Assembly: GCA_946186375.1 (NCBI GenBank)
Contig: CAMHMZ010000001.1
Location: 186,001-250,000 of the forward strand
Length of the DNA stretch: 64,000 nucleotides
Origin: an uncultured Clostridia bacterium
Lineage (GTDB): Bacteria; Bacillota; Clostridia; Oscillospirales; Oscillospiraceae
Direction of reading: 5' to 3'
Under the pieces are notes generated by a model. The model was not told where the DNA came from. It saw nothing but the letters and a program-made list of their open reading frames with translations, and did no database searches. A program made the position numbers and the translations under genes. Of the stretch, positions 1 to 64,000 are shown one piece after another (position 1 is the first letter of the stretch; the number at the start of each line of letters is the position of its first letter).

Positions 1-1
1 G

Positions 2-130
2 TCGCTTCGCCCGTGCAACTACGTTGGTGTGCTGCAGGTGGACGACGCAGATAAACTCCGTGCCGCGCTTGCCAATGGGATCGGGCCGAACAAGGCTTAT
101 GGCCTTGGCATGCTGATTCTGAACAGCTGA
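2..130 (+). CDS. Cas6e-like CRISPR endoribonuclease, C-terminal end (partial)
   Basis: The window opens inside a reading frame whose last 42 residues include VGVLQVDD and the glycine-rich stretch GIGPNKAYGLGML. That pattern is the terminal RAMP glycine loop of Cas6e/CasE, the enzyme that cuts type I-E pre-crRNA within Cascade. Only the C-terminus is visible, so catalytic residues cannot be checked. A strong terminator follows within 10 nt, so no cas1 or cas2 gene lies immediately downstream, unlike the usual I-E order. Another RAMP protein such as Cas5 or a different Cas6 is possible. Confidence 0.6.
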   Translation, partial: SLRPCNYVGVLQVDDADKLRAALANGIGPNKAYGLGMLILNS

Positions 131-139
131 CATTTTGAG

Positions 140-176
140 AGCTGGGTGTGTTCTTGCGACACGCCCAGCTTTTTTG
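140..176 (+). terminator. Rho-independent terminator after the Cas6e-like gene
   Basis: A 12-bp stem with one G-U pair (140-151 with 159-170) and a 7-nt loop is followed by a run of six T. It closes the operon containing the Cas6e-like gene. Confidence 0.85.
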
Positions 177-233
177 TTTTGGCGAATTACTACAGCGGAC
201 CATGCTTGTGATGGGCAAAATCAGAAACTATAG

Positions 234-262
234 TTTACAAAACTAAGCTTTTAGCGTATAAT
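234..262 (+). promoter_or_regulatory. Canonical sigma-A-type promoter
   Basis: TTTACA (234-239), a 17-nt spacer and a perfect TATAAT (257-262) precede the small Rpn-type gene starting at 292. This -10 box differs from the GTAAAA boxes used by most + strand operons here. Confidence 0.7.
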
Positions 263-291
263 TAACATAAAACCAGAGAGGAAAATGTACA

Positions 292-437
292 ATGGTGTGT
301 TTATTAGCTTGTTCAGCAGGGCGAAGTATCGCTTACAGCTATACAGAGAGCTTCAAAGCCAAGGCCGCTGAGTATGGGAGAACGCAGGAGGCTGTTCTTG
401 AAACAATCGATTCGTGCATAGCCGCGGACGTGTTGCG
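292..437 (+). pseudogene. Rpn/PD-(D/E)XK-transposase-type protein, 5' part, split by a TnpB element
   Basis: The frame from ATG 292 ends in AVLETIDSCIAADVLR and continues in phase at 1804 as VLRDYLTEQRSEV once the insertion is removed. The joined sequence of about 119 residues looks like the C-terminal region of Rpn-family proteins (a helix with CI and VL, then a QEGRQEG tail). The N-terminal nuclease domain is absent, so the gene was probably already 5'-truncated before insertion. With the element in place the frame stops at 447. Confidence 0.65.
430..437 (+). repeat. 8-bp direct repeat flanking TnpB element copy 1 (left)
   Basis: GTGTTGCG occurs at 430-437 and again at 1804-1811, immediately outside the inferred element ends. 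The host reading frame needs only one copy, which is what a target-site duplication would look like. Confidence 0.6.
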
Positions 438-1803
438 GGATGCATAAAATCTAAGGATGATACAACAAACTTTTAAAGGGAAGGGGGTCTGACGATGAAT
501 CGCAAGCATGGGCTACGCGTGAGGATTTATCCGAACGCAAAGCAAGCGACGAAAATTGATATGACGATCAACGCATGCCGTTTTTTGTATAACAAAATGA
601 TCGAAGTGCAGCAGAAGGTGTACAAGCGTCGTGGTGAGCATCTTTCAACGTATGAAATGCAAAAGCTGCTTACAAAGATGAAGCAGCAGTATCCATGGCT
701 GCGATGCGTGGATAGTAAAGCGCTCCAATCGGTATGTGTTGCTGTGTCCAACGCATATGACGGTTTCTTCCGCAGGGTGAAGCAAGGTACGAAGCCCGGC
801 TTCCCTAAATTCAAAAGTCGGAAGACCGCCAAGATGAGCTACACGTCGACCAATGGATCGGCCATGTATATAGACCAGGGGAGAGTGAAAATTCCGATTC
901 TCGGTTGGGTCAAGGCCTCTGTGCCGCGCATCCCGGACGGTACGATCTGCAGGGTGACGATCACGAAGACAAGCACAGGGAAATACTACGCAAGCTTCAT
1001 TGTAGAAGAAGAAATTGCGGAGCTTCCGCCCGTATCCAGCGAAGTTGGCATTGACGTGGGCATCAAATGCTACGCTGCTGACAGTAATGGCAATACGTAT
1101 GAAAATCCAAAGTTCCTTCGGAAGGCAGAAAAGAAACTGAAGCGCGAACAGCGAAGGCTGTCTCGCAAGCAGAAGGGTTCTTCCAATAGAAAGAAGCAAC
1201 AGAAACGTGTGGCGAGAGCACACGAAAAAGTTGCGAACCAGAGAAAAGATTACCTGCACAAGTTGAGCACGACAATTGTTCGCGAGAACCAAGTGATCTG
1301 TGTCGAAGATCTCAATGTACAGGGCATGATGAAGAACCATCACTTGGCTAAATCAATAGCCGATGCCGGCTGGGCCTCCTTCATAGGTATGCTGGAGTAC
1401 AAGTGCCAGTGGTACGGCAGGGATCTGGTGAAGGTGCCAAGGTTCTTTGCGAGCTCACAAACCTGCTCCTGCTGTGGGGCCGTGGATCGCGATCTAAAAA
1501 AGTTGAGCATTCGCTCCTGGACGTGTCCAGAGTGCGGCGCACAACACGATCGCGATATCAACGCAGCGAAAAATATTCTTTTGAAAGGAAAGGGTATATT
1601 GCCTCAAGCGGCGTAGACCTTTTGACTTTGGTACCGTGTGGTACACGGGAACCGCCGAAAGGCAAACGCTTGTGGAAATCGTGTAAGACCAAAGGAGTCT
1701 TCGACTCTGGAGGCAACGGTTGTTGAAGCAAGAACTAAAGGGCGTTGTGGGATGGTCGGAAGCCAGTCCAACTGGCTCATCCCCCTCAGATTTTAGATAC
1801 CCC
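438..1803 (+). mobile_element. TnpB-carrying insertion element, copy 1 (1,366 bp)
   Basis: The ends were set by comparison with the second copy (19664-21029), which has the same length. The left end starts GGATGCATAAAATCTAAGG. The right end, read on the other strand, starts GGGGTATCTAAAATCTGAGG, so the ends form imperfect inverted repeats sharing TAAAATCT. The element carries only tnpB; no tnpA or DDE transposase is present. It interrupts an Rpn-type gene and is flanked by an 8-bp direct repeat. Inverted ends plus a duplication are not expected for IS200/IS605 elements. Confidence 0.75.
495..1616 (+). CDS. tnpB: TnpB RNA-guided endonuclease (copy 1)
   Basis: 373 aa, full length for TnpB. The three RuvC motifs are intact: GIDVGIK with D187, CVEDLNV with E271 and [10 protein letters not shown] with D354. 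A zinc ribbon (C324/C327 and C344/C347) lies between motifs II and III. TnpB is an RNA-guided nuclease that cuts DNA matching the guide at the 3' end of the element's omega RNA and promotes element retention. The ATG follows AAGGGAAGGGGG. It is about 95% identical to copy 2, and the 3' halves are nearly the same at nucleotide level, so duplication or gene conversion is recent. Both copies look active. Confidence 0.95.
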
Positions 1804-1819
1804 GTGTTGCGAGATTACC
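1560..1819 (+). ncRNA. Putative omega RNA (TnpB guide RNA), copy 1
   Basis: The 3' end of tnpB and the next 187 nt are almost identical in both copies although they encode nothing, and they contain several short hairpins (around 1631-1655 and 1762-1780). This is where TnpB elements encode their guide RNA, and the guide begins at the right end of the element. Here the guide would start GTGTTGCGAGATTACC at 1804. The 5' boundary is a guess. Confidence 0.65.
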
Positions 1820-2022
1820 TCACGGAGCAAAGGAGCGAAGTTATGAGCATCATGAAAACGCTGTATGACAAGGACTACCTGCACGAGCTCTACGGCGCTT
1901 CGAAACAAGAAGAAGGTCGCCAGGAGGGTCGCCAGGAAAACGCTGAAGCCGTATATCAGCGGGCAATCCACGAATTTGGCTTGTCCGAAGCAGACGCGCG
2001 CCGCCTGGCATACGGCTCGTAG
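1804..2022 (+). pseudogene. Rpn-type protein, 3' part, with EGRQEGRQE tail
   Basis: Continuation of the split gene from the GTG codon at 1804. It encodes LRDYLTEQRSEVMSIM, a short linker and a charged EEGRQEGRQE repeat typical of the C-terminal tail of Rpn/PD-(D/E)XK-transposase proteins. An internal ATG at 1843 could still give a 59-residue fragment. Confidence 0.6.
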
Positions 2023-2042
2023 TTTTAAGCAATCGAGAAAGA

Positions 2043-2075
2043 AGCAGTAGAGGGTCGACCTCTGCTGCTTTTTTC
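2043..2075 (+). terminator. Rho-independent terminator
   Basis: An 11-bp stem with one G-U pair (2043-2053 with 2059-2069), a 5-nt loop and six T close the Rpn-type transcription unit. Confidence 0.85.
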
Positions 2076-2135
2076 GTTGTGGCACAAAAGCACAGGCAAA
2101 ATCAGCATTGCCTTAGAAAGCTCCATGGTTTTAGC

Positions 2136-2163
2136 TTGCCAAAAGCAGCGCATGATAGTAAAA
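2136..2163 (+). promoter_or_regulatory. GTAAAA-class promoter upstream of topB
   Basis: TTGCCA (2136-2141), exactly 16 nt, then GTAAAA (2158-2163). It matches the spacing of the other promoters of this class but lacks the ATAGCACA box and the leader hairpin. Confidence 0.6.
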
Positions 2164-2200
2164 TTGTTACAGGACAACATTTGCATAAGGGGATGGTACC

Positions 2201-4498
2201 ATCAAAAATCTTATTATCACAGAGAAGCCGAGTGTGGCCAGACAGTTTGCCGCAGCTCTCGGGGTAAAAGGGAATAAAGACGGCTATATAGAGGACGGCA
2301 AATGGGTGATCACGTGGTGTGTTGGGCATCTGATCACACTGTGTATGCCGGAAAAATATGATGAGGAACTCAAGAAGTGGTCGCTCGACACACTGCCGTT
2401 TTTGCCGTCAAAATACAAATATGAGGTTCTTTCAAGCACAGCAAAACAATACCGCATCGTAAAAGAGCTTCTGAACAGAAAGGACATCGGCGTTATTTAT
2501 AACGCTGGAGACTCTGGACGAGAAGGAGAGTATATCCAGCGTCTTGTGTACCAGGCGGCAGGGGTTCAGGGAAAGAAGGCGATCAAGCGCGTATGGATAG
2601 ACTCACAGACGGATGCTGAAATCAAACGCGGGATCAAAGAAGCCAAGCCATCGTCTGATTACGACGATCTTGCCGCAGCGGCATATGAGCGAGCGATCGC
2701 AGACTTTGCTGTCGGGATCAATTTGAGCCGCGCGCTGAGCTGCAAATTTGGCCGGGCATTCAATGCGAACGCGGGAACGTCCAGATATATCCCGATGGCC
2801 GTGGGGCGCGTTATGACATGCGTTCTCGGAATGGTCGTCGATAGAGAGCGTGAGATCAGAAACTTTAAGCCTGTGGACTATTTCAAGATCGACGCAGATC
2901 ATGATGGGTGGACAAGTCATTGGAAGGCTGTAAAGGGAACTAAGTATTTTGAGGCGCAATCACTTTACAACGAAACAGGCTTTGCCTTGAAGCCGGTCGC
3001 CGATGCTTTATGCAAAGAGCTTTCGCGCGATCCGAGGTTAAAAGTACTAAAGGTTGAGCGAAAGACGGAGAAGCAACAGGCTCCAGCACTGTTCAACTTG
3101 GCAGAACTTCAGGCGGAGTGCACTAAGCGGTATAAAATCAGCCCCGCACAGACTTTGGAAATTGCGCAAAGCTTGTATGAAAAGAAACTGACTACTTACC
3201 CCAGAACTGACGCACGCGTCATGAGCACGGCTGTTGCAGATGTTGTGGAAAACAACATCCGAGGGTTATTGAAAATCACAGGTTGGAAGGCTGAAATCGA
3301 TCCGATCCTGAATGGCGGTTGGCACAAAACAATAGCTAAAAGCAAAAAATATGTAGATGACAGCAAGATCACGGATCACTATGCAATCATTCCGACCGGC
3401 GAGGGTGGAAGTGAGCTTTCTGGATGCTCTGATATTGAAAAGAAAGTCTATCAGCTTATCGCGAAACGCTTTCTGGCGGTATTTTATCCGCCGGCAGAAT
3501 ACGCAAAAACAGAGATCGAGCTTATTCACAGCAACGGAGAACATTTCTTTGCATCGGAAAAGGTGCTGATGAAACCAGGATACAAGGCTGTGTATTCTGA
3601 AGCAAAAACCGACGAAGATGGAGACGAGAAAAAAGCTGCGGGAAACCTGGCAAGCATCAAGGATGGAGATGTTGTGAGCGCAAAATTCAAAGTGCTGACA
3701 TCAACAACGCAGCCGCCGAAGCGCTACACGTCCGGATCTATTGTACTGGCAATGGAAGGCGCCGGCAAGCTGATCGACGAACCGGAACTGCGCGAACAGA
3801 TCAAGGGTTCAGGCATAGGGACGTCCGCCACACGTGCGGAGACGATCAGCAAGCTGGAACATAATGAGTATATAGACATCGACAAAAAGACGCAGATCAT
3901 TACGCCGTCGAAATTAGGTGAGAGTATGTACGACATCGTTAAAGACAATGTGCCGCAGATGCTCAGTCCGAAAATGACAGCTTCATGGGAGAAGGGCCTT
4001 GCACAGGTAGAGCAGGGGACTACATCCGCAGCGCAATACAGAGCTGCCAGCGAAAAGTTTGTGAAGCAGGCCGTGGAAGTCATCAAAGCAAAAGAAGCAC
4101 CAGTGGCTACCTACAACACCGCAGAACGAACCGTTGTCGGAAAGTGCCCACGTTGTGGGAAGGATGTTGTTGAAGGATCTAAAGGTTTTGGATGTGTTGG
4201 TTTCAAGGATGACCCTCCATGCAAGTTCACAATATGGAAAACATCTGCGCTTTTAGACACCGGCAAAAAATCAATTTCTGCAGCTCAAGCAAAACAACTT
4301 CTTGCCGGTAAAAGCATTATCATCAAAGGTCTAAAGTCAAAAACCGGCAAAAGCTATGACGCGAGTTTCACGCTGGAGGACGATGGAGAGCGGGCAAATC
4401 TAAAGATGTCGTTCGATGGGTTACCAGCGAAGAAGCCATCATCTCGTCCGACTGGAAAAACCGCAGCAAAGACCTCTACTCGAGCAAAGAAAAAATAG
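2201..4498 (+). CDS. topB: DNA topoisomerase III (type IA)
   Basis: About 765 aa. The N-terminal TOPRIM domain has LIITEKPSVA (catalytic Glu at residue 8) and AGDSGREGE (about 102-110). The active-site tyrosine is Y333 in TTYPRTDARVM, and HYAIIPTGE follows. The C-terminus has a cysteine-rich CPRCGKDV module for single-stranded DNA binding. It passes single strands to decatenate and relax DNA. The conserved N-terminus lies upstream of the first GTG (2234) and an in-frame TAA sits at 2186. The only start that keeps the catalytic Glu with a good Shine-Dalgarno (AAGGGG, 8 nt away) is ATC at 2201. An unusual start or a point mutation is implied. Confidence 0.9.
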   Translation: MKNLIITEKPSVARQFAAALGVKGNKDGYIEDGKWVITWCVGHLITLCMPEKYDEELKKWSLDTLPFLPSKYKYEVLSSTAKQYRIVKELLNRKDIGVIYNAGDSGREGEYIQRLVYQAAGVQGKKAIKRVWIDSQTDAEIKRGIKEAKPSSDYDDLAAAAYERAIADFAVGINLSRALSCKFGRAFNANAGTSRYIPMAVGRVMTCVLGMVVDREREIRNFKPVDYFKIDADHDGWTSHWKAVKGTKYFEAQSLYNETGFALKPVADALCKELSRDPRLKVLKVERKTEKQQAPALFNLAELQAECTKRYKISPAQTLEIAQSLYEKKLTTYPRTDARVMSTAVADVVENNIRGLLKITGWKAEIDPILNGGWHKTIAKSKKYVDDSKITDHYAIIPTGEGGSELSGCSDIEKKVYQLIAKRFLAVFYPPAEYAKTEIELIHSNGEHFFASEKVLMKPGYKAVYSEAKTDEDGDEKKAAGNLASIKDGDVVSAKFKVLTSTTQPPKRYTSGSIVLAMEGAGKLIDEPELREQIKGSGIGTSATRAETISKLEHNEYIDIDKKTQIITPSKLGESMYDIVKDNVPQMLSPKMTASWEKGLAQVEQGTTSAAQYRAASEKFVKQAVEVIKAKEAPVATYNTAERTVVGKCPRCGKDVVEGSKGFGCVGFKDDPPCKFTIWKTSALLDTGKKSISAAQAKQLLAGKSIIIKGLKSKTGKSYDASFTLEDDGERANLKMSFDGLPAKKPSSRPTGKTAAKTSTRAKKK

Positions 4499-4503
4499 AA
4501 GCA

Positions 4504-4535
4504 AGCAGCCGCGAAAAATCGTGGCTGCTTTTTTG
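4504..4535 (+). terminator. Terminator after topB
   Basis: AGCAGCC pairs with GGCTGCT, with an inner CGA/TCG pair, followed by six T, 6 nt after the TAG stop of topB. Confidence 0.85.
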
Positions 4536-4564
4536 TATGCATTGGCATTCGCATTGATCTTTCG

Positions 4565-4660
4565 ATGACAGCGGAACAATAAAGCCGTAAAACACAAATA
4601 CACGAGTAGAAGATTCACGACGTTTGCCGGGCTCAGAAGAGACGGTATAGACGTCGTTTT
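4565..4660 (+). promoter_or_regulatory. GTAAAA-class promoter with leader hairpin (BRO operon)
   Basis: ATGACA (4565-4570), 16 nt, GTAAAA (4587-4592). The leader contains TAGAAGATTCACGAC and a 7-bp ACGACGT/ACGTCGT hairpin (4617-4657) followed by TTTT. The leader is shared in sequence with the promoter at 40996. Confidence 0.65.
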
Positions 4661-4749
4661 ATATTATAGATTTTCCACGCAACCAGTTTTTTGCGCGGCA
4701 TAGTCTACGCGAAAAAGCTGCGAATATAAACGAAAGGGTAGATTTAACA

Positions 4750-4798
4750 ATTTAACGCGGTGAAACTACATAATTAATGTAGTTTTAACACGTTAAAT
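4750..4798. promoter_or_regulatory. 49-bp near-perfect palindrome (operator or hairpin)
   Basis: Two arms centred on 4774 match at about 20 of 24 positions: ATTTAACG outside, AACTACAT/ATGTAGTT inside. It lies in the roughly 310-nt leader between the promoter at 4565 and the BRO-N gene. It could be an operator for an element-encoded regulator, or an RNA hairpin. Confidence 0.6.
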
Positions 4799-4817
4799 AA
4801 GTAAAGGGAAAGAGATA

Positions 4818-4892
4818 TTGTACCACAGTTTTTCAGAGTCTACAGCAGAAGAAATCAAACGTTCGGACATGGCACAGCGTGAAGTTTTCTGA
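4818..4892 (+). CDS. Possible 24-residue leader peptide
   Basis: A TTG start 6 nt after AAAGGGAAAG opens a short frame (MYHSFSESTAEEIKRSDMAQ and four more residues) ending at TGA. It sits in an otherwise gene-free leader upstream of the BRO-N gene. Nothing beyond the ribosome binding site supports it; it may be chance. Confidence 0.2.
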   Translation: MYHSFSESTAEEIKRSDMAQREVF

Positions 4893-4925
4893 TGGTGAAA
4901 GATATGAACAAATCGTGAACGGCCA

Positions 4926-4945
4926 GTTGCGTTAAACGCAACCGA
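4926..4945 (+). repeat. Inverted-repeat box TTGCGTTAAACGCAA, copy A
   Basis: TTGCGTTAAACGCAACCGAG is an almost perfect palindrome just before the ribosome binding site of the BRO-N gene. An identical box precedes the RNA-repair gene at 5658. The pair could be an operator or an mRNA hairpin controlling both genes. Confidence 0.65.
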
Positions 4946-4970
4946 GACATGGTAAGGAGGATATTTAACC

Positions 4971-5600
4971 ATGTTTTTTGAGAATTCATTATTTGGCGCG
5001 CTCAATTACGAAGTACTGAATGGAGACCCCTGGTTTAGGGCGGGCGATGTGTATGCTGCGCTCGACCTGGATAAGTCCGTCATTCGCCGTATTGACGATG
5101 ACGACAAAATGAGCATTTCGACGACGCTGAAAAACGGCGGCCACAGGAAGATGGTATACATCTCCGAAGCGGGTGTTTATCAGATGATCTTCGCGAGCCG
5201 CTCAGCAGTCGCTAAGGAATTTAAGCGTTGGTTGTGCCATGTTGTCCTTCCCTCCATCCGCAAGAATGGTGGTTACATCATCGGCCAGGAGAACATGGAC
5301 GAGGCCGAGCTTAAAGAACTCACGGCCAAGGTCAGCCAGCTGGCGGAAGAAGTGGCTAGTCTGACGGCTGGGAAGGAAAAGGTCACGACCTATCTCACCA
5401 AGAGCGATGATATTATCGCCCAGATGGGAAAAACGGTCCGTCACCTGCTCAGTGTGCTCGCTGAGCACGGCATCGATCCGAATCCGGCGAAGAAAAAGGC
5501 TGTCGCTCCTGATGATCCCAGGGTCATCACAAAAGGCGGTCTTCTGATGCGCCGCAGCGAGGCCCTCGCCGCGGGGGAGTTGTTCTCTCTCGCGCCGTGA
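4971..5600 (+). CDS. BRO family N-terminal domain protein (antirepressor-like)
   Basis: 209 aa. Residues 1-105 are a Bro-N domain: the NGDPWFRAGDVYAALDL start, a short basic turn, ISEAGVYQMIFAS and FKRWLCHVVLPSIRKNGGYI are all present. A coiled-coil-like segment (about 110-160) and a unique C-terminus follow. Bro-N domains bind DNA and are common in phage antirepressors. A strong AAGGAGG precedes ATG 4971. The gene shares an inverted-repeat box with the next gene, so the two may be co-regulated, perhaps by this protein (inference). Confidence 0.85.
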   Translation: MFFENSLFGALNYEVLNGDPWFRAGDVYAALDLDKSVIRRIDDDDKMSISTTLKNGGHRKMVYISEAGVYQMIFASRSAVAKEFKRWLCHVVLPSIRKNGGYIIGQENMDEAELKELTAKVSQLAEEVASLTAGKEKVTTYLTKSDDIIAQMGKTVRHLLSVLAEHGIDPNPAKKKAVAPDDPRVITKGGLLMRRSEALAAGELFSLAP

Positions 5601-5614
5601 AGTAAGAAGAAAAC

Positions 5615-5641
5615 GAGAGGCGCGCAATCAGCGTGCCTCTC
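5615..5641 (+). other. Intergenic hairpin without U-run
   Basis: An 11-bp stem with one wobble (5615-5625 with 5631-5641) and loop AATCA lies between two genes of one operon. There is no T-run after it, so it is more likely an mRNA stability or processing element than a terminator. Confidence 0.5.
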
Positions 5642-5657
5642 AAACTATGAACAGCCG

Positions 5658-5677
5658 GTTGCGTTAAACGCAACCGA
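5658..5677 (+). repeat. Inverted-repeat box TTGCGTTAAACGCAA, copy B
   Basis: Second copy of the box at 4926, again directly upstream of a ribosome binding site. The 21 nt shared by the two copies are identical. Confidence 0.65.
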
Positions 5678-5701
5678 GATTTCAAGAAAGGAGCTGTAAT
5701 A

Positions 5702-7702
5702 ATGGTCAAACTTTATATTCTGGTCGGCATTGCCGGCTCGGGCAAGAGTACGTTCATTCGTGAACATATTCTTCCGAAGGATCCGGATGCCGTCGTAGTG
5801 TCTACGGATGCCATCCGCGCGCAGATCTGCGGCTCTGAGGAGGATCAGAGTAAGAACGCCGAGGTGTTTGCCACGGCTCACGCCAACGCACGCGAAGCGA
5901 TGCGCTCTGGAAAGAACGTCGTATTCGATGCGACGAACATTAACCGGAAGTCCCGCAAGAGCCTCCTTCAGCAGATCGGCAAGATCAACGGTTTGACCGT
6001 TGCGTGCCATGTGCTGCTCTGCTCTGTGGAACAGTCTATGAAGAACCAGGAGCGCAGGGAACGCAAGGTTCCGGAATATGCTGTCCGCAGGCAGATGTCC
6101 AACTTCCAGATGCCCGAGAAATTTGAGGGTATCGACGAGATCTACTATCACAACATCTGGCACGAAGACGGCCTTCTTGCCCGTCTTCTGCCTGGGTTGG
6201 ACGATATAGATCAAACAGGGAAGTGGCATGTCGAGGATGCGGGCATGCATACGCGCATGGTCGTAAAGACCGCGGAAAAACACGGCGCATCAGGTGCCGT
6301 TCTCGAAGCAGCGAAGTACCACGATGTGGGAAAGCTGTACACCAGAACTGAGGACGAAAACGGCGCACATTTTCAAGGACATGAGCATGTGAGCGCATAC
6401 CTGTATTTGTGCGACAGGGTTTCGAACGGTGAATTGAGTCAGTACGACCTGTATGTGGCGCGCCTGATCGAGAACCACGATGCCATTTACCGCACCGGCT
6501 TCAGCAGAGAAGAATTCATTTCGAAATACGGCGAGACGCTGTATGAAGATCTGGTGCTTCTTCGCAGATGTGATGAAGCCGGCATGATTTTGCTTGAAAA
6601 GTTCAAGGATATGGCACTGCTTGACGTAGTCAGGATGTTCCCGGATTGGAAGGATCGTCTTTCCAAGGCGCCGATGAACTTTCGGATCACGTCAGACGGA
6701 AAGTACTTTCTTTTCAAGTACAACCAGTTAGACAGCGACATGGATTATCGCTGCGTGCGCGAAAGCCGCGGCTGCATCATGAAGGCGGACGAGAACGGGA
6801 CCATGCAGTACGTATGCAGACCGTTTGACAAGTTCTTCAATGTGGGTGAGTCTCATGCTGCTGAAATAGACTGGTCTTCTGCCAGAGTCACAGAGAAGGT
6901 AGACGGCAGTCTCATGAAGTGCTGGTACGATGACGGCGAGTGGCATTTATCCACCAATGGAATGATCAACGCAAGAGACGCTATGGTCGCCGACTTGGAC
7001 ATTTCTTTTGCCGACATCTTCGAAAGAGCCGCTGGCGTGCACCTTGATCTTGTCTGTCTGCAGCTCGACAAGACTCGTACATACATGTTTGAGCTGACTT
7101 CGTCCGAAACAAGGCTGGTCATTCCGTATTCAGACGGCGTGTACTATCTTGCCTGCAGAAGCACAGAAAGCGGAGAAGAGATTTTTGATCGCCCCGCATT
7201 CATCCAAACGGCTCGGATCAAATACCCTAAGCTGTTTTCAATGACGAATCTCGCTGATGTGCTGGCTGTAGTTCAAGGCATGTCAAAGGACGAAGAGGGA
7301 GTCGTGGTAAACGACGCTTCTGGAAGCCGTGTCAAAGTGAAGTCTCCTGAGTACTTAATGGCTGCACATTTGCGCATGAACGGCGTCATTACGAACAAGC
7401 GTATATTCGAGTATATCCGAGACGAGAAGATCGACGACTTCATCGCATACGTTCCGAAAGAACGTGAACGTGTCGAAGAAATGCTCCGAAAGATCAAAGC
7501 ATATTGTGATGACGCAAATGAACAGTGGAACAAATTCAAGGATCTGAAATGTGAAAGCAGAAAAGAGTATGCCGCAATCGTGATGAAAAATCCCATGTGG
7601 CCATACATTTTCTGCAAGACAGATCATCCTGGAATGGATCCGTATGCTTTTCTGATGCAAACGCCAATCAAAAAGGCTTTGCAGAACATTGCAAGATACT
7701 GA
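5702..7702 (+). CDS. Polynucleotide kinase-HD phosphohydrolase-RNA ligase fusion (RNA repair)
   Basis: 666 aa in three parts. Residues 1-165 are a P-loop kinase of the T4 Pnkp type (GIAGSGKST at 9-17, DATNINRKSR near 76). Residues 175-310 are an HD domain (H183, H207-D208 in KYHDVGK, H229). Residues 325-666 are a T4 Rnl1-like RNA ligase (RESRG near 353, nucleotidyl lysine K399 in EKVDGSL, EEGVVV near 531, RVKVKSPEY near 543). The predicted job is complete repair of cleaved RNA: 5'-phosphorylation, removal of the 2',3'-cyclic phosphate, sealing. HD-Pnk proteins with separate ligases are known; this order in one chain is less usual. It likely counters tRNA-cutting defences (inference). Confidence 0.9.
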   Translation: MVKLYILVGIAGSGKSTFIREHILPKDPDAVVVSTDAIRAQICGSEEDQSKNAEVFATAHANAREAMRSGKNVVFDATNINRKSRKSLLQQIGKINGLTVACHVLLCSVEQSMKNQERRERKVPEYAVRRQMSNFQMPEKFEGIDEIYYHNIWHEDGLLARLLPGLDDIDQTGKWHVEDAGMHTRMVVKTAEKHGASGAVLEAAKYHDVGKLYTRTEDENGAHFQGHEHVSAYLYLCDRVSNGELSQYDLYVARLIENHDAIYRTGFSREEFISKYGETLYEDLVLLRRCDEAGMILLEKFKDMALLDVVRMFPDWKDRLSKAPMNFRITSDGKYFLFKYNQLDSDMDYRCVRESRGCIMKADENGTMQYVCRPFDKFFNVGESHAAEIDWSSARVTEKVDGSLMKCWYDDGEWHLSTNGMINARDAMVADLDISFADIFERAAGVHLDLVCLQLDKTRTYMFELTSSETRLVIPYSDGVYYLACRSTESGEEIFDRPAFIQTARIKYPKLFSMTNLADVLAVVQGMSKDEEGVVVNDASGSRVKVKSPEYLMAAHLRMNGVITNKRIFEYIRDEKIDDFIAYVPKERERVEEMLRKIKAYCDDANEQWNKFKDLKCESRKEYAAIVMKNPMWPYIFCKTDHPGMDPYAFLMQTPIKKALQNIARY

Positions 7703-7760
7703 AGCGGACCGTGCGAAAGTGATTTTACTTTTGCCTGGTTGCTTAAGAAAGGAGAATAGC

Positions 7761-7982
7761 ATGTCCAATTTTATCGACATCTTGTCTGCACTCTTTTGCA
7801 TTTTGCTCATGGCTGTTTTGGCCGGAGTGGTCGTTGTGATTTGGTTAGCCTTCCTGCGTGAGCCGAAGGAAGATAGATTATTCACGGAATGTGTGGGCAT
7901 CATTTGCTCAACTGTCATGGCGATGCCTGCGGTAGGCGTGATCGTATGGGGTGCACTGAAGGTGATCGGAGGTGCCGCATGA
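7761..7982 (+). CDS. Small membrane protein
   Basis: 73 aa from ATG 7761 (GGAGAA upstream). Two hydrophobic segments, about residues 7-29 and 43-68, with a short charged loop REPKEDR between them, indicate a two-helix hairpin in the membrane. The stop overlaps the next start (ATGA), so the two genes are translationally coupled. No family recognised. Confidence 0.7.
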   Translation: MSNFIDILSALFCILLMAVLAGVVVVIWLAFLREPKEDRLFTECVGIICSTVMAMPAVGVIVWGALKVIGGAA

Positions 7983-8596
7983 ACTGGTACTGCCCAAATT
8001 GCAAAAAGGAAAAGCGCTTTGCAAGACCGGCCGTAGATGTCGTTGGTTACGCGACGACCGGGCGCGTGTATAAGTGCTGGAAATGCGGCGCAGAGCTGCG
8101 CACAAGCAGATTCAAAAAGGTAAACGCGGCAGAATATGCCCAGAGGCAAATCATGCGCGGATGTGAGCTCGTCAAGGCTGAGAAGACTGGATATGTCATC
8201 GCCAGAGAGGTGATGCAGCAGGAAAGCTTCACTGTCTGGACCGAGAATGGTAACGTCGAGGGTCACGAGACAGCCGATATCGGCGAATTCATTCTAACGC
8301 GGGCCAACAAAAACGGATCTCCGGTCATTGATAAGGCCGGGCACACGAATTCATGGAAAGTCACCAGAGAAAAGTTCGTAGCGAAGTACGACGCTGAGCA
8401 TCCGATCGCTGACGGTGTTTACAAGCCGGCTGGCGGGGAACAGACGTTCGTAAAAGTAACTGACGATATTTGTTTCACTGCTCCTTGGGGAGAAGTGCAG
8501 AACATCATCTCCGGCGGCTACCTGAATGTAACCGATCCAAAAGATGTCTACGGAATCGCCGCTGAGGAGTTCGCGGAAACCTATACCATTTTCTAA
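7979..8596 (+). CDS. Zinc-ribbon protein with PGDYG-like region
   Basis: 205 aa. It begins with a zinc ribbon (CPNC near residue 4, CWKC near 36), and two similar beta-rich regions follow: EFILTRANKNGSPVIDKAG then WKVTREKFVAKYD, resembling PGDYG-type phage domains, and a related FVKVTDDICFTAPWG stretch. Last gene of the operon, followed by a terminator. Function unknown. Confidence 0.65.
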   Translation: MNWYCPNCKKEKRFARPAVDVVGYATTGRVYKCWKCGAELRTSRFKKVNAAEYAQRQIMRGCELVKAEKTGYVIAREVMQQESFTVWTENGNVEGHETADIGEFILTRANKNGSPVIDKAGHTNSWKVTREKFVAKYDAEHPIADGVYKPAGGEQTFVKVTDDICFTAPWGEVQNIISGGYLNVTDPKDVYGIAAEEFAETYTIF

Positions 8597-8605
8597 AAAA
8601 AGAAG

Positions 8606-8635
8606 AGCCGTCAGCGCAAACTGACGGCTTTTTTT
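8606..8635 (+). terminator. Bidirectional terminator between convergent genes
   Basis: AGCCGTCAG pairs with CTGACGGCT around a 6-nt loop, with a T-run after it on the + strand and an A-run before it. It can serve both the + strand operon and the - strand HU gene. Confidence 0.85.
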
Positions 8636-8658
8636 GCGTTCCGAGTAAAACAAGAAGC

Positions 8659-8931
8659 TTAGTTTACCTTAGTCTTGAAGGCTTTGGCCGGTTTGAAGAC
8701 GGGCGTGTTGCTGGCGGCGAACTCCATGGCCTCGCCGGTGGCGGGATTGCGGCCCTGCCGCGCGTCACGATGCTTCAAAGAGAAAACGCCGAATCCATAG
8801 ATGGACACGTCTTCGTCTTTAGCAACAGAGTCGGCGATGGTGGAGAACACGTTCTCCAGGATCTCTGCTGCCTGCTTCTGAGTGAGACCGTGATCGGCCG
8901 CAATTTTCTTAGCAAGATCGTTTTTGTTCAT
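8659..8931 (-). CDS. hup: HU-family DNA-binding protein
   Basis: 90 aa, the usual HU length. It shows the N-terminal helical pair MNKNDLAKKIA, GFGVFSLKHRDARQGRNP at the base of the beta arm, and FKPAKAFKTKVN at the end. HU bends and compacts DNA as a dimer. The start at 8931 follows GAGGAG on the - strand; a longer frame upstream is not needed. It is one of only two - strand genes and has an ordinary TATACT promoter. Confidence 0.95.
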   Translation of the reverse strand: MNKNDLAKKIAADHGLTQKQAAEILENVFSTIADSVAKDEDVSIYGFGVFSLKHRDARQGRNPATGEAMEFAASNTPVFKPAKAFKTKVN

Positions 8932-8973
8932 AATATATCTCCTCAAACGTTTATTTTTTGCGCTTGCGCAAGG

Positions 8974-9003
8974 ATAGTATAGCAGAAACGCATATGTTTT
9001 GCA
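8974..9003 (-). promoter_or_regulatory. Canonical promoter of the HU gene
   Basis: On the - strand: TTGCAA, a 17-nt spacer and TATACT, about 45 nt upstream of the HU start. Confidence 0.7.
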
Positions 9004-9063
9004 ACCACCCCACCAAAAGCAGTGTTTTTTAGGCTAGTGCGTCAAAAACAAGCCTGTTTTGGT

Positions 9064-9091
9064 TTGCGGAAATGAACGCAAAATGGTAAAA
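9064..9091 (+). promoter_or_regulatory. GTAAAA-class promoter of ligA
   Basis: TTGCGG (9064-9069), 16 nt, GTAAAA followed by T (9086-9092). The leader is short and has no hairpin. Confidence 0.6.
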
Positions 9092-9130
9092 TAGAATGCA
9101 GAAACAATCGGTGAATTTGGAGGCAAAAGC

Positions 9131-11137
9131 ATGGAAAAACTTGAGCGTATGCAGCAGCTCATTGACGAGCTAAATAAAGCTTCTGAGGCATATTACGGCG
9201 GCAAGGAAGAGATCATGTCCAACTTCGAGTGGGATGCCAAGTTCGACGAACTGACAAAACTCGAAGCGGAGACGGGGGAAACCCTGCCGAACAGCCCGAC
9301 GCAGAACGTCAGCACGGCCGAAGAGCAGACTCCTGCAGGCCAGAAGGTAAAGCATGAATATCCAGCTCTTTCCCTGGCAAAAACGAAGAAGGTAGAAGAC
9401 CTTCAGAAATGGGCCGCAGATAGACCTGTGTGGCTTTCTTGGAAGCTCGACGGGTTAACCTCAGTGTTGACGTATTCGGAGCAAAAAAACGAGTCTGGGG
9501 CCTCTCAGAGCGTCCTGACGCAAATTGCCACACGCGGCAATGGGACGGTCGGAAATGATATCACGTATATGCAGGACGTGATCAAAGGTATTCCGAAGAC
9601 TCTTCCGCACGGCGGACATGTGGTGGTGCGCGGCGAGGTGATCATCACGTATCCCGACTTCAAAGAGATCAACGCGGCGCTTCCTGCTGATGAACAGTAT
9701 GCAAACCCGCGCAACTTAGCTTCCGGCACGCTGTCTCTTGACCAATCTCGTCTGGCTGATGTAAAAGCACGCCGTGTACAGTTCGTTGCTTTCACGTTGG
9801 TTCATATCGACGAAGAGATTACGTCGTGGGGCGAACGGATGGATTATCTCGATCAGTGCGGCTTTAACACGGTAGAGCATGAGGCTACCACGGCAGAGAT
9901 GCTGCCTGACACAGTAGCAAAGTGGACAGAACGGGCAGAAAGTCCTGAAATGATTTATCCCGTTGATGGGCTTGTCATCGCCTATGATGATACGGAGTAT
10001 GCTTCTACAGGAAGCGTAACTGGGCATCATGCAGAGCGCGCTGGGCTGGCATTCAAATGGCAGGATGAGGTGGCTGTGTCGACGCTGCGGGATATCGAAT
10101 GGTCGTGCGGCGCCACTACGATCACGCCGGTCGCAATTTTTGATCCTGTGCAGTTGGAAGGCACAACGGTGAGTCGAGCCTCGCTGGTGAACATCAGTGA
10201 GATGGAACGTCTTGGGATAGGGGAGAACGGAAATACCGAACTTCAGATCATCAAGGCAAACAAGATTATTCCGAAGTGCGTCGGTGTCACCAAAGCGATT
10301 GGTAAGTTTACGGTACCAACTCATTGTTCTGTATGTGGTGCGCCAACAGTCGTCACGCTTGGCGTCAGCAGTGTGAAGACACTCAAATGCACCAATCAGG
10401 ATTGCGCGGCAAAAAACCTGAAGAAGTACGAGCGTTTTGTTAGCAAGATTGGCATGGATATTGATGGACTCTCCATTGAAACGCTCCGTGACTTTATTGC
10501 TGCGGGTATGATTCACAGCTTTGCGGATATCTTCCGGCTCGATCAGTATGCGGACAAGATCCGCGTGATGGACGGCTTCGGTCAGAAGAGCTGCGACAAC
10601 CTGATGGCTGCAATTGAGAAATCTCGCAAGAACGTGGATCCGATCCGCTTTATTACAGCGCTTTGCATTCCGCAGATCGGCGCTGATGCTGCGAAGAAGA
10701 TTATTGAGGCATGCGGCTGGAGCGTATTTTTGGATCGGGTGGACATCGGCTATGGCTTTGCGGATGTCGATGGCATTGGCGAAGAGAGGTCCAATGCGAT
10801 CCGCCAGTGGTTTGGAAAAGGCGTCAACTATTCTGTGTTCAACGAGCTGCTGCAGATCCTCGATATCGTCAATGTCGGCGCCAAGCTGGATAACGGCGGC
10901 AGCTGTGAGGGGCTGACTTTCGTGATCACAGGAGATGTGCATCATTTCCAGAACCGCGACGCGTTCAAGGCTTTCGTAGAAGAGAACGGCGGGAAGGTCG
11001 CCGGGAGCGTGTCCAAGAAAACGAGCTATCTGGTCAATAACGATGCTGCATCGGCTTCGTCAAAGAACAAAAAGGCTCACGAGCTCAATATTCCAGTTAT
11101 TACGGAAGACGAGTTCGTCCAGAAGTTTGTAAACTGA
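9131..11137 (+). CDS. ligA: NAD+-dependent DNA ligase
   Basis: 668 aa, full length. Ia region (1-65), adenylation domain with K105 in SWKLDGL, OB fold, a four-cysteine zinc finger (about 399-423, CSVCGAP through CTNQDC), helix-hairpin-helix repeats (about 440-570) and a C-terminal BRCT domain (about 593-668, GLTFVITGDV). It seals nicks with NAD+. GGAGG precedes ATG 9131. A mobile element with its own LigA plus topoisomerase III suggests partly independent replication or repair. Confidence 0.97.
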   Translation: MEKLERMQQLIDELNKASEAYYGGKEEIMSNFEWDAKFDELTKLEAETGETLPNSPTQNVSTAEEQTPAGQKVKHEYPALSLAKTKKVEDLQKWAADRPVWLSWKLDGLTSVLTYSEQKNESGASQSVLTQIATRGNGTVGNDITYMQDVIKGIPKTLPHGGHVVVRGEVIITYPDFKEINAALPADEQYANPRNLASGTLSLDQSRLADVKARRVQFVAFTLVHIDEEITSWGERMDYLDQCGFNTVEHEATTAEMLPDTVAKWTERAESPEMIYPVDGLVIAYDDTEYASTGSVTGHHAERAGLAFKWQDEVAVSTLRDIEWSCGATTITPVAIFDPVQLEGTTVSRASLVNISEMERLGIGENGNTELQIIKANKIIPKCVGVTKAIGKFTVPTHCSVCGAPTVVTLGVSSVKTLKCTNQDCAAKNLKKYERFVSKIGMDIDGLSIETLRDFIAAGMIHSFADIFRLDQYADKIRVMDGFGQKSCDNLMAAIEKSRKNVDPIRFITALCIPQIGADAAKKIIEACGWSVFLDRVDIGYGFADVDGIGEERSNAIRQWFGKGVNYSVFNELLQILDIVNVGAKLDNGGSCEGLTFVITGDVHHFQNRDAFKAFVEENGGKVAGSVSKKTSYLVNNDAASASSKNKKAHELNIPVITEDEFVQKFVN

Positions 11138-11152
11138 ACCTGAGGAGATCGA

Positions 11153-11203
11153 ATGCGTAAAAAACGTAGAGGTTTGCGGGGAAGAGAAGATCATCGCTGG
11201 TAA
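11153..11203 (+). CDS. Possible 16-residue basic peptide
   Basis: GAGGAG, 6 nt, then an ATG frame rich in Lys and Arg (MRKKRRGLRGREDHRW) ends before a terminator. The ribosome binding site is good, but nothing else supports it. Confidence 0.25.
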   Translation: MRKKRRGLRGREDHRW

Positions 11204-11230
11204 ATCGTAAAGTATCCTTGAGAAAAAGAA

Positions 11231-11259
11231 AGACACGGGGAGCCTCCCTGTGTCTTTTT
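11231..11259 (+). terminator. Terminator of the ligA unit
   Basis: An AGACACGGGGA/TCCCTGTGTCT stem of 11 bp with a 3-nt loop, followed by five T. Confidence 0.9.
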
Positions 11260-11304
11260 GTGTTGTCTGCTGGCGAGCGAGATCACGCATGGCAGACCAA
11301 AAAA

Positions 11305-11580
11305 TCAATTCTGCAGGAATGCAAGAACCTCATCCATGCTTTTGCCGCTTTTCTCGATAGCGTTGTAGATGACTGCTCTTTCGGCCTCAGCTTTCTTTGC
11401 CGCTTCGACCATAAGCTCACGCTCTTTGGCTTTGCGGAGCTTGCGAAGTTCTGCCTTTTTGGACTTCAGATCTGCCGAAAGCTTTTCGACTTCCGCGGAT
11501 ATTGTCGCAATTTTCATATCAAGATTCTCATTGGTTGCAGCGATCTGCCTCCTGTTTTTGGACCCTTTTGGTCTTGGCAT
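11305..11580 (-). CDS. Small coiled-coil protein, MPRPKGSKN start
   Basis: 91 aa. A basic N-terminus (MPRPKGSKNRR) is followed by a long heptad-rich, Lys/Glu-rich coiled coil (about 20-70) and a conserved-looking tail AIEKSGKSMDEVLAFLQN. Small proteins of this pattern are frequent on clostridial phages and plasmids, and the basic head suggests nucleic-acid contact (inference). GGAG lies 8 nt before the start. Confidence 0.75.
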   Translation of the reverse strand: MPRPKGSKNRRQIAATNENLDMKIATISAEVEKLSADLKSKKAELRKLRKAKERELMVEAAKKAEAERAVIYNAIEKSGKSMDEVLAFLQN

Positions 11581-11612
11581 AGTGGTTTCTCCTTTGCACG
11601 TGTGATGTGAAA

Positions 11613-11641
11613 ATTATATATCGATAGGGGAAGATAGTCAA
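11613..11641 (-). promoter_or_regulatory. Canonical promoter of the coiled-coil gene
   Basis: On the - strand: TTGACT, 17 nt, TATAAT. It is a textbook sigma-A promoter, in contrast to the GTAAAA boxes on the + strand. Confidence 0.8.
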
Positions 11642-11707
11642 AGAAAAAGTTTCGACGGTATGCGACGAAGAAATACCACAACAATCCAAAACAAAATGCC
11701 TGATATA

Positions 11708-11736
11708 GACAGCTTGCAAAAAGCGGGCTGTTTTTC
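11708..11736 (+). terminator. Possible terminator upstream of the surface-protein operon
   Basis: CAGCTTGC and GCGGGCTG can pair over 8 bp (two G-U) around AAAAA, followed by five T. No + strand gene lies directly upstream, so it may block read-through. Confidence 0.45.
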
Positions 11737-11756
11737 CATTTTAGGCAAAAAATGAG

Positions 11757-11784
11757 TTGACAAACACAACCGCTAACAGTAATA
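11757..11784 (+). promoter_or_regulatory. GTAAAA-class promoter (GTAATA variant)
   Basis: TTGACA (11757-11762), 16 nt, GTAATA (11779-11784), 35-65 nt upstream of the TTG start at 11826. No U-run hairpin in the leader. Confidence 0.6.
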
Positions 11785-11825
11785 ACATGCCAAACAAAAG
11801 ACTATGTTTTGCGGAGGTTTTTAAA

Positions 11826-12860
11826 TTGAAAAACGAAAAAAACTCGGGTTCAGGGCTACCTATTCCTGTGTATTTCACGTTTGCGCTGTTTGCTGTGCTG
11901 ATCGTCCTTACAATTTACGTGATCATCCCGTTCGCAAAAGCTATTCCGAAAGGCAGCAAACAACCGTGTTTATTTCACGAATGGCAAGAAGCGACCTGCG
12001 TGAAGCCGGAGACGTGCAAAAAATGCGGTGCAACGCGCGGCGTTCCGCTCGGTGAGGATCATATTTGGGGCGACTGGGAGGAAATGAAGCCGCCTTCCTG
12101 CAACGCAAACGGTTATGCGACCAGAGAGTGCTCCAGGTGTCATGAACGCGAGACAAAGCGTCTGGAGATGCTTGAACATGACTATGGCGAGTGGAAGGTT
12201 GAATCGAACCCAACGTGCGAGACAGAGGGAGCAGAGGCACGGATCTGCCGTCTTTGTGGTGAGAAAGAAACAAGGCCTGTGCCCGCATTAGAACACGAAC
12301 CGAAAAAAGAGTGGGTCGATCTCGGCCAGCCGGCTGAAGATAAATGTGGAATTGCTGAACTTTGTTGCAAACTGTGCGGAGAAGTGCTGCAGGAAATCGA
12401 GTACAGTCCGGAGTTGGCGGAGCAAGAGTCTGGCTCGAAAGCAGAACGTTCGAACACGATTGGTGGTTTCAAGGTTTGCGGTACTATGCGCATTTCTGGA
12501 ACAAACACGTATGTTCCGATCCTGGCTGATTATAACGCGGAAACGATCGAAATCGGATTGTGCGTTTCCGAATCGGATCTTCCTGAAAGCTTGATCATCA
12601 GAAATATTTACGGGATACTGTATCATCCGGATTCGCCAAACGACATCTGGAATTTGATCACGAAAAAGGACGCTGTGATCGATATTGATGTTTTCGATAA
12701 AGGCAAAACGCAGTACACATTCAAGAAACTAGTCGGTAATGTTACAGGCGAAAAATACACATTGATGCCGGGTAATGATGATATGGAGATTTTCGCTGTA
12801 AAAGACGGAGATCACAGTTATTACAAGGCTGCCATCTACAAGGAGGATAAAAATGCTTGA
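11826..12860 (+). CDS. Membrane-anchored protein with repeated Cys-rich modules
   Basis: 344 aa from TTG 11826, chosen because GGAGG lies 9 nt upstream. A single transmembrane helix (about 15-37) is followed by tandem modules of the form HxWxxW...P(S/T)C..G...R.C..C...E, for example near residues 77-115 and 117-155. Such repeats are common in exported clostridial proteins. The C-terminal half (about 200-344) is a beta-rich domain not recognised. The first gene of a two-gene membrane operon, it overlaps the next gene by 8 nt. Confidence 0.75.
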   Translation: MKNEKNSGSGLPIPVYFTFALFAVLIVLTIYVIIPFAKAIPKGSKQPCLFHEWQEATCVKPETCKKCGATRGVPLGEDHIWGDWEEMKPPSCNANGYATRECSRCHERETKRLEMLEHDYGEWKVESNPTCETEGAEARICRLCGEKETRPVPALEHEPKKEWVDLGQPAEDKCGIAELCCKLCGEVLQEIEYSPELAEQESGSKAERSNTIGGFKVCGTMRISGTNTYVPILADYNAETIEIGLCVSESDLPESLIIRNIYGILYHPDSPNDIWNLITKKDAVIDIDVFDKGKTQYTFKKLVGNVTGEKYTLMPGNDDMEIFAVKDGDHSYYKAAIYKEDKNA

Positions 12861-13431
12861 GAAAATCAAAAATTTTGCGAACGACACGAAGAACGAGCGC
12901 TATGTATCGATCGTCTTGATTGTACTGGTGCTCATGATCGCCCTGTTGCTTTCCTCGGGGAGGCCTCGGACCGAAAAGAAGCCGCAGAGCGAAACGGCCG
13001 ATCAGATCTTATATGTCGCCGAAATGAACGGCAGAGATACCGTTGTGGATGAAGACGGAAGAGTGGCGTACGGTTATACGCTCGACAAGAAGGGAAACAT
13101 TGTCTCTGAGGAATCAAAGAAGGCGGTTGTGAAGAAAAAGGATGTTCAGAAAGCTATCATCATCGAAGTCGAAGTTACGCCAATTCCTGTCGCGCAGGAG
13201 CCTGTGAATTTGAATCCGCAGGAAGAAAAGTCAGAGTTCCCATTTGCTGCTAAAATCAGCAAAGCCGGAGTGAGACTTCGTTCATTGGCTACGACAGAAG
13301 CACGCATTCTGAAAGAGTTTGCAGAGGGCGAGTCTGTTGAAGTTATTGATGTGGAAGGCGAGTGGTACAAAGTCCGCTGCGGTACTTTAGAAGGGTTCGT
13401 TGTGAACAGTTATGTGCTGAAAGTGCGCTAA
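12853..13431 (+). CDS. Membrane-anchored SH3b-domain protein
   Basis: 192 aa. N-terminal cytoplasmic segment, one transmembrane helix (about 18-36), a Pro/Glu-rich linker and a C-terminal bacterial SH3 domain (about 130-192: GVRLRSLATTEARILKEFAE, then WYKVRC and GFVVNSYV). SH3b domains usually bind peptidoglycan. With the preceding Cys-repeat protein it likely acts at the cell surface. Confidence 0.85.
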   Translation: MLEKIKNFANDTKNERYVSIVLIVLVLMIALLLSSGRPRTEKKPQSETADQILYVAEMNGRDTVVDEDGRVAYGYTLDKKGNIVSEESKKAVVKKKDVQKAIIIEVEVTPIPVAQEPVNLNPQEEKSEFPFAAKISKAGVRLRSLATTEARILKEFAEGESVEVIDVEGEWYKVRCGTLEGFVVNSYVLKVR

Positions 13432-13446
13432 AATTTACTTGTGTCC

Positions 13447-13552
13447 ATATGCGCCATTCAGAATTGACGGAAAGCGCAATAATAGGTAATATCAGAAATG
13501 CATATAGCACAAGAAAAAAGCAGTCGGCTTATCAGAGCTGGCTGTTTTTTTA
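13447..13552 (+). promoter_or_regulatory. Promoter-leader cassette (GTAATA) with terminator-like hairpin
   Basis: ATATGCGCC (13447-13455), TTGACG (13464-13469), 16 nt, GTAATA (13486-13491), 12 nt, ATAGCACA (13504-13511), then an 8-bp CAGTCGGC/GCTGGCTG hairpin (13521-13544) and eight T. A full example of the recurrent design. Confidence 0.75.
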
Positions 13553-13614
13553 ACATTTTTTTGGAGGCATGTGCTGTTTGTTTTGACCGTAAAAGAAGAA
13601 AGAAGGGAAATAAA

Positions 13615-14091
13615 ATGAGCATCTGTGGAAGTTGCCCCCTCTATTGGGCAGAATCGCACGGCTTGCCGAAGAGCATGGAGTGCGCCGGGAACGAACCGCA
13701 TGAGGATTGCGTGGAACGCTTGCAGGATTACATCGACAAGCTGAACACTGTCATCCGGGACATGGGCATCAAGCTCGCTGAGAACGAGTGGCAGTGGCAC
13801 GAAACCGAGCGTGACGTGTGGCTGAGTCATCATGATTGGCCGCGTGATATCACGTGGGCAATTATTCGTGTTCTTGTCACAAAAAATCGCAAAAATACAG
13901 GGTGGCTGCAAACGGTTGCCCAGTATGAGGTCAGCTTCATGCGGACCGACACTAAGAGCTTCTGTTCGCAAGATGTCTGGCAGAACAAGGTTCCTGTCAA
14001 GGTGTGCGATACCATGGACCAAGCAAAAACGTGGGTCTACGAGAACCACGAGAATTACATCAAGAAAAGAGAGAAAAGCAAAGATGCCTAA
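13615..14091 (+). CDS. Hypothetical protein with N-terminal Cys motif
   Basis: 158 aa. It starts MSICGSCPLYWAESHGLP with paired cysteines and another Cys near 21 and 29, which may bind a metal. A Trp-rich centre and an AKTWVYENHENYIKK tail follow. The ATG at 13615 follows AAGGGAAATAA. It overlaps the next gene by 8 nt. Not recognised. Confidence 0.7.
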   Translation: MSICGSCPLYWAESHGLPKSMECAGNEPHEDCVERLQDYIDKLNTVIRDMGIKLAENEWQWHETERDVWLSHHDWPRDITWAIIRVLVTKNRKNTGWLQTVAQYEVSFMRTDTKSFCSQDVWQNKVPVKVCDTMDQAKTWVYENHENYIKKREKSKDA

Positions 14092-14710
14092 CTGGTGCAT
14101 GACCATGGTTGGTGTAAAAGCCAACGCGAATGACGAAGCTGCTGTGAATCAGCTCAAGGCTCTCCGCGAAGAGGCTGAGAGCGTGCTGAATAAGAGCGCG
14201 CAGGGATCTGATCCGGGTTGGATCGGCATGCTCCTTTTGGATCATGGCAAAGATCCTTCCAACATCAGCTGCCGTGGTTTTCTGAGCGACGTGTTCGAGA
14301 CGACTGTGAAAGGCGACACCATGTATTTCGTCATCGACGAAAATGATGCGTGGGGCCCGAAGCAGGAACTCTGGGATGCGGTCATGGAGCTTCCTGCGTA
14401 CGACAAGCTGTCGTATGTGATAAGAGCCGAGGAAGCCAGCTGTGAGGTGTTTGTCAACACCGATGACAGCGGCGAGATTTTTCCGGAGCTCTATATCCTG
14501 GACTACAGCATGAAACTTCCTGCAGACGGGAAGTGGGCTGATGACTACGTTTATTACGAGTCCATCACTGACCTGCTCAACGACTGCAAGACACTCTTCG
14601 GAGTGGAAGGCAGAAGCTTTGACGATCTTTACAGGAAGTTGAACGCTTATGCTGACGACCACAGCGATAGTGTCGAACGGTTGAGCGTTCATCAGTTCGA
14701 GCATTGCTGA
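14084..14710 (+). CDS. YubB/Api92-like ferredoxin-fold protein
   Basis: 208 aa. The MPNWCMTMVGV start is the hallmark of the YubB ferredoxin-like (DUF1281/Api92-type) family of plasmids and phages. The rest is acidic, with WGPKQELWDAVMELPAYDK and LYILDYS. A related gene lies at 42920. Function unknown in the family. Confidence 0.65.
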   Translation: MPNWCMTMVGVKANANDEAAVNQLKALREEAESVLNKSAQGSDPGWIGMLLLDHGKDPSNISCRGFLSDVFETTVKGDTMYFVIDENDAWGPKQELWDAVMELPAYDKLSYVIRAEEASCEVFVNTDDSGEIFPELYILDYSMKLPADGKWADDYVYYESITDLLNDCKTLFGVEGRSFDDLYRKLNAYADDHSDSVERLSVHQFEHC

Positions 14711-14724
14711 AAGGAGTCTTTGTA

Positions 14725-14970
14725 ATGGGCCAGTATACACCTGAATGGGTCTGGGAAGCTAAAGCTCGTCAGCTCAACGAGAATTCCAAGATCGGCGATA
14801 TCGTCGATGTGGGATATCTCGGTGAGAACAGCACTCACAACTACCAGAAGGCAGAAATCATCAACATCATCCGCAGCACACGCTATCCAGATGGCACTGT
14901 TGACGGGCGAAAAGAGCCGTTCTACCAGGTTCAGATCCGTTTTGATGACGGATTTGAATGCTGGTGGTGA
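14725..14970 (+). CDS. Hypothetical small protein
   Basis: 81 aa from ATG 14725 with AAGGAG upstream. Beta-rich pattern KIGDIVDVGYLG, then YQVQIRFDDGFECWW, which may be a small barrel. No family recognised. Confidence 0.65.
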   Translation: MGQYTPEWVWEAKARQLNENSKIGDIVDVGYLGENSTHNYQKAEIINIIRSTRYPDGTVDGRKEPFYQVQIRFDDGFECWW

Positions 14971-15008
14971 TGGCCTGAACCAAACAATGTGAAGAAGGAG
15001 ACGAAAAA

Positions 15009-15506
15009 ATGACGTTAGCAAACAACGCAAATATTACGTTCGACGGGGTGATTCCCGAAGAAGTGCTTGAGAAGCTCAATGAGCTCATCGATGAGGACAC
15101 CATGGGCTTCGAGATTGACCTTTCAGGGAAAGCATCTACTCTGGTGATCGAGGAGGCGTGGGGAGATATTTCCGACGACCTCAACGAAATCGTCGAGATT
15201 CTGCGTCCGTACGGCATTAAGCCTCTTGTGGGCGAGTGCAATCGCTACTACGGAGATTACGACGGATATGACGTTTTTGACGGTGTGGCGTTCATCTCCA
15301 TGGACGACGAGGAGTATGGTGCTTGGCTCAATGAGCAGGCACATGCCAAAACCATCGAGGCCGCCAAGAAGGTCGTGGACTACTGCCGGTCTCACAAGGG
15401 AGAGGTCAACGGCGTGTACGGTGTCAAGTGCACGGAAAATCGGGAGTTTATCCCGGCTGAACTGCGTGCGCTGATCGACGAGTTGGAAAAGACACTGCAG
15501 AAATAA
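15009..15506 (+). CDS. Hypothetical acidic protein
   Basis: 165 aa, with AAGGAG upstream. Acidic, mixed alpha/beta; it has EIDLSGKASTLVIEEAW and a YYGDYDGYDVF stretch, with a helical C-terminus. Not recognised. Confidence 0.65.
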   Translation: MTLANNANITFDGVIPEEVLEKLNELIDEDTMGFEIDLSGKASTLVIEEAWGDISDDLNEIVEILRPYGIKPLVGECNRYYGDYDGYDVFDGVAFISMDDEEYGAWLNEQAHAKTIEAAKKVVDYCRSHKGEVNGVYGVKCTENREFIPAELRALIDELEKTLQK

Positions 15507-15519
15507 GGAAGGAGCTAAA

Positions 15520-15702
15520 ATGGCAAGAAAAATCGATACCATGACGGCCGAGGAAATCAAGGCTGTGCTGGAGAATCTCATCTCGTCGGCCGAAACGATC
15601 GACAGATACGAGGATTCTATTTTCACAGACGAGCGTTCCTATGCAAGTTATGAGACCAGAGAAATGGTCGACACTCTGCTGAAACTCGGTGAAGAAGCGT
15701 AA
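15520..15702 (+). CDS. Hypothetical 60-residue protein
   Basis: 60 aa, helical and acidic (TMTAEEIKAVLENLISSAE), with AAGGAG 8 nt before ATG 15520 and 13 nt after the preceding gene, so in the same operon. Not recognised. Confidence 0.6.
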   Translation: MARKIDTMTAEEIKAVLENLISSAETIDRYEDSIFTDERSYASYETREMVDTLLKLGEEA

Positions 15703-15749
15703 TTTCACATTGCGTTACTATCGCAAATAAGGAAGGTGAAAATAATAAA

Positions 15750-16346
15750 ATGGGACTTGATATGCACCTGTACAGACTTGAAAAGCCTGAAAAATCGTCA
15801 GAGGAACTGAGTAAGATGTCGCTGGACGAGCTGAATAACGCTGGTTATACGGTGTTTTTTCAGAACGATCTGCCTGACGACTTCCACCTGATTTGCTGTA
15901 TGGCAAAGAGTGCTGCCGTCACGGCTGAATACATCGACCTGGAAAAGATCTGTGAGGATTACGAAATCCCAGCCGGTTCTCGTATCATCGGAGAATCCTG
16001 CTCGTTTCAGGAGATCGGATACACTTTCAGGCTTCCCAAGGAAGAGCAGTGCGATCAGAAGCACATCGATATTCCGATGGATCAGGTTCGGGCAAAGTAT
16101 GTGTACGAGAAGAAGACGGACGCATACTGCATCAAATGTGAAGAGATTGCTTACTGGAGAAAGCGTTACGACATCCAGAGTGCTCTTCATGACGCGTCTG
16201 AGATAGCAATCCAGAACTGCGGATACTACCCGATGACTGATGATATGTGGGATGCACTCAGAAAGTGGGATAAGAAGACGTACAATCGTTTGGCCCACTA
16301 CAAGTACGACAATTCCTGCATAATCGTGTATCACGAGTGGTATTGA
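15750..16346 (+). CDS. Phage-type MGLDMxLYR family protein
   Basis: 198 aa. The start MGLDMHLYRLEK and the internal EEIAYWRKRYDIQSALHD match a family widespread in phages and mobile elements (MGLDMYL..., VAYWRKAN.IH). The function is unknown. Last gene before a hairpin at 16365. Confidence 0.7.
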   Translation: MGLDMHLYRLEKPEKSSEELSKMSLDELNNAGYTVFFQNDLPDDFHLICCMAKSAAVTAEYIDLEKICEDYEIPAGSRIIGESCSFQEIGYTFRLPKEEQCDQKHIDIPMDQVRAKYVYEKKTDAYCIKCEEIAYWRKRYDIQSALHDASEIAIQNCGYYPMTDDMWDALRKWDKKTYNRLAHYKYDNSCIIVYHEWY

Positions 16347-16364
16347 GTCAAAAGCGTGTGAGGT

Positions 16365-16391
16365 AGGGCTGTCTTTTTTGACGGCCCTTTC
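16365..16391 (+). terminator. Hairpin with T-rich loop
   Basis: A 9-bp AGGGCTGTC/GACGGCCCT stem has a loop of six T and only TTT after it. It is weak as a terminator and could allow partial read-through into the next gene. Confidence 0.5.
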
Positions 16392-16412
16392 AAAAAAGAA
16401 AGGGGAACTTCA

Positions 16413-16565
16413 ATGAAGGTTAAAGATCTGTTGGAAGAGCTGAAAGGCTATGACGCCAACGCGGAGGTTGTCGTTGTCGATTGGAGCAATGGATCGACGT
16501 TCGAGCCGACCATCGGCAGCGACGACGAGGACGAAGGTTCTGCCTATTGCAGAATCGGTATCTGA
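16413..16565 (+). CDS. Small protein of the MKVxDLLEEL...DAEVVV type
   Basis: 50 aa from ATG 16413 with AAAGGGG upstream. MKVKDLLEELKGYDANAEVV is a pattern seen in many short phage and mobile-element proteins; the tail is very acidic (GSDDEDEG). It lies 18 nt before the next gene. Function unknown. Confidence 0.7.
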   Translation: MKVKDLLEELKGYDANAEVVVVDWSNGSTFEPTIGSDDEDEGSAYCRIGI

Positions 16566-16583
16566 GAAGGAAGGAGAACATAT

Positions 16584-17612
16584 ATGCAAATCACCGGCAA
16601 ATTTGAGAATGAGCGACTGATCTGCACCCGTATGGAGCGGCTGTATCTCTACAAGAACAGCACTCAGATCTGTGCCCAGACCGGTTTTCATGGATATCTG
16701 CGCGGGTATTTTGATAAGTGCGGAGAAACGTATTTCGATACATATTTTCCGCACAAGACTCCCGCAGATGAAGGCTTCTTTGAGGCACTTCAGAAAGTCA
16801 TGGATACACTTCGCGATGACGGGATGCTTCAGTCTTTCAGAACCATGAAAAACTGGTGCATCACTGACGGCTGGGATAGCCATTTCGTCGGCAACTGGGC
16901 CGTAGAGTTCGCGTTCCGCGTCGATCACAATGGATTCGCGTTCCTATTCCGCCTGATCCCGATGCCCGGCGACTATCATGTATACGTTCACTGCTATCGG
17001 GCCGATTGGCTTGATCAGCATATGGAGCAGGCGGAGCATGGAATTCGGTTCATCGACAGTTCATATCAGGAAAAATTCCGTCTGGAAGATGGCGGAAAAA
17101 TCCGAATTATGACTCTTGACGGCAAGGTGAAGGAGAGAACCTGCCGTTTCATCGACGATTATCACGTCGAGATTGGCGACTATCTCTATCACATCTGTGA
17201 ATACGGCGAGCAGATCGAAACGTCTGGCACCAAGGTCGCGCCAGTGGAAGGCCTGATGCTTCCTGAAAATGCCAAGCCTTTCATCGAGGCGCTGGCCGCC
17301 GGTGAGGTTGAGCTGGAATATGTGTCCGGCTATGTGAACTACTGGCGGAACCACAACGAAGCCGGGCAGAGCATCACCGAGTTTCTCGGCATGACGGACG
17401 TTGAGTTTGCCGAACACGACAAGCGCAACATCTGTGATGAAGAATATGAAAAGATGCTCCTGAAGGGTCCGGATGAAATTCTGACTCGTTTTGCCGAAGC
17501 AAGAAGAAATCGTGGCATGGTAACCGATCGGGACGGAGTAACTTGGTTTCCTTCTGAAGGAAACGACCTTGTTCCTGATTCGCTGCCTGGTTCTGGGGAG
17601 GTTCTCGGATGA
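16584..17612 (+). CDS. Large hypothetical protein with LPD28-like segment
   Basis: 342 aa. The middle part (about 180-225, CRFIDDYHVEIGDYLYHICE followed by YGEQIE) resembles the LPD28 domain found in large polyvalent proteins of mobile elements. A helical C-terminus with GMTDVEFAEHDKRNICDEEY resembles antitoxin-like helices. The N-terminal 180 residues are not recognised. It overlaps the J-domain gene by 4 nt, so the two may be co-translated. Confidence 0.55.
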   Translation: MQITGKFENERLICTRMERLYLYKNSTQICAQTGFHGYLRGYFDKCGETYFDTYFPHKTPADEGFFEALQKVMDTLRDDGMLQSFRTMKNWCITDGWDSHFVGNWAVEFAFRVDHNGFAFLFRLIPMPGDYHVYVHCYRADWLDQHMEQAEHGIRFIDSSYQEKFRLEDGGKIRIMTLDGKVKERTCRFIDDYHVEIGDYLYHICEYGEQIETSGTKVAPVEGLMLPENAKPFIEALAAGEVELEYVSGYVNYWRNHNEAGQSITEFLGMTDVEFAEHDKRNICDEEYEKMLLKGPDEILTRFAEARRNRGMVTDRDGVTWFPSEGNDLVPDSLPGSGEVLG

Positions 17613-18691
17613 AATTCTTCAAACAAGGCCTCACAAAAGAGGAGCTCACAGCGGAATATCGCCGGTTGGCCAAGCAGTATCATCCCGACGTCTGCAAGGA
17701 CGCCGACGCCACAGAGATCATGACTGCGATCAACGCGGAGTACGATGCGTATTTTGTCACGATCCAGAAAACATCTGTCGGTGTTGATTGGGACGACCTG
17801 TTTGCCCGTTATGCCGAGGCACGGAAGACACGTGAAGCGGTTCTCCGCTTCATGAACTTCGACAAGCAGAAGGGGAGTGGCTGGTTCACGCTTCAGAAAG
17901 TCTACAACCTCTTCTGGGGCACCACCACGATCAAGTATGTGTCGGACGGAACAGATTCGTGGGACAATTTCCACGGCGGTTTTGCTCTGACACAGGAGCT
18001 GACTCCTTCTTTTGGAGAAGTCAACCGTTCGCTGCGCCGCATCCCGGCAAAGATCGAATGTCCTACCGGCAAAGACATGTACTTTGCCATGTACGGGCAG
18101 GCCAAGACGGATATCACAGATATCCAGGCAACCGATGTAAAAACCGAGGCCGCCTATGTATCCATGTTTGACACCTACAAGCATATCCGCACAAAAAAGC
18201 GTGGTGAGATGTGGATCAATGATGATACCGCATATATGAAGGTTAACGGCCTTGTGATGGCTTCATCTTTCCCGAACTATCTGCTGAAAGACTGTGAGGT
18301 TCTCGAAACCTGCAAGGGCACGGATTTCGGCTATTATCAGTTCCAGGATTGCTCTGAAGCGGAGTTCAGAAAGTACCACGACGTGCAGTACACGCCGATG
18401 TACAGTGAGGCTCTTGGCTGCAAGCGGCTGAAAGAAAATGAGCTTTGGTGGATCGATGATCCCGTTGTGGCTCATTTCGCCCGTATCGGTGTTCTGGACT
18501 TCTATGAGTCCGGTGAGAACTTCCGTATGCGGTACGGAACCTTCAGCAACATCGGTCTGCAGGCTCATCTGCATGAGCTGACCATCGAAGACGCCGAGCA
18601 TATCCAGGACTTCCTGGACGAGTTGAACACCGGCTTCGAGGACTACATCAAGCGTCTGATCAAGCGCGGCAAACTTCGGATTGCCGTGTAA
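17609..18691 (+). CDS. J-domain protein
   Basis: 360 aa. Residues 1-60 form a short DnaJ-like domain with H25-P26-D27 in AKQYHPDVCKD and a following helix EIMTAINAEYDAYF. The J domain stimulates host DnaK; the rest of the protein has no zinc or G/F region of true DnaJ and is unrecognised. Such proteins often steer host chaperones during phage or plasmid replication (inference). Confidence 0.8.
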   Translation: MKFFKQGLTKEELTAEYRRLAKQYHPDVCKDADATEIMTAINAEYDAYFVTIQKTSVGVDWDDLFARYAEARKTREAVLRFMNFDKQKGSGWFTLQKVYNLFWGTTTIKYVSDGTDSWDNFHGGFALTQELTPSFGEVNRSLRRIPAKIECPTGKDMYFAMYGQAKTDITDIQATDVKTEAAYVSMFDTYKHIRTKKRGEMWINDDTAYMKVNGLVMASSFPNYLLKDCEVLETCKGTDFGYYQFQDCSEAEFRKYHDVQYTPMYSEALGCKRLKENELWWIDDPVVAHFARIGVLDFYESGENFRMRYGTFSNIGLQAHLHELTIEDAEHIQDFLDELNTGFEDYIKRLIKRGKLRIAV

Positions 18692-18699
18692 TCAAAGAA

Positions 18700-18724
18700 G
18701 AGGCTCAGATCGCACCTGAGCCTC
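18700..18724 (+). other. Intergenic hairpin without U-run
   Basis: A perfect 9-bp GAGGCTCAG/CTGAGCCTC stem with a 7-nt loop lies between two genes; no T-run follows. Confidence 0.5.
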
Positions 18725-18744
18725 AACATAAAAAGGAGAAAGAA

Positions 18745-19476
18745 ATGGCAGAAAAATATTTCATTCGCCTAATTGGCAATGAGCTTTGGGAAGACACCAA
18801 GCTTATGTCGAAGAGTAAGGCTGACGCCGAACTCGAGAAGACCTATAACAGGGTTCTCAAGGAAAGAGGCTTGGCAAAGGAAAGCAAGTTCTTTTCGCGC
18901 GAGCTCAACGCGAAAGACGGTTTCTTCATGATCACGGACGAAGAGTTTTACCAGGAAGCGCGTATTCTCAAAGAGAACACAGCGACCGGTCCGGATTATC
19001 TTTTCGAAGAAATTCGCCGCATGCTGTACGATACAGCGGCTGCCGCGACGAAATATCAGTATGATCTTACAGATATGAGCGTCGGCGACTATTGCCTTGG
19101 TATCGAAGAGCGCTTGGAAAACCTTGAGAAGATGCTGCACGAACATACCACAGACCTGCTCAGCAGTGAGCAGAAGGAAGAGGTTTATCGCCAGCAGAGA
19201 GACGCGGATCTGATGGAAGATGCGCGAATTCGCTTTTGTGAATGGAGCGGATACTACGAAGGTGATCTTTCAGCGGAGGCAGCGGCCGAGGATTGGTTCA
19301 AAGCTCAGTATGGTTTCACGATCAAACAGGCGCTGAATCCGAAGTCCAAGTATTATGTACTTGAGCGAGCAAAGGATCTGTTTCTAAATCGCGAAAGCAT
19401 CGAGACAGCGGAACTGGCTACATGGGAAAGCGCGCTGCAAGACGCCTGCCATGAGCTCTCGCCGAAGAAGAAGTAA
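18745..19476 (+). CDS. Hypothetical helical protein with YGF-type C-terminal module
   Basis: 243 aa, mostly helical. The C-terminal module (about 160-235: DWFKAQYGFTIKQALNPKSK, then LFLNRESIE and WESALQDAC) is shared with the protein at 26526, so this is a recurrent domain of the element. Not recognised otherwise. Confidence 0.65.
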   Translation: MAEKYFIRLIGNELWEDTKLMSKSKADAELEKTYNRVLKERGLAKESKFFSRELNAKDGFFMITDEEFYQEARILKENTATGPDYLFEEIRRMLYDTAAAATKYQYDLTDMSVGDYCLGIEERLENLEKMLHEHTTDLLSSEQKEEVYRQQRDADLMEDARIRFCEWSGYYEGDLSAEAAAEDWFKAQYGFTIKQALNPKSKYYVLERAKDLFLNRESIETAELATWESALQDACHELSPKKK

Positions 19477-19484
19477 TTTGATTG

Positions 19485-19516
19485 ACAGCTACCCGCATTT
19501 GCGGGTAGCTGTTTTT
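19485..19516 (+). terminator. Rho-independent terminator
   Basis: A perfect 12-bp ACAGCTACCCGC/GCGGGTAGCTGT stem followed by five T closes the 13.6-19.5 kb gene run. Confidence 0.9.
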
Positions 19517-19527
19517 GCATACAAAGC

Positions 19528-19561
19528 AAAGTGCAAATTCAAAGTGTAATTTTTGCACTTT
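19528..19561. repeat. Inverted repeat AAAGTGCAAA/TTTGCACTTT
   Basis: 10-bp arms (19528-19537 and 19552-19561) lie between a terminator and a promoter. The sequence TTGCACTTTGGA resembles the palindrome at 24403. Confidence 0.5.
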
Positions 19562-19573
19562 GGATGAGCTGTG

Positions 19574-19654
19574 GCATATGCGCCATTTAGGGTTTGATTT
19601 GAATGACAGAAGAGGGTGAATACAGTAAAACAAATAGCGTACATAGGACGAATA
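19574..19654 (+). promoter_or_regulatory. GTAAAA-class promoter, leader cut by TnpB element
   Basis: CATATGCGCCATT, then ATGACA (19603-19608), 16 nt, GTAAAA (19625-19630), 12 nt, ATAGGACG. The leader hairpin is missing because TnpB element copy 2 begins at 19664. Confidence 0.65.
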
Positions 19655-19663
19655 ATGGATAAT

Positions 19664-21029
19664 GGGTGCACAAAACCTGAGGGCGATACAACAAACTTTT
19701 GAAGGAATGGGGGTCTGGCGATGAAGCGCAAGCATGGGCTACGCATGAGGATTTATCCGAACGCAAAGCAAGCGACGAAAATTGATATAACGATCAACGC
19801 ATGCCGGTTTCTGTATAACAAAATGATCGAAGTGCAGCAGAAGGTATACAAGCGCCGCGGCGAGCACCTTTCAACGTATGAAATGCAAAAGCTGCTCACG
19901 AAGATGAAGGCGCAGTATCCATGGCTGCGATGCGTTGATAGCAAAGCGCTCCAATCGGTATGTGCAGCTGTGTCCAACGCATATGACGGTTTCTTCCGCA
20001 GGGTGAAGCAAGGTACGAAGCCCGGCTTCCCTAAATTCAAAAGTCGGAAGACCGCCAAGATGAGCTACACGTCGACCAATGGATCGGCCATGTATATAGA
20101 CCAGGGGAGAGTGAAAATTCCGATTCTCGGTTGGGTCAAGGCCTCTGTGCCGCGCATCCCGGATGGTACGATCTGTAGGGTGACGATCACGAAGACAAGC
20201 ACAGGGAAATACTACGCAAGCTTCATCGTGGAGGAAGAAATTGAGGAGCTTCCGCCTGTATCCAGCGAAGTCGGCATTGACGTTGGCATCAAATGTTATG
20301 CCGCTGACAGCAATGGTAATACATATGAGAATCCGAAGTTTCTTCGGAATTCAGAAAAGAAGCTGCGGAGAGAGCAACGAAGACTGTCTCGCAAGCATAA
20401 GGGTTCTTCCAATAGAAAGAAGCAACAGAAACGTGTGGCGAGAGCACACGAAAAAGTTGCGAACCAGAGAAAAGATTACCTGCACAAGTTGAGCACGACA
20501 ATTGTTCGCGAGAACCAAGTGATCTGTGTCGAAGATCTCAATGTACAGGGCATGATGAAGAACCATCACTTGGCTAAATCAATAGCCGATGCCGGCTGGG
20601 CCTCCTTCATAGGTATGCTGGAGTACAAGTGCCAGTGGTACGGCAGGGATCTGGTGAAGGTGCCAAGGTTCTTTGCGAGCTCACAAACCTGCTCCTGCTG
20701 TGGGGCCGTGGATCGCGATCTAAAAAAGTTGAGCATTCGCTCCTGGACGTGTCCAGAGTGCGGCGCACAACACGATCGCGATATCAACGCAGCGAAAAAT
20801 ATTCTTTTGAAAGGAAAGGGTATATTGCCTCAAGCGGCGTAGACCTTTTGACTTTGGTACCGTGTGGTACACGGGAACCGCCGAAAGGCAAACGCTTGTG
20901 GAAATCGTGTAAGACCAAAGGAGTCTTCGACTCCGGAGGCAACAATCGTTGAAGCAAGAACTAAAGGACGTTGTGGGATGGTCGGAAGCCAGTCCAACTG
21001 GCTCATCCTCCTCAGATTTTAGATACCCC
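19664..21029 (+). mobile_element. TnpB-carrying insertion element, copy 2 (1,366 bp)
   Basis: Same length and organisation as copy 1. Left end GGGTGCACAAAACCTGAGG; right end, other strand, GGGGTATCTAAAATCTGAGG, again imperfect inverted repeats. The flanks show only G(G/A)ATAAT on both sides. To the right lies the C-terminal remnant of an Arr-like gene with no 5' part to the left, so a deletion probably accompanied or followed insertion. Confidence 0.75.
19721..20842 (+). CDS. tnpB: TnpB RNA-guided endonuclease (copy 2)
   Basis: 373 aa with all RuvC residues ([24 protein letters not shown]) and the CxxC zinc pairs intact. Differences from copy 1 are confined to the N-terminal two thirds (for example residues 2, 9, 23, 64, 82, 175 and a patch near 210-227). 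GGGGGTC precedes the ATG at 19721. Confidence 0.95.
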
Positions 21030-21045
21030 GAATAATCTTCAAATT
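20786..21045 (+). ncRNA. Putative omega RNA, copy 2
   Basis: Nearly identical to the segment at 1560-1803. The guide would begin GAATAATCTTCAAATT at 21030 and so differs from that of copy 1. The 5' boundary is uncertain. Confidence 0.6.
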
Positions 21046-21145
21046 CAAACAGGGCCAATGTGGTTACACGAAAGAGAACGCAGAATTCACTGCAAGGAAA
21101 GCAAAGGTCGTTGATACGATCAGAGTTGTGATTAAAGAGCAATAG
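21030..21145 (+). pseudogene. C-terminal remnant of an Arr-like protein
   Basis: The frame directly after the element encodes NAEFTARKAKVVDTIRVV before TAG 21143. This matches the end of the intact gene at 33978 (NAEYTTPKAKVTDRIRVT). No start or N-terminus remains, so it is a truncated paralog. Confidence 0.6.
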
Positions 21146-21160
21146 GAGAAGGAGGAAAAC

Positions 21161-21529
21161 ATGGAGAAGATATTCTTCGCCGGCGGATCATATTATCCGA
21201 CCGAAAAAGTTGTTAACAAGAAGAACGGCGCCGTCAGCACAGTTTCGCTGACGGACAAGAAGAAAACATTTGAGGCTGTATGTCCGACCGGTGGGCTGCC
21301 GTACTTGACACACGATTCCAAGGGACTGGATCTGCTGACGAACGGGAATCTGTACATGCTGTCAGAGGACGGCAAGCATGCGATTCTGACGGAATACAGG
21401 TGTATGAATGTCACGCCGATGGAACAGCATTCCGATGGGAGTTTTTGGCCTGCTCAGGAGATAGTGATTCCCGAGAGGGTGGCGGAAGAGCTGCAAAAGG
21501 CCATTCAGGCAAATCATTTCTACGATTGA
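21161..21529 (+). CDS. Hypothetical protein
   Basis: 122 aa, with GGAGAAGGAGG before ATG 21161. Beta-rich N-terminus, conserved-looking GGLPYLTHDSKGLDLLTNG, helical end. Not recognised. Confidence 0.65.
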   Translation: MEKIFFAGGSYYPTEKVVNKKNGAVSTVSLTDKKKTFEAVCPTGGLPYLTHDSKGLDLLTNGNLYMLSEDGKHAILTEYRCMNVTPMEQHSDGSFWPAQEIVIPERVAEELQKAIQANHFYD

Positions 21530-21544
21530 GAAAGGAGAAAAAGA

Positions 21545-21769
21545 ATGACGCGAGAACTTCTCGAAAGAAAGTACCCTGTTGGTACTCGCATCAAGCTGAT
21601 CGAAGGCCGTTGCAAGGACGGCGACAACTTCGGTGTAAAGAATGGTACGCTTGGTACCGTCACAGGCATCAACCAGTTCGACGGCATTGACGTTCAGTGG
21701 GACGGTTGCCAGAGCAACTATGACCTGTTCTTTGGATATGACCGCTTTTCCATCGTGTATGGGAGGTGA
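21545..21769 (+). CDS. DUF4314-like small protein
   Basis: 74 aa. VGTRIKLIEGRC, GVKNGTLGTVTGINQFDGID and VQWDGCQSNYDLFFGYDRF follow the DUF4314 pattern of a small SH3-like barrel, common in clostridial phages and ICEs. Function unknown. It ends just before the YopX-like gene. Confidence 0.7.
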   Translation: MTRELLERKYPVGTRIKLIEGRCKDGDNFGVKNGTLGTVTGINQFDGIDVQWDGCQSNYDLFFGYDRFSIVYGR

Positions 21770-21774
21770 GTCGG

Positions 21775-22236
21775 ATGCAGAAAAGAACGATTCTTTACAG
21801 AGGCCAGCACAGGCGCTTTGGTGAAAACGTCAGAATGGGCGACGGAAAACCGTTGCCCTCTGTCTGGTGCTACGGCGGAATCCTACAGGGCGAAGGAGAC
21901 TTTTCCATCATTTACGGAAAAGCCGTTCAGGACCCGAAGGATTTCACAAAGCTGCATAGCGCTTCGCCGGAGTTCGACAAATGGGTCGTATATTCTGATA
22001 CCGTTGGCCAATACGTCGGTATCAACGATATCAATGGCAAAGAGATTTTTGAGGGGGATATCGTTCGCGTCACCACGCCGCTCGCTCGCTTCGATGCAGC
22101 GGTTGTTGCGTGGAACGCGAAACATGCGCGCTGGTGCTTCTCCCCGCCGAGCGGAAATTGGTATTCTCTTGAGCCGGAATTCAATTACGAAGTGCTTGGA
22201 AACGTGTTCGACAACCCGGACATGTTCCACGATTAA
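21775..22236 (+). CDS. YopX-family protein
   Basis: 153 aa from ATG 21775 (GGAGG 9 nt upstream; a GTG at 21766 overlaps the previous gene). Signature pieces: TILYRGQHRRF, TVGQYVGINDINGKEIFEGD, IVRVTTP and NYEVLGNVFDNPD. YopX proteins are ubiquitous in phages of Bacillota; their role is unknown. Confidence 0.9.
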   Translation: MQKRTILYRGQHRRFGENVRMGDGKPLPSVWCYGGILQGEGDFSIIYGKAVQDPKDFTKLHSASPEFDKWVVYSDTVGQYVGINDINGKEIFEGDIVRVTTPLARFDAAVVAWNAKHARWCFSPPSGNWYSLEPEFNYEVLGNVFDNPDMFHD

Positions 22237-22257
22237 GAGGAGAAAGAGAGGAAAGAT

Positions 22258-22554
22258 ATGGTTGTCAATTATGTTCGCGTGCAAAATCAAAGCTTGCCCA
22301 TCGAAGTCTTCAATGCTCTGTGTGACAAGCTGAGTTTACTGCGCCACTGCTGCATGGACTATCGCATGGTCAGTGGTTTTGATCCGGCAAAGGAGAAGCC
22401 CTATTGGCGTTCGTGCTCCTACCCCGCGAGTTGCACGGTCGAGATTCAGGCTGTGCTGAGCAGCGTATGCGAAGATGCACATCAGTTTTGCAAAAAAGTC
22501 GATGTGGGCTTCCATCGGGTGAAAGTAAATATCGATTCGGAAATTATCGAATAA
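22258..22554 (+). CDS. Hypothetical Cys-containing protein
   Basis: 98 aa. The segment YWRSCSYPASCTVEIQAVLS with VCEDAHQFCKKV recurs in the truncated frame at 24419, so it is a duplicated family. Four cysteines are shared between the two. Not recognised. Confidence 0.65.
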   Translation: MVVNYVRVQNQSLPIEVFNALCDKLSLLRHCCMDYRMVSGFDPAKEKPYWRSCSYPASCTVEIQAVLSSVCEDAHQFCKKVDVGFHRVKVNIDSEIIE

Positions 22555-22572
22555 AGAGAGGAGAGAATAGAA

Positions 22573-22794
22573 ATGGAATTCTCAAGCAGTATCGTTCCCA
22601 TGAAAGTAAAGTGCGTGTCTGAACGGCCCGGCATGCCTGAGCAGATAAGGGAGGGTAATGACTACCTTATCGATCGCATGTCCATCTGGATCGATGGCGA
22701 CGGTGTCGCATACGGCGTCGTGTATGACATGCAGTACAGAAGAGTGGGGCAGTTGCGACTGAACCACTTTATGACCACTGTCATGAACGCGTGA
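22573..22794 (+). CDS. Hypothetical small protein
   Basis: 73 aa. MKVKCVSERPGMPEQIREGN, then YLIDRMSIWIDGDGVAYGVVY, suggests a compact beta-rich fold. GAGAGGAGAGAA precedes the start. Not recognised. Confidence 0.65.
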   Translation: MEFSSSIVPMKVKCVSERPGMPEQIREGNDYLIDRMSIWIDGDGVAYGVVYDMQYRRVGQLRLNHFMTTVMNA

Positions 22795-22806
22795 GGGTGA
22801 AATAAA

Positions 22807-23328
22807 ATGACTGAAATTACACGTTCTAACGGGTATGTTGTCAACGGTGGCCACATCGTTGGCGGCGGGCACTCCGGGTTAACACAACAGCTCGACGAAA
22901 TAGTAAAACGTCAAGCCGAATGGCTGCGTGAGCAGTTTCCTGACTATGCTGTTCAAATACGGTTCAATTCCGATCGCAAGAGCGGTGGGGCGTTCATCGA
23001 ATCGTCCCACACTCTTGATGGTGTGGTCTACATCAAGCTCGGAGCGAGCCTTCGGTGCAGCAAAAGCAAAGAAGATGTGTCCAAATTCAATCGAGGAGAG
23101 CTGTCTCTTGACGAATATCTGAAGCGCTTTGAGCACCGGATGCGCGAGTACGACTACATCTCCTACGACGTTGGTATCAACGCTGTTTGTACAATCAACA
23201 CATGCGGCGAAGACGCCGACAGCTTCGATATGATCTGGAAAGACTTTAACACGTATGAAGAAGCGATAGAATACATCAAAGAACACGTCAAAAGTTGTAT
23301 GCTGATTCCGACAAATCCGATCATGTGA
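22807..23328 (+). CDS. Hypothetical protein
   Basis: 173 aa. A Gly/His-rich start (GGHIVGGGHSG) is followed by an amphipathic helix and a mixed alpha/beta region with CTINTCGEDADSFDM. It overlaps the downstream frame by 34 nt if that begins at TTG 23295. Not recognised. Confidence 0.6.
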   Translation: MTEITRSNGYVVNGGHIVGGGHSGLTQQLDEIVKRQAEWLREQFPDYAVQIRFNSDRKSGGAFIESSHTLDGVVYIKLGASLRCSKSKEDVSKFNRGELSLDEYLKRFEHRMREYDYISYDVGINAVCTINTCGEDADSFDMIWKDFNTYEEAIEYIKEHVKSCMLIPTNPIM

Positions 23329-24167
23329 TCTGGCATATTCTTGAGGGGCCTTTTGACGACCCCGAGTTTTTGGGATATTCTCTCATCGACTTGATCACGG
23401 ACGATCTTGACAACGGCTTCAATTTCGTCTATGTGGATCGAAATGAAGATACCATGAAGATCGGCATGTTCATCAGTGATGAGGAAGACTATGATCCGAA
23501 AGCAGTCGAACGCACGTTTAATCGTTTGCGCCCGATCACCATTTCTGGCGACATTAATTTCGTTGGTAGAATGGCACTCTGGAGTGTTGCTTTTGAAGCC
23601 GGAGCTTTTGTAGAAAAAAGCCGCTTCAACCTGCATATCCCCAGCGTTGTAAGCGAAACTACGGCCAAAAAGATTTTGGCTCATTTCAGTGAGAAGCAGA
23701 AGCATGTCTGGTGCTGCTGCCCGAGATGTGGTTGCGACCGGATGGCTGCGAATGTTTCCAGAAATGCATTGAGCCGTCGTGTTGATCTCATGATCTGTGA
23801 TATCTGTGGCAACATCGAGGCAATCGAGGACTTCCCGGATAATCCGAAGCTGCCGGTTGAGCAGTGGGCTTTGAATGAGCATCCCGATAAGTTCTTCCTG
23901 AAAGGTAAAGACTACAACACCTTTTACTTCGTATTCTGCGGATACGAAGATTATCCTTTCCAGGAGGCATACATGATCGTGGAAGGATTCGATGAGCATG
24001 ATGCTGCTCAGAAAGTCATTGATAAGTACTGGGAATCCAACGGAAGCAAGCTCCCGTATGCCTGCTATTTCTCCAGAGAAGAATGGAACCAGGCGCCGGA
24101 GATGCGTGAACGTTTCAAGTACGTCGGCACTCTTCGACTGAACGGCATCTTCGAGGAGGCTGAGTAA
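23295..24167 (+). CDS. Two-part protein: paralog of the 34730 protein plus zinc ribbon
   Basis: Up to 290 aa from TTG 23295; GTG at 23325 is an alternative because no clear ribosome binding site is visible. Residues about 35-115 (FVYVDRNEDTMKIGMFISD, RPITISGDINFVG) match the protein at 34730. Residues about 138-180 are a zinc ribbon (CCCPRCGC ... MICDICGNIEAIEDF). The last third is a separate alpha/beta region. Function unknown. Confidence 0.6.
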   Translation: MYADSDKSDHVIWHILEGPFDDPEFLGYSLIDLITDDLDNGFNFVYVDRNEDTMKIGMFISDEEDYDPKAVERTFNRLRPITISGDINFVGRMALWSVAFEAGAFVEKSRFNLHIPSVVSETTAKKILAHFSEKQKHVWCCCPRCGCDRMAANVSRNALSRRVDLMICDICGNIEAIEDFPDNPKLPVEQWALNEHPDKFFLKGKDYNTFYFVFCGYEDYPFQEAYMIVEGFDEHDAAQKVIDKYWESNGSKLPYACYFSREEWNQAPEMRERFKYVGTLRLNGIFEEAE

Positions 24168-24174
24168 TATAGGA

Positions 24175-24384
24175 GTGCATTTTCCTAATCTGAAAATGCC
24201 GGGAACCTGCTTTCAGTGTCCTGCGCGTGAGTGGTATAACTTCGGTGGCGAGCCTCACGGCTATGCCTGCCGGGTTCTCCACGACGGCAAGATCGTTACT
24301 AATGTTCAGGCTCGGCAGCGGCGTCGGCCGGATTGCCCAGCCAAGGAATTTTCGGAGAAGGAAACCGCCTGCGGGATCAGCTGA
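24175..24384 (+). CDS. Cys-rich protein, CFxCPAxEWYxFGG family
   Basis: 69 aa from GTG 24175. TCFQCPAREWYNFGGEPHGY matches the protein at 39380, which starts MGVYF. Here the aligned codons read ATA-GGA-GTG-CAT, so the ancestral start may have mutated from ATG to ATA (24169); GTG would serve instead. Cysteine spacing suggests a small metal-binding fold. Confidence 0.6.
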   Translation: MHFPNLKMPGTCFQCPAREWYNFGGEPHGYACRVLHDGKIVTNVQARQRRRPDCPAKEFSEKETACGIS

Positions 24385-24389
24385 AACAA

Positions 24390-24438
24390 GTGACACGAAA
24401 ATCTCCAAAGTGCCAAAAATGGCACTTTGGAGTGTCAC
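24390..24438. repeat. Long inverted repeat with perfect 13-bp core arms
   Basis: CTCCAAAGTGCCA (24403-24415) and its exact complement (24420-24432) flank AAAA, with outer GTGACA/TGTCAC arms (24390-24395, 24433-24438) offset by a 7-nt bulge. It lies between two small genes. Confidence 0.65.
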
Positions 24439-24580
24439 GAAAGAAAAGTCGTGCTGGCACTCGAATACCTATCCGGATGGCTGCACGACCGAGATCCATA
24501 CCGCGGTAGGAAGTGTTTGTGCAGATGTAGAGCAATTCTGCAAGAAGGCTGAGTGTGGCAAAAACTCGGTGCTTGTATAA
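24419..24580 (+). pseudogene. Truncated paralog of the 22258 protein
   Basis: An ATG at 24419, inside the inverted repeat, opens 53 codons with SCWHSNTYPDGCTTEIHTAV and VCADVEQFCKKAECG, matching the C-terminal half of the protein at 22258. There is no ribosome binding site, and the N-terminal half is missing. Probably a remnant. Confidence 0.5.
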
Positions 24581-24615
24581 ATTGTTTCTGCTGTGGTGTG
24601 AAAGAAAAAATAGAG

Positions 24616-24645
24616 AGGCAGTCTGCATGCACAGGCTGCCTTTTT
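24616..24645 (+). terminator. Rho-independent terminator
   Basis: A 10-bp AGGCAGTCTG/CAGGCTGCCT stem with one wobble and five T end the 21.1-24.6 kb operon. Confidence 0.85.
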
Positions 24646-24672
24646 ACATGCCGTTTGTTTGCTGATTGGCGG

Positions 24673-24775
24673 ATGCACAAAGGCTGAATTGACACGTTGA
24701 CAACAAATCGGTAAAACTCGAATGAAGTATATTGAAGAAGACTCCCACCGACCCGATACTGGGTTGGTGGTTTTT
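24673..24775 (+). promoter_or_regulatory. Promoter-leader cassette with terminator-like hairpin
   Basis: ATGCACA, 9 nt, TTGACA (24689-24694), 16 nt, GTAAAA (24711-24716), then a 10-bp CCACCGACCC/GGGTTGGTGG hairpin (24745-24770) and five T. The downstream gene begins 46 nt later. Confidence 0.75.
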
Positions 24776-24821
24776 ATATACGCACAAAAGAAAAAAAACA
24801 AATACAAGAAGGAGAACAAAA

Positions 24822-25103
24822 ATGATTTACACCATCATCATCGGACTCATCGCGATCGCTTCGGCGATCACCTTCCTCAGTCTTTATGCTGAGGAAAAGA
24901 AGAACCGCGCTGAGCAGCGTCGCTTCGATTCCATGAAGGACGCATTCACGGCGCGCTTCGGTAGCGCCGCGGCAGCCTCCATGTTGCGTGAGGCCGTCAT
25001 CGCTGGCTGCTCATTCAACGAGCTGACCCAGATGATGCGCTCCCGCCTTGAGGCGGATGATCGGGGCTCGGCGTTTGCACCGCCGATGATCATTAGGCGG
25101 TAA
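24822..25103 (+). CDS. Small membrane-anchored protein
   Basis: 93 aa from ATG 24822 (AAGGAG upstream). One N-terminal transmembrane helix (about 2-22) is followed by a charged helical domain (EEKKNRAEQRRFDSMKD) and an Ala-rich segment. Probably a bitopic membrane protein with a cytoplasmic tail. Not recognised. Confidence 0.7.
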   Translation: MIYTIIIGLIAIASAITFLSLYAEEKKNRAEQRRFDSMKDAFTARFGSAAAASMLREAVIAGCSFNELTQMMRSRLEADDRGSAFAPPMIIRR

Positions 25104-25108
25104 AGGAG

Positions 25109-25142
25109 AAACAGAAGCCGTCAAAAACGGCTTCTGTATTTT
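25109..25142 (+). terminator. Rho-independent terminator
   Basis: An 11-bp ACAGAAGCCGT/ACGGCTTCTGT stem with a 5-nt loop and six T follow the 24822 gene; the next gene starts 18 nt later, so some read-through is likely. Confidence 0.8.
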
Positions 25143-25160
25143 TTGTCAAGGAGGTAGACA

Positions 25161-25841
25161 ATGATTCAAAAAGAGGATTGGCCGGTGAAGACCCCTGTGG
25201 AACACGCTGAATATTATCAGCATGTTGCACGCACGGAGTGGTTCAAAGACCACATCGTATCCGTGCGCACCTACAACGGCGGCCCAGATGTCAGTAAAAT
25301 CGTGGTCGTCGATTTCCGACGGCCGAACACCTGTACGTATGCCGTCAGATATGTTTTCGACGGCAACAAGGTGTACGTGTCAGGCGACCTCGGCGATGCG
25401 GTATTCAACTGCACCTGGCGAGTGAGCCCGGTCGACAAGACATGGAACTCGCTCTGGTACATATTCGAGAAGTTGTCCGCGTCCGAAAGTGGACGCGAGA
25501 TGGACTTCAATTCGGATGTGTGCGTTGAGACCGTTCGACAAACGCTGTTAGAGTCGGGCGAAAATGGAGATCTCGTCTACCCGGAAGACTGGGGTAATGA
25601 TGAGATTTCCGCTTACACCGCACTCATCAGTGGTGCGCAGGAGGCGGCTGGCGCAGACCACTGGACGCAGACCATCCGAGAGGTGGATGATGAGTATGGG
25701 CTTGATAGGCTTGACTCCGATTATTGGGAGTGGCTCTATGGTGCCGGCAATGTGATGCCGCCGAGGATCGTTGGTATCATCACGGGGCTACAAATCGTGT
25801 CTGAGCGGCTGCGAAAAATTGGTTGGAGAGAGGAGACTTGA
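25161..25841 (+). CDS. Hypothetical protein
   Basis: 226 aa. Mixed fold with KIVVVDFRRPNTCTYAVRYVF and a Trp-rich centre. AAGGAGG precedes the start. The downstream GTG follows at 25844. No family recognised. Confidence 0.6.
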   Translation: MIQKEDWPVKTPVEHAEYYQHVARTEWFKDHIVSVRTYNGGPDVSKIVVVDFRRPNTCTYAVRYVFDGNKVYVSGDLGDAVFNCTWRVSPVDKTWNSLWYIFEKLSASESGREMDFNSDVCVETVRQTLLESGENGDLVYPEDWGNDEISAYTALISGAQEAAGADHWTQTIREVDDEYGLDRLDSDYWEWLYGAGNVMPPRIVGIITGLQIVSERLRKIGWREET

Positions 25842-25843
25842 GC

Positions 25844-26146
25844 GTGAAGCTGTGGGTTGATGATCTCCGCCCAATGCCGCTTGGCTACTCGGTGTGGTGC
25901 AGATCTGTGAACGATGCCATAAAGAATATCGAGATGTTCGAGGAAACAAAGTTTAGAGTAACTTTGATCGACCTCGACCACGATGCTGGAGACTACGCCA
26001 AGGATGGTGGAGACTTCATCAAGGTGCTCGACTGGCTGGAACAGACCGGAAGGAATTACCCGATCAGGATCCACACGATGAATCCTGTCGGGAGAGAAAA
26101 TATGCGCCGGATCATTCAGAAAAATGGCTGGCGTGAAGTGTTTTGA
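25844..26146 (+). CDS. Cyclic-phosphate processing receiver-domain protein
   Basis: 100 aa from GTG 25844 (GAGAGGAG upstream). KLWVDDLRPMPLGY, VTLIDLDHDAGDYAKDGGDF and IRIHTMNPVGRENMRRII match the cREC family, a receiver-like domain predicted to process terminal cyclic phosphates on RNA or nucleotides. It fits the RNA-repair theme of 5702-7702 and 36955-37998 (inference). Confidence 0.8.
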   Translation: MKLWVDDLRPMPLGYSVWCRSVNDAIKNIEMFEETKFRVTLIDLDHDAGDYAKDGGDFIKVLDWLEQTGRNYPIRIHTMNPVGRENMRRIIQKNGWREVF

Positions 26147-26162
26147 AAGGAGAAGGAAAAAC

Positions 26163-26507
26163 GTGCTAAAATATCGTAGTCCGTGGAGCGGACGTGAGAT
26201 GGACGCCGCGCTTGTCAGGAGCGAGTATGGAAACAACGGGAGGATGTACCTTGGTTTGTATACCCGCGACGATGAATGCGACTTCTGGGAGCCGTGGTCG
26301 GACGTAACGGTAAATCTCCCTGATGAACCGATTACTGACAAAGATTGCGGGTTTGTTGACATCAACAACAATCCCGCGCTCAGGCAGTTCATCGAAGAGA
26401 ACCATCTCGGAGAGTGGACAGACAAGTACGGATGCAGCGGCTTCTGCACCTATCCGGAATACCGGCTCGACATGGAGCGCCTGGCCGAGCATCTGCTGAA
26501 GGTTTGA
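26163..26507 (+). CDS. DUF4313-like protein
   Basis: 114 aa from GTG 26163. MYLGLYTRDDECDFWEP, VTVNLPDEPI, GFVDINNNPALRQFIEEN and SGFCTYPEYRLDM follow the DUF4313 pattern (TvNl, DtNN, LGe, SGFc.YP). The family is common in clostridial mobile elements and has no known role. Confidence 0.75.
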   Translation: MLKYRSPWSGREMDAALVRSEYGNNGRMYLGLYTRDDECDFWEPWSDVTVNLPDEPITDKDCGFVDINNNPALRQFIEENHLGEWTDKYGCSGFCTYPEYRLDMERLAEHLLKV

Positions 26508-26525
26508 GTAAAGGAGGGCAAACAC

Positions 26526-27161
26526 ATGATAGCGAAAAGATACCTTCTTCTGGAGGGGGAAACTAACGGTTTCCCAGCAATCGTTGAGCTTCCTTACGAG
26601 AAGCTCAGCGATGCAATCGAAGCTCTCGAAAGAGAGTTCAAACGCCTTGTGGATGGCGTGTTCGGCAAAGATCATGTGATCAAATACGATCAGAACGGCG
26701 ATGCTGAGTTGATCGACGATGACGGTATCCGCTATTCTCTCGTCCATGATGGGGGAGAGGATTCGCCGAGCTTTTTTGTCCACGACGGCAAGGGTACGGT
26801 ATATACCGGCGTCCTGCGTGAGATTACGATCCACGCAAACGCAACCGAGCTGGAGCGTGGATACCGTCAAGCGGAACACAAGTACCTTCTGGAAGACGCC
26901 GAGCGTCATTTCTTGGAGTATGTTGGCTTCGACGTCGATGCCGACGAGGAAGACGGAGACAACGCGGCAGCGAATCAGACGTTCATGGACACCTACGGGT
27001 TTTCCATTGGAGAAGCGATCAACGATAGTTCCGAATCCTATCTTCTGGACGATATGGTTGAGCTTTTCGAGAGAAAACGCGACTGCAATCTTCCAGAGAA
27101 CGATGTTTGGGAAAATGTCGTGCAAGCCGTCCTGATGCGCTGCGCCGCGAGCCGGCGGTGA
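26526..27161 (+). CDS. Hypothetical protein with YGF-type C-terminal module
   Basis: 211 aa. The C-terminal 75 residues (FMDTYGFSIGEAINDSSESY, then LFERKRDCN and WENVVQAVL) match the end of the 18745 protein. The N-terminal half is acidic and unrecognised. Confidence 0.65.
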   Translation: MIAKRYLLLEGETNGFPAIVELPYEKLSDAIEALEREFKRLVDGVFGKDHVIKYDQNGDAELIDDDGIRYSLVHDGGEDSPSFFVHDGKGTVYTGVLREITIHANATELERGYRQAEHKYLLEDAERHFLEYVGFDVDADEEDGDNAAANQTFMDTYGFSIGEAINDSSESYLLDDMVELFERKRDCNLPENDVWENVVQAVLMRCAASRR

Positions 27162-27180
27162 CAGAAGCGAGTCGTTTTTG

Positions 27181-27268
27181 ATGACAGTTGCTATCTGCAG
27201 CCGTAAAACATGGTTGCAAATAGCACACAAAAATTACAACCACCCGAAATATTCGGGTGGTTGTTTTT
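27181..27268 (+). promoter_or_regulatory. Promoter-leader cassette with terminator-like hairpin
   Basis: ATGACA (27181-27186), 16 nt, GTAAAA (27203-27208), 11 nt, ATAGCACA (27220-27227), a perfect 12-bp CAACCACCCGAA/TTCGGGTGGTTG hairpin (27237-27263) and five T. The gene starts at 27310. Confidence 0.8.
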
Positions 27269-27309
27269 CATATATGTAAGATTTTAGCTAGAAAAAAGAA
27301 GGAGGAAAC

Positions 27310-27852
27310 ATGAAAAGAGATATCAAAGTGATCAGCATCATGGACGATGCCATCGCAAACGTCCAGAGAGATCTGGCATACAAGCAGTGGCAGATGAAAG
27401 ACCGTCTGCGCATCTTCCGCAACCATGCGGCAGAGTCAACTGCAAAGGGTATCGACGCAATGCAACCGGACATCTCAGCTGTTCAGTTTGCCGCTGCCAA
27501 AGTTCGCGAAGATGAGGTGCTGCTGTCCAACCTGCAGACCATTCGCGCAAAAATGGCCAATGCGGTGCACGAGCCGGAAGAATCTCTTTGTGTGGAAGCC
27601 AATCGCTTGGCTCAGGAAATCGACGATCTTGTGTATGAGTACGATACGTACGGATACAACGATGCGTTCATCACGAGAGATGAAGGTTTTTCGGCATACC
27701 TGAACGGAGTCTACGACACGGACGACTTGGCTTTGCTGGAAGAGCTCCAGGAAATGCTGGGCGCGGAGGAAGAATCTGTGGCCAATAAAGCGCGTGATCT
27801 TCTGTGCCGTGCGATGGATATCAAGATCCGTTTAATGGAGGCCGTCGGATGA
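27310..27852 (+). CDS. Hypothetical helical protein
   Basis: 180 aa, almost all helical, with coiled-coil tendency in the first 80 residues. The stop overlaps the next ATG. Not recognised. Confidence 0.65.
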   Translation: MKRDIKVISIMDDAIANVQRDLAYKQWQMKDRLRIFRNHAAESTAKGIDAMQPDISAVQFAAAKVREDEVLLSNLQTIRAKMANAVHEPEESLCVEANRLAQEIDDLVYEYDTYGYNDAFITRDEGFSAYLNGVYDTDDLALLEELQEMLGAEEESVANKARDLLCRAMDIKIRLMEAVG

Positions 27853-28685
27853 AAAAGCATCTCTACACAAACACTGAGATCTTCAAGCTCATCATGAACC
27901 AGCTTCAGAGCGAGAACCGTGCCCCGGACATTCTTGAGTATGCTCTGGCTGAAAGCGGCCCTGTCGAAATTCGTAACTACGAATTCGACATTCTCGGCGC
28001 CGTCAACTATGGCAGCTCGGAAGGGATCTATGTTGATCTTTTCCTTAGAGGGAACATCGGATACGGTTGGAATGGGAAAGAACACACGCGGCTGGGCACG
28101 ATCAAGACGCTCAGAACTGATGATGACGCTTTCCGCCAGATGGCTGTGCTCATGGCCGATTTCCAGATCGCCGCAACCCGGTTCGTCAATGCTCACCTCG
28201 ATGATTTCACCTGGCTCGGGTTCGATATCGATTATTTCCGAACGGGTGAAGCTGAGCGAAGCTACGGTGTAACTATGAAGGGCGTGAAGTCCTTCGATGA
28301 AGCTGTCGAAGAGGCGAAGCGCACGCTGAAGCGTTTCCCGTACTACGTCAAGGCCGTCATCACACACAACGCGGATGAGAAGACCAAGACTGTGTACGGA
28401 AACGAGGATCAGATGCGCTACTTCGAGCTGTGGATTCAGGAAAATCCTGATGTTGCCGGCGGACTTAATGATTTCGATGTTTGCATCAGAGGAATCAGAG
28501 AGCCTACAATCGAAGAGGCGGAAGCTATTATTCGCAGGGATTTCGTACAGACCGATGGCAAAGAAATGCATGTGACTCGTCTGAATGAGATCTCGTACAA
28601 AGACGCGGTCCGCGACTTTGATCTGTCCGATGTCGATGAGTGGCCTGTATTCGGCCTGGAAGGAGAAAAGAAAGATGGCAATTGA
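27849..28685 (+). CDS. Hypothetical protein
   Basis: 278 aa from ATG 27849, overlapping the previous stop. Alpha/beta with YEFDILGAVNYGSSEGIYVD, WLGFDIDYFRTGEAERSYGV and two later beta segments that may be repeats of a small domain. Not recognised. It overlaps the next gene by 11 nt. Confidence 0.65.
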   Translation: MKKHLYTNTEIFKLIMNQLQSENRAPDILEYALAESGPVEIRNYEFDILGAVNYGSSEGIYVDLFLRGNIGYGWNGKEHTRLGTIKTLRTDDDAFRQMAVLMADFQIAATRFVNAHLDDFTWLGFDIDYFRTGEAERSYGVTMKGVKSFDEAVEEAKRTLKRFPYYVKAVITHNADEKTKTVYGNEDQMRYFELWIQENPDVAGGLNDFDVCIRGIREPTIEEAEAIIRRDFVQTDGKEMHVTRLNEISYKDAVRDFDLSDVDEWPVFGLEGEKKDGN

Positions 28686-29451
28686 TGTTTCTATGCTGAA
28701 AGAAATCGGCATGCTGCAGTCGGATTATAACCGTCTGTTGAAGAGTAAGGCCTTCACCAAGAAGGCCCTCTGTGAACTGGTTATTCCGTTCCGAGATAAG
28801 CACGGGCTTTCTGATTCGGAAGCCTTGCAGATCGCAAGGAATGAGATGTCTATCGCACAGATGGCTGAAATTCTGGAAGCAAAGGATCCGAACCAGGTGG
28901 CAATGTATGCCGATGAGAAGGCGGCTGATGCGTTTTCCAGATGGTGCCACGATAAGCACGATCGTTTTTTGCAGAAGTATGAAGATGCGTCTGCAAACAA
29001 GGCCCTGTACTACAAGGGCCTCGCAGAAGCATTCCACAATGCTGGATGCATGTTCGATGCGCTTACCACGCGCAACAGCCATCTTCCTCCGGAAATGGTG
29101 CGCTACCTGCGTGAAGAAAGTGCAGTCTGTCCAGCGTACTATCTGGCGGTCTTCATGAATGAAGAACCGGCTTGCTACGGAGAAGAGACCGCTATCTGCC
29201 TTGCAGTAGACAGATCCACTCTGGAGAAGGTAACTGTCAATGGCGTGAACGCTTTCCTCACGGGGGTTGGCATTTGCCGCGGCGATGTGCACGTCTACAA
29301 GGTGGAAGAGATCAGCGCAGAAGAGGCCGATCGAGACTTTCACGGAAAGGGCGGCAAGTGCGGTTCGTTCTTTTTCCCAATGAGAGATCAATGGACGATC
29401 GTCGACTTGGAGCATCTTCCGGAGGGTGGGCTTGTCTACGGGCAGCCGTAA
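28675..29451 (+). CDS. Hypothetical protein
   Basis: 258 aa from ATG 28675 (AAGGAG upstream). Helical N-terminal 130 residues, then an alpha/beta half with CLAVDRSTLEKVTVNGVNAF and CRGDVHVYKVEEI. Not recognised. Confidence 0.65.
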   Translation: MAIDVSMLKEIGMLQSDYNRLLKSKAFTKKALCELVIPFRDKHGLSDSEALQIARNEMSIAQMAEILEAKDPNQVAMYADEKAADAFSRWCHDKHDRFLQKYEDASANKALYYKGLAEAFHNAGCMFDALTTRNSHLPPEMVRYLREESAVCPAYYLAVFMNEEPACYGEETAICLAVDRSTLEKVTVNGVNAFLTGVGICRGDVHVYKVEEISAEEADRDFHGKGGKCGSFFFPMRDQWTIVDLEHLPEGGLVYGQP

Positions 29452-29510
29452 CGCACAAATAGCGGCAGTATTTCAACAGCCGCGCATATCACTCATAGAA
29501 AGGAGAACCA

Positions 29511-30143
29511 ATGGCAAACAGCGGAACTTTTCTGGCAGAAATGCCTGGCATGTGGGAAGAAGAAGCTTTCCATATGCTGTTTGCAGCAACCGGCTGGGAC
29601 AAGATCAAAGCCGGTTTAGACCGCGGCGAGACTCAGTATGAGATGGTCGAGATGGACGCTTTCGTAAAGGTGCTCAAAAAATACATTCCGGAAGAAAGAT
29701 TGAAAACTCTCTATCTTCCAGAGTTTCTTGAGCACCCGGAGCGCTTCTCTCCAGTCCGTTGTATTCTTTATTCAAATAAGCCCGATTCGGTCACGGCCTT
29801 GTCTGTGTATACGTGTGATGCGAGTATCGCACGATTGCTCACAAAGATTTTTCGTGAACGGCCGGTAAAATGCAACTGGTTCATCGATGGATCTGGGGAT
29901 TACGGGTCTTATACTCTGCTCAATAACGCGTACTACGATTACCGTGAAGGCAATCTGCAGGAAGACTTGGAGAAAGCAGAGAACGACGCAATCCAAAATG
30001 CGAAAAAGGCGCACTGGATTAACCCGTCGCGGAATCCGGAATATGTCAATCAGGAATTTTTTTCTGATTGTTCAGAATGCGGATACACTACGTCGGAAGA
30101 ATCCGATACCTGTCCGAACTGCGGCGCCAAAATGGAGCTCTGA
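29511..30143 (+). CDS. Hypothetical protein with C-terminal zinc ribbon
   Basis: 210 aa. N-terminal mixed domain, then a C-terminal zinc ribbon (CSECGYTTSEESDTCPNCGA). Its stop codon lies inside the hairpin at 30133-30158. Function unknown. Confidence 0.7.
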   Translation: MANSGTFLAEMPGMWEEEAFHMLFAATGWDKIKAGLDRGETQYEMVEMDAFVKVLKKYIPEERLKTLYLPEFLEHPERFSPVRCILYSNKPDSVTALSVYTCDASIARLLTKIFRERPVKCNWFIDGSGDYGSYTLLNNAYYDYREGNLQEDLEKAENDAIQNAKKAHWINPSRNPEYVNQEFFSDCSECGYTTSEESDTCPNCGAKMEL

Positions 30144-30158
30144 GCAATCAGAGCTCCA
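30133..30158 (+). other. Hairpin with GCAA tetraloop spanning a stop codon
   Basis: A perfect 11-bp TGGAGCTCTGA/TCAGAGCTCCA stem closed by GCAA contains the TGA of the upstream gene. No T-run follows, so it is an mRNA element rather than a terminator. Confidence 0.55.
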
Positions 30159-30181
30159 CACAAAAAAGAAAGGAAAAACAA

Positions 30182-31123
30182 ATGCTTTACATCAAAGAAT
30201 ATCTCAACCGCACCAATATCCCTTGTGAGGTCGTAGTTATGCTTCGAGACAGATCTTGTGCTGTATTTTATATAGTGCATGTGCTCGATGACGGAACCTA
30301 TAAAGATATTCCGCCTTTTCTCCTGATGTACCCGTTTGAGCTTCAGGCGACGCAAGAGGAATTTCAAAAGAAAATCCCGTTTGAAAAAGCGCCTATCAGA
30401 GAGATCATCTCTCTGTCGCGCATGGCGAGCTTTGGATACAGCAACAGGGTAATGATTCCGATGTACGGAACAGCTGCGCGCCAGATCTTCGGCGACTACA
30501 CGATTTGGCGCCTTCATCCGAAAGAGAAAGCCACAGTTGTAAAGGATCCGAACGAGCTTGATCTTGGGGGTGTCTTCTGCGGAATTCTCGTGGCTGACTG
30601 GCTCAAAAAGCTTGGCTTGTTAAAAGACGGCGCGGTTGTGAAGCCTTACGCTGCGGGAAGTGAGAATAAGGAAAAGTCTGATGCTGATCTGTTGGCCAGA
30701 TATAAGGCTACTGGCCTTACTCCGGAAGAAATTGAGCAGGCGCTTGCGCAGAATGAGCGCATCGACCGGCTCGAAGCGGAACTTGCAAAATATCGCAAAA
30801 TCGATATTGACGCTATGCGGCGGAAAATGATCGCTCAGATGGGCCATGAGCAGGGTGTGTTCATTGAGACTCTGTCAAAGGATGGTCCGACTGCTGTGGC
30901 GAACAAGGCAAACGAGATTGCTCTCAACAATGCCATTATCGCGGTGTTCATGGATTGCGTACTCAGCTATGAGCAGCTGTGCGAACTGGTTGAACACTGC
31001 GTACCGCAGCACTATCTGATGGAGATCAAATCCTCCATCGCGAAGAATTTTCCGAGAGCGTGCTGCTATGGTGAGGACACGATCCGTAAGGCGATTTACA
31101 TTCTGGCAAACGCAAAGAAGTAA
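30182..31123 (+). CDS. Hypothetical protein, paralog of the 35773 protein
   Basis: 313 aa from ATG 30182 (AAAGGAAA upstream). A beta-rich N-terminal half is followed by DADLLARYKATGLTPEEIEQ (about 175-195), shared with the protein at 35773, then a coiled coil and a helical end. Not recognised. Confidence 0.65.
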   Translation: MLYIKEYLNRTNIPCEVVVMLRDRSCAVFYIVHVLDDGTYKDIPPFLLMYPFELQATQEEFQKKIPFEKAPIREIISLSRMASFGYSNRVMIPMYGTAARQIFGDYTIWRLHPKEKATVVKDPNELDLGGVFCGILVADWLKKLGLLKDGAVVKPYAAGSENKEKSDADLLARYKATGLTPEEIEQALAQNERIDRLEAELAKYRKIDIDAMRRKMIAQMGHEQGVFIETLSKDGPTAVANKANEIALNNAIIAVFMDCVLSYEQLCELVEHCVPQHYLMEIKSSIAKNFPRACCYGEDTIRKAIYILANAKK

Positions 31124-31134
31124 ATTTTAGTTTT

Positions 31135-31169
31135 GACCGGCATTGAGTTTTTTTCACTTAATGCCGGTC
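31135..31169 (+). other. Hairpin with T-rich loop
   Basis: GACCGGCATT pairs with AATGCCGGTC around a 15-nt loop containing seven T. It lies between 30182 and 31205 genes; no T-run follows. Confidence 0.45.
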
Positions 31170-31204
31170 TGCTGAAAAATATTGAAAGGAGAAGATTGAA
31201 AAGC

Positions 31205-31693
31205 ATGGATAACATTGAGCTGGCAAAGGCCTGCGCAAAAACGGAGTGTCGAAAATGCAATCCGTCATTGAAGCAGGAATGCCTCAAAAACGCCTGCTGG
31301 AACAACGTATATCCACACGACAACGCAGTGCCAGCTGTGTTTTACGGAGTGCTTCCGCCAGCAATGCCTCAGGCGTGCCGGAAAGAGGTGGCTGCGTGGC
31401 GTGACAGATGGTTTGAAAATCATCCTAATGTGGAGAAACCTGAACTACCGATGTGGATGGATCAGTGGCTCCCGAGCGCGGGCGGCTGGAACGAAGTTAG
31501 GGTGATCAGCTGCGAGCTGTATCAAATGTTCGTCTACGAATTTGACGGCCGCCTCGCTGCGGAGGTTCTGGATAATCACTACGGGAATTTACTCCATATA
31601 TGGGGACCAGTCCGGGCAGACAAAGAAACTCAGATCAAAGACTGGAAAAAACGCGCCGACAAAGTTGTGAGACGTGTTGTTGCTATTTCGTAA
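31205..31693 (+). CDS. Cys-rich hypothetical protein
   Basis: 162 aa from ATG 31205 (AAGGAG upstream). CAKTECRKCNPSLKQECLKN carries several cysteines that may bind a metal, followed by a Trp-rich region (ELPMWMDQWLPSAGGW). Not recognised. Confidence 0.65.
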   Translation: MDNIELAKACAKTECRKCNPSLKQECLKNACWNNVYPHDNAVPAVFYGVLPPAMPQACRKEVAAWRDRWFENHPNVEKPELPMWMDQWLPSAGGWNEVRVISCELYQMFVYEFDGRLAAEVLDNHYGNLLHIWGPVRADKETQIKDWKKRADKVVRRVVAIS

Positions 31694-31707
31694 GAGGAAG
31701 GAGATAT

Positions 31708-32271
31708 ATGGGACATAACATATGCCACATGACGGCGGACGAAAAATGCGATCGCAGAAAAATAATGAATGCAATCATCGAGCGTGCAATGGATGATGGG
31801 GACGGTTATAACGGGCCTATGCATTGGCACGACGAGGTGCCGCCTCTCAAAAATTGTGATGAGGCTGAAAAGTGGATCGAAGCGCATGATACCGGATGGT
31901 ATGACGACCACGCTGTCAGATTCTACGATTATACTTCTGCCGAGATCACGCCGAAGATTAAAGAGCTGCAAAATAAGCACGCTGCTATCATTCTGAAGAT
32001 TGGGGAGTACGAGAAACAGCATTCAGTCAAGAATCTGAAAGCAGCATTCATCGGCTGCCCTGAGTGCGGTTCCAAGCTCGCAAAAGACAGGCTTCACAGC
32101 GAGTTCTGCCCGCTTTGCCGAACAGATCTTCGCTCCAAGACTACGCTGGATACTCTGGCTGGTTACAGGCAGAAGCAGTCGGATCTTTGGGGAAAGATCA
32201 AAGCTGAGAAGGAAAAGCAGAAGTCAAAGGCCAAGGTCAAGTGGTTGATCAAATACGAATACCATTCCTGA
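31708..32271 (+). CDS. Zinc-ribbon protein
   Basis: 187 aa from ATG 31708. Helical first half, then a zinc ribbon (GCPECGSKLAKDRLHSEFCP followed by LC) and a Lys-rich coiled C-terminus that could bind nucleic acid (inference). It ends the operon before the next cassette. Confidence 0.7.
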   Translation: MGHNICHMTADEKCDRRKIMNAIIERAMDDGDGYNGPMHWHDEVPPLKNCDEAEKWIEAHDTGWYDDHAVRFYDYTSAEITPKIKELQNKHAAIILKIGEYEKQHSVKNLKAAFIGCPECGSKLAKDRLHSEFCPLCRTDLRSKTTLDTLAGYRQKQSDLWGKIKAEKEKQKSKAKVKWLIKYEYHS

Positions 32272-32284
32272 GCCTGTTGCGGCA

Positions 32285-32384
32285 TTTGCGCTTGCTCACC
32301 GTTGACTGAAATGAAAATGGCGAGTAAGAATTTTATACAACATAGCACACGATCACCCGCGGGAATACTGCGGGTGATCTTTTT
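32285..32384 (+). promoter_or_regulatory. Promoter-leader cassette with terminator-like hairpin
   Basis: TTTGCGCTT, TTGACT (32302-32307), 16 nt, GTAAGA (32324-32329), 12 nt, ATAGCACA (32342-32349), a perfect 10-bp GATCACCCGC/GCGGGTGATC hairpin (32351-32379) and five T. The gene starts at 32422. Confidence 0.8.
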
Positions 32385-32421
32385 ATGTTGATTTTTGATT
32401 TTGTAGAAAAGGAGAAAAAAC

Positions 32422-33948
32422 ATGGCTTCTCTGAACAAGAAGACCACAAAGATCGGCCAAAAAAGTGGCGTGAAAACCGCGACGGCCAAAAGCAAGCCCG
32501 CAATTCTCGAACAAGTTGAGAAGATGAACGATATCAGAGATATTCTTGAAGCTTTTGGACTTCACGGCCTCTGTGCGGAATGCAGCACGTATTGGGGGAG
32601 AGCTAACGCCGACAAGTACTTTTACTCTGTTCGGGATAGCGGATTCGCGAATGAATATTCGCTTCGCCCCGTGAACAAGCTTGTCGGCTCTCTGTTCGTC
32701 CCGTATGACTCGGGGAAGATCGATCGGTGCGGCAGGAATTCCGCGGCGTATTACGTCTATGAAATTCCCGTCGCGTATGTTTCTGACGATGCTGCTGTGT
32801 GGGCGTCGATGTTGAAAGTCGAAATCAGCGGAGATCTGAAGGGTACCTACAACGCCAGTCGACGCTATTACGTGCAGGAAGAGCTTGAAATCAAGAAGGG
32901 TGCCTCTCTGCAGCCGTTCAAGCTTCTGACAAAGTTTGATCGAGCTGTGGTGCCTATTCAGACAGACAAGGCACTGCTCAACATTATTTTGAGCAGCAAC
33001 AAGTTCGCATACGACTTCGTATGCAAGAACGACGTTGCGCCTCTGAACTTTCTGATGGCCCCTTACCTTGAAACGTTGCACAAGGCTGGCTATGCCTTTG
33101 CTCAGGACTTCTTTGGGCGGGGTATAAAGCCCAATGATGCGGATTGCCTGAACAGGCTCTGCAAACGCGGAAGCAACCCAGCGGAGATCTTCAAAACGTC
33201 GAAAGCTGTCTATAAGGTGCTTGGCCCCAGTGAACGCAACATGACGCTCTGGGATACATACCGCAAGATGGACAAATTCGGCAGGATCACGCAGGAGACG
33301 ATTCGCCAGTCGTACGACCATGCCATGTCTATCAAGAATTTGGATCTCATCTATCAGATCCTCGGCCAGACTTATAATGGCAAGCCGCTGTTCGACTGGG
33401 ACTCGCTCTATAACTATCTGGTACGCCTGGATAAGTTCGAGGCCATCGGAAACGACGAGGCACTCCTGCTGCTGAGGGATTATCTCAACATGTGCCGCCA
33501 GCTCGGCATGAGACCGCGCACGGACGGCGACTCGCTGAAGAGAGAGCACGATGTCGCTGCAAGACTCTGTTTGAATCTTCGGCACGAAGAGCTTGATCGT
33601 CAGATGGAGCCGGCTTGTCAGCGTCTTTCGAAGTATGACTACAACGAGGGTGTCTACTTCATTCGCTGCATCAAGGGTTTTGAAGATCTCCTGTCTGAAG
33701 CTACGCAGCAGCATTCCTGCCTTGTGAGTTATGGCAGAGATATTGCGAATGGACTTTCGAACATCTTTGTAATGAGAGAGGTGACGAACCCGGATCGCAG
33801 CCTTATCACTGTGGAACTCTCGATAGATCGCAAGACGATCACGCAGGCTCTGACGGCCTATAACAAGGGGATCCGAAACAAGAGCCAGCGAGAATTTCTC
33901 GATAGATGGCTACGCTACGTCAAAGACGTAGATCGCTACAGCGCATAA
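32422..33948 (+). CDS. PcfJ-like protein (first copy)
   Basis: 508 aa. A Lys/Thr-rich head (1-30), a long helical middle and a C-terminal domain with SEATQQHSCLVSYGRDIANG and SLITVELSIDRKTITQAL typical of PcfJ, a protein named from the enterococcal plasmid pCF10 and common on mobile elements; its role is unclear. A second member is at 58275. Confidence 0.8.
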   Translation: MASLNKKTTKIGQKSGVKTATAKSKPAILEQVEKMNDIRDILEAFGLHGLCAECSTYWGRANADKYFYSVRDSGFANEYSLRPVNKLVGSLFVPYDSGKIDRCGRNSAAYYVYEIPVAYVSDDAAVWASMLKVEISGDLKGTYNASRRYYVQEELEIKKGASLQPFKLLTKFDRAVVPIQTDKALLNIILSSNKFAYDFVCKNDVAPLNFLMAPYLETLHKAGYAFAQDFFGRGIKPNDADCLNRLCKRGSNPAEIFKTSKAVYKVLGPSERNMTLWDTYRKMDKFGRITQETIRQSYDHAMSIKNLDLIYQILGQTYNGKPLFDWDSLYNYLVRLDKFEAIGNDEALLLLRDYLNMCRQLGMRPRTDGDSLKREHDVAARLCLNLRHEELDRQMEPACQRLSKYDYNEGVYFIRCIKGFEDLLSEATQQHSCLVSYGRDIANGLSNIFVMREVTNPDRSLITVELSIDRKTITQALTAYNKGIRNKSQREFLDRWLRYVKDVDRYSA

Positions 33949-33977
33949 CAATCACTAAAGGGAGGAAGCAGAGAAAT

Positions 33978-34277
33978 ATGGTTCTTTATCACAGCACGAC
34001 CGATTCGCTAAGGGTTGGAAATCTTCTGCTTCCTCCGGTTTCTACCGGAGTCAAGCGGGAGCATTGGCGCACGAAGTACGAGGATGTGGTATTTCTCACA
34101 GACTCCATGCGTGCTGCCAGAATGTATGCGAAAAAGGCTGCCGCCAAATACGGCGGAAATCCTGTTGTGTTGGTGTGTGAGCCGATAGGCTTCCTGTTCT
34201 GCACGAAGAATGCGGAATACACGACACCGAAAGCAAAGGTTACTGATCGGATTCGAGTAACAGAGAAAACAATGTAA
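33978..34277 (+). CDS. Arr-like ADP-ribosyltransferase-fold protein
   Basis: 99 aa from ATG 33978 (GGGAGGAAG upstream). VLYHSTTDSLRVGNLLLPP, DVVFLTDSMRAARMYA and PVVLVCEPIGF resemble the short rifampin ADP-ribosyltransferase fold (H-(S/T)-T, FxT, VEP). It may modify a protein or nucleic acid; the target is unknown. A truncated paralog lies at 21030. Confidence 0.5.
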   Translation: MVLYHSTTDSLRVGNLLLPPVSTGVKREHWRTKYEDVVFLTDSMRAARMYAKKAAAKYGGNPVVLVCEPIGFLFCTKNAEYTTPKAKVTDRIRVTEKTM

Positions 34278-34289
34278 AGGAGAAAACAC

Positions 34290-34706
34290 ATGAACAAAGA
34301 CATCAAAACGCGCGACGAAATGATCTTCGGAAACTACATTCCAGAGAGATATGGCTATGGCGGAGGCTGTACCCGTTCGTTCCGTCACATGACACCTGAA
34401 ACTGCGCGTCGTCTCGTGGAAGACGACTTCATGGAGAAGGATGAGGCTCAGAACTACGGGCCTACCGTAGAGAAGATGCTCGAGTTTGCAGACCAGTTTC
34501 CCGGCGTGACGTTCAAAGGGTACACCGTTTCGGACCAGCGAGACGATTACCGTGTGACGCTGGACGCAATCGAGCTGTCAACGGACGACGCAACGGCCGT
34601 AGCGATGTTCGCGCAGTATTTCGGCAATGCCGATGAGTACGATGTGTATTCGGAAAACGAGTATGCAGACGGCTACAAATATCACTGCCGCGCGTGGTGG
34701 GACTGA
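34290..34706 (+). CDS. Hypothetical acidic protein
   Basis: 138 aa. RYGYGGGCTRSFRHMTPETA is followed by an acidic helical and beta region. AAAGGAG upstream. Not recognised. Confidence 0.6.
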   Translation: MNKDIKTRDEMIFGNYIPERYGYGGGCTRSFRHMTPETARRLVEDDFMEKDEAQNYGPTVEKMLEFADQFPGVTFKGYTVSDQRDDYRVTLDAIELSTDDATAVAMFAQYFGNADEYDVYSENEYADGYKYHCRAWWD

Positions 34707-34729
34707 TTTCAAAAAGAAAGGAAAATAAT

Positions 34730-35515
34730 ATGGGCTATTATGCAAAAGGTTGGGGAACCGTGACGATCAAAAACGATCTCACGGCCGAAGACTTCCTTAA
34801 ACTGTACGAGGCCGGAAGAGAAGCCGGAAGCATCATGCTCGGCGGTCAGGACTTCTTCGTGACAAACACGGCAGACTTCCTGAATGCGATGGAACAGGTG
34901 AATGAGGCATTCGACGAAATCTACGTCGAGCGGGAGTCCGAAGATGGCGAGACGCTCCTTGTGAGCCTCGCGCACAGTGAGAAGTACACGGAAAAACTCG
35001 TCTACGAAACTCTGAACCTGATCGCCCCCATAACGGTTGATGGGCAGATAGACTTCGTGGGTGAAGACGATTCTGTGTGGACCTTCAAGTTCGAGAACGG
35101 TGGCTTTTCGGAGTACAGCGGTCAGGTTGTGTATGCCTGCGATCCGCCGGTGAACAGCAACATGTACCCTGCGTTCACGGAAACCACTGAGATTCATGCC
35201 ATTCGTATGGATGGAATGAATATTGACCAGAACGTCACTGTCATGGTCTATCATCTGCCCGAGCTTGACGTGCTCAATTCTATTGACGTCTGCATGACCG
35301 CATGGTACAAGACCGAAGAGGGCAGGGCTGCCTGGGCGCATTCCTGTGGCGACTACAACATCGGAGACTGGCTCTGCGGCGAGCATCCGTCTGACGAGTT
35401 CACCGCCAATTACGGGTTCATTTTGGACGCCGGTGATGATCACACTGTGATCGAGATTGACTACGACCGTGTTCTTGGCGACGGCGATGCGGAAGAGGAG
35501 GACGACGATGTTTGA
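34730..35515 (+). CDS. Hypothetical protein, paralog of 23295 N-terminal part
   Basis: 261 aa from ATG 34730. IYVERESEDGETLLVSL and PITVDGQIDFVGEDDSVW match the 23295 protein. Acidic overall, with an acidic tail (DGDAEEEDDDV). It overlaps the next start by 8 nt. Confidence 0.65.
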   Translation: MGYYAKGWGTVTIKNDLTAEDFLKLYEAGREAGSIMLGGQDFFVTNTADFLNAMEQVNEAFDEIYVERESEDGETLLVSLAHSEKYTEKLVYETLNLIAPITVDGQIDFVGEDDSVWTFKFENGGFSEYSGQVVYACDPPVNSNMYPAFTETTEIHAIRMDGMNIDQNVTVMVYHLPELDVLNSIDVCMTAWYKTEEGRAAWAHSCGDYNIGDWLCGEHPSDEFTANYGFILDAGDDHTVIEIDYDRVLGDGDAEEEDDDV

Positions 35516-35798
35516 CTGCTTTCAGCCCGTGGGCAATGTACATGCCGCATCTGACGGTGTGACGTTTCAGGCGGTGTGTCTATACAATGTTGCCAGTGCG
35601 AATATTGGAATCGTCAGGAGCAATCCTGACGATTCCAAGGATATTTTCGCTGACCACCTGTACGCCAGTCCGTTTATGGCGGATGACACCGCGAAAGAAT
35701 ACTGTGACAATTATGAAGCTCTGCTGAAAGAATACCGTGGCCGACATACTCTGGATGAGAAAAGGAGAGAATATGGCAAATATCAAATCAACCGGTGA
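35508..35798 (+). CDS. Hypothetical small protein
   Basis: 96 aa from ATG 35508, with GAAGAGGAGG upstream and overlap with both neighbours. Beta-rich first half, helical end. Not recognised. Confidence 0.55.
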   Translation: MFDCFQPVGNVHAASDGVTFQAVCLYNVASANIGIVRSNPDDSKDIFADHLYASPFMADDTAKEYCDNYEALLKEYRGRHTLDEKRREYGKYQINR

Positions 35799-36810
35799 AG
35801 AAGTACGCGTAAGAGTTCGCTTCAAACGGGCGGATGGCCCTGAGCCTGGACTCTACGCATGTCTGCGAAAAGACGGTGTGTCCGCACTGTATTGGGCGTA
35901 CGAAATCGTTTTTCCGGACACGAAAGAATACTACGACTGTCCCAGTGCCGTTTTGCCTCGCGGTGTTATGGATGTGGGCGTCACGATGAAGTGCTATCGC
36001 AGACGCGATGTGCTTCCGCTCACAATTCCTGGCGCGAAACAGGCGGCAAAAGAACATGGCTTGCAGCTTTATGTTCTTTGCGCTGATGGCACCGCGCTCG
36101 ATGTTCCGGATTTCGAGAGCCCGTCTAAAGAACTTCAGTATGCAATTCTTGTAGAGGATTGGCTTAAAGCATCCGGTTGGGAGCGTGCCGGTGGCTGCAC
36201 CGTTGATAAAATCAGCGGGAAAGACGCTGATGCGCTGAAGGCATACAAAGCGACCGGCCTGAAACCGGAGGAGATTCAGGAGGTTGTGGATATGTTCAAG
36301 TCGGAAATCGACAAGAACGTACCTGCTGAGGTGAAGGACTGGATGGAACGCTGTGTCTGGCACTGTCACAAATGTGCAGAGCTCGACGCAAAGAACCGGC
36401 AGCTTGAAAAAGAGCTTACCAGAATCAAACTCGATGAGACAAAGAAGCTCAAAGAGAGCATTTCCGAAAACCTTCACGCCGAGCAGAAAGACTTCGTGAC
36501 TCTGCTTATGCAGATCAACAAGGACGGCGTCGATCCGGTGGAAACAGTCATGCGAAGCACCGTTGTGATCAGCCAAAACGATTTGATCGTCAAAGCATTT
36601 GATCGCACGGATCTGCAGTATCTGCAGCTCAAAGCGCTGGCCGAGGCAAATACCTGTGTCGGCTTACTGAATTCCATGGTTATGAACCTGCCACAGAGAT
36701 GCGACAGCGTCGGCTATTCGTGGAACGACGCCAAGGACGCAATCTTCAAGACTGTCGCATATTGCGAACGTCTGATTGAGGAAGGCATCAAGAAGCAGAA
36801 AGTTACCTGA
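35773..36810 (+). CDS. Hypothetical protein, paralog of the 30182 protein
   Basis: 345 aa from ATG 35773. A beta-rich N-terminal domain, DADALKAYKATGLKPEEIQE (about 155-175) shared with 30182, a CHKC pair, a coiled coil near 210-235 and a helical C-terminus. Not recognised. Confidence 0.65.
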   Translation: MANIKSTGEEVRVRVRFKRADGPEPGLYACLRKDGVSALYWAYEIVFPDTKEYYDCPSAVLPRGVMDVGVTMKCYRRRDVLPLTIPGAKQAAKEHGLQLYVLCADGTALDVPDFESPSKELQYAILVEDWLKASGWERAGGCTVDKISGKDADALKAYKATGLKPEEIQEVVDMFKSEIDKNVPAEVKDWMERCVWHCHKCAELDAKNRQLEKELTRIKLDETKKLKESISENLHAEQKDFVTLLMQINKDGVDPVETVMRSTVVISQNDLIVKAFDRTDLQYLQLKALAEANTCVGLLNSMVMNLPQRCDSVGYSWNDAKDAIFKTVAYCERLIEEGIKKQKVT

Positions 36811-36819
36811 TTTGTGGCG

Positions 36820-36921
36820 TTTGTCGTTTAAGCGCATTGACGATGTCAGTCATCTCAAGTAAAAATTCAATATCACATAGCACAAGATCACTCATCGCTT
36901 TTGCGGTGAGTGATCATTTTT
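36820..36921 (+). promoter_or_regulatory. Promoter-leader cassette with terminator-like hairpin
   Basis: TTGACG (36837-36842), 16 nt, GTAAAA (36859-36864), 12 nt, ATAGCACA (36877-36884), a 13-bp hairpin (36886-36915) with a TTTT loop, then ATTTTTA. The RNA ligase gene starts at 36955. Confidence 0.8.
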
Positions 36922-36954
36922 ATCAAAAAATAATAATGAGAAAGAAAAAAGAGT

Positions 36955-37998
36955 ATGAGAAAACTGGCAAGTGTCCAGATCATCAAGTCGGTCGAGCCTA
37001 TTGAGGGCGCAGATTTCATTGAACTGGTGCACGTCCTTGGCTGGCAGTGTGTAGCCAAGAAAGGCGAATTCAAAGAAGGGGATTGCTGTGTGTACTTCGA
37101 GATCGACAGCTTCCTGCCTGTCAGGCCGGAATTTGAGTTCCTGAGAGCGTCAAGCTACAAGAACTCAGAGTTGCTCGGAGAGGGATTTCGGCTTAAGACG
37201 CAGAAGTTCAGAGGCCAGATCTCGCAAGGCCTCGCGCTTCCGGCATCGATTCTGGATCAAACCGGTTGGCACGGGCTTCCGGAGGGAACGGATGTAACCG
37301 AACTTCTCGGTGTCAAGAAGTACGAGGTTCCGGAAATGGCGACTAGCGGCGGCAACGTATGCGGCGTGCTTCCGTGGCACGTTCCGCACACGGACGAGAC
37401 AAGGGTGCAGGCGATGCCTGAGCTCCTGAAGGAGTTTGCGGGAATTCCGTATTACATCTCAACGAAGATCGACGGATCCTCGCATTCGGTCAGCCTCGAC
37501 GAAGACGGCTTCCATGCTATGGGCCACAACTATGAGTACAAGGACGACGGCTCCAGCGGATTTTACAATCTGGTCAAGTCATATGACCTCGAACGCAAAA
37601 TGCGCGCATACGCCGCGGAAAGCGGCGTACAGAAGCTTACCTTGCAGGGTGAGTACGCGGGTCCTGGCATTCAAGGGAACCGTCTAAAGCTCGTAAAACC
37701 CGCCTGGTACGTGTTTACGATCATAGAAGACGGACGTCGAGTCAGTCTTGATAAGATGCTTCACATTTGTGAGGCGTTCGGTATCGAACACGTTCCGATC
37801 GAAGAACGCGGAGAGGATCTGCCTTCCAAGTATCCGACCGTAGAGGCTCTGCTGGAAAGGGCTGACGGAAACTATCCGAACGGTGGAAAGAAGGAGGGTA
37901 TCGTCATTCGACCGGTGGAACCTGTATATTGTGAGATGCTTGGCTCGCCGCTTTCCATGAAAGTAGTAAGCAACAAGTATCTGCTTAAAAACGGGTAA
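36955..37998 (+). CDS. RNA ligase, DRB0094/Rnl5-like
   Basis: 347 aa. An N-terminal OB-like domain (1-110) precedes a nucleotidyltransferase domain, the arrangement of Deinococcus DRB0094. Motif I is STKIDGSSHS with K171, motif IV is KEGIVIRP and motif V is SMKVVSNKYLLK. Such enzymes join RNA ends. It is the second RNA ligase of the window, after 5702-7702, and is the first gene behind its own promoter cassette. Confidence 0.9.
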   Translation: MRKLASVQIIKSVEPIEGADFIELVHVLGWQCVAKKGEFKEGDCCVYFEIDSFLPVRPEFEFLRASSYKNSELLGEGFRLKTQKFRGQISQGLALPASILDQTGWHGLPEGTDVTELLGVKKYEVPEMATSGGNVCGVLPWHVPHTDETRVQAMPELLKEFAGIPYYISTKIDGSSHSVSLDEDGFHAMGHNYEYKDDGSSGFYNLVKSYDLERKMRAYAAESGVQKLTLQGEYAGPGIQGNRLKLVKPAWYVFTIIEDGRRVSLDKMLHICEAFGIEHVPIEERGEDLPSKYPTVEALLERADGNYPNGGKKEGIVIRPVEPVYCEMLGSPLSMKVVSNKYLLKNG

Positions 37999-38010
37999 GG
38001 CGGTGTTTGC

Positions 38011-38310
38011 GTGGAAATCGTAAAATACGGCCATATCAAGCCGGTTGCGATCACTTGCCGGCATTGCGGGGCAAAACTCAATGTTTTGCCTCGCGACCTG
38101 GTGAGACATCACTTCCAGGAATACGAGGATATTGTTGGCAAGAATTTCGATCATTTTGAAAATTTTCTGATTGCCGACTGTCCGGTTTGCGGAGGTTGGC
38201 TCCGCTTCAATGTGGCGATAGTTCCGAAGGAATGGCGCGACATGATCCGGTCAAGAGAGTATCAGGCGTACAGAAAATATTTTTATTCAGAAGAAAAGGA
38301 GAATAAATAA
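38011..38310 (+). CDS. Zinc-ribbon protein
   Basis: 99 aa from GTG 38011. Two CxxC pairs (CRHCG near 16, CPVCGG near 54) are split by a helical insert with conserved-looking HHFQEYEDIVGKNFDHFENF. Basic tail. Role unknown. Confidence 0.65.
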   Translation: MEIVKYGHIKPVAITCRHCGAKLNVLPRDLVRHHFQEYEDIVGKNFDHFENFLIADCPVCGGWLRFNVAIVPKEWRDMIRSREYQAYRKYFYSEEKENK

Positions 38311-38879
38311 TGGGTTGTTTTTCGTGGATGTTCTGTGATAAGCAGAACAAGAAACCGTTAAACATGGGCATGGCCGGCAATATCATTTGCCCGGACGGTA
38401 TGTTCATTCACACAGAGGTCTACGAAGGCTACGGTTGCTTCGGGTCGCGTGATGACGTTGATGTGTACGATCTCGTTGCCGACTGGAATCGTCAGTTTCT
38501 GATTGAGCATCCGGACTATGAGATTCCGCAGTTCACGCGTAGCTGGAACGAGGAGTTCAAAGACTGGCTTTACGATCCGCCGAAGAAAGTTTCCGAATTT
38601 CAGTGGTGGCCGGCATACAGTGATCTCAATATGTCTCACAAGGACATTGAGAATTACATGCGGCAGGAAAAAGGCAATCAGTTCTGGGAGTATCGGTACA
38701 TCGGGATCGACATTGCCTGTTACGATGCCCAGAACGAGATCCTTCCGTATCCGATCAAGATCGTCTCAGAAACTTACAGAAAGCGCTTCGAGAAGCCTGG
38801 AAAAGCTACGCCGGAGCATTACAAGGAGCTTCCTGCGAGCGAGGGCGACCCGAACCAGGGGTTTGGCCGAAATCTATGA
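38310..38879 (+). CDS. Phage-type MGCFSWMFCD family protein
   Basis: 189 aa. The start MGCFSWMFCDKQNKKPLNMG and VYEGYGCFGSRDDVDVYDLV followed by ADWNRQ belong to a phage/mobile-element family of unknown role. It overlaps both neighbours by 1 to 4 nt. Confidence 0.7.
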   Translation: MGCFSWMFCDKQNKKPLNMGMAGNIICPDGMFIHTEVYEGYGCFGSRDDVDVYDLVADWNRQFLIEHPDYEIPQFTRSWNEEFKDWLYDPPKKVSEFQWWPAYSDLNMSHKDIENYMRQEKGNQFWEYRYIGIDIACYDAQNEILPYPIKIVSETYRKRFEKPGKATPEHYKELPASEGDPNQGFGRNL

Positions 38880-39115
38880 GTAAAGCAAAGATTACAGGCC
38901 GCAAGCGTGAAGAAATCACGTGCTTTTTCAATGATATTCTCGCCGAAAGCCAGAAGCTCCTGGAACAGATTGAGAGTGGAAAAGATATGTTTTACACCAG
39001 ATCATCCGACTTGGTTTCCGCCGCTGAATCTGTCGGCTTGGAATTCTCGGTTGGCGTCGATCCGGATAGTGGAGAAAAAATGTTCGTTCTCTATCTTCCG
39101 GATTGGGCAAAGTGA
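38876..39115 (+). CDS. Hypothetical small protein
   Basis: 79 aa, overlapping the previous stop (ATGA). Helical first half, then a beta segment FSVGVDPDSGEKMFVLYLPD. Not recognised. Confidence 0.6.
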   Translation: MSKAKITGRKREEITCFFNDILAESQKLLEQIESGKDMFYTRSSDLVSAAESVGLEFSVGVDPDSGEKMFVLYLPDWAK

Positions 39116-39127
39116 AAGGAGTGGGCT

Positions 39128-39373
39128 ATGGCAAAAAGTAAGCATGAGTTTCTTGCGCGTGAGGATGTCGTAAACAACGTTCTTGATCAAATGCAAGCGA
39201 GTAAAAGCACGAAGGCTATGGAAGAGAGGATTCTTAACATAGAGTCTGCTCATGCAGTGCGGGAAGTTGTTTTCTGCGATCAGTGCGCGCTTCATAACAG
39301 CTGCACTGCGGAAGACACCTTCATGATGCTCCGGATTGCAGAGCCTTTTTGCTGCGTAGGAAAGAAAGGATAA
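39128..39373 (+). CDS. Small protein with Cys cluster
   Basis: 81 aa. Helical N-terminus and a C-terminal cluster FCDQCALHNSC ... FCC that may bind a metal. AAAGGAG upstream. Not recognised. Confidence 0.6.
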   Translation: MAKSKHEFLAREDVVNNVLDQMQASKSTKAMEERILNIESAHAVREVVFCDQCALHNSCTAEDTFMMLRIAEPFCCVGKKG

Positions 39374-39379
39374 TAAGGA

Positions 39380-39712
39380 ATGGGAGTCTATTTCAAAGAC
39401 ATGCGGATGCCGGAAAACTGCTTCAGATGTCCGGCTCACGAATGGTACGACTTTGGCGGTAAAGATCATGGCTATAAATGCGCGGCAATGGTCGTCGGCA
39501 ATCCACAGTACGGCAAGGTGATTTCCAACTGTGACGCTAGAATGCGTCGCATGGAGCATTGCCCAGCGATGCCTGCTGATGATCACGGGCGACTGGTCGA
39601 TGCAGACAAGCTCAGCTTTGCCATGATGGATTGCAGGAGCGGTGATGAGGCGCTATGCGTGTTAGACGAAGCGCCGACGGTCATCCCGGAAGAGAGGTGT
39701 CAAGACACATGA
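39380..39712 (+). CDS. Cys-rich protein, CFxCPAxEWYxFGG family (intact)
   Basis: 110 aa, MGVYFKDMRMPENCFRCPAH start. It is the intact paralog of 24175 and has a longer tail with GRLVDADKLSFAM, a phrase frequent in clostridial phage proteins. Metal binding is likely; role unknown. Confidence 0.65.
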   Translation: MGVYFKDMRMPENCFRCPAHEWYDFGGKDHGYKCAAMVVGNPQYGKVISNCDARMRRMEHCPAMPADDHGRLVDADKLSFAMMDCRSGDEALCVLDEAPTVIPEERCQDT

Positions 39713-40392
39713 GCTACGGCTTCGACATGAATTTCAAGCATTGTCGCAGCTTGGGCGATGCGCTGCTGCTGGCCAACAAAGCTGCAGACATCACATTCCA
39801 GCATTTATCTGAGCAGATCGAAGACAACAGGTACTGGATTCCGTCGTTACAGTACCGCATGTCGCAGGCAGACGAGAGAACGAAACGAACTGCCAACGAC
39901 TTATGGTTGGAACGTCTCGTGAAAATGAGATTTGTCTGGTGGCCGGAGTACAAGCTACTTGGCCTTTGCGGCGCTGCGTGGCCTAAGGATGTGACGTCGT
40001 TGTTCAAAAAACACGTATACTTCCAGAACAGTTGCGATCAGGATTACGATTTTAACGAGTGGAAAGGCCTTGGCCGTCCGTTTGATGAAATTGTAAGAGT
40101 TTGCAGAGACGGTTCGGAGGCAGACGCGTTATCGTTCCTCAAAATGGGCCGGCTCAATCCGGAGGACTTTGATCCGACGGAGGATGGTGAAGAGTTTGAC
40201 GACTATTACCGTCGCTGGGCCGCCTATAATGGTGTTTTCGAAACGCTGCATCTGGATCAATGGCTATGGGGAAAAGAGGATGACAAATTCATTCGTTTTT
40301 CCGTTACACCGATGAACTGCTCTGAACGCACGTTTCAGGCAGAACAGATTCTGAGAGCATATGTTGAGCATCATAAAAACGACTTGTGGTGA
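39709..40392 (+). CDS. Hypothetical protein
   Basis: 227 aa from ATG 39709, overlapping the previous stop. MSYGFDMNFKHCRSLGDALL, Trp-rich middle, FLKMGRLNPEDFD. Related proteins occur in phages as far as I can tell, but no function is known. Confidence 0.6.
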   Translation: MSYGFDMNFKHCRSLGDALLLANKAADITFQHLSEQIEDNRYWIPSLQYRMSQADERTKRTANDLWLERLVKMRFVWWPEYKLLGLCGAAWPKDVTSLFKKHVYFQNSCDQDYDFNEWKGLGRPFDEIVRVCRDGSEADALSFLKMGRLNPEDFDPTEDGEEFDDYYRRWAAYNGVFETLHLDQWLWGKEDDKFIRFSVTPMNCSERTFQAEQILRAYVEHHKNDLW

Positions 40393-40397
40393 TTGGT

Positions 40398-40877
40398 ATG
40401 CAGAAGCAGTCCATCTCAAAAATCGGTAGAGAGATGCTCGACTTTCAAGAGCGTCTGGCTAAGGAATACGGTTATGCCCCTATCGGGTATAACCTATTTC
40501 TTGGTGATGTGCGGCAAAAATACCGCGACGCATTGCCTGGTTGGTGTAAACTAAACGGGTGTATTATACCCTGTTATACCCTATCTGGCACACTGATCGC
40601 CAAAGGGTATAATCGGATCGTCATAGGCGACTACGGTGCCTTTGTCGAGTTCACGTCTGAACAGGCTGTCAAGTCGAACATGATCGTGCAGCCGGGCCAG
40701 GAATACAGGATAACAGATCCGAGATTTTCAGAAAGAGTTAAGTATTTCTGGTATACCGCAAAAGACGATTCTGGGGTGAAGATATACTTCCAGCAAAAGA
40801 CTGTAACGTATGCGGACTATCTTCCGGGAATGTATTATGTCTCGCCGTATGAGCTGCAGGTGCCAGGTGATTCCTAA
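40398..40877 (+). CDS. Hypothetical protein
   Basis: 159 aa from ATG 40398. PIGYNLFLGDVRQKYRDALP, IVIGDYGAFVEFT, and a beta-rich C-terminal YFWYTAKDDSGVKIYFQQ. The coding sequence contains four GGGTATAA boxes on both strands within 130 bp. Not recognised. Confidence 0.65.
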   Translation: MQKQSISKIGREMLDFQERLAKEYGYAPIGYNLFLGDVRQKYRDALPGWCKLNGCIIPCYTLSGTLIAKGYNRIVIGDYGAFVEFTSEQAVKSNMIVQPGQEYRITDPRFSERVKYFWYTAKDDSGVKIYFQQKTVTYADYLPGMYYVSPYELQVPGDS

Positions 40878-40930
40878 AGTGCTGTACGCAGTAAAAATAT
40901 GCTGTATGTGGCACAACAAACAAAAAACGC

Positions 40931-40963
40931 AATGCGCGCCGAACCATCGGCGCGCATTTTTTG
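40931..40963 (+). terminator. Rho-independent terminator
   Basis: A perfect 12-bp AATGCGCGCCGA/TCGGCGCGCATT stem with loop ACCA and a T-run. A GTAAAA and a GGCACA lie just upstream (40894 region), perhaps a decayed promoter cassette. Confidence 0.85.
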
Positions 40964-40995
40964 TGCAGACTCGTGACAAAAGAAAGAACGCTTTG

Positions 40996-41090
40996 ATGAC
41001 AGATGTTGTGAACAGTAAGTAAAACATAAATACGCAAATAGAAGATTCACGACACTAAAAACTCGAGACGGGAATGCTGGTGTCGTTTTA
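40996..41090 (+). promoter_or_regulatory. GTAAAA-class promoter with leader hairpin (lipoprotein gene)
   Basis: ATGACA (40996-41001), 17 nt, GTAAAA (41019-41024), ATAGAAGATTCACGAC, an ACGACAC/GTGTCGT hairpin (41049-41086) and TTTTA. This leader is close kin to the one at 4565. The roughly 140 nt from here to 41229 hold no other feature I recognise. Confidence 0.65.
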
Positions 41091-41229
41091 TATCATAAAA
41101 GGCCGGCGCGAGAAATCGCACACAGAAGAAAAAGAGGGGTGGTTAGATCGCTCCTCTTAGAACATTTCAACAAATATAAGCAAGAAAGAGCGGATGGGCA
41201 GATAGCTCACCACAAAACAAGGAGGTTTT

Positions 41230-42039
41230 ATGAAGAAAATGATCGCGGCCATGCTGGTCGTATGCATGGCTTTTAGCCTTGCCGCATGCGTAAGCTTCAC
41301 TCCGCTGCGGGCCGAAACAGCAAGCAACGGCGAAGACGTGTCTGAGGATGTTTCATTTAAGTGGCTGCCGTGGGCTCTCTGTTTCGATTGGCAGTCACTA
41401 AAAGAGAATGGCAATACGCCAACGATTGACGGGAAACCGATCCCGATTGAAATGGATGAATTGGTCGCTAAAAACTATGACCATGCTGTGATCTCGTCAA
41501 AGCACGATCATGAGTGGTCTCATGACAAGGTCTCGGTGGCAGATCTGATGGAGCAAACCGTCAACGAGTCACTTGTGGTGATCGAGCTGTACAAGAACGT
41601 GCCAGGCGCCGATGTAGATAGCATCAGGCCTGTTATTCCAAATGGATGGAAGGGAACTGTCCGCGAGATGATCTCTAACGGTTTTTGCTATCTTTCCAGC
41701 TACAGGGATCTGGGCGATGGCTCGAATTTGACCGAAGGTTCTGACTCTGAGAAAGTCATTGCTCGGATCGTAGAGCTTGGAAAGCCAGACGTAATTCTGC
41801 CATATAGCCCGGCGCCAAATGCGACTTCTGACGACATTAAGGGTGCATTCGCACTAAGCGCGGGTGCTATCCTCGTTTGGGAGTACGGTGATGCTTTTTA
41901 TGCTGTGAAGATCCTGGATGTATATCTAGACAACGATGATATTCGGTTTAGATTTGACGGATCTGTATATGGTGTAGGAGACTACCGGAACACGGATCTA
42001 TATGAAGGCATCGGATTTTCCGCACAGGATTTCGCTTGA
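41230..42039 (+). CDS. Lipoprotein
   Basis: 269 aa. A Lys-containing n-region, hydrophobic core and lipobox SLAAC with C20 mark a lipid-anchored exported protein. The mature part is acidic and unrecognised. AAGGAGG upstream. Single-gene unit with its own promoter. The Lgt-like protein at 55723 could in principle modify it. Confidence 0.75.
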   Translation: MKKMIAAMLVVCMAFSLAACVSFTPLRAETASNGEDVSEDVSFKWLPWALCFDWQSLKENGNTPTIDGKPIPIEMDELVAKNYDHAVISSKHDHEWSHDKVSVADLMEQTVNESLVVIELYKNVPGADVDSIRPVIPNGWKGTVREMISNGFCYLSSYRDLGDGSNLTEGSDSEKVIARIVELGKPDVILPYSPAPNATSDDIKGAFALSAGAILVWEYGDAFYAVKILDVYLDNDDIRFRFDGSVYGVGDYRNTDLYEGIGFSAQDFA

Positions 42040-42042
42040 GCG

Positions 42043-42127
42043 TTGACGCCTGTCCATGTGCAAGGTAAAACAACTGATGCACATAGGACATAAAGCAGCT
42101 CTGCGAAAACAGGGCTGCTTCATTTTT
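42043..42127 (+). promoter_or_regulatory. Promoter-leader cassette with terminator-like hairpin
   Basis: TTGACG (42043-42048), 16 nt, GTAAAA (42065-42070), 12 nt, ATAGGACA (42083-42090), a 10-bp AGCAGCTCTG/CAGGGCTGCT hairpin (42094-42119), then CATTTTT. ATGTGCA and TGCACAT (42055-42061, 42076-42082) form an inverted repeat around the -10. Confidence 0.75.
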
Positions 42128-42146
42128 GTAAAAAGGAGAGAAGGAA

Positions 42147-42581
42147 ATGCCAAAAATCAAACCGCCGATCATACCGGACGACAAAGCGTCTTTGGTAGCG
42201 AACATCATGTACTATTTCGGCTACAATGCAGTGTCTGACGGCAGCAGAGAAGGCGACTATTACGCCGAAAAGATCGCCGCCATACCGCTTGTAGAATTGA
42301 CTGAGATCGCACTGGAATATGCCGAGTCTTATGATGATGAGGCGATCCGTTCCAGAGTTGGTCTTGGGGAGTTCATCGACGACAGGGTGACGCACGATAA
42401 ACGGTTCGACCCGATTCACGGAGCCGTGAACGTATGTGATGCCTGCGGCGAGGAGTTCCTGGTGTATTATCACGCCAATGGGGATTATGAGTATGTCACT
42501 GATCCGTGTGAGTGTGAGGCCGAATTTCATCCTGCCGATGGAGGACTGAGTATCTCCGAGTGGCTGGAAACGCTGATCTGA
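42147..42581 (+). CDS. Hypothetical protein with C-terminal Cys motif
   Basis: 144 aa. Helical N-terminus, then NVCDACGEEFLVYYHANGDY and DPCECEAEFH, likely a small zinc-binding unit. AAAGGAGAGAAGG upstream. Not recognised. Confidence 0.65.
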   Translation: MPKIKPPIIPDDKASLVANIMYYFGYNAVSDGSREGDYYAEKIAAIPLVELTEIALEYAESYDDEAIRSRVGLGEFIDDRVTHDKRFDPIHGAVNVCDACGEEFLVYYHANGDYEYVTDPCECEAEFHPADGGLSISEWLETLI

Positions 42582-42589
42582 GGTGTGCC

Positions 42590-42751
42590 ATGGTTGCAGC
42601 TATTATCATTATGGTGCTTGGCGCGGCAGCTGTGACAGCGACTGCAGTGGTAAACGATGCTCGATACGACGTTGGCTATGTGTATGGCTTTGGCGTTGTT
42701 GGTTTGGGCGTGCTTGTGCTGCTCCATGTCGTTGGTCTCCTTCAGATTTAA
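42590..42751 (+). CDS. Small two-helix membrane protein
   Basis: 53 aa from ATG 42590. Two hydrophobic segments (about 2-19 and 32-52). GAGGTG is a weak ribosome binding site, so coupling to the previous gene is likely. Not recognised. Confidence 0.55.
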   Translation: MVAAIIIMVLGAAAVTATAVVNDARYDVGYVYGFGVVGLGVLVLLHVVGLLQI

Positions 42752-42765
42752 GGGAGAGGCGCGAC

Positions 42766-42927
42766 GTGAGTTATTACTGCTTAAGGAAGCCGCGAGACCC
42801 GGACAACAATCCTGGTTACATTACTTGCCCGGACACAGACAAATGCCATTTGTGTGGGAACTACACACAAGCACGCGACAAAGATGCGAAAAAGGATTCG
42901 AAAGGAGAAGAAGAAAAACATGCCTAA
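42766..42927 (+). CDS. Small Cys-containing protein
   Basis: 53 aa from GTG 42766 (AGGGAGAGG upstream). MSYYCLRKPRDPDNNPGYIT with TCPDTDKCHLCG, then a charged tail. It looks like a compact metal-binding peptide and overlaps the next start by 8 nt. Confidence 0.55.
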   Translation: MSYYCLRKPRDPDNNPGYITCPDTDKCHLCGNYTQARDKDAKKDSKGEEEKHA

Positions 42928-43654
42928 TTGGGTATAGAATAGGGTCGAAGTGGTTGGCCCTGAAGACCAACTCAAGAAGTTCAAGGATCTCGTCGCACAT
43001 GGCGACAGTGTGTTTTCTTTTGAAAAAATCATGCCGATGCCGACGACGATGATTATTCTTTCCGGTTCGTCGGAGAACATTTCTGCGATGGCCTATCTGC
43101 GCACGTTGGAATCTGACGCAAATGCGGAAATCGATGTGAGGAATATGCAGAGTTACCCTGAACTCTTCACACCGGAATATGCAGTCCGTCTCATCAAAGA
43201 GATCGAAGAAGCAAAGGAGAAAGATGGTGCGCACAAGTCCCGCGGCGTTATTTTTGACGCCAGAACAGCCACTGAGACATATCAGGAATATGTCGATTGG
43301 GGTAAGGTGTATGTGGAGAACTACCGCAAGTACGGCTGTACGACGTGGTACGACTGGTGCACCAATAACTGGGGGACTAAGTGGGACGCCTGCTCTGCTG
43401 ACCTCACAGAAAGTGGAGGATCGCTGAACTATTCTTTCAAGACTGCGTGGAGTCTTCCGGCCGGTGTGATCGATGTCATTCCGCATCTGCTCACTGAAAA
43501 TAAGCTCGCCGGTATCCACATTGAGTGGAAATGGGCCGAAGAGCAGGGTTATTACGGTGGCATCGTCAACGTGGATGTAGATGATGTCAGCGACGAATTT
43601 TACGAAGAGAGCGACGCGGCGTACGAACTTTGCCGTGAGATTCTCGGGTATTAG
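42920..43654 (+). pseudogene. YubB/Api92-like gene with in-frame TAG at codon 6
   Basis: From ATG 42920 (AAAGGAGAAG upstream) the frame reads MPNWV, TAG (42935-42937), then NRVEVVGPEDQLKKFKDLV and stays open for 239 codons. MPNWxxNRVEVxG is the family hallmark, so the stop interrupts the true N-terminus; a single G-to-T change in GAG would make it. The body (FSFEKIMPMPTTM, CTTWYDWCTNNWGTKWDACS) is typical and intact. It may be expressed by read-through or restart at GTG 42950, or be recently dead. Confidence 0.7.
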
Positions 43655-43712
43655 GCAGCAGACGAAGAAGACGAAGACGAGGGGACTTAACGCTTCGCAT
43701 ATTTCAACGAAA

Positions 43713-43761
43713 GGAGGGCGCCGGCTGAACAATGTGGTTTTGCCGGCGCTGTCTGTATATG
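43713..43761 (+). promoter_or_regulatory. Start-site hairpin of the SprT-like gene
   Basis: GGAGG (43713-43717) is followed directly by an 8-bp GCGCCGGC/GCCGGCGC stem (43718-43725, 43742-43749). ATG 43732 sits in the 16-nt loop. A second in-frame ATG (43759) lies 9 nt after the stem, at ideal distance from the Shine-Dalgarno if the hairpin is folded. Confidence 0.6.
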
Positions 43762-44304
43762 GCTAAACACAGCTTAGACGAGATTTTGGCAGAATATTCT
43801 CGCCTCGATGCGCTTTGCGGTGTAGACAGTTCCAGTATCAGCGTCGAAATATCCAAAAGGATGGTCTCGCATTATGGATACTGTCACTTCCTTCGCAAAG
43901 GCAAGAAGATTGTCCCGACTAAAATCTGCATTGCAGATTTCATCCTGGCCTGCGGCGACGAGTTTTGGAATGTGATTCGGCACGAATACACGCACGCTCT
44001 TGTGACGTTGCGCGACGGGAAAAGTCATGGCCATGACGCCGTTTGGAAAGCAGCTTGTTTAGAGACAGGATGCGATCCCACAAGAACGTCAAAAGACCCG
44101 GAAGCTCATACGAAAGCCGTTGCGCAGCGGAGGAAACTCGCCAAGTACAAGGTGTGCTGCAACACTTGTGGCCGTTCCTGGACGTATATCAAGGAAACGA
44201 AGGCAGTCAAAGCAATCAAGGCCGGAAAGACTTGTACCTGCCTTTGTGGCAGCAAGAAACTCAGCCTGATCGATTACACGCCTAAGAAAGGAGTCCAAAA
44301 ATGA
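43732..44304 (+). CDS. SprT-like metalloprotease-fold protein
   Basis: 190 aa from ATG 43732, or 181 from ATG 43759, the likelier start given MAKHSLDEILAEY and the hairpin. The HEYTH zinc motif (about residue 75 from 43759) and the C-terminal zinc ribbon (CCNTCGRSW ... CTCLCGSKKL) define the SprT family. Relatives cleave DNA-protein crosslinks or act near replication. Confidence 0.85.
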   Translation: MWFCRRCLYMAKHSLDEILAEYSRLDALCGVDSSSISVEISKRMVSHYGYCHFLRKGKKIVPTKICIADFILACGDEFWNVIRHEYTHALVTLRDGKSHGHDAVWKAACLETGCDPTRTSKDPEAHTKAVAQRRKLAKYKVCCNTCGRSWTYIKETKAVKAIKAGKTCTCLCGSKKLSLIDYTPKKGVQK

Positions 44305-44750
44305 TCCACGCGTTCGTTAGACCAAATCCCGCAGGCGTTCGACTGCATCTGTGTGAAAAGTATGGTATCGCCCTCATGTCAGAGTTCCATCGTGTGGAAT
44401 TCATGGAAGAGCTAAAAGCGATGGACATTCGCTTCGTTCTTCATGATGAGCTCAATGAAGCACATATGTACTGGGGCGAGGTGCAGTGGCCGGATGGGCA
44501 CTGGCAGTATTTTAGGGTTCAGGCGATGAAGCCGGTCCTGCGAGATTATCTTGATCAGAGCATATTATCAGCCTACGGGCCGATTCACGTAAAAATCTGG
44601 CACACGGAGCACTACGGGAATCCTGACGGCAATAGCTGTTGGGTGATAGGTTTCTTCGCCAACTCGATTTTGGCGCAAAGATATGCCCTGATGTCAGAGG
44701 AACAATTCGGGTTCATGTCAAAAATCATTCGACAGCATGGAGAAAGGTGA
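44301..44750 (+). CDS. Hypothetical protein
   Basis: 149 aa, overlapping the previous stop (AAAATGA). Mixed fold, with YWGEVQWPDGHWQYFRVQA and VKIWHTEHYG. Not recognised. Confidence 0.6.
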   Translation: MIHAFVRPNPAGVRLHLCEKYGIALMSEFHRVEFMEELKAMDIRFVLHDELNEAHMYWGEVQWPDGHWQYFRVQAMKPVLRDYLDQSILSAYGPIHVKIWHTEHYGNPDGNSCWVIGFFANSILAQRYALMSEEQFGFMSKIIRQHGER

Positions 44751-44753
44751 CTG

Positions 44754-45908
44754 ATGAGAAGAATTATTGAGGGCGTCTGGGATTGCGCCTACTGCGGTAC
44801 GAAGCGCATTCGCGGTGCGATCCGAGAATGCCCGAACTGCGGCCACCCGAGAGACGCCGAGGTTAAATTTTATATTTCGGACCCAAACAACTATGTTTCG
44901 GCTCCGGAAAAGGTCAATCGCAATCCTGATTGGATTTGTCCATATTGCAAATCGCTCAATAGCGACTCGGTCAATATTTGCAAATCCTGCGGATCACCCC
45001 GTTCAGAAAGTACCGAGGACTATTTTCACCGCGAGATTGCGGAAACCATCGAAGAACAGCACGATCGTATCAAGCGGCTGTCAGCGGCTGTAGATACTGG
45101 ACGTTGCGACGTCGAAGAAGAAACAGCTTCTGAAAGGCGTTACTATGCGCCTTTAGCGCAAAGTAAAGTAGTGCCTGAGAGCAAATTTGGCAATCGTTTT
45201 TTATGGAGAAGCGCCGCGAAGAAAGCCGTAGTGTTTTTTCTGATTCTGGCATTACTTGCCGGCCTTGTGTGGTTGTTTGTGCCGCATACAAAAGCGCTAA
45301 AGATAGACGAAAAGTCATGGTATCGCCGTGTTGATATCGAACGCTACGGCCCGGTATCAGAAAGTGGCTGGTCGTTGCCTGTTGGCGCATACGACATCTC
45401 AACGCGCCGTGAAATTCATCACTATGATCACAGGTTGGACCATTACGAAACAAAAACTCGACAAGTTCCGGAAACGGTGTTTGATGGCTACGACACATAT
45501 TATACGACCCGAGACCTTGGCAATGGCTACTTTGAGCAAGAGGAACATCAAACGCCGCGGTATCGTACAGAGTATCGCACGGACACCTATGAGGACCCGG
45601 TATATGTAGACGTTCCGATTTACGAAACCAAATTCTACTACACGATCGATAAGTGGAGTTTCGATCACTCGGAAGAAACATCCGCCGCAGATGATGAGCC
45701 GTATTTTGCTGATTATAAACTCGGCGAGAATGAGCGCTTCGGGGATAAATCTGAGAAATATTGGTTCACCTACGAAGAGAACAAGTATGCTGTCGATTAT
45801 TATATTTGGCAGCAATACAATGTTGGAGACCAAATCCTGGCGAAAGTAAGGTTTGGAAAGGTTCTTGAGATTTTAGAAAAGGAAATAGGAGGAATCAATG
45901 TTTTTTGA
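44754..45908 (+). CDS. Double zinc-ribbon membrane protein
   Basis: 384 aa. Two zinc ribbons (WDCAYCGTKRIRGAIRECPN ... and ICPYCKSLNSDSVNICKSCG) occupy residues 8-85, a transmembrane helix lies near 162-183, and a Tyr-rich external domain (about 190-384) follows. Similar proteins occur in clostridial mobile elements. Role unknown; it overlaps the next gene by 11 nt. Confidence 0.75.
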   Translation: MRRIIEGVWDCAYCGTKRIRGAIRECPNCGHPRDAEVKFYISDPNNYVSAPEKVNRNPDWICPYCKSLNSDSVNICKSCGSPRSESTEDYFHREIAETIEEQHDRIKRLSAAVDTGRCDVEEETASERRYYAPLAQSKVVPESKFGNRFLWRSAAKKAVVFFLILALLAGLVWLFVPHTKALKIDEKSWYRRVDIERYGPVSESGWSLPVGAYDISTRREIHHYDHRLDHYETKTRQVPETVFDGYDTYYTTRDLGNGYFEQEEHQTPRYRTEYRTDTYEDPVYVDVPIYETKFYYTIDKWSFDHSEETSAADDEPYFADYKLGENERFGDKSEKYWFTYEENKYAVDYYIWQQYNVGDQILAKVRFGKVLEILEKEIGGINVF

Positions 45909-46464
45909 TGTTGTTCTCATTGAGCGGGCAGAGGCGCTGACCAAACAGGATATCGCCGATATTCTGTCCGTTCTCCCTGATGGCGAAACCTTCATCCCAC
46001 TGGAAATCGAAGGTGACGCGAGCTCTGCTATGGGCTACATCACGGATAGCGCGGCAGATCGCATTGACTATCTGCTCGACAAAGATCATTTCTTCTACAT
46101 GTTCATCCAGGGCATCCTGAATGACATGGATGAGGAAAACCTTCTTTGCGTCTACGACTACGAAGAGGTCACGGACGTAGACAGACCGCTGCGCATCATG
46201 CTCACGCGTGATCTTCCTGCTGCTGTTGCCAGGCTGAATAAGCCTGCCATTGGTACCTTCACCTACACCAACACGTCGTCGATTCTCGTTCACGAGATCG
46301 ATCCGTGGGGTGAGTGGGTAATTGCCAGCATCAACGGCACGGAGATGCAGGTGTGTGAGATCACGCAGGCCGAAAAGGACGATTCTGCATCGGAAGATGA
46401 TGTGGAAACGGGTTTCTATTTCGGCGGCATGTGGGTGCCTTTCTCGCAGGTAATGCGACTGTAA
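45898..46464 (+). CDS. Hypothetical acidic protein
   Basis: 188 aa, starting inside the previous gene with GGAAATAGGAGG upstream. Acidic, alpha/beta, with FIPLEIEGDASSAMGYITD and YFGGMWVPFSQVMRL. Not recognised. Confidence 0.65.
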   Translation: MFFDVVLIERAEALTKQDIADILSVLPDGETFIPLEIEGDASSAMGYITDSAADRIDYLLDKDHFFYMFIQGILNDMDEENLLCVYDYEEVTDVDRPLRIMLTRDLPAAVARLNKPAIGTFTYTNTSSILVHEIDPWGEWVIASINGTEMQVCEITQAEKDDSASEDDVETGFYFGGMWVPFSQVMRL

Positions 46465-46473
46465 TTATACATG

Positions 46474-46521
46474 GCACATGTCACGTCAGGATGTTGACAT
46501 GACATGTGCTTAGTAGTAAAA
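46474..46521 (+). promoter_or_regulatory. GTAAAA-class promoter of the large RNA, with dyad
   Basis: TTGACA (46494-46499), 16 nt, GTAAAA (46516-46521), 12 nt, ATAGAAG. GCACATGTCA (46474-46483) and TGACATGTGC (46500-46509) form a perfect 10-bp inverted repeat overlapping the spacer, an apparent operator. Confidence 0.75.
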
Positions 46522-46528
46522 CAGAAAT

Positions 46529-47200
46529 AACACATAGAAGTCTGATACGCCGGAAGTTCGGCTGTATGGGAAATATGTGTTCAGGATAACGCCATTTCTC
46601 CTCGCGTTGTCCAGCTGCGGCTCCCTTGCGGCCGTTCTCCGCAGCGTGCTTGTATGAGCATTAGGCCGCTTTCGCCAACGTCCCTTCGGAAAGGGCGCGA
46701 CAGGAAGTCAGTAAACTGTCGGCTGTATAAGATGCGTGATCTTATACGGTGCATAGAAGTATAAATGCGCTGACATTGACCGCGTTGGCCCACGCACCCA
46801 AACGGGCTAAATCTGGCAAATCCGTAACTTCCAGCCAGGACGTCTGCACATTTGGAGGTAGACGGAGGGGAGGATAGTGGTCGCATCAAAAGGGAATAGG
46901 CGACCAACGAGGTAGCGCTGCGGATCGTACAGTGTGCTCATTGTTTCGGCTTACGATGATCGGGGTGATTGGCAAGGCCCACCCCAGATAAGATAACGCC
47001 TTAGGCATCCTCGCCGCGCGAAAATTGCGCGTCGGGTAAAAGCGCGAATGCCAAGGCGTTGTCAAAGCCGCTTGGTTTTGCACGTCCTACCAAAACGTGC
47101 CAGCCGCTGCCGCATCTGCGACGGCGACCGTATAGCTCCCAGCCAAGAAGGGCTGGCGGCAATGGAGTTGAGAGCGTCCTTCGGGACGCTCTCTTTTTTT
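46529..47200 (+). ncRNA. Large structured noncoding RNA (GOLLD/ROOL-type candidate)
   Basis: About 670 nt without a credible gene, bounded by a promoter and a strong terminator. At least ten stems can be read directly: 46546-46567, GCTGCGG/CCGCAGC (46614-46645), CCCTT/AAGGG, a perfect 9-bp GTATAAGAT stem (46725-46747), CGTCT/AGACG, TGGTCGC/GCGACCA (46878-46906), ATCGTA/TACGAT, GGGGTG/CACCCC, a 13-bp AACGCCTT-GGCAT stem with one bulge (46995-47060) closed over CGCGC/GCGCG, and CCAGCC/GGCTGG. Size, multistem design and location on a mobile element recall the ornate GOLLD and ROOL RNAs; class membership is not established. Confidence 0.8.
47170..47200 (+). terminator. Terminator of the large RNA
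   Basis: A perfect 10-bp GAGAGCGTCC stem closed by a UUCG loop is followed by seven T. Confidence 0.95.
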
Positions 47201-47206
47201 CTATGG

Positions 47207-47309
47207 CAAATGCGCCGTCGTGAAATTGACTGAAAGATAGTTAAAAAGTAAAACATCAATACAATATGGAAGGCTAAGGCAGCATTCTCTGGTAGAGTGC
47301 TGTCTTTTT
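47207..47309 (+). promoter_or_regulatory. Promoter-leader cassette with terminator-like hairpin
   Basis: CAAATGCGCC, 9 nt, TTGACT (47226-47231), 16 nt, GTAAAA (47248-47253), then a 10-bp GGCAGCATTC/GAGTGCTGTC hairpin (47278-47304) and five T. Confidence 0.8.
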
Positions 47310-47346
47310 CATTCTGCAAATGAAGAGAAGGAAGGAAAGAAAATCT

Positions 47347-47541
47347 ATGACCATTGCTGCTATGACCATTGTCAAGAAAATCCGGAACAACTCGAAGCGG
47401 ATGTCAAAACTGGCGTCCATTCCGTCGCATTTTGAGCGGCGTAAGAAGGCCAGGGCCTTTGTTGTTGCCGAGTGCGCCGCGCAAAAGCTGAAGCTCGACG
47501 AGACCGATATCTCTTCGGCGACAATTGCTATCGCCGGCTAA
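47347..47541 (+). CDS. Small basic protein
   Basis: 64 aa from ATG 47347, where GGAAGGAAAG lies upstream; ATG 47320 lacks one. Rich in Lys and Arg in the first half (VKKIRNNSKRMSKLASIP), which suggests nucleic-acid binding. Not recognised. Confidence 0.6.
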   Translation: MTIAAMTIVKKIRNNSKRMSKLASIPSHFERRKKARAFVVAECAAQKLKLDETDISSATIAIAG

Positions 47542-47583
47542 TTGTGGCGTCGTAATTTTATGAGCGAAGGAAAGGAGAAAAAA

Positions 47584-48564
47584 ATGTTGATCGGTGAAAA
47601 TTCCGCTCTCAAATGGGTGCACAACGGAACGCAGTATGCGCTGCGCATCCGCCAGGACGATATGCCCATGAACCCTCGTGAAGACTTCGAAAATCTCTGC
47701 ACGATGGCATGCTGGCATCGGCGGTATTCCCTTGGAGATTCCGCTGCGACCGGCCGAAAGAACTGTGAAGAATTCTGGCACGACGAGGTTCGGTCTCGCG
47801 TAAACGCGGAAGAGATCATCGAAGCTGCCGAGTCTGGGAAACTTGATGGTATCCGCATTGAGAAGCACAACGGTCTCGTGAATGTATACGAGACTATCCT
47901 GCTTCGCACCGTCCTTGGAGACTCTGAGCCGGAAGAAGTTATGGAATACGAGGGGATCATGGAAGGCGCACTTCCTGACTATCTGGTTGACGACCTGACT
48001 GTTGGCCACTGTATGCTTCTGCTGAAGCCGTACTTGGCTGTGCTTCCTCTGTGGCTCTACGACCACTCTGGCATCACGATTTCCTGCGGAGAACGGGTTT
48101 ATCCCTATAATGACCGTTGGGATAGTGGCCAGGTTGGATGGATCTTTGTGTCCAAGGATAAGATCATGGCCGAGGTCGGCACAGAGTGTGTTCTGGACGA
48201 GAGCGGTGAACGCATCCGTGTGGCTCACAAGGCTGCAGATGGCTCGACCACCTACACGTTCCAGACCAGACCGCTCACGGATGAGACCTGGCGCAAACGC
48301 GCCGAGGAGATTATGCGCGACGAGGTCGAGCTGTATGACCAGTATCTTCGTGGTGAAGTCTTCGGATTTAAGCTGTACAAACTCGTGGACGGAGAATGGC
48401 AGGACGAAGATTCCTGCTACGGCTTCTACGGAGATATTCTCGAAGAGAACGGCATGCTGGATCATCTGGCATACTACGGCCTTCACGAAGCAGTCGCCAA
48501 TGGAACTGTTATTGAGGGCGAAGTGAAAGAAGTGCAGCATATCTCGCTGGAATTTGAGTTTTAA
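47584..48564 (+). CDS. Conserved mobile-element protein, LRIRQDDxPxNPRE type
   Basis: 326 aa from ATG 47584 (AAAGGAG upstream). YALRIRQDDMPMNPREDFEN, MACWHRRYSLGD, LWLYDHSGITIS and WDSGQVGWIFVSKDKI are stretches that recur in a family of phage and plasmid proteins of unknown role. Acidic C-terminus. Confidence 0.7.
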   Translation: MLIGENSALKWVHNGTQYALRIRQDDMPMNPREDFENLCTMACWHRRYSLGDSAATGRKNCEEFWHDEVRSRVNAEEIIEAAESGKLDGIRIEKHNGLVNVYETILLRTVLGDSEPEEVMEYEGIMEGALPDYLVDDLTVGHCMLLLKPYLAVLPLWLYDHSGITISCGERVYPYNDRWDSGQVGWIFVSKDKIMAEVGTECVLDESGERIRVAHKAADGSTTYTFQTRPLTDETWRKRAEEIMRDEVELYDQYLRGEVFGFKLYKLVDGEWQDEDSCYGFYGDILEENGMLDHLAYYGLHEAVANGTVIEGEVKEVQHISLEFEF

Positions 48565-48582
48565 ATTGAGAAAGGAGAAAAT

Positions 48583-49119
48583 ATGGGACAATACTATGCT
48601 GCCGTCCTTGATATGGACGGAAAGCCTGTCGGGTACGAATCAAAAGAACCGGGCTATCGGAAGCTTACAGAGCATTCCTGGTGGCTCAATGGCTATGTCA
48701 ATGCGGTCGCCAAAATTATTTTTGGTGAGCCACATCGAATCGCATGGGTAGGGGACTATGCTGCAGGCATTGCTCCCTGCACCAAGCGCATGTATGCCGC
48801 GGCGCACAGGAAAGACACTGTCTTGCTCGACGACGAGACCGAGTTCAATCCTGATGATACTTTTCTTGTCAATCACTCCAAAAGGCAATACATCGATTGC
48901 AACAAGTATTTTGCTGCTGTTAATGGCAGACATCATCTGGGAGAAGGGTGCGTTTTTCACATTCTCCCGTTAATCACTGCTATTGGCAATGGTGCAAGCG
49001 GAGACTATTTTGGCGTCAACCGTGATCTAATCGGCATGTGGGCATGGGACAAGCTTTCTTTTGAGCTTGAAATTCCTGATGGTTATACCGAGATCGACGT
49101 ACCGATTTGGTACGAATAA
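48583..49119 (+). CDS. Hypothetical protein
   Basis: 178 aa. MGQYYAAVLDMDGKPVGYES, IAWVGDYA and YIDCNKYF, then HILPLITAIGNGASGDYFG. It looks like a member of a phage family but no function is known. GAAAGGAG upstream. Confidence 0.65.
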   Translation: MGQYYAAVLDMDGKPVGYESKEPGYRKLTEHSWWLNGYVNAVAKIIFGEPHRIAWVGDYAAGIAPCTKRMYAAAHRKDTVLLDDETEFNPDDTFLVNHSKRQYIDCNKYFAAVNGRHHLGEGCVFHILPLITAIGNGASGDYFGVNRDLIGMWAWDKLSFELEIPDGYTEIDVPIWYE

Positions 49120-49136
49120 ACGTAAAGGAGCTAACA

Positions 49137-49550
49137 ATGTCAGATTTCGAAATCTTTTTCAGTGACCTGAACGAAGACGCACAGAAGCGGCTGATGGCTG
49201 CTGTCGGCATCACAGACCCGGCAGATATGAACTGGGATGGCGATTTCTTCCCGATCGCATTCTATCCCATCGGCGAAAATGTTGAGCTGAACATTCCAGA
49301 GAAAGACGACGTGGACGTTAACAGGCTGGCTGAACTGATGGGCGAGGAATACGAGCGTATCTATGATGCGCACGACGATGCCCCCGGCTATCGCGAAGCT
49401 ATCTGCGATGGCGACAAGTTCATCGCCGAGAATCAGCCTGTGATTTCTCAGTTGGCTGCAGTTCGCGGTGACTTGATCACGAGTGATCGTGAAGTTGCCG
49501 CTTTGTGGTTCGCTTGGAAGCGGCTCAAGGAGGAAACTATCGATGAGTAA
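49137..49550 (+). CDS. Hypothetical acidic protein, paralog of 62420
   Basis: 137 aa. The first 45 residues (DLNEDAQKRLMAAVGITDPA, DMNWD) match the tiny protein at 62420. The remainder is acidic and helical. It overlaps the next gene by 8 nt. Confidence 0.65.
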   Translation: MSDFEIFFSDLNEDAQKRLMAAVGITDPADMNWDGDFFPIAFYPIGENVELNIPEKDDVDVNRLAELMGEEYERIYDAHDDAPGYREAICDGDKFIAENQPVISQLAAVRGDLITSDREVAALWFAWKRLKEETIDE

Positions 49551-49983
49551 GACAGAAAATCTCACGAAACTGCGCAAGCAGTATCAGAATCTGGAGTTTT
49601 ATCTCCGGTGGCTGCAGAAGAAATATGCAGAGACGAAAGATGTGCTGTTTACCAATCTCGGTTATGGAACCAGATGCAAGATGCGAGAGATCAATGAGAA
49701 AATCTGTGATCTCATCTGGAAGGGCGCCGAACTTCGCTCTATCGATTTTCCGGATATTGACGAGCGTCTGATGGACGCTCTCGGTGAGCTGATGCATGCC
49801 AGCATTGCGGTTGAGCCTGGATATCATGGCATCTTCGCATTCTGGACAGAAGTCGATCCTCGCGATGGGGATGTCAAACCTTGTCGCACGTTCGTCAGCA
49901 ACTGTGACGATCCGCGGCCCGGATATTTCTGCATTGAAGGGCGTGTGCAAAATCTTGCGGAGTGGATTTCAAAAAACAGATAA
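49543..49983 (+). CDS. Hypothetical protein
   Basis: 146 aa from ATG 49543 (AAGGAGG upstream, inside the previous gene). Helical first half, then a beta-rich end with TFVSNCDDPRPGYFCIEG. Not recognised. Confidence 0.6.
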   Translation: MSKTENLTKLRKQYQNLEFYLRWLQKKYAETKDVLFTNLGYGTRCKMREINEKICDLIWKGAELRSIDFPDIDERLMDALGELMHASIAVEPGYHGIFAFWTEVDPRDGDVKPCRTFVSNCDDPRPGYFCIEGRVQNLAEWISKNR

Positions 49984-49999
49984 AGGAAAAAGAGAGCCG

Positions 50000-50305
50000 A
50001 TGAAATACGCGTATCTAAATGAGAAGCTGTTGCTGCTCATTTTGTACATTCAGGGCTTGAAGAAAACCAGGACGTATAAAAATGAGCTGATGCACAGAAA
50101 GAACGACGCGTGGGACTATGTGAGAGATGCCTATTATGGGCTTCCCAAAACAGTCTTTACCGACGCAGGGATCAAGCGGTGTGACCGTAACCTGGATTTG
50201 ATAGACTGCTTCATTGTCTCGGATGAGATGATGAACGCTCAATCTTCGGATCTTCACAAATTCTGCACGCCGTTTCTGACAACAGATGCAATCGGTTCCT
50301 ATTAA
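50000..50305 (+). CDS. Hypothetical small protein
   Basis: 101 aa from ATG 50000. Helical, with NEKLLLLILYIQGLKKTRTY and a C-terminal DLHKFCTPFL. AAAGGAAAAAGAGAG upstream. Not recognised. Confidence 0.6.
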   Translation: MKYAYLNEKLLLLILYIQGLKKTRTYKNELMHRKNDAWDYVRDAYYGLPKTVFTDAGIKRCDRNLDLIDCFIVSDEMMNAQSSDLHKFCTPFLTTDAIGSY

Positions 50306-50319
50306 GAAAGAAGGAAAAA

Positions 50320-51195
50320 ATGATCGACAAAATCAAAATCGACAGAATCAAGTTCACCTATAGCGAGGGCTACCTGCCTACGCCGCGGTGCCGCAAACTG
50401 CGCTATCGTGATGCTGCTGGTGAAACCTCTGCTGAGGTCACGCTGCTGACCGAGCCGGATAAGGACGCTCCGATTGCGTTCCGGTTCCCTGAGTGGCGCC
50501 TTACCCAGGCCATGGGTAAAGACTACTGGGGAGAAAAAAAGGAGCGCGTTAAAAAAGAGATTCGCCTTTTCAATGGTAAACTCTATGAGCGGGATCATAT
50601 GGGAAATCATTTCTGCCAGGGGCAGGGATGGTACGACCTGGACGAGTTCGCTCGGCATTTCCAGAACTTCCAGCGTCGGTACAGCTATGAGCTGGGTAAA
50701 TGCCCAGACACTCTGGAAGAGTATCAGGAAGCAATCCGCTTTCATGCGGAAAGCGTGATTCTGATGCGTCATGGTGAGAACGAGATCGGCGTGTGGATCG
50801 AATGCGGGGAACCGCGGTACGTCTACAATACGTTCGGCCTCGGACATAACCACGGCGGGACCGGGCTGTTTATTGAGCAGCATTACAACAGTAACATCCC
50901 AAACACGCATTATTATAATGCGCTGGAGCGGGATCGTGCGATTGAGGCTGCAATCGACGCTGCTGTGCGTCGTGGTGATGATCAGTCTGTTACTGGCATC
51001 AGATCGTGCGAGGAGATCGAGGTTCTCATTCCCGATGCCGTACAGGTTCGCCCTATGCGAGATCATGGGGAAGGGGATCTGTTTCAAAACCTGCTGAACG
51101 AATTAACAGCCGGCGCAGACTCGGCCTTCGAAGCTGGGCTTCTGGTTTTGGCTGCTGCTGCAAAAGAAAGTGGAGGAAATACCAACAATGTCTGA
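50320..51195 (+). CDS. Hypothetical protein
   Basis: 291 aa. Beta-rich N-terminus, WYDLDEFARHFQNFQRRYSY, a region with ILMRHGENEIGVWIECG and GLGHNHGGTGLFIEQHY, helical end. Overlaps the next gene by 8 nt. Not recognised. Confidence 0.6.
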   Translation: MIDKIKIDRIKFTYSEGYLPTPRCRKLRYRDAAGETSAEVTLLTEPDKDAPIAFRFPEWRLTQAMGKDYWGEKKERVKKEIRLFNGKLYERDHMGNHFCQGQGWYDLDEFARHFQNFQRRYSYELGKCPDTLEEYQEAIRFHAESVILMRHGENEIGVWIECGEPRYVYNTFGLGHNHGGTGLFIEQHYNSNIPNTHYYNALERDRAIEAAIDAAVRRGDDQSVTGIRSCEEIEVLIPDAVQVRPMRDHGEGDLFQNLLNELTAGADSAFEAGLLVLAAAAKESGGNTNNV

Positions 51196-51952
51196 AAAAC
51201 TGTTATTCACTGCATCTTCTCTGTTGTACAAGACAGTGGAAAAGATCAATGAACTAAATGGTTTCACCATCCAGCGTTTCGGTGCAACTGGAAAGACCCC
51301 TTTTGACCTGCAGGTGGACAATGGCGAAATCGACGTCAAGCGCTATGTTAGCGTAAATGCGTCGGAAATGGATAACATCGATTTTTCAGAGGCCATCGAC
51401 CTCACAGAGCAAGAACTGCGAACAGCCAGAGCAGAAGACTCTGTGCTGGCAGATAAAATCCTGCAAGAGGTCAACAAGCGCATGGACGATGTGGCGAAGC
51501 TTATGGCGAACATGCGTTGCTATGATGTGCTGCTAAAGATGCGGGATATCCGGCCTCTTGAGCATTCACACAACCAGTGGAAAACCGTCAAAGAGGACTT
51601 CCTTGAGACTGAAACCGGTATCGTCACCAATGCTGTCTATCAGTTTTCGTACCGCCATTCTAACGAAACGGGATACGGTTCGCACAACAAAAACGGTGCG
51701 TGGTATCTGACGTGGTCGTTAACCATTCGTTCTGCGAACCCAGAAAAGTATCCTGTTGAACTTGCTGGTCAGATGCGAAAGCGGTTCACGAGCAAAGAAG
51801 ACATGCTCAAGTATTTGGAAGGACGGAAGAAGAAGTTTGAAGATTGCTTCGAAGAAGATTTTCCTCCTGTGCCTAAAAAATACAAGCAATTGTTTTCATA
51901 CGCCGGTATGCTTCTGCCGGGATATTCGATTAAGGAGGAGGCGAAAAATTGA
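51188..51952 (+). CDS. Hypothetical protein
   Basis: 254 aa from ATG 51188 (GGAGG upstream). Helical N-terminal 120 residues; AVYQFSYRHSNETGYGSHNK and WYLTWSLTIR in a beta region; a helical, Lys-rich end. Not recognised. Confidence 0.6.
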   Translation: MSEKLLFTASSLLYKTVEKINELNGFTIQRFGATGKTPFDLQVDNGEIDVKRYVSVNASEMDNIDFSEAIDLTEQELRTARAEDSVLADKILQEVNKRMDDVAKLMANMRCYDVLLKMRDIRPLEHSHNQWKTVKEDFLETETGIVTNAVYQFSYRHSNETGYGSHNKNGAWYLTWSLTIRSANPEKYPVELAGQMRKRFTSKEDMLKYLEGRKKKFEDCFEEDFPPVPKKYKQLFSYAGMLLPGYSIKEEAKN

Positions 51953-52443
51953 GTTACTGCTCTTGGCACGAATACGGTCTTGGTATCAACTTCACAGACT
52001 TCGAGATTGCCTGTGATAGGGCTAAGGATCCGATCACCGTGGAAGACATTGAGCGTCTGCTTAATGTGGCGCCTAAGCTGCAACGGGATGTGCACAAATA
52101 CATTCAGGGTGTCAAGGAAGACAATCCTGGCGTTGAGATCGAGCTGTATGATTACAGGAATTTTGATCCTGACGGTTTTGGTCTCGAGCTCTCGTACATC
52201 TTCGCGCAGGCTGTTGCGGAGGCAGAAGGCCTCACGCATGTCTTTGCGTGCGACAGTGACGACTGCTACCATTTTGTGCTCTTTGGGCAAGGGTATCCCT
52301 GGAATATGAACGAGCGAGAGAAGGCCCTCAAGAAAGAGGATGTGGAAGGTATTTTCTATAAATACCTGAAGATTCTCAAACCGAGCCTCGGAGAGAAAGT
52401 CGATGTTGAGATTGACTTTCAGTCGGTCGAAAACGGGGGTTAA
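51949..52443 (+). CDS. Hypothetical protein
   Basis: 164 aa from TTG 51949, overlapping the previous stop, with GGAGGAGG upstream. CSWHEYGLGINFTDFEIACD, then an acidic alpha/beta region. Not recognised. Confidence 0.6.
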   Translation: MSYCSWHEYGLGINFTDFEIACDRAKDPITVEDIERLLNVAPKLQRDVHKYIQGVKEDNPGVEIELYDYRNFDPDGFGLELSYIFAQAVAEAEGLTHVFACDSDDCYHFVLFGQGYPWNMNEREKALKKEDVEGIFYKYLKILKPSLGEKVDVEIDFQSVENGG

Positions 52444-52451
52444 CACAAAAA

Positions 52452-52476
52452 GAGCCTGGCAATCACGGTCAGGCTC
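52452..52476 (+). other. Intergenic hairpin without U-run
   Basis: GAGCCTG/CAGGCTC arms around an 11-nt loop lie between two genes of one operon; similar in type to those at 5615, 18700 and 30133. Confidence 0.4.
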
Positions 52477-52510
52477 CAAATCCCAATAAAATTCAAGAAG
52501 GAGAAAAAAC

Positions 52511-52699
52511 ATGTCTGCTTTTGAAAGCGTAAGAGGCGTGCGTTTTCTGGAGTTGCTTCCGAAATCGCTGCACACCATTGCTGAAGAGATGAAACGACAC
52601 AACGACCTGCTGGAAGCTCAGAACGAGATTCTCAAAGAGCACAACGAGCTGATAAAGAATGTGTCCGACGATCACTTTTTGCGCGTTCTCTCGAGATAA
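52511..52699 (+). CDS. Small coiled-coil protein
   Basis: 62 aa. HNDLLEAQNEILKEHNELIK is a clear short coiled coil. AAGGAG upstream. Not recognised. Confidence 0.6.
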   Translation: MSAFESVRGVRFLELLPKSLHTIAEEMKRHNDLLEAQNEILKEHNELIKNVSDDHFLRVLSR

Positions 52700-52714
52700 A
52701 AAGAGAGGTGCGAA

Positions 52715-52978
52715 ATGAACAAGCACGAATGGCGGAAGAACCGCTATAAGGTGTTCAACGAGAAGATCGACGCCTTCAAAGGTCATCCGAAATACTCTGA
52801 ACTGCGCAAGCAGGCAGATGATGCGATGATCGCGAACGAAGGCGGCGGTTTCACAATGATCGTCGCAGAAGACTTCATCAAGCGCATCGAGGAAAATTCC
52901 GTTGAGAATATCCGCGCGTGGCTGGATGGAGAGCGAAAGCTCTACCATCCGGATCACCCGGAATATCTGGAGGCATAA
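52715..52978 (+). CDS. Hypothetical small protein
   Basis: 87 aa, helical and charged, with IRAWLDGERKLYHPDHPEYL at the end. GAGAGG upstream. Not recognised. Confidence 0.6.
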   Translation: MNKHEWRKNRYKVFNEKIDAFKGHPKYSELRKQADDAMIANEGGGFTMIVAEDFIKRIEENSVENIRAWLDGERKLYHPDHPEYLEA

Positions 52979-52980
52979 CC

Positions 52981-53178
52981 GTGGTCATCAGAACAAAGCA
53001 CGATGTGGGTGATAAGGTCAAGTTCAGAAACTACCGCGGTGGAAGCCCCGTGGCAGAAGGCGAGATCATACGCATCACGATCGGAAAACACGGGGTCATT
53101 CGGTATACCATACAGTATTTTCTGGATGGGCAGTGGCTCACAGCGGATATTTGGGAAGACGACCTTCCCGCACAGTAA
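52981..53178 (+). CDS. Small barrel-like protein
   Basis: 65 aa from GTG 52981 (GGAGG 5 to 9 nt upstream in the previous gene's last codons). DVGDKVKFRNYRGGSPVAEG and IRYTIQYFLDGQWL suggest a small SH3-like or Tudor-like barrel. Not recognised. Confidence 0.55.
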   Translation: MVIRTKHDVGDKVKFRNYRGGSPVAEGEIIRITIGKHGVIRYTIQYFLDGQWLTADIWEDDLPAQ

Positions 53179-53197
53179 AAAAGAAAAGGAGTAAAAT

Positions 53198-54145
53198 ATG
53201 CTCAACAAAAACACAGTCATTGATCTTTGGCATGCTTTGGAAGACACGCCGTTCGTTGAGCGAGCCGACTGCGAGCAGATTCTCGACGATCCCGATGGTT
53301 TCATGGGTTTTCCATATGGGACTACCAAAGGCGCTATCTGGGATTGGTTCGATCAGAACTACAAGCAGTGGGGCGGCCTTCGCGCTCTGTTGGAAGATGA
53401 TCCTCAGCCTGAGCGCAAGTTCAGTGTTCACACTCCTGCCGGGGTTATCGAATGCTACGCAAAGCATGAGACTGATTCCGACGCAGATTTCCCTGGTATT
53501 TATGTGGATATCAGGTATAATAGGAAGCAGTTGGCAGAAAAGCAGATCGGCGATCTGGCGGCTGTCGTAGAATACGACAGCTGCACAGGAAATTTCCAGA
53601 CGGTCACTTATCGGCCTGGACAGGATGAACCTGTCAGCGTCGAAGTCTATGACCGCGAGGAGGAAAGCGTTTCTATGTCCGACCTTGAAACCGCCTATGC
53701 GAAATTCAAGTTGGAATGGATGCTTTCCAATGACATTAAGCTGGACGACATTTGCAATCTGGTTCAGAAATACATCGAACAGGCAAAAATCTCTGCCGAT
53801 TTCATTGAGCAACCTTTGGATGTGATCTTCGGCTTGCACGGGGTGAGCATCAGTGATGACTTCAAGGCTTATTTAGAAGATCCCGGCTTCGGTGGCATGC
53901 TGTGGCCAAGCTTTGAGAAGTGGCTCGAAAGCGGAGAGTGCCCGGTCGCCATGACCTATGGTGCTTTTTTCGAAAAGTACAAGCACGATATCTGCTTCCT
54001 CGACGTCTATGACGAGAACGGCAACGAAATCACCGACCCGAGTGCAGAGGTTCCGCTAAATTCAGTGGTTATGTCCTTCAGCCGACTTGGTGATTGTTTC
54101 GAAATCACCGTTCGTCTTCCAAAGGAGACTGCCGATGCTGAATGA
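53198..54145 (+). CDS. Large hypothetical protein
   Basis: 315 aa. Helical start (VIDLWHALEDTPFVERADCE), an alpha/beta centre and a C-terminal beta region (VVMSFSRLGDCFEITVRLP). Acidic. AAAAGGAG upstream. The composition recalls polyvalent-protein domains of mobile elements, but no domain is recognised. Confidence 0.6.
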   Translation: MLNKNTVIDLWHALEDTPFVERADCEQILDDPDGFMGFPYGTTKGAIWDWFDQNYKQWGGLRALLEDDPQPERKFSVHTPAGVIECYAKHETDSDADFPGIYVDIRYNRKQLAEKQIGDLAAVVEYDSCTGNFQTVTYRPGQDEPVSVEVYDREEESVSMSDLETAYAKFKLEWMLSNDIKLDDICNLVQKYIEQAKISADFIEQPLDVIFGLHGVSISDDFKAYLEDPGFGGMLWPSFEKWLESGECPVAMTYGAFFEKYKHDICFLDVYDENGNEITDPSAEVPLNSVVMSFSRLGDCFEITVRLPKETADAE

Positions 54146-54551
54146 GGAACAGAAGAAGGCATACTTCGAAGAGCTTGCCGCATCCGGCGCCAAGAAGCTC
54201 TGCGGCTTGGGAACCTGCACCAGCGGGTTCCCTTGCGGCCACGAGAAGCACAGCATGGTGAAACCTGCTCGTCTGATGAGCACAGCGCCTGAGTGCCCGC
54301 TCGCCAAGTATAACATCCAGGCCGAACGTGATCCTCGGCCATTCTGGGAGAAAAAGCGTTCGGAGATAGAGCCGACGGAAGAAGAATTGTTCGCTCTCTG
54401 CGCTCTTTGCGAGAACGGGGAAGTGACAGAACTTGCTGATGGCGAATATCTGGAGCTTGTGCGTAAGGATATCCGCTACTGCTTCGATTGCCATGTTGCG
54501 ATGGCGCGAGATGGAATGGCAGAACTTTCTGCCGAAGCTCGTATGAGTTAA
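54135..54551 (+). CDS. Cys-rich protein, paralog of 57501
   Basis: 138 aa from ATG 54135. Cysteines in LCGLGTCTSGFPCGHEKHS, LFALCALCENGE and RYCFDCHVAMARDG line up with the protein at 57501. Probably a zinc- or cluster-binding protein. Overlaps the previous gene by 11 nt. Confidence 0.65.
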   Translation: MLNEEQKKAYFEELAASGAKKLCGLGTCTSGFPCGHEKHSMVKPARLMSTAPECPLAKYNIQAERDPRPFWEKKRSEIEPTEEELFALCALCENGEVTELADGEYLELVRKDIRYCFDCHVAMARDGMAELSAEARMS

Positions 54552-54577
54552 GAAAAAACAAAGAAAGGCAAGAAAAA

Positions 54578-55726
54578 ATGTCAAAAATAAAGAGCGCGCT
54601 CTGGCAAGTACTCACCATACTTGCCGGAGCGGCATTCCTGGCGATGCTGGTGTGGATGCGGTTTGCGTTCAGTAATCCGCAAGCAGAAGCAGAAGTGATG
54701 CCGACGGAGGCAGAACAAACCGATGTTCAGCCGATGGAAAGTGTAATGCCGACCGAAGTTGTAGAAACGCCGGAACCAGAGGAGACAAAAACGCCTATTC
54801 ATTATGTGATTGACGAGGATGCAGTTGTTGCACCTTGCCCGAATGAACAGTGTTTCGGAGAAACTGACAATCCGGAAGTAGTGGCAGAAGTTATCCTGCA
54901 GGCGCAAGATTTACTCGCCGGGCAAAGTTTGGTGTGGAATGAGGACATTGAAAGGATGCCTGGTTCTACCATCAAGTACTATTTCGATGAGACGCTTTTA
55001 GTCATTTGCTGGAAGGAAGCTATCAACGGGAGCGCTGTAAGTTTTGCAGAGATCAAAACTGCGGACGGAAGTCAGCTTCGTCGTGCAGTTGCCGGGAATG
55101 AATATGGTTCCGGACTGCACATGAAGGCTACTGAGATGGCTGCTGCGGCGAACGCGGTTGTTGCGATCAACGGCGACTTCTATGACTACCGGCGTATCGG
55201 AATAACGACCTATCAGCGGAAAGTATACAGAGTGGCTCCTGAAAAGGTGGAGTCCGCTTATTTCACCAGCTCCGGAGACATGATCTTCTCACATATGGGA
55301 GAACTGTCCGGAGAAGGTGAGGCACAGCGATTCGTTGATGAAAACGATGTCGTGTTCGGTATTGCATTCGGACCGATCATGGTGGAAGACGGGGAGCTCA
55401 GACAAAACTTCTCGTACATAATGGGCGAGACCCGCTCTGAATACTCCCGCGCCGCCATTGCTCAGACAGATGAGTTGCATTATCTTCTGATGACGATCGG
55501 CCAGGAAGGCAACTACTGGCACAGAATGACGATGAACGCCGCCGCCGAGATCATTTACGGCAAGGGCGTGAAAAACGCATACGCTCTCGATGGCGGGCAG
55601 ACTGCGACGATCGTTTTCAAAGACGAAACATTCAATCGCGTTGATTGGGATACAGAGCGAACGATGAGCGATATTATCTATTTTGCGACAGCAATCCCTG
55701 ATAAAAACGGAGGGACGGATGAATGA
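54578..55726 (+). CDS. Exported NAGPA-domain (phosphodiester glycosidase) protein
   Basis: 382 aa from ATG 54578. An N-terminal transmembrane or signal helix (about 9-30), a Pro/Glu/Thr-rich linker (35-75) and a C-terminal domain with VVAINGDFYDYRRIGITTYQ, FGIAFGPIMVEDG and KNAYALDGGQTATIVF, the NAGPA fold. Such bacterial proteins act on cell-surface glycans or phosphodiesters. It overlaps an Lgt-like gene. Confidence 0.8.
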   Translation: MSKIKSALWQVLTILAGAAFLAMLVWMRFAFSNPQAEAEVMPTEAEQTDVQPMESVMPTEVVETPEPEETKTPIHYVIDEDAVVAPCPNEQCFGETDNPEVVAEVILQAQDLLAGQSLVWNEDIERMPGSTIKYYFDETLLVICWKEAINGSAVSFAEIKTADGSQLRRAVAGNEYGSGLHMKATEMAAAANAVVAINGDFYDYRRIGITTYQRKVYRVAPEKVESAYFTSSGDMIFSHMGELSGEGEAQRFVDENDVVFGIAFGPIMVEDGELRQNFSYIMGETRSEYSRAAIAQTDELHYLLMTIGQEGNYWHRMTMNAAAEIIYGKGVKNAYALDGGQTATIVFKDETFNRVDWDTERTMSDIIYFATAIPDKNGGTDE

Positions 55727-56691
55727 GCCTCATGTTTTTTAAAGGAGTGGCAGACGGCAGATCTAATATTATCGTTTTGGGAGCACTGGTATTCGCCATA
55801 GTAAGCTGCGTCGAGCATAAACGAGCCGGCCATCGGATCTCAGAAATGGTGATCTGCATGCCTGTGATCGTTACGGCTTCGATTCTGCTGTGCAGGGTGT
55901 TGCATTGGTACTGCCGTCCAGAGCGGTACGAAAGCCTGATCTCTGCGGTCACGAACTACCATGTTGGCGGGTATGTGGCGTTTGGCGGCATCTTGGCGCT
56001 AATGATAACGATTCCGATTTTGAAAGCGCTTGGTGTCGTAAAGAGCGTGCCGGCTGCATATGACAGCATGGCACCGGCTGCGGCTCTCAGTCTCTCAGTG
56101 TTAAAGTGGAAGAACGCATTCGATACGGCTTGCCGTGGCAAGGTAGTGGTGAAGCTGCAATGGCTTCAGAAGCTTCCTTTTGCTGCAGCAACGGCCACAG
56201 GCGAATACAGAGTTGCTGTGTTCGCTTTACAATCGTTGCTGTTCTTGGTGGCTGGCATCATCCTGCTGCTGACGTTGAGAAACTCCAGAAAAAAGCCAGG
56301 AAGTACGGCTTTGTATTTCCTGGCCATCTACGGAATGATTCAGATCATAACAGATTCCATGCGTTACGACGCGAGCTTCATGCCGTTTAATGGCTTCGTT
56401 AGCTTCGAGCAGGTTTTTGGGGCGGTCTTGGTTCTTACAGCAATGCTGGTATATGATCGATGGGCCAAACAGCAAGGAGCGGCAAAAGGCCACCGTGCGG
56501 TTTTGTGGGTTATTTTTTGGTTCTGCTTGGCCGGTCTTGTCGGTTTCGAATACTTGGTGCAACGTCACGGCAATTGGTACATGTTCTGCTATACGGTTAT
56601 GACCGGTTTTGCATTGATGGCGATTGGCGCAGTAAAGCATATGCGGGACCGAGCGCAAGGCCTTGAAAAGCCAAAGATGGAGGTAATATGA
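55723..56691 (+). CDS. Lgt-like polytopic membrane protein
   Basis: 322 aa with about seven membrane helices. LLCRVLHWYCRPERY, then GGYVAFGGILALMI and MAPAAALSLSVLKW resemble prolipoprotein diacylglyceryl transferase, which lipidates the cysteine of lipoproteins. The match is partial: the usual RxGNFxN-like core is not evident, so the activity is uncertain. It is coupled to the NAGPA gene (ATGA overlap). Confidence 0.6.
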   Translation: MSLMFFKGVADGRSNIIVLGALVFAIVSCVEHKRAGHRISEMVICMPVIVTASILLCRVLHWYCRPERYESLISAVTNYHVGGYVAFGGILALMITIPILKALGVVKSVPAAYDSMAPAAALSLSVLKWKNAFDTACRGKVVVKLQWLQKLPFAAATATGEYRVAVFALQSLLFLVAGIILLLTLRNSRKKPGSTALYFLAIYGMIQIITDSMRYDASFMPFNGFVSFEQVFGAVLVLTAMLVYDRWAKQQGAAKGHRAVLWVIFWFCLAGLVGFEYLVQRHGNWYMFCYTVMTGFALMAIGAVKHMRDRAQGLEKPKMEVI

Positions 56692-57374
56692 GATACAAAA
56701 TCATACCGAAGAAAGACTTCGAGTTCCTAGTGGATGGTAAAGACCCTGTCGATGCGCTGGCGAACTTTGCGGCTAATATGGATTCTGATATGGGCCTTTA
56801 TTTTGAGTCTGTTCCTGACGCAGAAGAAACTGAACCTGGTTGGAAGATTGAGAAACGGGTCAGTGCTGCGGAAGTGTTCCCGACCTGCGAACTCGGCGAA
56901 TTGTCGCTGACATCTGGTTGTGTTTGCATCACAGATCCTTGCTACAATGACGACGCATGGTGCCGGCTCAACAACGTGCCTGTTGTCCCTGGCGAATACA
57001 ATTGCGTAGTGCGCTTTTCTGATGAAGGGGAGTGGGGAATACGTGTTGCTGGCATTGGCATCTATCGAAGCACTCGCGTACGCGAGGAGATGGACTTCGA
57101 TGGCGTCGGTGCTCTGATTGGGGACATCGGCGTGGACGCTGGGCTTGCCGGAATTTTTCAGGACAAGCCGGATTTCACTGATGAGCAGTGGAAGGACTTT
57201 TGTGATGAGATCTATGAAGGGGACGCGTGGCTGGTGAACGGCAAAGATATGCGCGGTTTCTTCAGCTATTCCGGTTTTGGCGATGGTATGTACGCAGTGT
57301 ACGGCCATCCGCACAATGGGACCGGGCCGGCATACGACGGGATCGAGATCATCTTCGTGGAAGACGTAGATTGA
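56688..57374 (+). CDS. DUF4241-like protein
   Basis: 228 aa, overlapping the previous stop. TSGCVCITDPCY, VPGEYNCVVRFSDEGEWGIRVAG, GDIGVDAGLAGIF and GFGDGMYAVYG follow the order seen in DUF4241-type proteins. Function unknown. Confidence 0.5.
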   Translation: MRYKIIPKKDFEFLVDGKDPVDALANFAANMDSDMGLYFESVPDAEETEPGWKIEKRVSAAEVFPTCELGELSLTSGCVCITDPCYNDDAWCRLNNVPVVPGEYNCVVRFSDEGEWGIRVAGIGIYRSTRVREEMDFDGVGALIGDIGVDAGLAGIFQDKPDFTDEQWKDFCDEIYEGDAWLVNGKDMRGFFSYSGFGDGMYAVYGHPHNGTGPAYDGIEIIFVEDVD

Positions 57375-57482
57375 CACATGCGCTGCCGGTTTAATGACAA
57401 AGGCAACGCTGTGTAGTAAAATCAAAAAAGAACATAGCACAAATTCGACAACTACCTGCTAAAGCGGGTAGTTGTCTTTTTT
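57374..57482 (+). promoter_or_regulatory. Promoter-leader cassette with terminator-like hairpin
   Basis: ACATGCGCT, 9 nt, ATGACA (57394-57399), 16 nt, GTAAAA followed by T (57416-57422), 12 nt, ATAGCACA (57434-57441), a 12-bp hairpin (57448-57475) and TCTTTTTT. A complete cassette. Confidence 0.8.
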
Positions 57483-57500
57483 AATATGAAAGGAGAAGAA

Positions 57501-57842
57501 ATGGAAAAAGCTGAAGCAAAGAAGGTCTTTGGGGGCGAAGCCATCGCCGGCGCGAAAAAGATCTGCCGTGTTTTTTGCACTCCTCCTGGAAGTGGCAACT
57601 GCCGCTTCGCTGGAGGTTGTGAAGCCTGTGCGATTTCCAAGCACAAAGGCGAAATCGAAAAGAACCGCAATCAGGCTAGCCGTGGCGATATCTCAGTGGA
57701 CGAGCTTTTTGCTATTTGCGCCTGCTGCGAAAACACGATGGTGTGCCAGAACCAGGACAGCGTCGAGTTTGTCGCGCGAAATGAGGCAAAGTGTTCCGGC
57801 TGCCCGGTGCATATGCTGCGGAAAGGCTGTGAGTCGGCATGA
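57501..57842 (+). CDS. Cys-rich protein, paralog of 54135
   Basis: 113 aa from ATG 57501 (AAAGGAG upstream; ATG 57486 overlaps it). CRVFCTPPGSGNCRFAGGCE, LFAICACCENT and CSGCPVHMLRKGC give many paired cysteines. Likely metal-binding. Confidence 0.65.
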   Translation: MEKAEAKKVFGGEAIAGAKKICRVFCTPPGSGNCRFAGGCEACAISKHKGEIEKNRNQASRGDISVDELFAICACCENTMVCQNQDSVEFVARNEAKCSGCPVHMLRKGCESA

Positions 57843-58261
57843 CAAACAAGGAGATCCTGAAGTCCTTGTGTCTGCAGTGCTCAGTACATGATGCAGCACA
57901 GGTGTACAAGAGCGTCCAAGAATACTGCGTCTGTTCTGACGGCAAGGGAAACTTGAGCTATATGGCTGGATGCATCTGCCAAGATGGCGTTCTGCGCTAC
58001 ACGCCTGCAGAATCGCTGGCGTGCGACGAACCTCTGCCTGCCGGTCTTCCCAAGATGGTTTGGGATGGCACCATGCCGATTCAAGAGGTATTGAGCGCCA
58101 TGAAAGCGGCAAAGCCTGTAACGGCTGACGGGATCGCCTATGATCGTATTTTCGCAATCAAGATGTGCGTTACGGTAGCAAAGCGGCTCCCTTTCTACGC
58201 AGTCCAACTACTTTCTGGAAACAATATGGTTTCTGTAAAACCCTCAAGATTAATTATTTAA
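57839..58261 (+). CDS. Hypothetical Cys-containing protein
   Basis: 140 aa, overlapping the previous stop. SLCLQCSVHDAAQVYKSVQE, CVCSDGKG, GCICQDGV. Not recognised. Confidence 0.6.
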   Translation: MTNKEILKSLCLQCSVHDAAQVYKSVQEYCVCSDGKGNLSYMAGCICQDGVLRYTPAESLACDEPLPAGLPKMVWDGTMPIQEVLSAMKAAKPVTADGIAYDRIFAIKMCVTVAKRLPFYAVQLLSGNNMVSVKPSRLII

Positions 58262-58274
58262 AGGAGAAAGAGTA

Positions 58275-59696
58275 ATGAGCAATGTAAAAGCATTCATTCT
58301 GCCTGACGGCATGTTATCCGGCGATAAATGCGCGGACGAGAGGCCTGTGCGTGTGAAGAAGAAAACTGCTCCGGAATATAAGACGCTGTTTGTTTCCGGC
58401 CCGGATTTCGCAATCGAAAAAACGACCGCGAAGACGAAGCAGATTCTTGTCTGCATTACGAGCAAGGGCCAGTTCTACGTCAAGAACGAGTCTGCCGGAG
58501 GAGAGGTTGAGATTCTCGAAAAGGATTCTTTCACCAAGTTCATGGCCGGCGCGGAAAACGACATTGAAATCGTGGACGAAGCGGGAAATAGGCCGTTTTG
58601 GGTCAAGCGCATTCTGAGAGATTCCGCATTCCGTGCGGCGTTTCTCAGCGTGGCCAATTCGCAAAACATTCGCCAGTATCTGCTCGCAGACATGACGGAC
58701 ATGGACACGCTTAATTTGCAGCGTCACGGCAATGGTAGCTGGTCTGAATGTCTTCGGGGGCCTGTGTACGAAACGCTTGTGCGCAGCGATTTTGACACCA
58801 TCAAAAAGGTGTTCAACATCATGACCGAGTACATGGATCGCTCTGCCGTAAAAGCTGAGTTATCTTCCTACGCCGGCGTTGGTAGGTTTCTGGCGCGTTC
58901 GACGGACTACAACACCAACAAGAATGAATCCGCGTGTGATATTTTCCTCTCTCGTTGGGGCTGGGGCGGGGTTCGCGAACTTCTTCGTCAGTACTGTCTG
59001 ACTCCGGTGTCCACACTGCCTGACGTAATCGCGGCAAGGAAGATATTCCGGCGATCATATCATGTTTTAAACAGGGTGGGCGTCTGGGAGCATGCGGAAA
59101 CGCAGTTTGATCTTGGTTCCTTTGCTGAATACATGTTCTGTGCTTGCACGGAACAGGGATACGCGAACGATCCGGCTGGCTTCTGGACGTCCTGGGGGGA
59201 TTATATGAATCTCCAAATGTCGGTGTATGGTGAAGTTCGGGATAAGTACTCGGACCACCTCGCGTCGGACGAGAAAATCATGTCTTACAGAGCGAAGGAG
59301 CTCTCCAAAGTCGTCGACGAAGAGGCTTTCCAGCATGCGGTCGAGGCAATGACCAAGCTTGAATCTCACAATGGCCGCTACGTGATCGTGGCTCCTAAAT
59401 GCAATGAGGATCTGATCGAGGAAGGCCGCCGTATGAGCCACTGTGTAGGAAGTTATGGCCATCATATCACAAGCGGCCACAGCTACATTTTCTTCCTGCG
59501 CAGAAACAATGCTTCGCAGGACTCTCTTGCGACGATCGAGATCACCCTTCCTGATTTCGCGATGGCACAGTTCAGGGCCAGGTTCAACAAGGAACCTCTC
59601 CCCGAGCATCAAGCGTATGTGGATACTTGGTTCGCCAAGGCCCGCGAGAAATATCTTTCGGAGAGCTTGGGTCACGAAGGCAAAATTTCTGCTTAA
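58275..59696 (+). CDS. PcfJ-like protein (second copy)
   Basis: 473 aa. The C-terminal domain has EEGRRMSHCVGSYGHHITSG, YIFFLRRNN and SLATIEITLPDFAMAQFRAR, the PcfJ signature, and more typical than in the copy at 32422. The N-terminal 300 residues are unique. AAAGGAG upstream. Confidence 0.85.
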   Translation: MSNVKAFILPDGMLSGDKCADERPVRVKKKTAPEYKTLFVSGPDFAIEKTTAKTKQILVCITSKGQFYVKNESAGGEVEILEKDSFTKFMAGAENDIEIVDEAGNRPFWVKRILRDSAFRAAFLSVANSQNIRQYLLADMTDMDTLNLQRHGNGSWSECLRGPVYETLVRSDFDTIKKVFNIMTEYMDRSAVKAELSSYAGVGRFLARSTDYNTNKNESACDIFLSRWGWGGVRELLRQYCLTPVSTLPDVIAARKIFRRSYHVLNRVGVWEHAETQFDLGSFAEYMFCACTEQGYANDPAGFWTSWGDYMNLQMSVYGEVRDKYSDHLASDEKIMSYRAKELSKVVDEEAFQHAVEAMTKLESHNGRYVIVAPKCNEDLIEEGRRMSHCVGSYGHHITSGHSYIFFLRRNNASQDSLATIEITLPDFAMAQFRARFNKEPLPEHQAYVDTWFAKAREKYLSESLGHEGKISA

Positions 59697-59707
59697 GGAG
59701 GACGGCT

Positions 59708-60085
59708 GTGAACGGAAGGTTTGTTGTTCAGCGCAACGGCCGCAGTATCGTGCCGCTACGCAACGGTGAGTTTGAGTGGGCAATGACCGCGCCCGGAGAG
59801 TTTTATATCTCCGGGCGGGCGGTCGATGCTCTGGCAGCGTACGAAAAATACCCCAAGCCTGGAGAAACCGGCAGTATTATCGCGCCAGACTCTGGTGTGA
59901 TCGAGAATGTTAGAGTAAAATCTTTGACGTTTGACGAGTCCGGCATAAAGATGCGAGTGAGAAACTATTTCGACGCTGATTGGAGTGGTTCCCACGAATG
60001 GGAACTGGAATGCATCCCTGGAGTAACGTGGTTTTGGGACTACGCCAGCGCTGCGGAATATATTTCCTCAAAATATAGCACATGA
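59708..60085 (+). CDS. Hypothetical protein
   Basis: 125 aa from GTG 59708 (AAGGAGGACGG upstream). Beta-rich, with FVVQRNGRSIVPLRNGEFEW and SLTFDESGIKMRVRNYFD. It overlaps the next start. Not recognised. Confidence 0.6.
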   Translation: MNGRFVVQRNGRSIVPLRNGEFEWAMTAPGEFYISGRAVDALAAYEKYPKPGETGSIIAPDSGVIENVRVKSLTFDESGIKMRVRNYFDADWSGSHEWELECIPGVTWFWDYASAAEYISSKYST

Positions 60086-60291
60086 GCAAGTACGGTATTT
60101 GCAAGCGCTGCGGCTTCGAGTTGGAGCCTGTGTTTTTCACGGAAGAGGAGGAAGTCCTTGAGGGCCCTCCTGGTGCCAAATGCTACTGCAAGACGGGCAG
60201 AGTGCGCCGAGCCGTAGACTATCTGGTCTGCGACTGCTGCGGAAACAAGGAGGCTGTCGATGATACATTCGACGGACCTTGGCATTATTAA
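60082..60291 (+). CDS. Zinc-ribbon protein
   Basis: 69 aa. ICKRCGFELEP and VCDCCGNKEAVDD frame a central CYC; the second half resembles the zinc segment of the 23295 protein. Role unknown. Confidence 0.6.
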   Translation: MSKYGICKRCGFELEPVFFTEEEEVLEGPPGAKCYCKTGRVRRAVDYLVCDCCGNKEAVDDTFDGPWHY

Positions 60292-60298
60292 CGAAAGA

Positions 60299-60329
60299 AC
60301 AGAGAGGGCTTTGGCCCTCTCTGTTTTTT
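60299..60329 (+). terminator. Rho-independent terminator
   Basis: An ACAGAGAGGGC/GCCCTCTCTGT stem of 11 bp and a six-T run. Confidence 0.9.
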
Positions 60330-60337
60330 ACTTTGAC

Positions 60338-60441
60338 ATTTGCGCCTACAAAAAGATAACAATGTAGAATTGCAGCGGTAAAACTCAAACGAATATAGCA
60401 CAAAAGTAATGAGCAACGTCCGCATCGGGCGTTGTCTTTTT
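60338..60441 (+). promoter_or_regulatory. Promoter-leader cassette with terminator-like hairpin
   Basis: CATTTGCGCC, 9 nt, ATAACA (60356-60361), 16 nt, GTAAAA (60378-60383), 11 nt, ATAGCACA (60395-60402), a 9-bp CAACGTCCG/CGGGCGTTG hairpin (60414-60434) and TCTTTTT. About 100 AT-rich nt follow before the gene at 60542. Confidence 0.8.
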
Positions 60442-60541
60442 GATGATATATGTAAGAGTAAATCACAAATTACAGTTTGCATTTTTGAATTTGATAAACT
60501 GTATTTTGGCAGAAAGCGTTTTCTTTTGAAAGGGGAAAGAC

Positions 60542-61603
60542 ATGAAAAACATCTACTGTATTGTCGGCCCGAGTGGGGTCGGCAAAACGACCGTGTTGAA
60601 TGAGATCATCCGCCGCCATCCGGAAATGGTGGCGATCGAGTCTTACACAGACCGACTGCCTCGATATGCCGGAGAAACCGGGCACACGTTCGTGACTCCG
60701 GAAGAGTTTACGCGCATCAAGCGTGAAAAGGGCATGGTCGCCTACACGGAGTTCTGCGGGCACCGTTACGGTGTGACTGCGGACATGATCGACACTGCTG
60801 ATCTGTATGTCATTGATCCTGCCGGCGTAATCACGCTCAAAGAGCTGTATCGTGGCCGGAAAGGTGTGTACGTGATCGGTTTGATGGCCGATACAGACGT
60901 GCTCACAGAGCGTATGAAAAAGCGCGGAGATTCCGAGGAGTCGATTAACCGTCGTCTCGAGCATGACAGCGTTGCCTTTGAAGGCATGGAGAAGATCTGC
61001 GACTCCGTTCAGCAGCTTTGCTTTGACGATGTCGAGCGTGCCGCTCTGTCGGTAGAAGGCATCATTTTCGCAGCAGAGTATGCGACTCCGACGCTGAGAC
61101 TGTACCAGATCAACGAACGGCGTGACAAGGATCGTGTGATGTTCATGAGCTTTGCAGCGCTCGAAGATTTGAGCCGTCGTTCTTCCAGGCCTGTTATTGA
61201 CAGGTCGATTTACGATCTTGTCTGGGAAGGAGACTTGGGCGATGTTGATCTCGACGAGGTGTTCTACATCTTCAATTCAGAGAACCGCCCGAACAAGTGC
61301 TCCAGGTCTCTCAGTGTCAGCGACATTGTGGAGGTCATGCACAATCCGGATGAGAACAAGAACGGTGTTTGGTTCTGCGACAGCTTCGGCTGGAAGAAGG
61401 TCGGCGTTTCCTGCTACGGTTCCGAGACGATGGTCGAGGTGCTGTATGCCAGATCCGCGTATGTGAACATCGGAGAACCTGCCAAGATCCATCTCTCAAA
61501 CGGTGATTGCCTGACAACATCTGTTGTTGAGCACATCATCAATCACCCGAGTGGCTGCATGGAGGTTATCACCCAGAACAGCCACTACAAAATCATTATG
61601 TAA
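60542..61603 (+). CDS. Guanylate kinase-like P-loop domain fused to a YodL-like domain
   Basis: 353 aa. Residues 1-185 are a guanylate-kinase-type nucleotide kinase (P-loop GPSGVGKTT at 9-17, TDRLPRYAGETGHTFVTPEE, YGV). Residues 190-353 show LYQINERRDKDRVMFMSF, YDLVWEGDLGDVDLDEVFYI, SLSVSDIVEV and WFCDSFGWKKV, the YodL-like pattern of clostridial mobile-element proteins. The kinase may act on a nucleotide; the YodL part has no known activity. Confidence 0.75.
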   Translation: MKNIYCIVGPSGVGKTTVLNEIIRRHPEMVAIESYTDRLPRYAGETGHTFVTPEEFTRIKREKGMVAYTEFCGHRYGVTADMIDTADLYVIDPAGVITLKELYRGRKGVYVIGLMADTDVLTERMKKRGDSEESINRRLEHDSVAFEGMEKICDSVQQLCFDDVERAALSVEGIIFAAEYATPTLRLYQINERRDKDRVMFMSFAALEDLSRRSSRPVIDRSIYDLVWEGDLGDVDLDEVFYIFNSENRPNKCSRSLSVSDIVEVMHNPDENKNGVWFCDSFGWKKVGVSCYGSETMVEVLYARSAYVNIGEPAKIHLSNGDCLTTSVVEHIINHPSGCMEVITQNSHYKIIM

Positions 61604-61613
61604 AGGAGACAGT

Positions 61614-62132
61614 ATGAAGGAAACTGGTATTATTCGAAGGATCGACGACCTGGGACGAATTGTCATTCCGAAAGACATCAGACGCCCGCTTCGTCTTCGT
61701 GAAGGAGACGCCATGGAGATTTATCTTGATGGCGATGCAATCGTTCTGAAACGCTATTCCGCTATGGACAGCATCAATTTTGATGTTGCTCGCGCGGCTG
61801 TGCGTGCGATCAGGGGTTTAGGCTTCGATAACGCGGTAGTATACGACAGATACAATGTTGTATATGCCAGCTGCGGTACGATGTCCATGCCGAGCATCAC
61901 GCCGGTCGAGGCAAATGAGTTCAGCCACATTCGGAAACTCTCTGTCCTTGATGAAACCAAGGATCTGTGGGTTTATCCGATCTTGGTCCTCGGCGAGAAT
62001 CAGGGATATGTGGTTGGCTCTCAGGCCTCAGAGATCACCGGTGAGCGGGCAAGAAGTGCTACGGTTTCAGCCGTACTTGCGATTATCAGTATGATTACTG
62101 GTATCGCCGAGCAGAGGAGCGATTGCGAGTGA
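61614..62132 (+). CDS. SpoVT/AbrB-type transcriptional regulator
   Basis: 172 aa from ATG 61614 (AAAGGAG upstream). Residues 1-50 are an AbrB swapped-hairpin DNA-binding domain (TGIIRRIDDLGRIVIPKDIR, REGDAMEIYLDGDAIVLKRY), as in SpoVT. The rest is a GAF-like sensor domain. In Bacillota SpoVT controls forespore genes. It could regulate this element or host sporulation (inference). Confidence 0.9.
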   Translation: MKETGIIRRIDDLGRIVIPKDIRRPLRLREGDAMEIYLDGDAIVLKRYSAMDSINFDVARAAVRAIRGLGFDNAVVYDRYNVVYASCGTMSMPSITPVEANEFSHIRKLSVLDETKDLWVYPILVLGENQGYVVGSQASEITGERARSATVSAVLAIISMITGIAEQRSDCE

Positions 62133-62404
62133 GCGCTCCAGCCGAATGGAAAACGCTTCGCTGGAAGCGCATTGAAGCCGGCGAGTACGAGTCTCTGGAC
62201 GGACGGTTCCATGTTTTACAGACTTGGGACCGTCTGTACGGAGAGCATTGGCAGCTCACGGACGGCAATGTTGAGGACTATTACAAGGCTCAAACAGCTT
62301 GTGAAAGTCTTAAGCACGCAAAACACGTAGCTGAGCTGATTGTCAACCGTGAAAGCGGTGTGTACGAAAAGCCTCAGATCAAATTGTCTGAAAATTCTTT
62401 TTGA
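62129..62404 (+). CDS. Hypothetical small protein
   Basis: 91 aa from GTG 62129, overlapping the previous stop; GAGGAG 10 nt upstream. WKTLRWKRIEAGEYESLDGR with YGEHWQLTDG suggests a small beta-fold, then a helical end. Not recognised. Confidence 0.6.
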   Translation: MSAPAEWKTLRWKRIEAGEYESLDGRFHVLQTWDRLYGEHWQLTDGNVEDYYKAQTACESLKHAKHVAELIVNRESGVYEKPQIKLSENSF

Positions 62405-62419
62405 AAAGGAGAAATAAAA

Positions 62420-62557
62420 ATGGGAGAAATTGAAATCATGTGGACGGATCTCACTGAAGACGCCCAGAACCGCATCAAGGAGGCTCTTGGTATTTCTGAC
62501 CCGAAGGAAATGAACTGGGATGTGTTCCCGGTCACTTCCTACTTCTACGAAGCGTAA
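62420..62557 (+). CDS. Tiny protein, paralog of the 49137 N-terminus
   Basis: 45 aa from ATG 62420 (AAAAGGAG upstream). DLTEDAQNRIKEALGISDPK and EMNWDVFP match the first part of the 49137 protein, so it is a stand-alone version of that domain. Confidence 0.65.
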   Translation: MGEIEIMWTDLTEDAQNRIKEALGISDPKEMNWDVFPVTSYFYEA

Positions 62558-62566
62558 GGAGGACCG

Positions 62567-63544
62567 ATGAAAGTAAAAGACTTTCTGCATCTTGATGTCG
62601 ACATCGATATCTGTGATGACGTCGCTGAAGAACTCTGCATCGCTTTTGTGGGGCCACTCAGTCTCACGGAAGAGGGCAAAAAGCATTTTGCCACAGCCCT
62701 CAACCTCAACATTGAGGTGGCGAACACCTGCGATCGCGCGGTAGTTTCTGTCGGCGCCGGCTCTGTTGGCGCTTGGAGAGACAAGGTTTCGGCTGCGGAA
62801 GAACTGTTCAACGCTGCAGCGGGCTATTGCTCTGAAGAGCAGTGGAACAAGTGGTTTAAAGACCACATTGATGTTTCCATTCGCTACAAGGACATTCAGA
62901 CCATCGAGAAGCATGGCTGGACGCTCCTCAGCATCGAAGAGCAAGGAAACGACGTCATTGTCGAGATTGAGAACAGTTCTCCTCTTGGCGAAGACCTGGT
63001 CGAGGATATTTGGCTCGAAGACGGTGATTCAATGGAAGGTGCTGCCTATAAATGGGCAGATAGCTTCGACGTGGATGATCACGTTTCCATCTGGGTGGAA
63101 CATCGTGGTGAAAACGATGTACCGGACAGCATTGAGGATCTCGTCGAGGATGCAAAAGACATCCAGCGGATGATCTGCGATCTGGCAAGAGCCTTCGGAG
63201 ACGATGGCGACAACGAAGAGTCGAATGCTGAACAGCCTGAAATCTGTGCGATGGTCACCATCAGCACAGAGCACATCACCAAAGCAACGGCGAGTGCTCT
63301 GCATAAAATCATTCATCGCCATCCTGCATACAGCAAGGAAGCGATGGCGTGGCCCACGGTCTATGAGAAAGGGGAGTACGGCTACTTCCTGTACATTCCC
63401 GACGATCTCTATGACCTTGAGAATGCCATGCCGACCGACCTGTTTGCGTGCTGCTGCTATGCGGCAGCCCATGACTGCACTTGGCTGGTACTCGACCGTG
63501 ACGGCCCGATCATGGCGAATGATTTGCCCGCGTATGAGTGGTGA
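62567..63544 (+). CDS. DUF5983-like protein
   Basis: 325 aa. The N-terminal half (KVKDFLHLDVDIDICDDVAE, ELCIAFVGP) is often joined to DUF5983 in clostridial mobile elements. The C-terminal third carries VTISTEHITKATASALH, YEKGEYGYFLYIPDD, CTWLVLDRDGPIMANDLPAY, the DUF5983 pattern. Function unknown. AAGGAGG upstream. Confidence 0.75.
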   Translation: MKVKDFLHLDVDIDICDDVAEELCIAFVGPLSLTEEGKKHFATALNLNIEVANTCDRAVVSVGAGSVGAWRDKVSAAEELFNAAAGYCSEEQWNKWFKDHIDVSIRYKDIQTIEKHGWTLLSIEEQGNDVIVEIENSSPLGEDLVEDIWLEDGDSMEGAAYKWADSFDVDDHVSIWVEHRGENDVPDSIEDLVEDAKDIQRMICDLARAFGDDGDNEESNAEQPEICAMVTISTEHITKATASALHKIIHRHPAYSKEAMAWPTVYEKGEYGYFLYIPDDLYDLENAMPTDLFACCCYAAAHDCTWLVLDRDGPIMANDLPAYEW

Positions 63545-63549
63545 TCGGC

Positions 63550-64000
63550 ATGGAAGAGTTGGTTGTCATTGCCAGCGTCAAAGGGCGCTGGTGTTTGAAG
63601 ATTTTCGGCCTTTTGAAGCTATTTGAACTTCGCAAGACCATTCCGAATATTCCGACACCGTTCAAAGTGCTGGTCTACTGCTCAAAAGTGACAGCTCCAA
63701 ATAAGGATACGTGCTTCCTGGATCTTTTCTGGGGAGCACATCCTAAATTGATCGGTGTTTCGATAAAGGGCACGATTCCGGCGAACGGCAAGGTCATCGG
63801 AGAGTTCATGTGTGACGGAGTGGAAAAGGCTGTCGGTATCACCCGGCTCAATTATGCCATTCCGCACAGCGACATACTCAAGGCAGCTTGTGTCTCAGAC
63901 GAAGAGGCCTTGGAGTACGCATCGGGTTCAACAGTTTGGGCCTGGCACATCAAAGGACCGAAGTTGTATCGCAGACCGAAGGAACTGTCAGAATATGGGC
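63550..64000 (+). CDS. ASCH-like domain protein (partial, runs off the window)
   Basis: At least 150 codons from ATG 63550. IPTPFKVLVYCSK, NGKVIGEFMCDGVEKA, LKAACVSDEEALEYASG and VWAWHIKGPKLYRRPKELSE resemble phage ASCH proteins (KVIGEF.C ... WHI...). ASCH domains bind RNA or modified nucleotides. The 3' end is outside the window. Confidence 0.6.
   Translation, partial: MEELVVIASVKGRWCLKIFGLLKLFELRKTIPNIPTPFKVLVYCSKVTAPNKDTCFLDLFWGAHPKLIGVSIKGTIPANGKVIGEFMCDGVEKAVGITRLNYAIPHSDILKAACVSDEEALEYASGSTVWAWHIKGPKLYRRPKELSEYG

Follow-up and report, generated by a model that had tools for sequence, protein, structure and literature searches.

The window, a 64-kb stretch of DNA, is a portion of the 378-kb contig C1, whose first ~328 kb is best interpreted as a giant integrative conjugative element; this length is the part seen in C1, with the left end lying outside the contig. 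Pfam identified a VirD4 coupling protein (C1:84668-87139; PF02534, 7.3e-58) and a VirB4-type ATPase (C1:104101-106587; PF19044, 2.2e-26). A tyrosine recombinase gene (C1:326654-327889) ends 30 bp before a tRNA-Arg gene (327920-327996), beyond which lie the host genes FTHFS, RNase J and SpoIID, indicating chromosomal integration. The single relaxase family searched, PF03432, had no match on C1. Because of weak PHROGs "terminase" matches, the contig was first taken for a jumbo phage; this reading was dropped, since Pfam identifies the two "terminase large subunit" matches as VirD4/VirB4. The weak "major tail" and "endolysin" matches are M15 peptidase/SH3 proteins according to Pfam, and no PHROGs capsid or portal match was found among the 40 proteins compared, of 335 called.

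Many promoters of this element share a layout that we call class B, which consists of an upstream box TGNCA, a -35 element, a 17-bp spacer, a -10 element G+TAAAAC and a start box ATAGNA. A search of the element (327,900 bases) for the bare core [TA]TGAC-N17-GTAA, which needs no trained matrix, gave 47 sites on the + (coding) strand and five on the - strand, compared with a mean of 2.65 and a maximum of 6 in 20 dinucleotide shuffles. Both outer boxes surround the core at 15 of the 47 + strand sites, at none of the five - strand sites and never in the shuffles. The sites within the window are listed in Table 1.

Table 1. Class B promoters and two further promoter sites in the window (all on the + strand; starts and hairpins are predictions)
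Site	Range	Upstream box	-35	-10 with preceding G	Start box	Leader hairpin	Other features
P4565	4543..4665	4543-4547	ATGACA (4565-4570)	G+TAAAAC (4587-4593)	GTAGAAGA (4606-4613)	~4617-4657 + U-run	start ~4600; Bro-N gene at 4971
P13464	13442..13553	TGTCC	TTGACG	GTAATAT	ATAGCACA (13504-13511)	~13520-13545 + TTTTTTAA	
P19603	19581..19720	CGCCA			ATAGGACG	no leader terminator	complete TGGCATATGCGCC copy 9 bp upstream of upstream box; leader enters TnpB gene 19721-20842
P24689 (class B variant)	24667..24778	TGGCG	TTGACA	GTAAAAC	no proper start box	~24745-24770 + TTTTTATA	
P27181	27159..27272	TGACA	ATGACA	GTAAAAC	ATAGCACA (27220-27227)	13 bp, ~27236-27264 + U-run	precedes + strand gene run 27310-32271
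P32302	32280..32389	CGGCA	TTGACT	GTAAGAA	ATAGCACA (32342-32349)	GATCACCCGC...GCGGGTGATC + U-run	first gene of operon PcfJ-like, 32422-33948
P36837	36815..36923	TGGCG	TTGACG	GTAAAAA	ATAGCACA (36877-36884)	~36886-36915 + ATTTTTAT	RNA ligase gene 36955-37998
P40996	40974..41094	TGACA	ATGACA	GTAAAAC	ATAGAAGA (41038-41045)	~41049-41086 + TTTATATC	spacer 1 base longer
P42043	42043..42127	none	TTGACG	GTAAAAC	ATAGGACA (42083-42090)	~42094-42119 + U-run	gene at 42147
P46494	46472..46560	TGGCA	TTGACA	GTAAAAC	ATAGAAGT (46534-46541)	no terminator found	
P47226	47204..47313	TGGCA	TTGACT	GTAAAAC	ATGGAAGG (47266-47273)	~47277-47305 + U-run	separate terminator also upstream of promoter
P57394	57372..57484	TGACA	ATGACA	GTAAAAT	ATAGCACA (57434-57441)	13 bp, ~57447-57476 + TTTTTTAA	gene 57501-57842
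P60356	60334..60443	TGACA	ATAACA	GTAAAAC	ATAGCACA (60395-60402)	~60413-60435 + CTTTTTGA	separate terminator upstream of promoter
Class A promoter	11757..11825	none	TTGACAAAC	GTAATAA	none	no terminator	RBS and gene directly after
Promoter-like site	2136..2240		TTGCCA	GTAAAAT			16.5 bits; outside class B

The earlier note on this DNA had described sixteen sites of one design. Thirteen of them, those listed by name in Table 1, fit class B, with P24689 fitting only in part (upstream box and hairpin). The remaining three fall outside: the site at 2136 has neither start box nor upstream box, that at 9064 (TTGCGG) scores below the 11-bit threshold, and that at 11757 (TTGACA/GTAATAA) is an ordinary promoter belonging to the other class. 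A spacing of 16 nt with a single 17-nt exception was reproduced, the exception being P40996, but the remark that the -10 lacks its final T was off by one base: the register G+TAAAAC gives a 17-bp spacer (18 bp at P40996) and, in most cases, C as the last base. Instead of the ten leaders credited with a hairpin and U-run, we counted 11 of the 13 (all except P19603 and P46494). The enrichment of the motif and its extension across the whole element both held, with start-box promoters spread from 1.8 to 313 kb along it (the 66-176 kb block was picked post hoc).

Among 102 promoter rows, 28 had a match to the start-box pattern, and 23 of these were kept. Of the five excluded, 5211, 30118 and 182769 fell within other called ORFs, 178162 was removed for its -10, and 168206 was removed by hand; three further positions on the hand-exclusion list had no start-box match in any case. 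P5211, which has an upstream box, a start box and a hairpin, is probably class B. The start box begins at ~+5 to +7, and its variants include ATAGAAG and ATGGAAG. The TGNCA box, which did not appear in the earlier note, lies 22 bp before the -35, at a fixed position ~57-53 bp before the predicted start. In the 23-promoter set, conservation reaches 96% both for its G at -21 and for its C at -19, and most flanking columns are at about background. The two boxes were found independently, neither having served to find the other, and the upstream box was present in 21 of 22 start-box promoters versus 7 of 52 others (Fisher 1.5e-11). The 23rd start-box promoter, C1:280080, was below the score threshold of that comparison and has no upstream box, giving 21 of 23 overall with P42043 as the other exception. 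In some copies, TGGCACA upstream and TAGCACA at the start look alike by eye. A lambda-like pause was considered from the similarity of TAGCAC to the -10 TAAAAC, yet the invariant G at the third place misfits, and this stayed an idea only.

A sigma-70 factor with regions 1.2, 2, 3 and 4 is encoded by the element itself (C1:51565-52599), as the earlier note had suggested looking for, and the element's promoters have the TTGAC -35, TAAAAC -10 and 17-bp spacer of sigma-70 promoters. A G at -13, common to class A and class B, was found in nine of ten near-consensus + strand promoters of the element; in 170 kb of host DNA the figure was 2 of 18, and both numbers are small. With TTGACA as the only anchor, 78% of 32 intergenic + strand sites carried this G, and the preference was weaker with other anchors (ATGACA, 43% of 14; TTGACG, 54% of 13). 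The host SigA profile (TATAAT, no G preference at -13) was not matched by the element promoters, again in small numbers.

Leaders that resemble terminators, another proposal of the earlier note, stood well above the controls. An intrinsic terminator was predicted in 15 of 23 start-box leaders versus 6 of 47 leaders of other element promoters (Fisher p 1.5e-5) and in 0.9 of 23 shuffled leaders; by the same criteria, eight of the 23 have none. When 168206 was restored, the counts were 15/24 versus 6/46 (p 5e-5). Three of the six terminator-bearing "other" promoters (24722, 178603 and 210689) have an upstream box and are probably class B variants. The strength of the hairpins was assessed in a set of 26, comprising the 23 and these three, under slightly different criteria by which the same 23 promoters give 14 terminators. 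The resulting 17 of 26 is biased upward because the three additions had known hairpins, so that 15/23 is the fair count. The leader stem spans ~+18 to +47, and the 17 strict terminators end at +47 ± 5. In strength they resemble 45 terminators at operon ends (means of -17.8 and -19.4 kcal/mol, respectively, with 5.9 and 5.5 T of 8). Hairpin sequences mostly differ between leaders, and the predicted folds do not leave the start box especially unpaired (mean pairing 0.49 versus 0.65 for +16 to +55). Apart from one candidate start at P19603, no leader peptides were found in the 13 window leaders. No Rfam match reached the gathering score in the window, and seven further 20-kb stretches gave only tRNAs and one HEARO RNA.

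The antiterminator that the earlier note had also envisaged did not appear: the element has no NusG/LoaP, the genome's single NusG sitting on contig C108, and the two Q-type families searched, PF06530 and PF03589, gave nothing above the cut-off in this genome. The only sub-threshold Q-family match on C1 lies on the minus strand within a large + strand gene and contains a stop.

Together, these features best fit a private regulon that the element's own sigma factor would read and that antitermination probably gates. Host core polymerase carrying the element sigma-70 would read TTGAC-17-TAAWAN promoters with the unusual G at -13, and the TGNCA box would most simply be the site of an element-encoded activator. 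An element factor may then modify the polymerase at or near the start box and allow it to pass the leader terminator, at which polymerase arriving from outside, or starting without the factor, would be stopped. This last step is inferred, since no antiterminator was found. The complete scheme of private regulon, own sigma-70, upstream activator box and class B leaders gated by antitermination is our tentative reading, to which we give somewhat less than an even chance. A version of it in which a promoter-embedded loading site and terminator recur at ~15 to 20 operons as a distributed antitermination regulon requiring both the element sigma and the factor is possible but doubtful.

The leader terminators may instead be ordinary insulators against polymerase arriving from the preceding operon or the chromosome, located by chance just behind the next promoter, and polymerase from that promoter would leak through at a fixed fraction with no antitermination. 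We regard this as unlikely, although 10 of the 17 strict leaders lack another terminator before the promoter and may serve only to end the preceding operon, and Tn916 has an insulating terminator close to one of its ends (PMC11658703). In the other seven, the leader terminator is unneeded for ending the previous operon because another already precedes the promoter. Moreover, all operons need insulation, yet leader terminators are concentrated in class B, and a terminator in the leader would cut the output of its own promoter.

It is considerably less probable that TGNCA and ATAGNA are operators of an element repressor that silences the integrated element, with the hairpins being secondary. Each box does keep a constant position relative to the promoter, the start box extends over part of the start region, and in some copies the two look similar by eye. 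However, the start-box variants are unlike TGNCA, the terminators are left unexplained, and an activator is the more usual binder of a box centred near -55.

Protection of mRNA 5' ends from RNase J, which the host encodes, by hairpins that are not terminators is improbable to a still greater degree. The hairpins do lie near the 5' end, but the strict cases have a U-run unneeded for protection, their strength and T content are in line with those of operon-end terminators, and stems beginning at ~+18 on average would leave a long single-stranded tail. Least probable of all is that promoter and terminator yield a stable ~50-nt RNA with gene read-through being incidental: the common 5' end, varied hairpin and clustered ends would fit such an RNA, but a predicted RBS and start codon lie within 100 nt of the predicted start at 7 of the 13 window class B promoters, and, since the hairpin sequences mostly differ, only the start box could act as a shared pairing target.

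The proposed gating by antitermination has partial counterparts in known systems. Lambda Q acts at one promoter per phage, and its site lies between the -35 and -10. The class B design is like lambda Q at pR'-tR' in combining a loading signal at the promoter with a terminator beyond the start, but differs in its ~23 promoters, its spacer, which has no conserved column at its middle in 23 class B promoters, its boxes at -57/-53 and ~+6, and the lack of a match above the cut-off to either Q family searched. The PeSL cassettes of T4-type phages, which Arbiol et al. in 2010 reportedly described, are said to be mobile copies of one sequence. They too combine a promoter with a stem-loop and are repeated many times, whereas in the element the hairpins mostly differ and the copies have only promoter and boxes in common. 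Q and qut are mentioned in PMC8955417 and PMC11658703. As described in PMC11150451, GafY/GafZ of the Caulobacter gene transfer agent similarly joins an upstream activator to promoter-loaded antitermination, and GafY interacts with RpoD; unlike the element, GafZ acts at a single promoter, where its site lies between the -10 and -35, and the terminator lies after the first gene. According to PMC8955417 and PMC11658703, conAn of pLS20 and canT of Tn916, both from Gram-positive conjugative systems, likewise use terminators and processive antitermination to exclude stray polymerase. In these systems, an RNA acts from one main promoter on terminators further inside the operon or element (the canT RNA was tested as 452 nt, and the conAn RNA works with a protein). 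The element differs in repeating a short box at many promoters, with the terminator within the leader.

Class B promoters are apparently restricted to the present element. The exact three-box pattern was found five times in C1, nowhere in the rest of the 3.29-Mb genome, in none of 399 other genomes and in no viral contigs, a limited test of absence because only five of the 23 copies here match it. Six matching stretches in the genome_contigs set, with ~4 expected by our own arithmetic, showed no leader hairpin by eye and were treated as chance. No class B promoters were seen by eye in three related elements whose VirB4 is 39-43% identical (G154:C2, whole; G145:C1, to 200,000 of 200,364 bases; G717:C1, to 320,000 of 388,439 bases), and sigma matches in their contigs were weak or absent. 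The same inspection found none in 30,627 of the 49,643 bases of MT835504.1 (DNA ligase 60% identical), in contigs with 32-45% identical relatives of one class B operon protein, or in six host stretches. Protein scans of viral contigs with four queries gave no relatives, and a scan with the sigma gave seven distant matches (28-43% identity). Fifteen of 393 other genomes of the order had sigma matches, which were 36-38% identical and are probably those genomes' own sigmas. No close relative for testing conservation of the layout was found in the viral contigs and genomes searched.

If the proposed gating is true, the class B leaders would parallel pR'-tR' in many copies and outside phages, with a start box near +6 and an activator box near -55 forming a loading site of a new kind. 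The regulon would comprise about two dozen promoters, the majority of them individually gated, together with an element-encoded housekeeping-type sigma. Such a conjugative element would have detached much of its transcription from the host, as is known mainly from phages.

A promoter matrix was trained on the 16 places that the earlier note had listed as one design with hairpin leaders and was then iterated over contig CAMHMZ010000001.1 (C1), giving 85 matches of at least 14 bits on the plus strand and 9 on the minus strand. As a matrix is biased towards the pattern on which it was trained, the count was repeated on the element alone with the bare core [TA]TGAC-N17-GTAA. It occurred 47 times on the plus strand versus 5 on the minus strand, and 20 dinucleotide shuffles of the element gave a mean of 2.65 and a maximum of 6, confirming the element-wide enrichment that the note had proposed to check.

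Two promoter classes were distinguished. Class A promoters read TTGACAAA...GTAATAA or similar, often with a gene close downstream. Class B promoters add a start box (ATAGNA) 10-12 nt 3' of the -10 and an upstream box (TGNCA) beginning 22 bp 5' of the -35; the transcription start sites given here are predictions based on the -10. When all 16 places were read, 13 proved to be class B and three fell outside it. Among 74 intergenic promoters, the upstream box was present in 21 of 22 with a start box versus 7 of 52 without (p 1.5e-11); a 23rd start-box promoter (C1:280080), below the score threshold of this set, has no upstream box. Across these 23, G at -21 and C at -19 were each conserved at 96%, with most flanking columns near background. 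Within the bare-core set, both outer boxes accompanied 15/47 plus-strand copies, 0/5 minus-strand copies and none in the shuffles. The 66-176 kb block holding VirD4 and VirB4, whose limits were set after inspecting the data, contained 0/23 start-box class B versus 17/40 class A promoters (p 1e-4).

The host genome comprises 3.29 Mb in 133 contigs, and C1 spans 378,387 bases (window, bases 186001-250000). Between 1 and about 327.9 kb of C1, 276 of 335 script-called genes lie on the plus strand; beyond this point a tRNA-Arg is followed by ordinary host genes (formate-THF ligase, RNase J, SpoIID), and a tyrosine recombinase gene stops 30 bp short of the tRNA. Besides VirD4 and VirB4, element proteins include NrdD, DNA polymerase, primase, helicases, DNA topoisomerase, NAD-dependent ligase and RNA ligases, a minority of the proteins having been compared with family libraries. 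Weak phage-type "terminase" matches of two element proteins were shown to be VirD4 and VirB4, and a search of C1 for the relaxase family PF03432 gave no match. We predicted 39 tRNAs on the element (26+1+2+1+9, host tRNA-Arg excluded) and none within the window. The left end falls outside C1, so about 328 kb is a minimum size; for the tRNA-Arg-adjoining element, the best reading is a giant integrative conjugative element.

Further features of the element (window coordinates unless prefixed by C1 or by an L-number, a labelled DNA stretch; P, promoter named by its -35 position)
Feature	Position	Observation
TnpB (IS605 OrfB)	495-1616
TnpB (IS605 OrfB)	19721-20842	directly in leader of class B P19603; could have come between this promoter and its terminator
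Bro-N protein	4971-5600	behind class B-type P4565; candidate regulator
Bro-N protein	L002:5521-6306	behind class B-type C1:5211, leader shares sequence with that of P4565; candidate regulator
MazE/AbrB-like DNA-binding protein	61614-62132	downstream of class B P60356
Element sigma	C1:51565-52599
Second tyrosine recombinase	L004:10541-11575	overlaps start of sigma gene
Serpin-family protein	L008:10833-12401	PF00079, 3e-68
Type I-E-like cas genes	C1:178737-186130 (L010/L011)	behind P178603 (C1 coordinate); Cse1 and Cas5 confirmed by Pfam, neighbours judged from sequence start only; no repeat array seen in L010:16500-20000 and L011:1-6500
Repeated segments	L010:17500-18500	two, about 298 nt apart, with several promoters close together; may be non-coding RNAs
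HEARO RNA (RF02033)	L016:2478-2734	ahead of 423-aa ORF
ORF	C1:253682-254953	same length as that 423-aa ORF; internal stretch identical
CCA-adding enzyme	within C1:1-327900

An element-encoded sigma, which the earlier note had suggested seeking, was found: a 344-aa sigma-70 factor carrying regions 1.2, 2, 3 and 4, clearly distinct from the 415-aa SigA-like protein on another contig (C15). In region 2.4, WWIRQAITRAIADQ of the SigA-like protein becomes WWIRRAIVRCLAAQ in the element sigma. Two of the changed places correspond to Q437 and T440 in E. coli numbering, residues that touch the -10. G at -13 was present in 9/10 near-consensus promoters on the element plus strand versus 2/18 in 170 kb of host DNA under the same search. 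With the -35 as sole anchor, G stood at this offset in 78% of 32 intergenic TTGACA sites, 43% of 14 ATGACA sites and 54% of 13 TTGACG sites. The exact three-box pattern, which catches 5/23 class B promoters, has five copies in C1, none in the rest of the host genome and none in 399 other genomes of the family. Together, these observations fit a private regulon presumably read by the element's own sigma.

Leader terminators, defined by a stem of 6 bp or more, an energy of -8 kcal/mol or better and 5 or more T among the 8 bases that follow, were found within the first 80 nt in 15/23 class B versus 6/47 other element promoters, compared with 0.9/23 in shuffled leaders and 23/252 other plus-strand genes (80-nt stretch whose end lies 15 nt ahead of the gene start). 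In a set of 26 leaders, the 23 start-box promoters plus three added by hand, 17 had strict terminators ending at +47 +/- 5. Their mean of -17.8 kcal/mol and 5.9 T is close to that of 45 operon-end terminators (-19.4, 5.5 T).

The simplest way to express many operons despite such terminators would be for polymerase starting at class B promoters to be made terminator-resistant at the start box, for which Q, GafZ, conAn and canT are precedents. In the main alternative account, these terminators only insulate and the promoters leak through. A terminator also lies 5' of the promoter in 13/26 cases, including 7/17 with a strict leader terminator. In these seven the leader terminator is superfluous for ending the previous operon; the other 10 could serve that role. 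It is unlikely that each hairpin is engaged by alternative pairing of the riboswitch type, because hairpin sequences vary, except for a common ATTC(A)CGAC...GTCGT frame at 4565, 40996 and C1:177011, and the start box alone is common to the leaders. Any RNA antitermination signal would therefore have to lie in the start box. The element-encoded antiterminator envisaged in the note was not found in searches for NusG/LoaP on the element and for two Q-type families; with genes called by script and a minority of element proteins compared with family libraries, an antiterminator or activator could readily escape notice. Among open-licence papers, including those on conAn and canT (PMC8955417; PMC11658703) and on GafZ (PMC11150451) and also PMC4177764, no equivalent system appeared beyond these and Q, a silence that hints only weakly at novelty.

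VirB4 relatives at 33-46% identity occurred in 25/393 other genomes of the order (L069-L087 and further matches). Three related elements have VirB4 and a few other genes in common with the C1 element, and no class B promoters were seen in them by eye. Sigma matches reached 31% identity in one genome (G154) and 24% in another (G717), both located in GC-rich DNA beyond the element-like part of the contig; none was reported in the G145 contig. No close relative of the C1 element was found, and the promoter system is known from one element. The VirB4-bearing relatives form a widespread element family, and the three examined apparently lack the class B system. For the C1 element itself, the best-supported reading is that a sigma of its own drives a private regulon, in which one subset of promoters is activated and has its leaders gated by terminators.
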